IMG/VR virus record: IMGVR_UViG_3300038302_000050
Location: 1-21,979 of that record
DNA: 21,979 nucleotides
Strand: one strand, 5' to 3'
Source of the DNA: a virus
Part shown: piece after piece, positions 1 through 21,979 of the stretch
How positions within the stretch are numbered: the first letter of the stretch is position 1
Layout of the letters: each line of letters opens with the position of its first letter
The notes under the pieces: model-generated
What the model saw: only the letters and a program-made list of their open reading frames with translations
Database searches by the model: none
Told to the model about the DNA's origin: nothing
Program-made: the position numbers and the translations under genes

Positions 1-276
1 ACTCGTGATGGCAGTGGTGGGTGGTTCGATGTAATTAAGGGGTTCGCTGTCTATGATGCTATTGAGCGTGGTGATGCCCTACCATACCCTGTTGAAGATT
101 ACCGCATCAAGCCAAAGACCAAGAAAATCTATTTGTGGGCACTAGAGGATAGCAATGGGTGGTTTATTAGCCAAGCATATATGCAGACAGAGGAAGAGCT
201 GCGTAAATATTACGCCCATAAAGGGGATTGCCCAGTTAGACGCCTCGACAACACTATAATAGAAGTGGAAGCATGA
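1..276 (+). CDS. Partial hypothetical protein (3' end only)
   Basis: The first frame is open from base 1 to a TGA at 274-276, giving the last 91 residues of a protein whose start lies outside the window. It is rich in aromatic and charged residues (for example GWFDVIKGF, KIYLWALEDSNGWFISQAY) and has no hydrophobic segment, so it is probably a small soluble protein. I recognise no family. Its stop overlaps the next gene's ATG as ATGA (273-276), the first of a run of tight junctions showing that genes up to 1321 form one operon. Being open across the window edge with an overlapping successor makes it a likely real gene; its function is unknown. Confidence 0.7.
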   Translation, partial: TRDGSGGWFDVIKGFAVYDAIERGDALPYPVEDYRIKPKTKKIYLWALEDSNGWFISQAYMQTEEELRKYYAHKGDCPVRRLDNTIIEVEA

Positions 277-563
277 AAAGATCCGCATTCCTCGCATTAA
301 TGGTGTCACCGCTTGTATTGCCATTCGTGAAAACGGAAGCTCCTGTAACCGTCAATGATGATTTGATTGAGCATAATGGACTTGTTTTTTATAATAGTCA
401 GTATCGTAAGTTGTTTCCGCTTAAATATTACGGTTTAGATGACCATCGCCTTGATGCCATGCGGTATTACAGTGGCTCACAATTTTCTGAAGCCCAAATC
501 CAAATGCTAAAGAATCAGCGTAGCATTCAAACGCTTAATTATATCAAAAAGGTATCATCATGA
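273..563 (+). CDS. Small hypothetical protein with hydrophobic N-terminus
   Basis: This encodes 96 residues. The start ATG overlaps the upstream stop (ATGA) and the stop overlaps the next start in the same way at 560-563, so it is translationally coupled on both sides. Residues 1-20 (MKRSAFLALMVSPLVLPFVK) have the shape of a signal peptide or membrane anchor: two basic residues and then a hydrophobic run. The remainder is polar with many tyrosines (YNSQYRKLFPLKYYGL). It might therefore be exported or membrane-tethered, but there is no clear cleavage site or lipobox cysteine. I do not recognise a family. An accessory protein acting on the host envelope is possible but is only inference. Confidence 0.65.
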   Translation: MKRSAFLALMVSPLVLPFVKTEAPVTVNDDLIEHNGLVFYNSQYRKLFPLKYYGLDDHRLDAMRYYSGSQFSEAQIQMLKNQRSIQTLNYIKKVSS

Positions 564-748
564 GCAACAAAGAAACTCGCCACGCCGAGGCCAACGCGGT
601 AGTGACAGGATTAGAGAGTATTGCAGGGATTGCACCGGAGGCAGCGAGCAAGTTTCTGCGTGAGACAGGGAATTACATTATTTCGTTAGTTGAGAGAGTT
701 GATGCGCTAGAAGCGCCTGAAGAGGAGAGTAAAAATGACAAAACCTAG
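560..748 (+). CDS. Small hypothetical helical protein
   Basis: This encodes 62 residues, predicted mostly helical from composition (alanine- and glutamate-rich, ending EAPEEESKNDKT). An SD-like AAAGG lies about 8 bases before the ATG, and the start overlaps the previous stop by 4 bases. Its 3' end overlaps the next gene by 14 bases (735-748) in another frame, typical of compressed phage operons. No motif identifies a function. The length, SD and junctions support a real gene. Confidence 0.6.
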   Translation: MSNKETRHAEANAVVTGLESIAGIAPEAASKFLRETGNYIISLVERVDALEAPEEESKNDKT

Positions 749-1109
749 TATTGACGTTAAGCACCGGAATTTACCAGTAACGATCTTCGAGTTGCCATCG
801 GGATTGGTTTTTAAGGAGATATTGACCGTAATCGAGGAATATGCTCGAAATCGCAAGATCACGGCATGTTTTGTTAAGATGGACTCTCAATATGACCTGT
901 ATAGCGTGAACGCCGAGGGCAAGGCATCACAGATCCACGAGGATATCGGGCAGTGGTTCCATGTTCCTGATACTGTGTGTAATGTAACGCAGATAGTTCG
1001 CGCCGATTCTTCTGCCTCATTAGTTGAGCAGTGTGAAGAGGCTGGTTGCCTACCATTTAAGATGTATTCCAAACAATTTGTAAAAGATCTCATCGAGGCT
1101 CTTTCTTGA
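735..1109 (+). CDS. Hypothetical protein
   Basis: This encodes 124 residues starting at an ATG preceded by an AGAGGAGAG Shine-Dalgarno, inside the end of the previous gene. The sequence alternates short strand-like and helix-like stretches (PVTIFELPSGLVFKEILTVIEEYARNRK; ACFVKMDSQYDLYSV), suggesting a small alpha/beta domain. Three cysteines cluster loosely near the C-terminal half, but not in a zinc-binding spacing. I cannot assign a family. It is followed by a TTG-start gene that overlaps its TGA by 4 bases. Confidence 0.65.
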   Translation: MTKPSIDVKHRNLPVTIFELPSGLVFKEILTVIEEYARNRKITACFVKMDSQYDLYSVNAEGKASQIHEDIGQWFHVPDTVCNVTQIVRADSSASLVEQCEEAGCLPFKMYSKQFVKDLIEALS

Positions 1110-1321
1110 GCATCGCCGTACCAGCATACGAGTGTGGTGATTGGGTAAAGATGCGGAACGACCCCATCGAGCAAGTTGGGATTGTGGTTGGGTATAAGGT
1201 GGTGAATAACGGCGACCCTGATTATTTGGTGATTTGGAATCCAGGACTATCTCAGTGGCACGCGAACTACGAGATCGAAACCGCGACAAAACTACAGGAT
1301 GTTCCGTTTTTAGATGATTAA
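1106..1321 (+). CDS. Small SH3-like/beta-barrel hypothetical protein (TTG start)
   Basis: This encodes 71 residues. I chose TTG at 1106 because it overlaps the upstream stop (TTGA) and has GAGG about 7 bases upstream; the first internal ATG at 1151 would remove most of the first strand. The pattern GDWVKMRNDP-xx-VGIVVGYK followed by DYLVIWNPG resembles small SH3-like or KOW/DUF2158-like beta barrels, where a GD(W/V)V turn opens the first strand and a V-x-W strand follows. This is a fold-level guess, not a family call. It is the last gene of the left operon; a strong terminator follows 60 bases downstream. Confidence 0.6.
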   Translation: MSIAVPAYECGDWVKMRNDPIEQVGIVVGYKVVNNGDPDYLVIWNPGLSQWHANYEIETATKLQDVPFLDD

Positions 1322-1328
1322 CTGATTG

Positions 1329-1346
1329 CCATAGCCCACGCTATGG
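1329..1346 (+). repeat. Short inverted repeat after the left operon
   Basis: CCATAGC and GCTATGG form a perfect 7-bp stem around a 4-base loop directly downstream of the stop at 1321. No T-run follows, so it is not a complete intrinsic terminator. It may protect the mRNA 3' end or back up the terminator 36 bases further on. Confidence 0.45.
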
Positions 1347-1381
1347 ATTATATTACCTCTCATTGTTCTCCTCTCGAATAA

Positions 1382-1417
1382 CAAAGGCTACCAACTTCCG
1401 GTGGCCTTTGTGTTTTT
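1382..1417 (+). terminator. Strong rho-independent terminator ending the left operon
   Basis: An 11-bp stem (CAAAGGCTACC pairing with GGTGGCCTTTG, one G-U pair) encloses a 7-base loop and is followed at once by TGTTTTT. Stem length, GC-rich centre and T-tract match a classical intrinsic terminator. It separates the small-gene operon ending at 1321 from the control region and late genes. Confidence 0.9.
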
Positions 1418-1431
1418 ACATGCCTATAGCT

Positions 1432-1468
1432 TAGACTTGTAAGAAAAACATACCTATATTTCTTACAA
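1432..1468 (+). promoter_or_regulatory. Predicted promoter P1 overlapped by an inverted repeat
   Basis: TAGACT (1432-1437, 4/6 to the sigma70 -35) lies 17 bases before TATATT (1455-1460, 5/6 to the -10). A perfect 10-bp inverted repeat, TTGTAAGAAA (1437-1446) and TTTCTTACAA (1459-1468) with a 12-base centre, covers the spacer and -10 region. That is the geometry of a repressor operator. In RNA the same dyad could also fold. The protein that would bind is unknown. Confidence 0.45.
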
Positions 1469-1471
1469 AAA

Positions 1472-1524
1472 TCGACATATCTTTTTGCATGAAATCGAGT
1501 ATAGCCCTATCTTACGCAAACTTA
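1472..1524 (+). repeat. Duplicated control element, copy A
   Basis: This 53-base stretch aligns to 1709-1760 with 39 identities over 52 aligned bases and one 1-base gap (hand alignment). Shared blocks include T(C/T)GACAT, TTTGCAT, CGAGTAT, ATCTT and GCAAACTTA. It contains the short inverted pair TTTGC (1484-1488) and GCAAA (1516-1520). Read from TTG at 1485 it encodes LHEIEYSPILRKL, parallel to LHKSEYGVILCKL in copy B, so the duplication could be of regulatory DNA or of a coding fragment. Confidence 0.65.
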
Positions 1525-1615
1525 TTAACGTGTCGCAGGTAGCGACATATCGGCAGAACGTGTACGCATTCTTTCAATCAGACGACACTTTTTTTGCAAT
1601 CAGCCGATTTATATA

Positions 1616-1663
1616 TAGTATGTCCACGTTTTCTGGACATACTAACAAGATAAGTGCTATAAA
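1616..1663 (+). promoter_or_regulatory. Predicted promoter P2 with operator-like dyad at -35
   Basis: TGGACA (1634-1639, 5/6 to the -35) is 18 bases upstream of TATAAA (1658-1663, 5/6 to the -10). This is the best promoter match in the control region and would start RNA near 1670, upstream of the leader ORF and the small terminase. The -35 is the right arm of a perfect 11-bp inverted repeat, TAGTATGTCCA (1616-1626) and TGGACATACTA (1634-1644) around a 7-base centre. A dimeric helix-turn-helix regulator bound there would block polymerase. I do not recognise the operator type. Confidence 0.55.
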
Positions 1664-1708
1664 CTGGCTATTTAATTGCGCTTACATAAAGTAAAAGGTG
1701 GTGAAAAC

Positions 1709-1760
1709 TTGACATTTGGTTTGCATAAAAGCGAGTATGGTGTCATCTTGTGCAAACTTA
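1709..1760 (+). repeat. Duplicated control element, copy B
   Basis: This is the partner of 1472-1524. It starts with a consensus TTGACA and contains a perfect 7-bp inverted pair, GTTTGCA (1719-1725) and TGCAAAC (1751-1757), separated by 25 bases. TTGACA followed after 18 bases by GAGTAT is only a weak promoter match (3/6 at -10), so I do not call a third promoter. Confidence 0.6.
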
Positions 1761-1825
1761 ATCACTGGAATCTAAATGAGAATTATTCTCATTTACCGAT
1801 TTGCGGAGCTAATTTTATTTCGTAA
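1709..1825 (+). CDS. Leader peptide ORF (38 aa, TTG start) before the packaging genes
   Basis: An SD decamer AAAGGTGGTG (1694-1703) sits 5 bases before TTG at 1709. The identical decamer precedes the convincing gene at 14275 at a similar distance, which argues for real initiation here. The 38-residue product carries LHKSEYGVILCKL near its start and has no known family. It ends 10 bases before the small terminase. Its DNA contains copy B of the duplicated element and, near its 3' end, a Fur-like palindrome, so it may matter more as a translated leader or binding site than as a protein. The non-ATG start and small size keep confidence modest. Confidence 0.4.
   Translation: MTFGLHKSEYGVILCKLNHWNLNENYSHLPICGANFIS
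1774..1794 (+). promoter_or_regulatory. Fur-box-like palindrome, upstream copy
   Basis: This is a perfect 10-1-10 palindrome whose core TGAGAATTATTCTCA (1777-1791) has the 7-1-7 form of Fur sites (TGATAAT-N-ATTATCA type, with G for T at one symmetric position). It lies about 105 bases downstream of the predicted P2 start and 42 bases before the small-terminase ATG, inside the leader ORF. A bound protein there could act as a roadblock. A nearly identical palindrome occurs at 20280-20300. Fur itself is inferred from motif resemblance; a phage-encoded regulator is equally possible. Confidence 0.55.
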
Positions 1826-1835
1826 ATTGTAAGGT

Positions 1836-2606
1836 ATGCCAAAGACTTCTACTCCCATGCGAAAAAAAGAACGAGATGCATTGTTAGCACCTACTATGGT
1901 GCGCGTTTGTCATTTGTGTGGGTCTGACTTCCAGCTGGGTGAGAGAAAAATTGACAAAAAGAAGTGCGACAGGTGCCATCAGGAGAAGAAGGTAGTCTCA
2001 ACTGCTGCGAAAAATACGAGGATTCGCCTGGCTGAAAAAGGATTCGAGGGCGACTTGACTACTCAATTGAGTGCTTACGAGTCTGAGGTGATATTAAAGG
2101 GTGAAGAACTTTTACAAGCCTACGCTGCCACAATGGAGACAATGGGGTTTGACAATAAAGACACATTAATGACATTGCCACCACCGGAGCTAGTGATCGA
2201 TGAGCATGAGGCGACTAATGAGTTTTCGCCATTCTTGAAGCAGATGTTTTTGGCATTGTATGTTAAAATGCCGAGACAGGATTTGATGATATTGGAACAT
2301 CTAGGGATTTCCGAGAAGCGGTATAAACAAGATCTCAAAAAATACCCTGAGTTTCATGATGCGATTATGCAGTGTGATAGGAAGCACTTGAAATTATTAG
2401 AGATCGTTGGATTTCATAATGCACTGAATCCGAAGGCTACATCAGAGAGAATATTTTTACTAAAAGCTGGTGATCCTGCGAGATATCGTGAGTCTTATAA
2501 GGGTGATACGTTTAATATGGGGCAAGTTAATATCACGGTGAGCAGTAATATTAAAGGGCTGGGGATTGCGAAGAATGCGGTGTCTGGTGGGAAATCGCAG
2601 AAATGA
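1836..2606 (+). CDS. terS: Terminase small subunit with N-terminal zinc ribbon
   Basis: This 256-residue protein sits directly upstream of, and overlaps by 4 bases, the large terminase gene, the usual place for the DNA-recognition subunit of the packaging motor. Residues 25-47 contain CHLC and, 15 residues on, CDRC, a CX2C-X15-CX2C zinc-ribbon pattern. The middle (about 145-180) has a helix-turn-helix-like stretch ending LGISEKRYKQDLKKYPEF, and near residue 204 ERIFLLKAGDPARYRE matches the closing motif common in small terminases. I use ATG 1836: a TAA lies two codons upstream, so it cannot extend, though its TAAGG is unusually close (2 bases). ATG 1857 has no better SD. The family assignment rests on motifs plus position. 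Confidence 0.78.
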   Translation: MPKTSTPMRKKERDALLAPTMVRVCHLCGSDFQLGERKIDKKKCDRCHQEKKVVSTAAKNTRIRLAEKGFEGDLTTQLSAYESEVILKGEELLQAYAATMETMGFDNKDTLMTLPPPELVIDEHEATNEFSPFLKQMFLALYVKMPRQDLMILEHLGISEKRYKQDLKKYPEFHDAIMQCDRKHLKLLEIVGFHNALNPKATSERIFLLKAGDPARYRESYKGDTFNMGQVNITVSSNIKGLGIAKNAVSGGKSQK

Positions 2607-4096
2607 CCCAAGCACCTCACATATCAGGATTATCTTTGCCAACTCGTGACTATGAGTTAAATCTCAATTATCTGAATGAGGTGGGTGAAGGATCATTGCC
2701 TACACCGAAGCAGGAGCAATTCCACGTGATGGTGAATAATCCTGACCCACTAAAACGTATGAAGCATACAGTGTTTGCAGGTGGATTTGGAACAGGCAAG
2801 ACGGATGCGTTGGTGATTGAGGCATTGGCACAAACTTTATTAGTTCCAGGGAATCTAGGGCTTATTGGCAGGAAAACGATTGATTCATTCCGGAAGTCAA
2901 CGTTAGAGACTCTTTTAAGGTTAGCTCCCCCTGGTTCTATTATCAGGCACAATAAGACCGAGCATGAGATCGAATTTATTAACAAGTCTAAGATCGTGTA
3001 TATGCAGCTTGATGCTGGTCGTGATGCCGTTGATCGTATAAAATCGATGAACCTTGGATGGTTTGCAGTTGACCAGTTGGAAGAAATTGACCAGGAGGTG
3101 TATCTTGCAGCGCAGGGTCGTTTACGCCGTAAGGGTTCTAATAGATGCGATTTTCATACTGTCAACCCTGCTGGCCATGATTGGATCTGGCGTATATGGG
3201 TTAATGGTGAGGCTCCGGATGGTGAGGCTCTTGAGTATGGGCTTATCGAAAGTATTACATGGCCTGAAAATGTCCCGGGTCCGAAAGATGACGCAGAGGT
3301 GGCTGCACACTCAGATAATCCGTATTTACCTGCGGATTATATCAGATCGCTCTTAGCATATCCGGAGCGTTGGAAAAAAAGATTTGTTCATTGCCATTGG
3401 GATAGTTTTGAAGGATTGATTTGGCCTGAGTTTAAGGAAGGTATGCATTTTGTAGCGAGATTCCCAATACCGAGAGCGTGGCCAAGATATGTGATCATGG
3501 ATTATGGATATCGTAACCCAACTGCCATTTTGTGGGCAACGGTGAGTCCACATGGTCAAATCTTTGTGTATGACAGTCATTATAGGGCTGGATGGAGAAT
3601 TGAGCATCATGTTCCGGTTATTAGGGCGAAGTGTGGGCATCACGTTATTAAAGATTGGTTAGCTGACCCAAGCATTTCTAAGCAGGGATTTGACGGAAAA
3701 ACGATTGCGAGTGAATATCAGAAATTCGGAATCAACTGGCATCCTGCCAACAATGATGTTGGTGCAGGAATTAATAGGGTCGGTGAATATTTAACACCTG
3801 ACGAGAGCGATAAATGTAGATTGTATTTTTTCAGTGACCTTCCAGATAAAGAAGAATTTTTGAAAGAGATGGGTGGATATGTCTGGAAGGACATAAAGGT
3901 GGGTTCTGACCAACCTGACCCTGAAGCTCCTAAGAAAAAGAATGACCACTTTATGGATGTGCTAAGGTATGCGGTGATGTGGATACATAATACTTTTGCA
4001 CCGATGCATGGGTCCACTGATGCATGGGATGAAGTTTGGGGCGGTGCATGGGAAAGTCAAGACAATTCTAACTATGATTGGGTATCAGAGGCATGA
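2603..4096 (+). CDS. terL: Terminase large subunit (ATPase-nuclease)
   Basis: This is the packaging motor: it hydrolyses ATP to drive DNA through the portal and cuts the concatemer. At 497 residues it has the usual length. Walker A is GFGTGKT at 61-67. Walker B is GWFAVDQLEE at about 152-161, giving the Asp and catalytic Glu. The C-terminal RNase H-like nuclease starts with YVIMDYGYRNPTAILW (about 296-311, first metal-binding Asp) and includes DWLADPS (about 351-357) and a late DHFMDVLRYAV that supplies the last acidic residue. The ATG overlaps the small subunit stop (ATGA), and its own stop overlaps the portal start in the same way, so the three genes are coupled. All key motifs look intact. 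Confidence 0.95.
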   Translation: MTQAPHISGLSLPTRDYELNLNYLNEVGEGSLPTPKQEQFHVMVNNPDPLKRMKHTVFAGGFGTGKTDALVIEALAQTLLVPGNLGLIGRKTIDSFRKSTLETLLRLAPPGSIIRHNKTEHEIEFINKSKIVYMQLDAGRDAVDRIKSMNLGWFAVDQLEEIDQEVYLAAQGRLRRKGSNRCDFHTVNPAGHDWIWRIWVNGEAPDGEALEYGLIESITWPENVPGPKDDAEVAAHSDNPYLPADYIRSLLAYPERWKKRFVHCHWDSFEGLIWPEFKEGMHFVARFPIPRAWPRYVIMDYGYRNPTAILWATVSPHGQIFVYDSHYRAGWRIEHHVPVIRAKCGHHVIKDWLADPSISKQGFDGKTIASEYQKFGINWHPANNDVGAGINRVGEYLTPDESDKCRLYFFSDLPDKEEFLKEMGGYVWKDIKVGSDQPDPEAPKKKNDHFMDVLRYAVMWIHNTFAPMHGSTDAWDEVWGGAWESQDNSNYDWVSEA

Positions 4097-5922
4097 AAGA
4101 TTTAAAAACAGTTGATGACAAGGTAGGTTATGTCTATGATACTTTCGAGGCTACCTATGATATGCAAAAAGAGAAGCGCGAAGAAGATGCAAAGGCGATA
4201 CGGTATTATGTCGGTAAATCGCTAACTGAGAAGCAAAAACGTTCGCTTAAAGAGCGTAAACTCCCTAAATTAGAGATCAATATTGTCAAGCCTAAAGTCG
4301 ATTTAATGACAGGTATCGAGCGTGAAACTCGCACAAGCACTAAAGCATATCCTATTGAGGGTGGCGATGTGATGGTGGCTAATGGAATTGACTATTTAAT
4401 AGAGTATGTGAAAAACAGTAATAACACTGATGCGACAAGTTCGAGGGTTTTTAAAGACGCGGTAATGACCGGAGAGGGTGATTATTGCGTTGAGTCTAAA
4501 TTGGCAGATGATTTTACGTTGGATGTATCGATTCGCCGTGAGCCAAATGGTTCGATATTGTGGGATGCAGAGAGTATTGAGACAGATCCGAATGATGATG
4601 CGGAATTTGTGTTTAGGCAAAAATGGATGAGTCCTGAGAAGGTCGCCAGTTTATTTAAGAAGAATTTGGATGGTTTGAATCTTGATTTTTCTGAACGTGG
4701 CTTAAACCCTCGTACTGGCAAGGAGGATGGAAGTTATTATCGGAATGCCGGTGATCGCCAGGTATCTATGTATAAAGACAGTCTCACTGGTCGCGTTAGG
4801 GTTATTGAGATGTGGTATAAAAAGTACAGGGATGTCGCATATTTGATGGATGGCGATGGTCAGGTATTTAAGAGCCCATTGCCTATCGCCAAGGCTAAGA
4901 AAATGTACGCCAAATATATTGACGTTGGATTTGAGTTAGTTATCAAACGTGAGCATGAGATTCATGTACTCACCGTGAGTGGCGCTGAATTATTGCAGGA
5001 CAAGAAATCTCCGTACAATCACAATAGATTCCCTTTCGTGCCGAGCTATGGGTATATCGAGGATGATGGCGAAGAGATATGCAAATTTGGAATTATAAGG
5101 AATTTGTTCGATCTACAGGATGAAAAGAATAGCCGTCACACACAGATTTCTAATATACTGAAGACAGCACCTATTGGTGGTGGGTTTTATGTCGAGAATG
5201 CTGCTGATGGTACAAAGTTGAATCAGATGGGTGGCAATGAGAAGTGGGTGTCTGTCAATAGGATTGAGGACATCAAGGAGCGTGGGTATGGATATTTACC
5301 TGTATTGAATCAGATTGCTAGTTTGGAAGAGATCACTGAGCAAGACGGGAAAGAAGTCACTGGTGTCAATGATCCAATGCTTGGTATTCCAACAGGGGCT
5401 AAGGAGAGTGGGCTCGCTGCACAGGTACGGATTCGTCAAGGCACAAGAACTGTACAGGAATTGTTCGATAACCACGACAGGTCAAAACTGTCGATGTATA
5501 AATTGGTATTCTCACTGATACAGCAGTATTTCGATGAGAATAAGATCATGCGGATTCTAGGGACTATGACAAGTGCTAATGGCGAGGAAAAATCAAGAGC
5601 TATTGCACAGGCTGTTAAGAATAGCCCAGACTTAATGCAATATGACTTAAAACTTGACAAGGGTGAGAACAGTGTTACACAACGTAATGCCACATTCTTA
5701 AAGACAATGGAATTGATGCAGTTGGCACCGGAGTATAGGGCAGCGTTGTTGCCATACTTGGTGAGATTAACTGATCATCCGGATAAAGAAGAAATGTTAC
5801 AGGCGGTTGGCGTTCAATCGCAGATCAATAACACAAAAGAGGCTATCGAGTTAGTGGGTGGGGCAAGTGGTTCTCCTGCTAAGGGTGGTGGCACAAACAT
5901 TCAGCAACAGATTGCTGAATAA
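4093..5922 (+). CDS. Portal protein, P22-like family
   Basis: The portal forms the dodecameric ring at one capsid vertex through which DNA enters and leaves. I use ATG 4093 (609 residues), which overlaps the terminase stop as ATGA; an upstream in-frame TTG at 4078 would add five residues. The N-terminal half reads like P22-type portals: an acidic helical start (EKREEDAKAIRYYVGKSL), then LPKLEINIVKPKVDLMTGIERETRT, then a conserved-looking core (DAESIETDPNDDAEFVFRQKWMSPEKV). The later IPTGAKESGLAAQVRIRQG and FDNHDRSKLSMYKLVFSLIQQYFDE fit the stem and wing helices. Length and position after terL agree. The last codons form a 9-bp hairpin (5899-5920). Confidence 0.88.
   Translation: MKDLKTVDDKVGYVYDTFEATYDMQKEKREEDAKAIRYYVGKSLTEKQKRSLKERKLPKLEINIVKPKVDLMTGIERETRTSTKAYPIEGGDVMVANGIDYLIEYVKNSNNTDATSSRVFKDAVMTGEGDYCVESKLADDFTLDVSIRREPNGSILWDAESIETDPNDDAEFVFRQKWMSPEKVASLFKKNLDGLNLDFSERGLNPRTGKEDGSYYRNAGDRQVSMYKDSLTGRVRVIEMWYKKYRDVAYLMDGDGQVFKSPLPIAKAKKMYAKYIDVGFELVIKREHEIHVLTVSGAELLQDKKSPYNHNRFPFVPSYGYIEDDGEEICKFGIIRNLFDLQDEKNSRHTQISNILKTAPIGGGFYVENAADGTKLNQMGGNEKWVSVNRIEDIKERGYGYLPVLNQIASLEEITEQDGKEVTGVNDPMLGIPTGAKESGLAAQVRIRQGTRTVQELFDNHDRSKLSMYKLVFSLIQQYFDENKIMRILGTMTSANGEEKSRAIAQAVKNSPDLMQYDLKLDKGENSVTQRNATFLKTMELMQLAPEYRAALLPYLVRLTDHPDKEEMLQAVGVQSQINNTKEAIELVGGASGSPAKGGGTNIQQQIAE
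5899..5920 (+). repeat. Hairpin at the portal stop, upstream of the next SD
   Basis: ATTCAGCAA pairs perfectly with TTGCTGAAT around the 4-base loop CAGA. The hairpin ends one base before the AAGGAG SD of the 5933 gene and contains the portal stop region. There is no T-run, so it is not an intrinsic terminator. It could modulate coupling or mark an RNA-processing point. Part is constrained by coding sequence, so chance is not excluded. Confidence 0.45.
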
Positions 5923-5932
5923 GGAGTAAGAA

Positions 5933-6655
5933 ATGGGAATAACTGCACAAGGAATGCGCCAGCCTGATATAGACGTTTTTTTAAGGGCTGTTGATGATTT
6001 AGCTGATGAACTAAAGGCCGACAGAACTTTATCATTCTCAAGCTATTTAGAGCTATGTAATAAGTTAGATAGCGATGCTACGGTTGGTGATACAGACTAC
6101 TTTGACACATTGGCTGATGCTGGTGCTACTGGATGGCCAGCAAATCCAACTGCTGCTGCTCTCGATGACTCAGTTTTTACAGATATTGATATGAGCCAGG
6201 AAGACATGGTGACTTTTATTGCTGCTGCCGAATTGCTCATTAATGAGTTGAGAACAGACAGAACTACACAGGCAACTAGCTTCGCTGCGTTTATGGCTAA
6301 ACTCGATTTAGATTCAGGTGTCACTGATACTGATTATGCTGCCGTGCTTGACGTTGGAGGCACTGGTGCTGCATGGCCAGCTAATCCTGCTTCGGCAGCT
6401 ATTGACGATGCTTTATTGTCAGCGCAGGGCGTAAGCCAGCCAGACCTTTATGCCGTTTTAGCTGCAACGCAAGCACTGGCAAATGAGTTGAGAACAGATA
6501 GAACTACGCAATCAGCGAGTTACGCTGCATTACTTGCCAAGCTCGATGCTGATGGTTTAACCGATACAGATTACGCTGCCGTACTTGGCATTGGTGGAAC
6601 AGGCGATGCATGGCCAGCCAATCCAGCTTCAGCAGCTTTAGATTTAACCGCTTAA
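5933..6655 (+). CDS. Three-repeat protein (3 x ~80 residues) next to portal
   Basis: This encodes 240 residues built almost wholly from three tandem units at about 8-79, 88-159 and 168-238. Each unit is a helical pair followed by the signature ELRTDRTTQ-x-S-x-AA-xx-AKLD-x-D-x(1-3)-TDTDYAAVL and then GGTG-x-AWPANPASAA-x-DD; unit 1 is the most diverged. Units 2 and 3 are also alike in DNA, with an exact 240-base offset, indicating recent duplication. Similar LRTD...AKLDAD-GVTDTDY units occur in many unnamed phage proteins; no function is established to my knowledge. An AAGGAG SD lies 6 bases before the ATG. Its place between portal and scaffold suggests a head or neck role. The stop codon lies in a terminator stem. 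Confidence 0.8.
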   Translation: MGITAQGMRQPDIDVFLRAVDDLADELKADRTLSFSSYLELCNKLDSDATVGDTDYFDTLADAGATGWPANPTAAALDDSVFTDIDMSQEDMVTFIAAAELLINELRTDRTTQATSFAAFMAKLDLDSGVTDTDYAAVLDVGGTGAAWPANPASAAIDDALLSAQGVSQPDLYAVLAATQALANELRTDRTTQSASYAALLAKLDADGLTDTDYAAVLGIGGTGDAWPANPASAALDLTA

Positions 6656-6673
6656 CATAAGCGGAGCTTTTTG
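6648..6673 (+). terminator. Intrinsic terminator on the repeat-protein stop codon
   Basis: CCGCTTA and TAAGCGG form a perfect 7-bp stem with a 3-base loop, followed by AGCTTTTTG. The TAA stop at 6653-6655 is inside the hairpin. It would end or attenuate transcription from the packaging genes before scaffold and capsid. The short T-run suggests partial rather than complete termination, and no strong promoter is visible between it and the scaffold gene. Confidence 0.7.
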
Positions 6674-6750
6674 AAAATATTATAGCTTATTGATACTGCC
6701 GAGGTGGTAGTACAAGTTAATAGAATAGGACAAACCCAATGGAGGAACTT

Positions 6751-7500
6751 ATGCCTATTACAGAAGAAGAAAACAACGAGATTCAGAAGAAACTCGAAGA
6801 GCAGATCGAAGACGAAGATTCTAAGAAGGAATCCGATAAGGACAATCCTGGCGAGGACAACTCTTCATCCGATGACGACTCTAAACAAGATAAAACCTGG
6901 TGGGAACAGCGAGGTTTTGCGAGTGAAGAGAAAGCTATCGAAAGCTATGACAGCGCACAATCGCTGATTGGAAAACAGGGAACCGAATTAGGTGAACTTC
7001 GCAAGGTAAAGCCGGCTCCTGCCGAGGAGAAAAAGGAAGAACCTTACGATAAGTACGATCCTTATGATGAGGATAATGCTAAGTATTTCCAACAGAAATG
7101 GGCGCAAGAGGCAGTTGAGAAACGTGAAACCGAGAAGAAAGCTAATGACTCTAAGGTGAAAGCTGAAGAGGATAGGCTGGAAATGATCGGTGACTTCATA
7201 AAGAATCATCCCGATAAATCGAAGGCTGATTTAGAGAAGGTTGCTCAATTTGCCTATAAGAACGGTATCTACAATTTAGAACATGCGGATACTGTTATGA
7301 ATGCAAACGAATCGCATTCCAAAGAGACTGATAAAGTCCCTAATGGAAAGAAGAAGAGTGAGCAGATTAAGGAGCAGGTCGATACTCTCACCGATACTGG
7401 TGGTGGTGGAAAACCTGAGCCGAAGTATGCTGACAAGACTCAATCCGAATGGGGAAATATCCCGAAAGAAGAAAGGGAACAGGCTTTAAGGGATGCTTAA
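6751..7500 (+). CDS. Probable capsid scaffolding protein
   Basis: I start at ATG 6751 (249 residues) because GGAGG lies 5 bases upstream; ATG 6739, four codons earlier, is possible with AGGA 8 bases away. The product is extremely charged, with long stretches of Glu, Lys and Asp (EENNEIQKKLEEQIEDEDSK; KAEEDRL), and is predicted helical or coiled coil with a disordered acidic N-terminus. That composition, the length and the position between the portal block and the major capsid gene are the hallmarks of scaffolds, which guide shell assembly and then leave. Sequence alone cannot exclude another charged head protein. Confidence 0.75.
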   Translation: MPITEEENNEIQKKLEEQIEDEDSKKESDKDNPGEDNSSSDDDSKQDKTWWEQRGFASEEKAIESYDSAQSLIGKQGTELGELRKVKPAPAEEKKEEPYDKYDPYDEDNAKYFQQKWAQEAVEKRETEKKANDSKVKAEEDRLEMIGDFIKNHPDKSKADLEKVAQFAYKNGIYNLEHADTVMNANESHSKETDKVPNGKKKSEQIKEQVDTLTDTGGGGKPEPKYADKTQSEWGNIPKEEREQALRDA

Positions 7501-7518
7501 AATGAATAGGAGCCAATA

Positions 7519-7935
7519 ATGGCTGGAAAAACATATACCGCTTCTCTACTGAAGCAAGGTGGCTTACAAGTCCCTGCTGGCGGTTATCAATCCGCAGTGC
7601 TAGATTGTGCTGTTGATAATATCTCTAGTGGTGCTGTATGGCAAGCCCTCTCGATTCCCATTGGTTATATGGTGAAGAATGTGGGTATCGTCTGCTTGAC
7701 CGCAGAGGGTGGAACCTTAACTGTTGACATCGGTTTAACTGGTGGTGACGTTGATGGTTATATTGATGGTTTTGATGGTAACGTAGTTAATGGTATGGAC
7801 CAGAGTCTAGGCAGTGCATACGCCTTTACAGGTGGTGTATATCACGCTGCTGCCGATACTATTGATGTTCTTTTTAATGATGCTGCCGATGCTGCAAAAC
7901 TTCTTGTTTTTGCAGATTTCGTCAAGATAGCATAA
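7519..7935 (+). CDS. Small head protein, candidate decoration protein
   Basis: This encodes 138 residues with AGGAG 6 bases before the ATG, 12 bases before the capsid gene. The sequence is glycine- and aspartate-rich and strand-forming (PIGYMVKNVGIVCLTAEGGTLTVDIGLTGGDVDGYIDGF), with a closing strand KLLVFADFVKIA. This looks like a single compact beta-sandwich. Proteins of this pattern often lie beside capsid genes in phages and are assumed to decorate or stabilise the shell; I infer that role from position. It has no signal peptide or catalytic motif. A minor structural protein is the main alternative. Confidence 0.7.
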   Translation: MAGKTYTASLLKQGGLQVPAGGYQSAVLDCAVDNISSGAVWQALSIPIGYMVKNVGIVCLTAEGGTLTVDIGLTGGDVDGYIDGFDGNVVNGMDQSLGSAYAFTGGVYHAAADTIDVLFNDAADAAKLLVFADFVKIA

Positions 7936-7947
7936 GGAGATTAGAAA

Positions 7948-8943
7948 ATGAAAACTGGTGTAGCTAGTTGGGCTTCTGGTCTTCAAGTAGAAGAATGGAG
8001 CAAGGAACTTTACCATGAAGTGAACAAGGATCAGTTCTGGTCTAAATTCATGGGTACAGGTTCAAATAATGTTGTACAGGTCAAGAACGAGTTAAATGCT
8101 AAAAAGGGTGATACTATCCGGTTTGGTCTTCGCGCTCGTCTTTCTGGTAATGGTGTTGAAAACGATGATACTCTCGAAGGTAACGAAGAGAATATGCCTG
8201 TGTACGATTTCTCTGTTGTGGTTTCACAACTTAGAAATGCTGTACGCTCTGAAGGTGAAGAGTTCGAAGGTAAATATCTCTACAGTTTCCGCATGGAAGC
8301 TCTCGATGCACTCAAGGTATGGTTGGCTGAGATCAAAGATGGATACTTTTTCTCTGCTCTCGCATTGTCACCTACCAATGTGGTTGGTACTGCCAAGGCA
8401 AGTATCGCTACAACTGACCTATTAACTCCCGCGTTGATATCAAAGGCAAAGGCTCGCTGTAAGATTCCTACCGGAGACCACAGTCGCATTCGTCCTGTTC
8501 GGGTAGAAGGAAAATCATATTACATGATGATCGTATCCCCTGAGCAAGCCTATGACCTAAAACGCGATGCTGAATGGCTACAGGCACAGCGCGAAGCTGG
8601 TCCTCGCGGATCCACTAATCCTATCTTCACCGATTCAATGGGTGAGTTTGATGGTGTTCTCTTGTATGAGCATGAAGATGTGAGTACAGGCGATGATTAC
8701 GGTGGTTCAACGATTCACGGTGCAATGGCATCAATGGTTGGAGCGCAGGCACTTGTGCATGCAAACAACCGTCAGACAATTTGGCGTGAAAAAACATTCG
8801 ACTATGGTAATGAATTAGGTATCTCTGCTGGTTTTATGCAGAATCGCTATGATTCAAGTGCCACTGGTGGAAACATCAAAGCTGTTTTTAACAGTGTTGA
8901 TTTTGCCCATGTCGCTATTTACACTGCTGCAACTGATCTGTAA
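7948..8943 (+). CDS. Major capsid protein, N4-gp56-like family
   Basis: This 331-residue protein forms the head shell. Residues 53-100 carry the signature GDTIRFGLRARLSGNGV, DDTLEGNEENMPVYDF and SQLRNAVR, which I associate with the N4-gp56-type (DUF4043-like) major capsid proteins, an HK97-fold group. The rest fits: a capsid A-domain-like YYMMIVSPEQAYDLKRD-EWLQAQREA and a C-terminal ISAGFMQNRYDSSA. AAGGAGA is 8 bases before the ATG, giving strong translation, and an intrinsic terminator follows the stop, as is common for the most abundant virion protein. The family call is from motif memory, not a search. Confidence 0.88.
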   Translation: MKTGVASWASGLQVEEWSKELYHEVNKDQFWSKFMGTGSNNVVQVKNELNAKKGDTIRFGLRARLSGNGVENDDTLEGNEENMPVYDFSVVVSQLRNAVRSEGEEFEGKYLYSFRMEALDALKVWLAEIKDGYFFSALALSPTNVVGTAKASIATTDLLTPALISKAKARCKIPTGDHSRIRPVRVEGKSYYMMIVSPEQAYDLKRDAEWLQAQREAGPRGSTNPIFTDSMGEFDGVLLYEHEDVSTGDDYGGSTIHGAMASMVGAQALVHANNRQTIWREKTFDYGNELGISAGFMQNRYDSSATGGNIKAVFNSVDFAHVAIYTAATDL

Positions 8944-8957
8944 ATTGTAGGGTAACT

Positions 8958-8986
8958 AAAGGGGTGGTCTAACCATCACCCCTTTT
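8958..8986 (+). terminator. Intrinsic terminator after the major capsid gene
   Basis: AAAGGGGTG pairs with CACCCCTTT (9 bp) around a 10-base loop, and the 3' arm ends in a TTTT tract. It lies 15 bases after the capsid stop and 20 before the first adaptor gene. It would lower transcription of the tail genes relative to capsid. The short unpaired T-run suggests incomplete termination. Confidence 0.75.
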
Positions 8987-9005
8987 AATAAAAAAGAGGC
9001 ATCTA

Positions 9006-9623
9006 ATGGCATTAGCATTCGCAGATATACAAACAATACTAAGGACAAGGTTGTCCGAGGCATCGGCATCGGCATGGACTGATGCGGAACTTCAGGACTA
9101 TACATATCTTGCCGAACACGAGATCTTGCAACTTCTGCCATCGGATGCCTTTTTTGATATTCAAGAGGTAGAAGATGAAGTCGAGATTGGCTCTACCAAT
9201 TCTGTATTATTGCCATCGACTGCATTGATACAGCAACTAACCAATTTGATTATTTACGATTCAGCCCACGCTACCACATCTATAGTTAGATTAAGAATCA
9301 TCGAGCCTGGTAGAACTTCAGAGTACGCTGCAAGCACCACTAATCCTGTGTGTTGGTTTGAGGATGGGAAACTTTTCTACAGCCCTGATATGGCACCTGA
9401 TGGCGATACTACTATTAAATTTAGATTTACCCCCGCACCAACAGAAGGCGCAATAATTTTACCGGATCGATTCGCTAGTCTGATAGTCTCTTATGCTTTT
9501 GCATTGGCGATTGCGAGAGAAGATGTTGCGCAGTCTGCAACAGAGAAGAATGAATTTTATCAGAGAATTATGATGCTTGAGAGAAAAGAATTTGGAATGA
9601 ATAAATTGAATCGAGGCAGATAA
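9006..9623 (+). CDS. Head-tail adaptor-like protein 1
   Basis: This encodes 205 residues with AGAGG 6 bases before the ATG. Its organisation is that of podovirus adaptor/connector proteins, the ring that binds the portal bottom: an N-terminal helical pair with the TD-x-EL motif (SEASASAWTDAELQDYTYLAEHEILQ, about 17-42), a central beta region, and a C-terminal helical hairpin beginning LPDRFASLIVSYAFALAIARE near residue 152. Its stop overlaps the next ATG (TAATG), and two further genes of the same design follow. P22-gp4, T7-gp11 and SU10-adaptor proteins are the functional comparison; which is closest cannot be judged here. Confidence 0.72.
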   Translation: MALAFADIQTILRTRLSEASASAWTDAELQDYTYLAEHEILQLLPSDAFFDIQEVEDEVEIGSTNSVLLPSTALIQQLTNLIIYDSAHATTSIVRLRIIEPGRTSEYAASTTNPVCWFEDGKLFYSPDMAPDGDTTIKFRFTPAPTEGAIILPDRFASLIVSYAFALAIAREDVAQSATEKNEFYQRIMMLERKEFGMNKLNRGR

Positions 9624-10255
9624 TGGCACTCACTAGCATAACATTAGCGACTTTACGGAACGACCTTCGCGCTAGACTCCCCGAAGCAAACCGCAGTGAG
9701 ATACTTGACTCTGAACTTGACAGATTTTTAAACTTGGGACAGTATGATGTTGCTATGAAATTGTCAGGTATTAATAGTATTTGGTATGGAACGAAAGCAA
9801 CGGTCACTATATCATCCGGAACTATCGATATATCATCCCTAAGTATTATGAGAATTATCAAGCTCGTTGATGCCGATAATGGGCTTGTTCCGTTTTATGA
9901 TGAAAAGTATTTTACTGAACTTGGTGGTATTTGCGATTACGATGAGACAAGGGCTGTATCACATTTTGGTACTGAACTTGATGTCTTTGCCGGTTCTAGC
10001 GCACCCACAGTTGGTGTGTTGACATTATACTATTTCCGCAATCCAATTGCTATGACAAGCTCGCTGGCTATGGATGTGCCAATCGAGTTCCAGGACATGG
10101 TGGTTTCTTTTGCTGAGAAAAAAGCATTGCAGAGATTAGGGATGCCTACAGATGGGAAAGAACAAGAAATTATGATCAAGTGGAATGACCTTCAGAAAGC
10201 CTTTGGTAATGAACTCACATCTGAAAGAGCAGAGGAAAGGGGTAATGACCAGTGA
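9623..10255 (+). CDS. Head-tail adaptor-like protein 2
   Basis: This encodes 210 residues translated from an ATG overlapping the previous stop, with GAGG 7 bases upstream. It shares the layout of gene 9006: N-terminal TLRNDLRARLPEA and DSELDRFLNLGQYDVAMKL, a beta core (ATVTISSGTIDISSL, a pattern frequent in adaptors), and a C-terminal helix pair from PIEFQDMVVSFAEKKALQRLG at about 153, the same position as in its neighbour. It probably forms or extends the connector ring below the portal. Sequence divergence from its neighbours suggests distinct layers rather than interchangeable copies. Confidence 0.72.
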   Translation: MALTSITLATLRNDLRARLPEANRSEILDSELDRFLNLGQYDVAMKLSGINSIWYGTKATVTISSGTIDISSLSIMRIIKLVDADNGLVPFYDEKYFTELGGICDYDETRAVSHFGTELDVFAGSSAPTVGVLTLYYFRNPIAMTSSLAMDVPIEFQDMVVSFAEKKALQRLGMPTDGKEQEIMIKWNDLQKAFGNELTSERAEERGNDQ

Positions 10256-10875
10256 ATTTTAAACAAATTAGAAGTATTGTAAAACGCAATACTGACTCAG
10301 ATACTAAGAACATGCCCGACTCTTCTATTAACTTGATGATTAATTTAGCGCAAAAAGAAATTGTAAGACAGTCATTATCGCTAAAGGCGACTGATACTAT
10401 TACAACTGTTGCTGCTCAAGAGCAATACACATTGCCGACATTATTCCACAAGTCTACAATGGCAAAGGTAGCGAGTACATTCTTACAGTACACAACTGAA
10501 GAGTATATCCGGACACTCTATACCACAACTGCTGACACTGGACAACCATATTACTACTACATTGATCGTGAGGCTGATAAGTATGGGCTATACCCAATCC
10601 CATCAGCCGTGCAGACAGGGATATTTATGTATAGGGCATTACCTACCGTATTGACGGCTGATGCCGATGTTCCGGACATACATGAGGCTTACCATGACTT
10701 GATAGTTCTAGGGGCTTCTTATCGCGTTGCGAGCCAATTAAACAATATTGATTTGCATAATCATTTCCTGGCACTATTTAAAATGACAATGGGTGAGATG
10801 GCAAATGATATGTCATCGAGACAGGCAGAGTACACAGCGCCGATTATTACGAGTAAGGACCCATTAGATGTCTAG
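10252..10875 (+). CDS. Head-tail adaptor-like protein 3 (GTG start)
   Basis: This encodes 207 residues. It starts at a GTG that overlaps the previous stop (GTGA), with AAAGGGG upstream. It repeats the adaptor plan: N-terminal helices (DSSINLMINLAQKEIVRQSL), a beta core (YTLPTLFHKSTMAKV; KYGLYPIPSAVQTGIFMYRALPTVL) and a C-terminal helical hairpin VPDIHEAYHDLIVLGASYRVASQL from about 140. The phrase IFMYRALPTVLT-x-DADVPDI-HEAYHDLIV is typical of this class. It overlaps the nozzle-like gene by 8 bases, so it may be the layer contacting the tail tube. Confidence 0.72.
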   Translation: MNFKQIRSIVKRNTDSDTKNMPDSSINLMINLAQKEIVRQSLSLKATDTITTVAAQEQYTLPTLFHKSTMAKVASTFLQYTTEEYIRTLYTTTADTGQPYYYYIDREADKYGLYPIPSAVQTGIFMYRALPTVLTADADVPDIHEAYHDLIVLGASYRVASQLNNIDLHNHFLALFKMTMGEMANDMSSRQAEYTAPIITSKDPLDV

Positions 10876-13279
10876 GCTTGGCGAAGCACCTAGTATTCCT
10901 GTACCTCAGAACAAACCAATGCAACGGATTCGCTGGCGTGATTGGAGTGGTGGCTATAATTCTGAGGATGATCCATTAGATCTGCCGGATGGGTCTTCTG
11001 TAGAGATTACTAACTTCAATATAGATAAGCGTGGAAAATTGGTCGACATAAAGGGCTTGTCGGCGCTACTCTCAAATGTCCCAGCAGGATTGAGCATTGA
11101 GAGGGTTTTCCAGTACAAGGTGACAAAGCCTTCAGCACAGACAATAACGATAGTGATTGGACAGGTTAGCTCATTATGGAAGGTTTACGCTGTCAACACT
11201 ACTCTATTTGCAAGGCCTGCCGATGTAAGTGGATGGCGAGATTTGACTGAGTATGTTGCAGCAGGGGCAGGGGCGAGAACTGCAACTACAAACACTGTAT
11301 TGGATCTTGGCTCAATGAGTCAAGTGGCTAATGCTCAAAGAGGTTATTATATAATCAATTTAACCCAGGGTATCAGTTCTATAGTGACAGATAGTGTATA
11401 TGATACGTTAGGGTTGGGCTTATGGGATCTTACGACTGCTAATTCTCTTGGTGGTTCACCATCAGATGACATTCTTTTGATGCGTTATCCATTGATTGGC
11501 TATTATGCTCCTGCTGGCGCAGCTACCAGTTATGATTTAGATGTGGATGATGTTAATGACATTTCATTCTTGCTTGATAATGAAGACTTACGGATAAATT
11601 TTGGTTCGAGCAATGATCAAGAACGTGGATTATGGTTTGGGTATATAGATACCGACATTTTTTATGCTGCGAGTTCTCCTGCTGACACAACCAAAGCTCC
11701 TGGGTATTCTATGGCAGGGTGGGTATGTGAAAATCAAGATTTATTACGTGTTACTGGCGAGTCTCTCGTAGTAGGTTCCACAACCACTAACGACCCCCCA
11801 CCAGTAGATACTTACTATTTCAAAGCATCTTACATGTATGATGGACACCAAGAAGGACCCCCTAATACTTTTGATTCAGGAGTCCAAACGGTAGCGACTT
11901 CATCTGGCGAGTATCCATACGCTATCGCAAAAATGAATTTCTTTTTTAATACATTAGGCGCTACAGTCACTGATGAGTCACTTTATGTACAGGGAGGTAA
12001 TATTTCTGGTGCGCCGATGTTTATGTCGTACAGAATGACAGATGTTCTATTCTATGTGTCAACTGATGCTGTGAATTTTTACCTGTTTGAGAATACATCT
12101 CTCTTCTCAGAAACATCATGGCCTCCAGTGGTCGGTGCTGGATATACAGCATCATTAACAAATACAAAATGGGTCGCAAGAGGTGGCGAGTATTCTGACC
12201 GTACAGGATTTGGCTCGATGGATATAGCTGATGCTAGTGGTGTCGGTAGTTATCCGTCAGACCCAAAGGCTATTGGGTACTGTGATGTTCAGACTATGAT
12301 TCGTGGTCGCAGGATCGTTGGCTCAATGAGGCAACCTGTTAATGGTTCTTATGAGCAGTTTGTCTTTAGGCTTGCCGCAGCACAGCCTCACTCGAATGGA
12401 ACATGGAATAATGATGTATTCGGTCAGGATTTGGCATCTCATATTGATATACGAACTAAACAGGCTGATGCTGTAATGGGGCTTGAGGAACTTAATAGTG
12501 GACTGGTGGTATTAAAACAAAACTCTCTCCACTATATTGATTTCGGTGGTGGTCGCATGGCATCATGGACTATGCGTGTTGCCAATGACGAGGTTGGGTG
12601 TATAGCCAAGAGGTCAGTCGTTTCGGTGCCAGGTGGGATTATTTTCGCCGGCAAGGATAATATTTATTTCTTCGATGGTGTAAATACTGTACCAATCGCT
12701 ACTCCGTTTAAAAGTGATTACCAAGCTCTTAGTAGTAAAGTTAATTTCCAGGGTGCTTTTTTTGCAAAGCTAAATCAATATAGAATGATAGACCCGAACA
12801 CTGGTCTTGTCTATATTTTTAATCTGCAAAGTAAATCTTGGACTTTAGACAGTACGGTAAGTAGCGGTTCGGTTAATGATTTATTCTCAACTCCTGACGG
12901 TGAAATCTTATATACACTATCAATGCAATCATATAAGATGGAGCAGTCAGGCGGTATAGGTAATATAGCTGGGACAGTGAAGTCGCCAATAGTTGAGTTC
13001 GATAAAGACCGTGAGTGGATGGTAAAGAGTATTGACATTATCTCTAAAGGCACTGGAAATTTGACGGTTACTGTATATGGCAATTATGGCGCGACATCAT
13101 TGGGCAGCTTTACCATTACACAGACATCAGCTTTAGTCCAGAATCGAAAACGGATTTTTAAGAGATTAGATAATATCCAAATTAAAGTGACAACTACTAG
13201 CAATAGTAGCTACGATACCGAAATCAATGAGATTTCAGTTACTGCCGTACCAATCCGTAAACGCAGGACGGTGGCATAA
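10868..13279 (+). CDS. Tail nozzle / stabilisation protein (P22 gp10-like role)
   Basis: This 803-residue beta-rich protein probably forms the tail tube or nozzle beneath the adaptors. Residues 26-63 contain DWSGGYNSEDDPLDLPDGSS and the following NFNIDKRGKL, the usual opening of these proteins, where the chain reads 'G-G-N, list of values, N, G-x-L'. Residues about 535-620 (MGLEELNSGLVVLKQNSLHYI, then GCIAKRSVVSVPGGIIFAGKDNIYFFDG) repeat the beta-propeller-like blade pattern found in P22 gp10, T7 gp12 and SU10-type nozzle proteins. The C-terminus is basic (VPIRKRRTVA). Its ATG overlaps adaptor 3, and its stop overlaps the next start (TAATG). It might also be called tail tubular protein B. Confidence 0.75.
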   Translation: MSRLGEAPSIPVPQNKPMQRIRWRDWSGGYNSEDDPLDLPDGSSVEITNFNIDKRGKLVDIKGLSALLSNVPAGLSIERVFQYKVTKPSAQTITIVIGQVSSLWKVYAVNTTLFARPADVSGWRDLTEYVAAGAGARTATTNTVLDLGSMSQVANAQRGYYIINLTQGISSIVTDSVYDTLGLGLWDLTTANSLGGSPSDDILLMRYPLIGYYAPAGAATSYDLDVDDVNDISFLLDNEDLRINFGSSNDQERGLWFGYIDTDIFYAASSPADTTKAPGYSMAGWVCENQDLLRVTGESLVVGSTTTNDPPPVDTYYFKASYMYDGHQEGPPNTFDSGVQTVATSSGEYPYAIAKMNFFFNTLGATVTDESLYVQGGNISGAPMFMSYRMTDVLFYVSTDAVNFYLFENTSLFSETSWPPVVGAGYTASLTNTKWVARGGEYSDRTGFGSMDIADASGVGSYPSDPKAIGYCDVQTMIRGRRIVGSMRQPVNGSYEQFVFRLAAAQPHSNGTWNNDVFGQDLASHIDIRTKQADAVMGLEELNSGLVVLKQNSLHYIDFGGGRMASWTMRVANDEVGCIAKRSVVSVPGGIIFAGKDNIYFFDGVNTVPIATPFKSDYQALSSKVNFQGAFFAKLNQYRMIDPNTGLVYIFNLQSKSWTLDSTVSSGSVNDLFSTPDGEILYTLSMQSYKMEQSGGIGNIAGTVKSPIVEFDKDREWMVKSIDIISKGTGNLTVTVYGNYGATSLGSFTITQTSALVQNRKRIFKRLDNIQIKVTTTSNSSYDTEINEISVTAVPIRKRRTVA

Positions 13280-14262
13280 TGCTTGGCATTCAAGAAGTCG
13301 ATCAGATCAAGGCGCTCATACAGACTGAGATCGAAGACCGTAACGCGAGCACGCTTGTTTATGACAGACTCCCTGACATCAGGGATGGAAAGGATGGGTT
13401 CGAGGGTGAGATTAGATTATCGTTTGATAGAGCAGGGAAGGCATACCTAAGTGCATTTGTCAATAAAAAATGGCATACAGAGGAGATAAATATGGCAGAT
13501 TTTAATCCTAAGCCTTGGTATTTAAGAGTTGCCGAGGGAGAAATCCCAGGGTATTCATTGATCCATAAGTTCGGTGCTGGCACATTGACAACTACAATGT
13601 CGCCTATCACTAACGCTGGAACATATCAAACTCCATCGACAGTACAGGCATTGGAGGTTGTGTCTGATAATGCCAATGATACGGCAGCAGGAACAGGCGC
13701 GCAAGAGGTTACGCTGATCGGATTGGACTCAAGCTGGAATGAGGTCACGGTAGTTAAGGAGCTAAATGGAACCACAGCAGTTGCGTTAGGCGCTAATAGA
13801 TTCCGCATGTATCGATGGTATGTATCGAGGTCAGGTGTCTATGCTGACGAGTCGACTGGATCTCACGCAGGCATTCTCACATTACAAGGCACAGGTGGCG
13901 GTACGGTATGGGATACAATGCCAGTGACACCATTCCCTGTCGGTCAGTCGCAGATCGGTGTCGTTACTATTCCCGATGGATACGAAGGTAGATTGTTATC
14001 GAAGAATATTTTTGTTGATTCATCAAAAACTGCCGATATATACTTTTTTAAGAGGGAGCACACTGATGATGTGACAACTCCATTTTCTGGTACAATGAGA
14101 TTGGTAGAGCGAGAGGTCGGTATCTCGGGTGGATATGCGCTTACCACAGTTGCGCCTAAGGGTCCGTTCACTGGACCGTGTGACGTTGGTTTTATGGGTG
14201 TGATGAGTGTCGGAACATCTGAGTGTTCCGTTGAATTTGAAATGTTATTAAAGAAAATATAA
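13279..14262 (+). CDS. Beta-rich virion protein of unknown role
   Basis: This encodes 327 residues, coupled to the nozzle gene by TAATG. The first 75 residues are mixed helix and strand. The rest is a repetitive beta-sandwich-like region with the phrase LEVVSDNANDTAAGTGAQEV followed by TLIGLDSSWNEVTVVKELNG, and GTVWDTMPVTPFPVGQSQIG. I have seen this NDTAAGTGA-x-x-VTI-x-GLD style of sequence in structural proteins of marine phages, where it remains without defined function. The next 80 residues look like a second strand-rich domain (GRLLSKNIFVDSSKTADIYFFKRE). A tail accessory or short spike subunit is plausible from position. No enzymatic motif is seen. Confidence 0.65.
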   Translation: MLGIQEVDQIKALIQTEIEDRNASTLVYDRLPDIRDGKDGFEGEIRLSFDRAGKAYLSAFVNKKWHTEEINMADFNPKPWYLRVAEGEIPGYSLIHKFGAGTLTTTMSPITNAGTYQTPSTVQALEVVSDNANDTAAGTGAQEVTLIGLDSSWNEVTVVKELNGTTAVALGANRFRMYRWYVSRSGVYADESTGSHAGILTLQGTGGGTVWDTMPVTPFPVGQSQIGVVTIPDGYEGRLLSKNIFVDSSKTADIYFFKREHTDDVTTPFSGTMRLVEREVGISGGYALTTVAPKGPFTGPCDVGFMGVMSVGTSECSVEFEMLLKKI

Positions 14263-14274
14263 AGGTGGTGTAAG

Positions 14275-14919
14275 ATGCCAGGAGCAACAGGGTCAACAGA
14301 TCAATTTTTAGATGGAACAAGACAGGAACAGGCGTTGCAAGAGCAGGAACGCTTACCTGAGACACAGCAATCACCAAATGTTGTAGCTCCACCGCCTACA
14401 CCAGAACCAGAGGCACCTGTTGGAATAGATGCGCTCACAGCCACACTGTACCAACAATTATTAGGCCTGATGGATCAGTCGGCTAACACTGACTTAGCTA
14501 ACAGCCAAATATCTAACCTTAATTCAATACTTCAATCCCAAGGTGCATTAGCAGGGAAAGATTTGGCTGCCGGTGGCTGGGGATCAGGGTCGGCACAACC
14601 TGCTGACATATCGGGGATATTGAGAGGCCAACAAACCGCACTGTCTCAAGGTATTGTGGGTATTCAGACAGCAGCGCAACAAAGGGCTGACATGAATACT
14701 CAGACTGCGTTAATTGGGCTTATTAATCTTAGGTCACAATTATCTAACGAGCAGCAACAGGAAGTTGACAATAAATTAAATGCTGCGATGTTCGAGTGGC
14801 AACAGTTTGTTGATGAAAAAGGTTTTGAGTTTACGGAAGAAGAGCTTGAATTAAAGAAGTGGGAAATAATCGGAAATGCTTTTGGTGATGTCTTAGACTT
14901 TTTTGACGGACCAGGTTAA
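14275..14919 (+). CDS. Probable small internal (ejection) virion protein
   Basis: This encodes 214 residues preceded by AAAGGTGGTG ending 4 bases before the ATG. The N-terminal 50 residues are Gln-, Glu- and Pro-rich (APPPTPEPEAP) and probably disordered; the remainder is long alanine- and glutamine-rich helix (QQRADMNTQTALIGLINLRSQLSNEQQQ), ending in an acidic helix. Such low-complexity helical proteins, just before larger internal proteins, are typical of podovirus ejection proteins (compare P22 gp7, T7 gp14). That function is inferred from composition and order. Confidence 0.6.
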   Translation: MPGATGSTDQFLDGTRQEQALQEQERLPETQQSPNVVAPPPTPEPEAPVGIDALTATLYQQLLGLMDQSANTDLANSQISNLNSILQSQGALAGKDLAAGGWGSGSAQPADISGILRGQQTALSQGIVGIQTAAQQRADMNTQTALIGLINLRSQLSNEQQQEVDNKLNAAMFEWQQFVDEKGFEFTEEELELKKWEIIGNAFGDVLDFFDGPG

Positions 14920-14931
14920 TAGGAGATAATT

Positions 14932-16134
14932 ATGCCTGAACAAATCGTAGAACCTGAAGAACTCGAAGAATCTACTTTCAGTAAATATAAGCCACTTATC
15001 AAATCCCTCGCTGCATTAGGCACAGGTTTAGCAGGTGGTAAAGGTGTTGGATTCTCTAAAGGATTGACATCTCAGAATAGAGGGTCGATCCAACGTAACT
15101 TGTTAGCCCAAGATATCCGCAGAAAACAAACTGAAGCACAGATAAAGGCGACTCAAGCTAAGAATAAGCAACAGTTAGATATGATATGGAAGGTCGCGAG
15201 TCAAATCGACAATGATGATGCCATGCTCAAATTTCTTGTTTCTACTGGATTTGACGAATTGGCTAATATCGCATTACCTGAATCACTAGGTGATGAAACA
15301 GACCCGGTCGATCTAAGCGCTGTAGACACTGCAATAGAAAGCATTGAAGATGACGTACAGCGCGACACTGCAAAAATGTATGCTTCAATGGCAAAGAAGT
15401 TTGGAATTGACGGCGACTTAGTGCAAATGAAGCTCTCGATAGATAAAGCTATCGCATATACTAACGGCTCCGTTAATAAACCATTTTTTAGTGATGACGG
15501 AAAGACTGTTGTCTATGCTCCGAATATGGCAGAAGCGGTGCAGCAATATGGTATAGAGTACGCCAATAAAACAAAACCAAAGACAGCCGTTCCCAAAGAA
15601 GATTCAGTAGTTAAAGGCAAATATAGAGACTTAAATTCGATCACTGGTAGCTATAGGAGTGAAGCAAGGCAGGGGTATCTCCAAGATCCGCTAGAGCAGT
15701 GGAATGTAATGGGCGATAATGCGAGAGGCTTGATGATGATGGATGATTTTGACATCCACACAGCATCGCCTATTGGTTCCCCATATCCAGGATATATATC
15801 TGGAATCTATGATATCGTTGCATTCAGTGAGATGCTAAATATCGATATTAACGCAGGTGCTATCGATTCTGACATCTCAGGCGATGAAGTTTTTGAATTA
15901 CTAAAGACTCCTCAAATGCAAAACAGAATAAACGAAAGATCAGCGACACTTCAGGGTGTTAATGTGGTCGAGCCAAAAAAGAAAAAACCGTCAAACATAA
16001 AGATGTCTCAAGACGATAACGATCAACTCGCATGGTTAAAAGAACAAAAAAGCCTGCCCGTATCACAACGCTCACAAGCATACAAGGGCGCATTGGAAGA
16101 TTTGAAGTCAAGATTTCCTAGCGTTAAAATTTAG
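14932..16134 (+). CDS. Probable internal (ejection) virion protein
   Basis: This encodes 400 residues with AGGAG before the ATG and 8 bases between its stop and the next start. Residues 20-45 hold a small glycine/alanine-rich segment (SLAALGTGLAGGKGVGFSKGL) that might insert in or contact a membrane; residues 50-95 form a basic amphipathic helix (RRKQTEAQIKATQAKNKQQLD). The remainder is helical and acidic without recognisable catalytic residues. Together with its neighbours it fits the middle member of the usual set of three ejection proteins that enter the cell with the DNA. I know no named family. Confidence 0.58.
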   Translation: MPEQIVEPEELEESTFSKYKPLIKSLAALGTGLAGGKGVGFSKGLTSQNRGSIQRNLLAQDIRRKQTEAQIKATQAKNKQQLDMIWKVASQIDNDDAMLKFLVSTGFDELANIALPESLGDETDPVDLSAVDTAIESIEDDVQRDTAKMYASMAKKFGIDGDLVQMKLSIDKAIAYTNGSVNKPFFSDDGKTVVYAPNMAEAVQQYGIEYANKTKPKTAVPKEDSVVKGKYRDLNSITGSYRSEARQGYLQDPLEQWNVMGDNARGLMMMDDFDIHTASPIGSPYPGYISGIYDIVAFSEMLNIDINAGAIDSDISGDEVFELLKTPQMQNRINERSATLQGVNVVEPKKKKPSNIKMSQDDNDQLAWLKEQKSLPVSQRSQAYKGALEDLKSRFPSVKI

Positions 16135-16141
16135 GTGACAC

Positions 16142-19100
16142 ATGCCCTTTGACCCATCACGTTTCATGCCGGAAGAGCCAAAAAAGTCAGGGTTTGACCC
16201 ATCACGTTTCATGCCAAAAACTCCTGAGATTCCTATTCCTGATATAGCATCGCCAACTGAGGTTGCTAGGATTGATCAGGTCACGGCGAATATAGCGAAG
16301 GCGAAAGAGCATGAGGAACATCGCCAGAAGATCGAGGCGATCTCCCAGCAACTTGTCACTCCTGACGTTGAGGTGTATCATCCAAAACCTCGTGATATCC
16401 TGAAAGAAAAACCGTTTATCACAGGTGGTAAGGCACAAGCTCCTGCAATTCCTGTTGAGGCAAAAGCTACTCCGGTTGCCTCAACCAAGAAATTATTAGA
16501 GTTTGTCCAAGCTATCCCTGATGGTCAAGTATCTGCCGTTGCAATAACTGATCAGCAAAAACGTTCCAGAGAAGTTTTTGATGCGTTTGATGGCGATAAG
16601 AATGCTCTCCATGCAAAGTTACGTACACTAGCAAAAGAACAGAAAAAGTCAGCTAAATGGGTTTCTAAGACCTTTAATACAATAATTAACCAAGCTGAAG
16701 CACTTCCTGAAGGTGCTAAAGTGCGCGAGGATGATTTAAAGGTAAAAATCCCTAAGATAGAACTAACCCCTGGTACTGGAATAGATACAGAGGTCACTGT
16801 TAGCCCTAAGTCTGTTCTTGAGGGAGGTCTTCAACAGATTGCAGCGACAGGTGGCGATGGGTTGGAAATCACAAAAGGGCGTGAGAAGGTTGGCAAAACT
16901 GCCAAGGTAGTTGGTGACATCGTTGAGATTGGCGCAGGCGTGTTATCCACAGGTGCATTAGGTAAGACACTTGCATCTACCGCCAAGTCTGGTATCCTCA
17001 AAAAAGCAGGTCAACTACTCGCTAATCCTGATACAAATCCTATTCCTGATGCAGCATACGCTGCGTTGAATGAGGGTGACTTCAGTAAGAAGTTTGTCGA
17101 GGGTTACGCCATAAACCTTGCACTTGGTAGGCTTATGGGTGGCAAGGGGGCGCTGAAACTCGTGAAAGATTTGCCTGTGAAAGACAGGTCTCAGATTCGC
17201 GGTACTATTGCAGAACTCAATAAAGGTTTCGATAAATTCAAGACCGCTAAAGAGCGTACCGCCATGATGAAGCGACTTGGTATTACAGAAAAAGAATTAA
17301 CTCAATTCGAGGGCGCTGTTAATTTAAGGAAACAAACTGAATTAAAGAACGCAAATAAAGAAGAATTGAATGTCTTGCTCAAATCAGCGAGAAGAGATTT
17401 AAACTATGAGCAGAGAGTCACGAATAATGCTGATGTCATTAAAGATGTTGAGGCTGATATAGCTGAGATTCAAAAGCTACAGTCAATCAACAAGAGGGAG
17501 GTCACAGAAGCTAATAAGGCGCTCTCTACTGCTGAGAAAGAAATATCTCCGAAGCTCCAGAAACAAGAACTGCTAACCGACATAGTTAAGAAACCTAAAG
17601 TCGTTAAGGATGATGTTACGCAAGAGAATGTGAAACGGAGCATCTTCAAGTCAAGGGCTAAAGATAAAGGTATCGTTCAGAATCCTGCTTATGACCGCGC
17701 TCGCAAGGCTGTCAGGAATATAAATAGGCCAACATTGACGAGCATCAGGAAGGCTTTTACTCGCAATGTGGTCGATGTGTCCGGTAATCTAAAGAAAGAA
17801 CTTCGCACTCACGGTGAGCAGGGGCAAAAAGTTGTTGACAAAATGAAGCAGGCTCTTGGTGCATCAGGGAAGGCTAAGGTCCGACACGAACAAGCTCTTG
17901 ACGATATTTTATCTGACATTCATACAGATAGGGAAAAAGAACTTCTTAGTGACTACATCGATGCTCGCAGGACATTATTCCTTGATGACAATAAAAAAGC
18001 GGTGGGTGACAGGGATGGGTTGTCTCCACATCAAATTCGCAAAGACCTGAAGCGTTTTGCAAAAGAGCATCCAGAACTGGATAAACGTAGAAGGGCTGCT
18101 GGCGATAAATATTTCGCACAGATGAATAAATTGCTAGATGACCGCCTTGAGGCAGGATTGATCGACAAGACTCTCCATAAAGAATTAAGTGGTAACATCT
18201 ATTCACCGAGAATATGGATACAGCACTTAGAGAAAACTGATGGCAATATAGCATCAACGCTTGGGGAGGCTGAGTCTGGTATCAAGGGATTAAAAGATGG
18301 ATCTGACACTGAACTTGTTAATGACCTAGAGTTCTTGTTAGGTAAGTCTATCACGAATGCTGAGAGACAGATCGCATCCAATAACGCTGGCAAGGCAATG
18401 TATGACCTGATGAAAACAGGTGAAGCTGAAGGGATGTTTGTTGAACTAAAACCATTATTCGGCAAGAACAAAAATATCAAGGGTTACACTAAACCACCAA
18501 GAGGTTACGAGCCAGTTAGTGTGATGATCGATGGTAAGAAAGTGCAGTATGGAATCCGCACCGACATGGCCGAAGAGTTTATCCTAAAAGATCCTATCTT
18601 GAGTCCACAGGTATCTAAGTGGCTCCGTATTGTTTCCGGTAATAATATCCTCAAATTCAACGCTACACAGGCATCTACTGACTTCCCACTTGCTAACGTA
18701 TTCCGTGATATTGGCACGATAATGTTCGCCAATAAAGAGTATAGTAATTTCATTCCTCTGGCCTCTGCTGAGTTAGCTGGCGATCTGCGAAAAGTCTGGG
18801 CTGACGCGGTCAAGCGTAAAGGTCGGTATTTGGATTATGTAAATGAAGGTGGCTCGATGGATTTCCTTATGGCCACTGCCGATACATGGTCGCCACAAGC
18901 TAAATCAAAATTAGCTCCTGCTGTAAAGGGTGTTTTTGATGCACTTAGATATGTCGGTGAGACATCAGAAGCATTGACAAGATTAGCACTAAGAGAGAGA
19001 GCATTAAAGAATATTTTAAAGCAAAATCCTAAGATGCCACTCGCTGAAGCACAGGTCAAGGCAACTCTCGCATCAAGACGGTATATGGATTTTGGGCAGG

Positions 19101-20284
19101 GCGGTAGAGTTGTTAAGGCGCTTGATTCAGTGATGCCATATTTCAATGCAGGGATTCAAGGCCATCGGGCATGGATGCGTGGAGCTAAGAATGATCCAGT
19201 AGGATTTACATCTAAGGTTTTTCAGGTAGGTAGTGCATCGGCAGCACTCGCAACTTATAATATTGTGAACAATCCTGAAGCGTGGGATTCTGTGCCTGAC
19301 CGTATTAAGTCATCAAATTGGGTCATCACGACTTCTGAATATGACCTCGATGATGACGGCATTAAGAAGTACAGATATTTCACTATCCCTAAACCACCTG
19401 GCATCTCAACTGCATTCAGTGTGTTTGAGGCATCTGCCGAGGCAGCGCAAGGGCGTGATGTGCCATATAAGCAGATATTGCAAGGTATTGATGATTTTAT
19501 GGGGCTAGGTTCAGTGCCACCATTGGCAGGGGCAGCACTAGCCATCGTTGGGAATGTTGACAGTTACACATGGGAACAAATATACAAATCCGGTGATAGC
19601 CCTAGGCGTGAAGAAGAAATTACAAAGACTACTCCTGAGTGGGCAATCCGAGCAGGAAAGATAACAGGTCAAAGTCCTGAGCGTATCCGTACCGCCAAGT
19701 CAAAGTATTTTACATACCGCAATGGCTGGTATGACATGTCTGCTGCCACTATTGATGCAGTCTATAGCGGAATCACAGGCAAAGAGATGAGTGAACAAAC
19801 CGACAAGATCACTGATTTCGATGGAATGCCAGGGCTTAGACGTTTTGTGCGGAAGACATCAGGCGAGGTGCCGAGAGAAAAATTAGGCGATGCAATGCGT
19901 GAGTTTAGGACTAAACGTAAAATCCAAAAGCGTGAAATGGATAAGATTATAGAATCATTACCTGAAAAAGAGTTTACTCCGTCAAGGCCAAAGGTTATTA
20001 ATGATTATATTAATAAGCAACCTGAAGAAAGCCGTAATGCGTTAAGGCAACGATACGCTAACCTGAGCCATCATAAAGATATTCCTCGTCACTTTATCAA
20101 TATCAACTATATCGCTCAAGGGTCCCCCGAAGATAAGGCCAAAGCCATGTATGATGAATGGGCGAAGGCTGATGAGCAGGGTAAAAAAGATATTGATGGG
20201 TATATTAAAAGAATTAAGGGCATGGGTAGCCGGAGGTTCAATAAGATGTACAATTTTTATAAAGATGAGGCAAAACGCAATTGA
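16142..20284 (+). CDS. Giant internal virion protein with LPD38-like region
   Basis: This encodes 1380 residues, starting at ATG 16142 with AGGTGA just upstream. It opens with two copies of FDPSRFMP (residues 3-10 and 18-25), then a proline-rich linker, a glycine/alanine segment (about 250-275) and long basic helices (about 380-560). Residues about 834-1045 (NILKFNATQASTDFPLANVFRD, then EALTRLALRERAL, RRYMDFGQGG and VMPYFNAGIQGHRAWMR) match what I recall of the LPD38 'large polyvalent protein' region. The later SPERIRTAKSKYFTYRNGWYD fits its usual extension. Such proteins are thought to be packaged and injected. No lysozyme, protease or RNA polymerase motif is evident. Its TGA lies within the second Fur-like palindrome. 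Confidence 0.75.
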   Translation: MPFDPSRFMPEEPKKSGFDPSRFMPKTPEIPIPDIASPTEVARIDQVTANIAKAKEHEEHRQKIEAISQQLVTPDVEVYHPKPRDILKEKPFITGGKAQAPAIPVEAKATPVASTKKLLEFVQAIPDGQVSAVAITDQQKRSREVFDAFDGDKNALHAKLRTLAKEQKKSAKWVSKTFNTIINQAEALPEGAKVREDDLKVKIPKIELTPGTGIDTEVTVSPKSVLEGGLQQIAATGGDGLEITKGREKVGKTAKVVGDIVEIGAGVLSTGALGKTLASTAKSGILKKAGQLLANPDTNPIPDAAYAALNEGDFSKKFVEGYAINLALGRLMGGKGALKLVKDLPVKDRSQIRGTIAELNKGFDKFKTAKERTAMMKRLGITEKELTQFEGAVNLRKQTELKNANKEELNVLLKSARRDLNYEQRVTNNADVIKDVEADIAEIQKLQSINKREVTEANKALSTAEKEISPKLQKQELLTDIVKKPKVVKDDVTQENVKRSIFKSRAKDKGIVQNPAYDRARKAVRNINRPTLTSIRKAFTRNVVDVSGNLKKELRTHGEQGQKVVDKMKQALGASGKAKVRHEQALDDILSDIHTDREKELLSDYIDARRTLFLDDNKKAVGDRDGLSPHQIRKDLKRFAKEHPELDKRRRAAGDKYFAQMNKLLDDRLEAGLIDKTLHKELSGNIYSPRIWIQHLEKTDGNIASTLGEAESGIKGLKDGSDTELVNDLEFLLGKSITNAERQIASNNAGKAMYDLMKTGEAEGMFVELKPLFGKNKNIKGYTKPPRGYEPVSVMIDGKKVQYGIRTDMAEEFILKDPILSPQVSKWLRIVSGNNILKFNATQASTDFPLANVFRDIGTIMFANKEYSNFIPLASAELAGDLRKVWADAVKRKGRYLDYVNEGGSMDFLMATADTWSPQAKSKLAPAVKGVFDALRYVGETSEALTRLALRERALKNILKQNPKMPLAEAQVKATLASRRYMDFGQGGRVVKALDSVMPYFNAGIQGHRAWMRGAKNDPVGFTSKVFQVGSASAALATYNIVNNPEAWDSVPDRIKSSNWVITTSEYDLDDDGIKKYRYFTIPKPPGISTAFSVFEASAEAAQGRDVPYKQILQGIDDFMGLGSVPPLAGAALAIVGNVDSYTWEQIYKSGDSPRREEEITKTTPEWAIRAGKITGQSPERIRTAKSKYFTYRNGWYDMSAATIDAVYSGITGKEMSEQTDKITDFDGMPGLRRFVRKTSGEVPREKLGDAMREFRTKRKIQKREMDKIIESLPEKEFTPSRPKVINDYINKQPEESRNALRQRYANLSHHKDIPRHFININYIAQGSPEDKAKAMYDEWAKADEQGKKDIDGYIKRIKGMGSRRFNKMYNFYKDEAKRN
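16148..16215 (+). repeat. Exact 23-base direct repeat encoding FDPSRFMP twice
   Basis: Bases 16148-16170 and 16193-16215 are identical (beginning TTTGACCCATCAC) and 45 bases apart, in frame. Perfect DNA identity across synonymous positions points to a recent duplication or active recombination at the extreme N-terminus of the giant virion protein. Confidence 0.85.
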
Positions 20285-20309
20285 GAATCATTCTCATTTA
20301 GGTTATATT
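20280..20309 (+). promoter_or_regulatory. Predicted promoter overlapped by a Fur-like palindrome
   Basis: TTGAGA (20281-20286, 5/6 to -35) is 17 bases from TATATT (20304-20309, 5/6 to -10), an almost ideal sigma70 layout, with RNA expected from about 20316. The palindrome at 20280-20300, core TGAGAATCATTCTCA (20282-20296), covers the -35 and spacer. It differs from the upstream copy core at 1777-1791 only in its central base. This promoter would drive 20376, 20666 and the tail fibre, separately from the structural operon. Occlusion by a bound repressor such as Fur is the expected effect. Confidence 0.65.
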
Positions 20310-20375
20310 AAGAGGATGTCACCATGTCAGAATGCTTCGGGCGGTAAGTGACACTAAACAAACAAGGAGGCTATC

Positions 20376-20666
20376 ATGGCCAAAGATTTCAAAAAATACG
20401 ATGTAAAATCAGCTAATAACTTTGCTCTAGGGCAAGGTGGTACAGTTGTAGAGACAGGCACGACTGCCCTTACGGGGTTAAATGTCTATGCAATCCAGAT
20501 GCTTGCGGATACAGTGTTCTCAACATTGACCGATGCTGGTGCTTCAGGTGATGCAATGACCGGATTCACAATGCTCGCTGGCACAATAATTTATGGTGAA
20601 TTTACAGCCATTACTTTAACGAGTGGTAAGATCCGTGCATACACCGGAACTGCCAGCCCAACCTAA
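20376..20666 (+). CDS. Small virion-associated hypothetical protein
   Basis: This encodes 96 residues after a consensus AAGGAGG SD 5 bases from the ATG, so translation is likely strong. The chain is beta-rich and Thr/Gly-rich, ending GTIIYGEFTAITLTSGKIRAYTGT. The closing 'G-x-F-x-x-I-x-L-x-S-G-x-(I/V)-x-A-Y' phrase is common in short unnamed phage structural proteins located near tail genes. I infer a small virion component, possibly linked to the fibre, but no function is established. It is the first gene behind the promoter at 20280-20309. Confidence 0.68.
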   Translation: MAKDFKKYDVKSANNFALGQGGTVVETGTTALTGLNVYAIQMLADTVFSTLTDAGASGDAMTGFTMLAGTIIYGEFTAITLTSGKIRAYTGTASPT

Positions 20667-20806
20667 TGAGTTGGCTTTATATGCGACTTGGGCTAGTTAG
20701 CTCCAATATCGCCTCGATTGTCAGTGGTGACTTTGGTCGCCTATTGTTAGAAGACCGATTTAGAATGCTTTTACAGAATGATCAAACCATAGAATTAGAG
20801 GGCTAA
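20666..20806 (+). CDS. Small hypothetical protein, 46 residues
   Basis: The ATG overlaps the previous stop as TAATG and the frame runs to TAA at 20804-20806, one base before the tail-fibre start. It has no SD of its own, so initiation would depend on coupling. The N-terminus is mildly hydrophobic (MSWLYMRLGLVSSNIASIV) and the C-terminus polar and acidic. Tight packing between two good genes makes it credible. No family is recognised; a small linker or chaperone for the fibre is only a guess. Confidence 0.5.
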   Translation: MSWLYMRLGLVSSNIASIVSGDFGRLLLEDRFRMLLQNDQTIELEG

Positions 20807-20807
20807 G

Positions 20808-21979
20808 ATGAGTACAAGCCAAAAAATTACCGACCTAACTGCCATAACGACTGTTGCTGCTGCTGACTTAATCACGGCAGTAGATGTCAGCGATACAACA
20901 ATGGCAGCTACAGGAACAAATAAAAAGATAACCGCAGATAACCTGATGAACAGTATCATCCCGCAATCATCTACCAACATGATGTCTAAAGGGACAGTGT
21001 ATAGGTTTGATGGGGTGTATGATAAAATTATAATACCTCACTCAGCTGACTTAGAGATACGTACTGGTGATTGGGCTATGTCATTTAAATTAAAGACTCC
21101 ATCATCAGCATTAGCTGCACAGAAGATTTTATTTGCAAAAGGTGCATCTTCTGCAACTGGTGGATGGAACGTCCTTTATAATACAGACGGGACAATTACA
21201 TTCACAGCTGAGGATGATGCTGGTACTGCTGTATATACATTAACATCAACAGCTTTGGGCTATGCCACAGAATATGATGTAACGATTACACTTGATAGAG
21301 ATGGTAGCCAATACATATACTTAAATGGTGTTGCGGATGCAACCACAGCAATAACAAACTCAGATGACCTCTATGATTCATCCAACAGAGATTTAGGTGT
21401 TCATGCAAATTGGAGTGGCTCTGTATCGGCTGGTCTTGATGGATGTTTATCTGAGTTAATGATTATGAACTTCGCCCCCACAGCAGCCGAGGTCTTAGAC
21501 CTTGTTAGTGGCAACATACCGTTTAAGTGGCAGTATGGGAGTCAGACGAGTATTGTAACCAACGGAACATTCACAACCGACACAACTGGATGGGATGCAA
21601 AAGGTGGAGCGACACTTTCAGTTGTTGCGAATCAGTTAAAAGTAGCAAGTGCAGGCGCAGGGGGTTATCAAAAGGCTGACCAAGATATAACAGGAATACA
21701 AATAGGAGCAGAATATATCCTTACTGGTGATTACGACAGAGATGGAAGTGCCTCAGAGGTCTATTTCCAGATAGGAACTGCCTCTGGTGGGAGCCAGATG
21801 GTTAGCTCTGGCGCACTCACCGCCGCGTCGGGGTCATATTCAACACAGTTCACGGCAACAGCAACAACAATGTATGTTAATGTTGTAATTCCAGAAGGCG
21901 GTGCAGGAGATTACGCTTACTTTGATAACATCTCTGTAATAAAACTCGGCGCAGTAGCCCTCTACGATAACACATCAAT
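20808..21979 (+). CDS. Tail fibre/spike protein, 5' part (LamG-like and CBM-like)
   Basis: The frame is open from ATG 20808 to the window end, giving 390 residues of an unfinished protein. Residues 1-55 (KITDLTAITTVAAADLITAV, then NKKITADNL) match the virion-attachment N-terminus of many phage fibres. Residues about 65-240 look like a LamG/concanavalin-like jelly roll: YRFDGVYDKIIIPHSADLEI, GDWAMSFKLK, YDVTITLDRDGSQYIYLNG and GCLSELMIMNFAPTAAEV are the usual strands. Residues about 248-380 (NGTFTTDTTGWDAKGGATLS to GDYAYFDNISVIK) resemble a CBM_4_9-like carbohydrate-binding domain. Together they suggest binding to a surface glycan. Any catalytic or depolymerase part would lie downstream, outside the window. 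Confidence 0.8.
   Translation, partial: MSTSQKITDLTAITTVAAADLITAVDVSDTTMAATGTNKKITADNLMNSIIPQSSTNMMSKGTVYRFDGVYDKIIIPHSADLEIRTGDWAMSFKLKTPSSALAAQKILFAKGASSATGGWNVLYNTDGTITFTAEDDAGTAVYTLTSTALGYATEYDVTITLDRDGSQYIYLNGVADATTAITNSDDLYDSSNRDLGVHANWSGSVSAGLDGCLSELMIMNFAPTAAEVLDLVSGNIPFKWQYGSQTSIVTNGTFTTDTTGWDAKGGATLSVVANQLKVASAGAGGYQKADQDITGIQIGAEYILTGDYDRDGSASEVYFQIGTASGGSQMVSSGALTAASGSYSTQFTATATTMYVNVVIPEGGAGDYAYFDNISVIKLGAVALYDNTS

Follow-up and report, generated by a model that had tools for sequence, protein, structure and literature searches.

Two matching Fur-type palindromes at the borders of the packaging and structural block of a virus contig: candidate operators for host Fur

Why a virus should carry two copies of what looks like a bacterial iron-regulator site, one on either side of its packaging and structural genes, and which protein would read them, are the questions raised by the DNA analysed here. 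The window, that is, the whole stretch of 21,979 bases, is the record of a 22-kb virus contig that is possibly a fragment. The two palindromic cores lie where the initial annotation placed them (Table 1); they are two copies of one palindrome, and the window has no other perfect one of 7-1-7 form. Elsewhere the initial annotation had found only half-sites; the next-best window matches carry three mismatches, which is the chance level. In 300 dinucleotide-preserving shuffles of the window, TGAGAATNATTCTCA never occurred, the mean number of palindromes of any sequence was 1.55, and none of the 300 contained two sharing their arms, so that a chance origin of the pair is ruled out. Site 1 can be extended into a 10-1-10 palindrome (AAATGAGAATTATTCTCATTT), and the outer flanks, which had been described as matching, do so on the right side (TTTA at both sites) but not on the left, where AAT at site 2 stands against AAA at site 1. 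Between core 1 and the ATG at 1836 there are 44 bases, and not the 42 previously given as the distance to the small terminase, whereas core 2 overlaps the TGA stop codon (20282–20284) of the 1380-aa gene; barring this codon, both sites are located in non-coding DNA, which amounts to about 4% of the window. The non-coding region upstream of the terminase genes also harbors a 46-nt element repeated at 1484–1529 and 1720–1765 (76% identity, 236 bases apart, TTTGC/GCAAA ends).

Between the sites lie the large terminase, portal and major head genes; the labels of small terminase and ejection protein derive from position, without a family match. Other genes of the block match structural or internal virion proteins weakly, and there are also long ones without a family. 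Beyond site 2, the gene with a laminin-G-like domain is probably involved in host recognition. The closest isolates are podoviruses of mixed hosts, at only 25–32% identity. A prophage relative that would point to the host was sought in the class to which G007, the genome of a Janthinobacterium locus, belongs; its 369 genomes gave no match to the large terminase and one capsid match at 34%.

Table 1. Positions of the palindromes, associated transcription signals and neighboring genes in the window
Feature	Position	Strand	Remarks
Site 1, Fur-type palindrome TGAGAATTATTCTCA	1777..1791	none	10-1-10 if extended to 1774-1794
Site 2, Fur-type palindrome TGAGAATCATTCTCA	20282..20296	none	bases 1-3 form the stop codon of the preceding gene
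Sigma-70-type promoter TTGAGA-17-TATATT containing site 2	20281..20309	+	-35 and -10 identical in three relatives
Conserved non-coding leader, promoter to ATG at 20376	20310..20375	+	possible TGTCAC/GTGACA stem
256-aa gene before terL	1836..2606	+	small terminase by position only
Terminase large subunit	2603..4096	+	phrog_2, E 2.1e-31
Portal protein	4078..5922	+	phrog_156, E 1.6e-83
Major head protein	7948..8943	+	phrog_334, E 2.1e-60
1380-aa gene, ejection protein by position	16142..20284	+	exchanged part ends at site 2 in G002
96-aa gene directly after site-2 promoter and leader	20376..20666	+	
Gene start, laminin-G-like/concanavalin-A-like domain	20808..21977, runs off record	+	PF13385, E 2.8e-12

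By sequence, both phage sites are Fur boxes. The 7-1-7 symmetry had been recognized from the outset as that of Fur sites, and the sequence as well as the symmetry proves to be that of the Fur box: the inverted repeat TGAnAAT-N-ATTnTCA is perfect at both window sites, with one arm mismatch at site 2 of the diverged relative G001, and the 19-bp form of the box (AATGAnAATnATTnTCATT) is matched at 19 of 19 positions by site 1 and with a single flank mismatch by site 2 (ATTGAGAAT...). The same 19-mer is the Fur-box consensus of Xanthomonas campestris, AATGAgAATcATTctCATT (PMC1790865), and in Enterococcus faecalis the core precedes genes under Fur control (PMC6056675). The 20-mer is present at no fewer than 120 places in GTDB genomes; among the matches listed, identical copies are followed by genes such as those for TonB receptors, ZnuA, Fur, FeoB, FTR1 and ferritin, and the -10 hexamer is most frequent at 10 bases from the palindrome centre (26 hits versus a mean of 3). 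This location in front of metal-regulon genes, together with the match to a published consensus, marks the sequence as a genuine Fur-type operator of bacteria. One to four exact copies, in 0.9–6.3 Mb, are present in each of ten bacterial genomes picked for containing the palindrome, and the phage record has two in 22 kb. We know of no ArgR, LexA, FNR, CRP or MetJ site that fits the odd 7-1-7 symmetry.

The relatives found in IMG/VR are the near-identical contigs G002 and G003 and one diverged relative, G001, with 67–83% protein identity; the records of G001 and G002 are incomplete and probably fragments, and open reading frames in the comparison sets were called mechanically. Checked for conservation, the palindromes are kept at both homologous positions in G001. 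Site 1 is there TGAGAATGATTCTCA (L161:5074), 820 bases before terL (826 in the window), site 2 is TGAGAATGGTTCTCA, directly after the last large gene, and the two are 18,853 bases apart, compared with 18,505 in the window. The non-coding DNA around site 1 has otherwise diverged, and the palindrome with its TTTAC flank stands out from it; site 2 is kept in G001 and G002, and the conserved block begins at the promoter and continues through the leader of about 66 bases. The pair is known from two independent lineages only. A further relative (L124, 82%) begins within the gene after site 1 and is uninformative for that site. Upstream, G001 has three more degenerate copies (L161 1691, 1723 and 3125), all followed by TTTA and all non-coding by inspection, which make poor Fur boxes despite their matching flanks. 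The same contig contains a 31-bp unit, ATTGTAGCGGTAAAAAATTAGCCACAGGCAC, in tandem copies (L161 1112–1266).

The two sites differ in their relationship to transcription signals. The promoter at site 2 is a good one of the sigma-70 type. The site-2 palindrome spans most of its -35 element and the first part of the spacer, and the right half of the palindrome, TTCTCATTTA, is unchanged in the relatives although the promoter alone does not need it, which argues for the site-2 palindrome as a Fur operator. Around site 1, the scan shows no recognizable promoter. The leader downstream of the site-2 promoter folds no better than shuffled sequence, matches no family in Rfam and, used as the sole query, returned only relatives already known. 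A known RNA family was also considered at 1697–1802, where an ncr952 match was dropped as sub-threshold (25 bits versus a cut-off of 100), and none lies above threshold.

Taken together, the explanation that we favor, with a confidence just short of even, is that the palindromes act as Fur-box operators at late-module borders, read by the metal-bound Fur of the host, which would brake late genes under iron repletion. In iron-replete cells, Fur would bind site 2 and occlude its promoter, so that the host-recognition module would be held down, and Fur at site 1 would hinder transcription into the packaging and structural block; low iron, or the dilution of Fur by multiplying phage genomes, might then release the brake late in infection. 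This explanation is favored because the sequence equals the Xanthomonas consensus and Fur-regulated sites of E. faecalis, because the identical 20-mer precedes bacterial metal genes and has a -10 hexamer at constant spacing, because both positions are conserved across 67–83% protein identity, because viruses are enriched for the palindrome over a control of the same composition, and because E. coli phages mix TGAGAAT with TGATAAT, the Fur arm of their host. It is weakened by the promoter-free setting of site 1, by the viral copies in general, which are without the -10 spacing and more often at gene ends, by the restriction of the pair to two lineages, and by the poor quality of the three extra G001 copies. 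The proposal in the initial annotation that the two sites tie together one iron-controlled late operon is not supported, since site 1 is without promoter geometry, the sites belong to different modules, and G001 carries the three further degenerate copies.

Fur-type sites on a phage had also been considered unusual, which is not supported: hundreds of isolate phages share the same 19–20-mer. In IMG/VR, the palindrome with its flanks is found at no fewer than 119 viral loci, each in a viral contig, versus 3 for a scrambled palindrome of the same composition, and at least 97 of the sites have distinct flanks. In isolate phages, the 30-mer around the palindrome matches 2591 places versus 59 for the scrambled control (E up to 10). 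At E up to 1, phages (2.3 Gb) give 1287 matches and plasmids (7.3 Gb) 11. The phage counts are inflated by redundant records, T5-like and phAPEC8-like genomes making up many of these. The phage genes directly downstream of the copies include terminases and a portal. In E. coli phages, arms of the type TGAGAAT occur alongside TGATAAT, and the variant with TGCGAAT arms is only mildly frequent in viral contigs (at least 12 loci). Among the matches listed, the viral copies depart from the bacterial ones in three respects: they overlap a stop codon in 18 of 133 cases versus 3 of 122 in bacterial genomes, they show no -10 peak, unlike bacterial Fur sites, and their centre is G or C in 88%, versus about half of the bacterial copies. 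The gene-end bias, the missing -10 peak and the G/C centre argue against all viral copies being Fur-repressed promoters of the ordinary kind, and copies without the bacterial promoter geometry may serve in Fur titration by phage DNA or have another role. A broader proposition, which we regard as conceivable but unlikely, is that perfect Fur boxes are a widespread phage tool, placed at late-module borders, at gene ends and in the injection-stop array of T5-like phages, which would recruit or titrate host Fur so that gene timing, host iron uptake or DNA entry tracks the iron state.

Several settings recur among these viral copies. In L004, L046, L066 and L102, the palindrome overlaps the stop codon of a CHASE2-adenylate/guanylate cyclase gene (in L102 by PHROG only). 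In L062 (3280–3294) and L034 (6509–6523), it follows the stop codon of a 398-aa gene, which in L062 is the gp23 major capsid gene, and precedes a strong intrinsic terminator. Arrays of Fur-like palindromes, about 29–35 bases apart and non-coding, are present in the T5-like AKFV33 (L306 8662–9173) and in phAPEC8 (L305 42938–43039), with arms that mix TGAGAAT, TGATAAT and TGCGAAT; the AKFV33 array corresponds to the pre-early terminal-repeat region tied to the injection stop signal.

The main rival to repression by host Fur at the borders is titration, in which the boxes would be decoys: multiplying phage DNA would absorb host Fur and derepress host iron uptake, and promoter proximity would be irrelevant. 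It fits both the plasmid contrast and the promoter-free copies: boxes occur in 3′ regions and in non-coding arrays, and they are in large excess in phages over plasmids, which must coexist with their host; moreover, cloned boxes titrate Fur in an established high-copy-plasmid assay (PMC3788343). We nevertheless consider titration unlikely here, since a decoy needs neither the conserved position nor the promoter overlap seen at site 2, two sites per genome are few, and the redundancy of phage records swells the very contrast on which it draws. Somewhat more doubtful still is that the palindromes form a late-gene switch, read by a repressor or activator of the phage itself whose DNA specificity would be Fur-like. 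The dispersal of the G001 copies solely in non-coding DNA, all with TTTA on the same side, the degeneration of some of them beyond a good Fur box, and the preference for a G or C centre in viral copies, which bacterial ones do not share, would all suit such a protein; on the other hand, the search for a phage-encoded Fur found no Fur-family gene in the incomplete records of G001 and G002, and a single phage protein hardly accounts for a palindrome shared by widely differing phages with many hosts.

Other explanations set aside DNA recognition by a regulator. The ejection gene of G002 is chimeric, its first part being of the window type and its last 950 residues of the G001 type (61% identity), after which the window sequence returns at base 20280, at the site-2 palindrome; the crossover therefore indicates that the palindrome–promoter unit travels with the downstream module. 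This right crossover, and the palindromes that other phages also show at module borders, would agree with a unit kept chiefly as a recombination joint, in the manner of the promoter stem-loops of T4-type phages, but a promoter with an inverted repeat at the border of an exchanged module is seen at site 2 in a single recombinant and not at site 1, a linker would not require the exact 15-mer to persist, and neither the Fur-box identity nor the place of the sequence in bacterial regulons would be explained, which makes this role improbable. Least probable of all is a transcribed hairpin acting as a terminator, a processing site or an mRNA stabilizer. The predicted folding energy of site 1 (-10.9 kcal/mol, z -4.5; -6.8 for site 2) and the excess of stop-codon overlaps among the listed viral copies would be compatible with it; any DNA palindrome folds, however, no compensatory change is seen (G001 site 2 alters one arm base only), and site 2 lies upstream of the transcription start predicted from its promoter. 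An intrinsic terminator was rejected as well, since the scans report other terminators and not the palindromes, which have few G–C pairs, no U tract and no G+C-rich stem followed by a T run.

Compared with known systems, the sites share with the bacterial Fur box (7-1-7 or 19-bp operator of ferric uptake regulators) its sequence and symmetry and, in the case of site 2, an overlapping sigma-70 promoter, but they precede packaging and host-recognition genes and not iron genes, and site 1 has no visible promoter. On Stx1 phages, an operator for host Fur has been described that overlaps the stx1 promoter (PMC5552940); that box controls one cargo gene of a lambdoid prophage, whereas the window sites stand on either side of packaging and structural genes that belong to the phage itself. 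The promoter stem-loop cassettes (PeSLs) of T4-type phages, which combine a promoter and an inverted repeat at a module border and are tied to module exchange (PMC3950731), resemble site 2 in this arrangement; they belong to a different phage type and contain a separate stem-loop, whereas the site-2 repeat overlaps the promoter, and one exchange is seen here. For the injection stop signal region of T5, binding of a host component to its palindromes has been proposed (PMC13250531), and this non-coding region of T5-like phages contains Fur-like palindromes, although as arrays with mixed arms in the pre-early terminal repeat and not as single sites at late-module borders. Among the papers searched, none dealt with Fur boxes in the late genes of phages.

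What is known of how phage development is linked to the iron status of the host comes mainly from individual cargo genes, of which stx1 is one. The conserved pair described here, together with the excess of the palindrome in phages over plasmids and over the scrambled control, allows a direct test of whether phages read host Fur or deplete it, and Fur becomes a concrete candidate for the host factor of the unexplained palindromes in the injection-stop region of T5-like phages.
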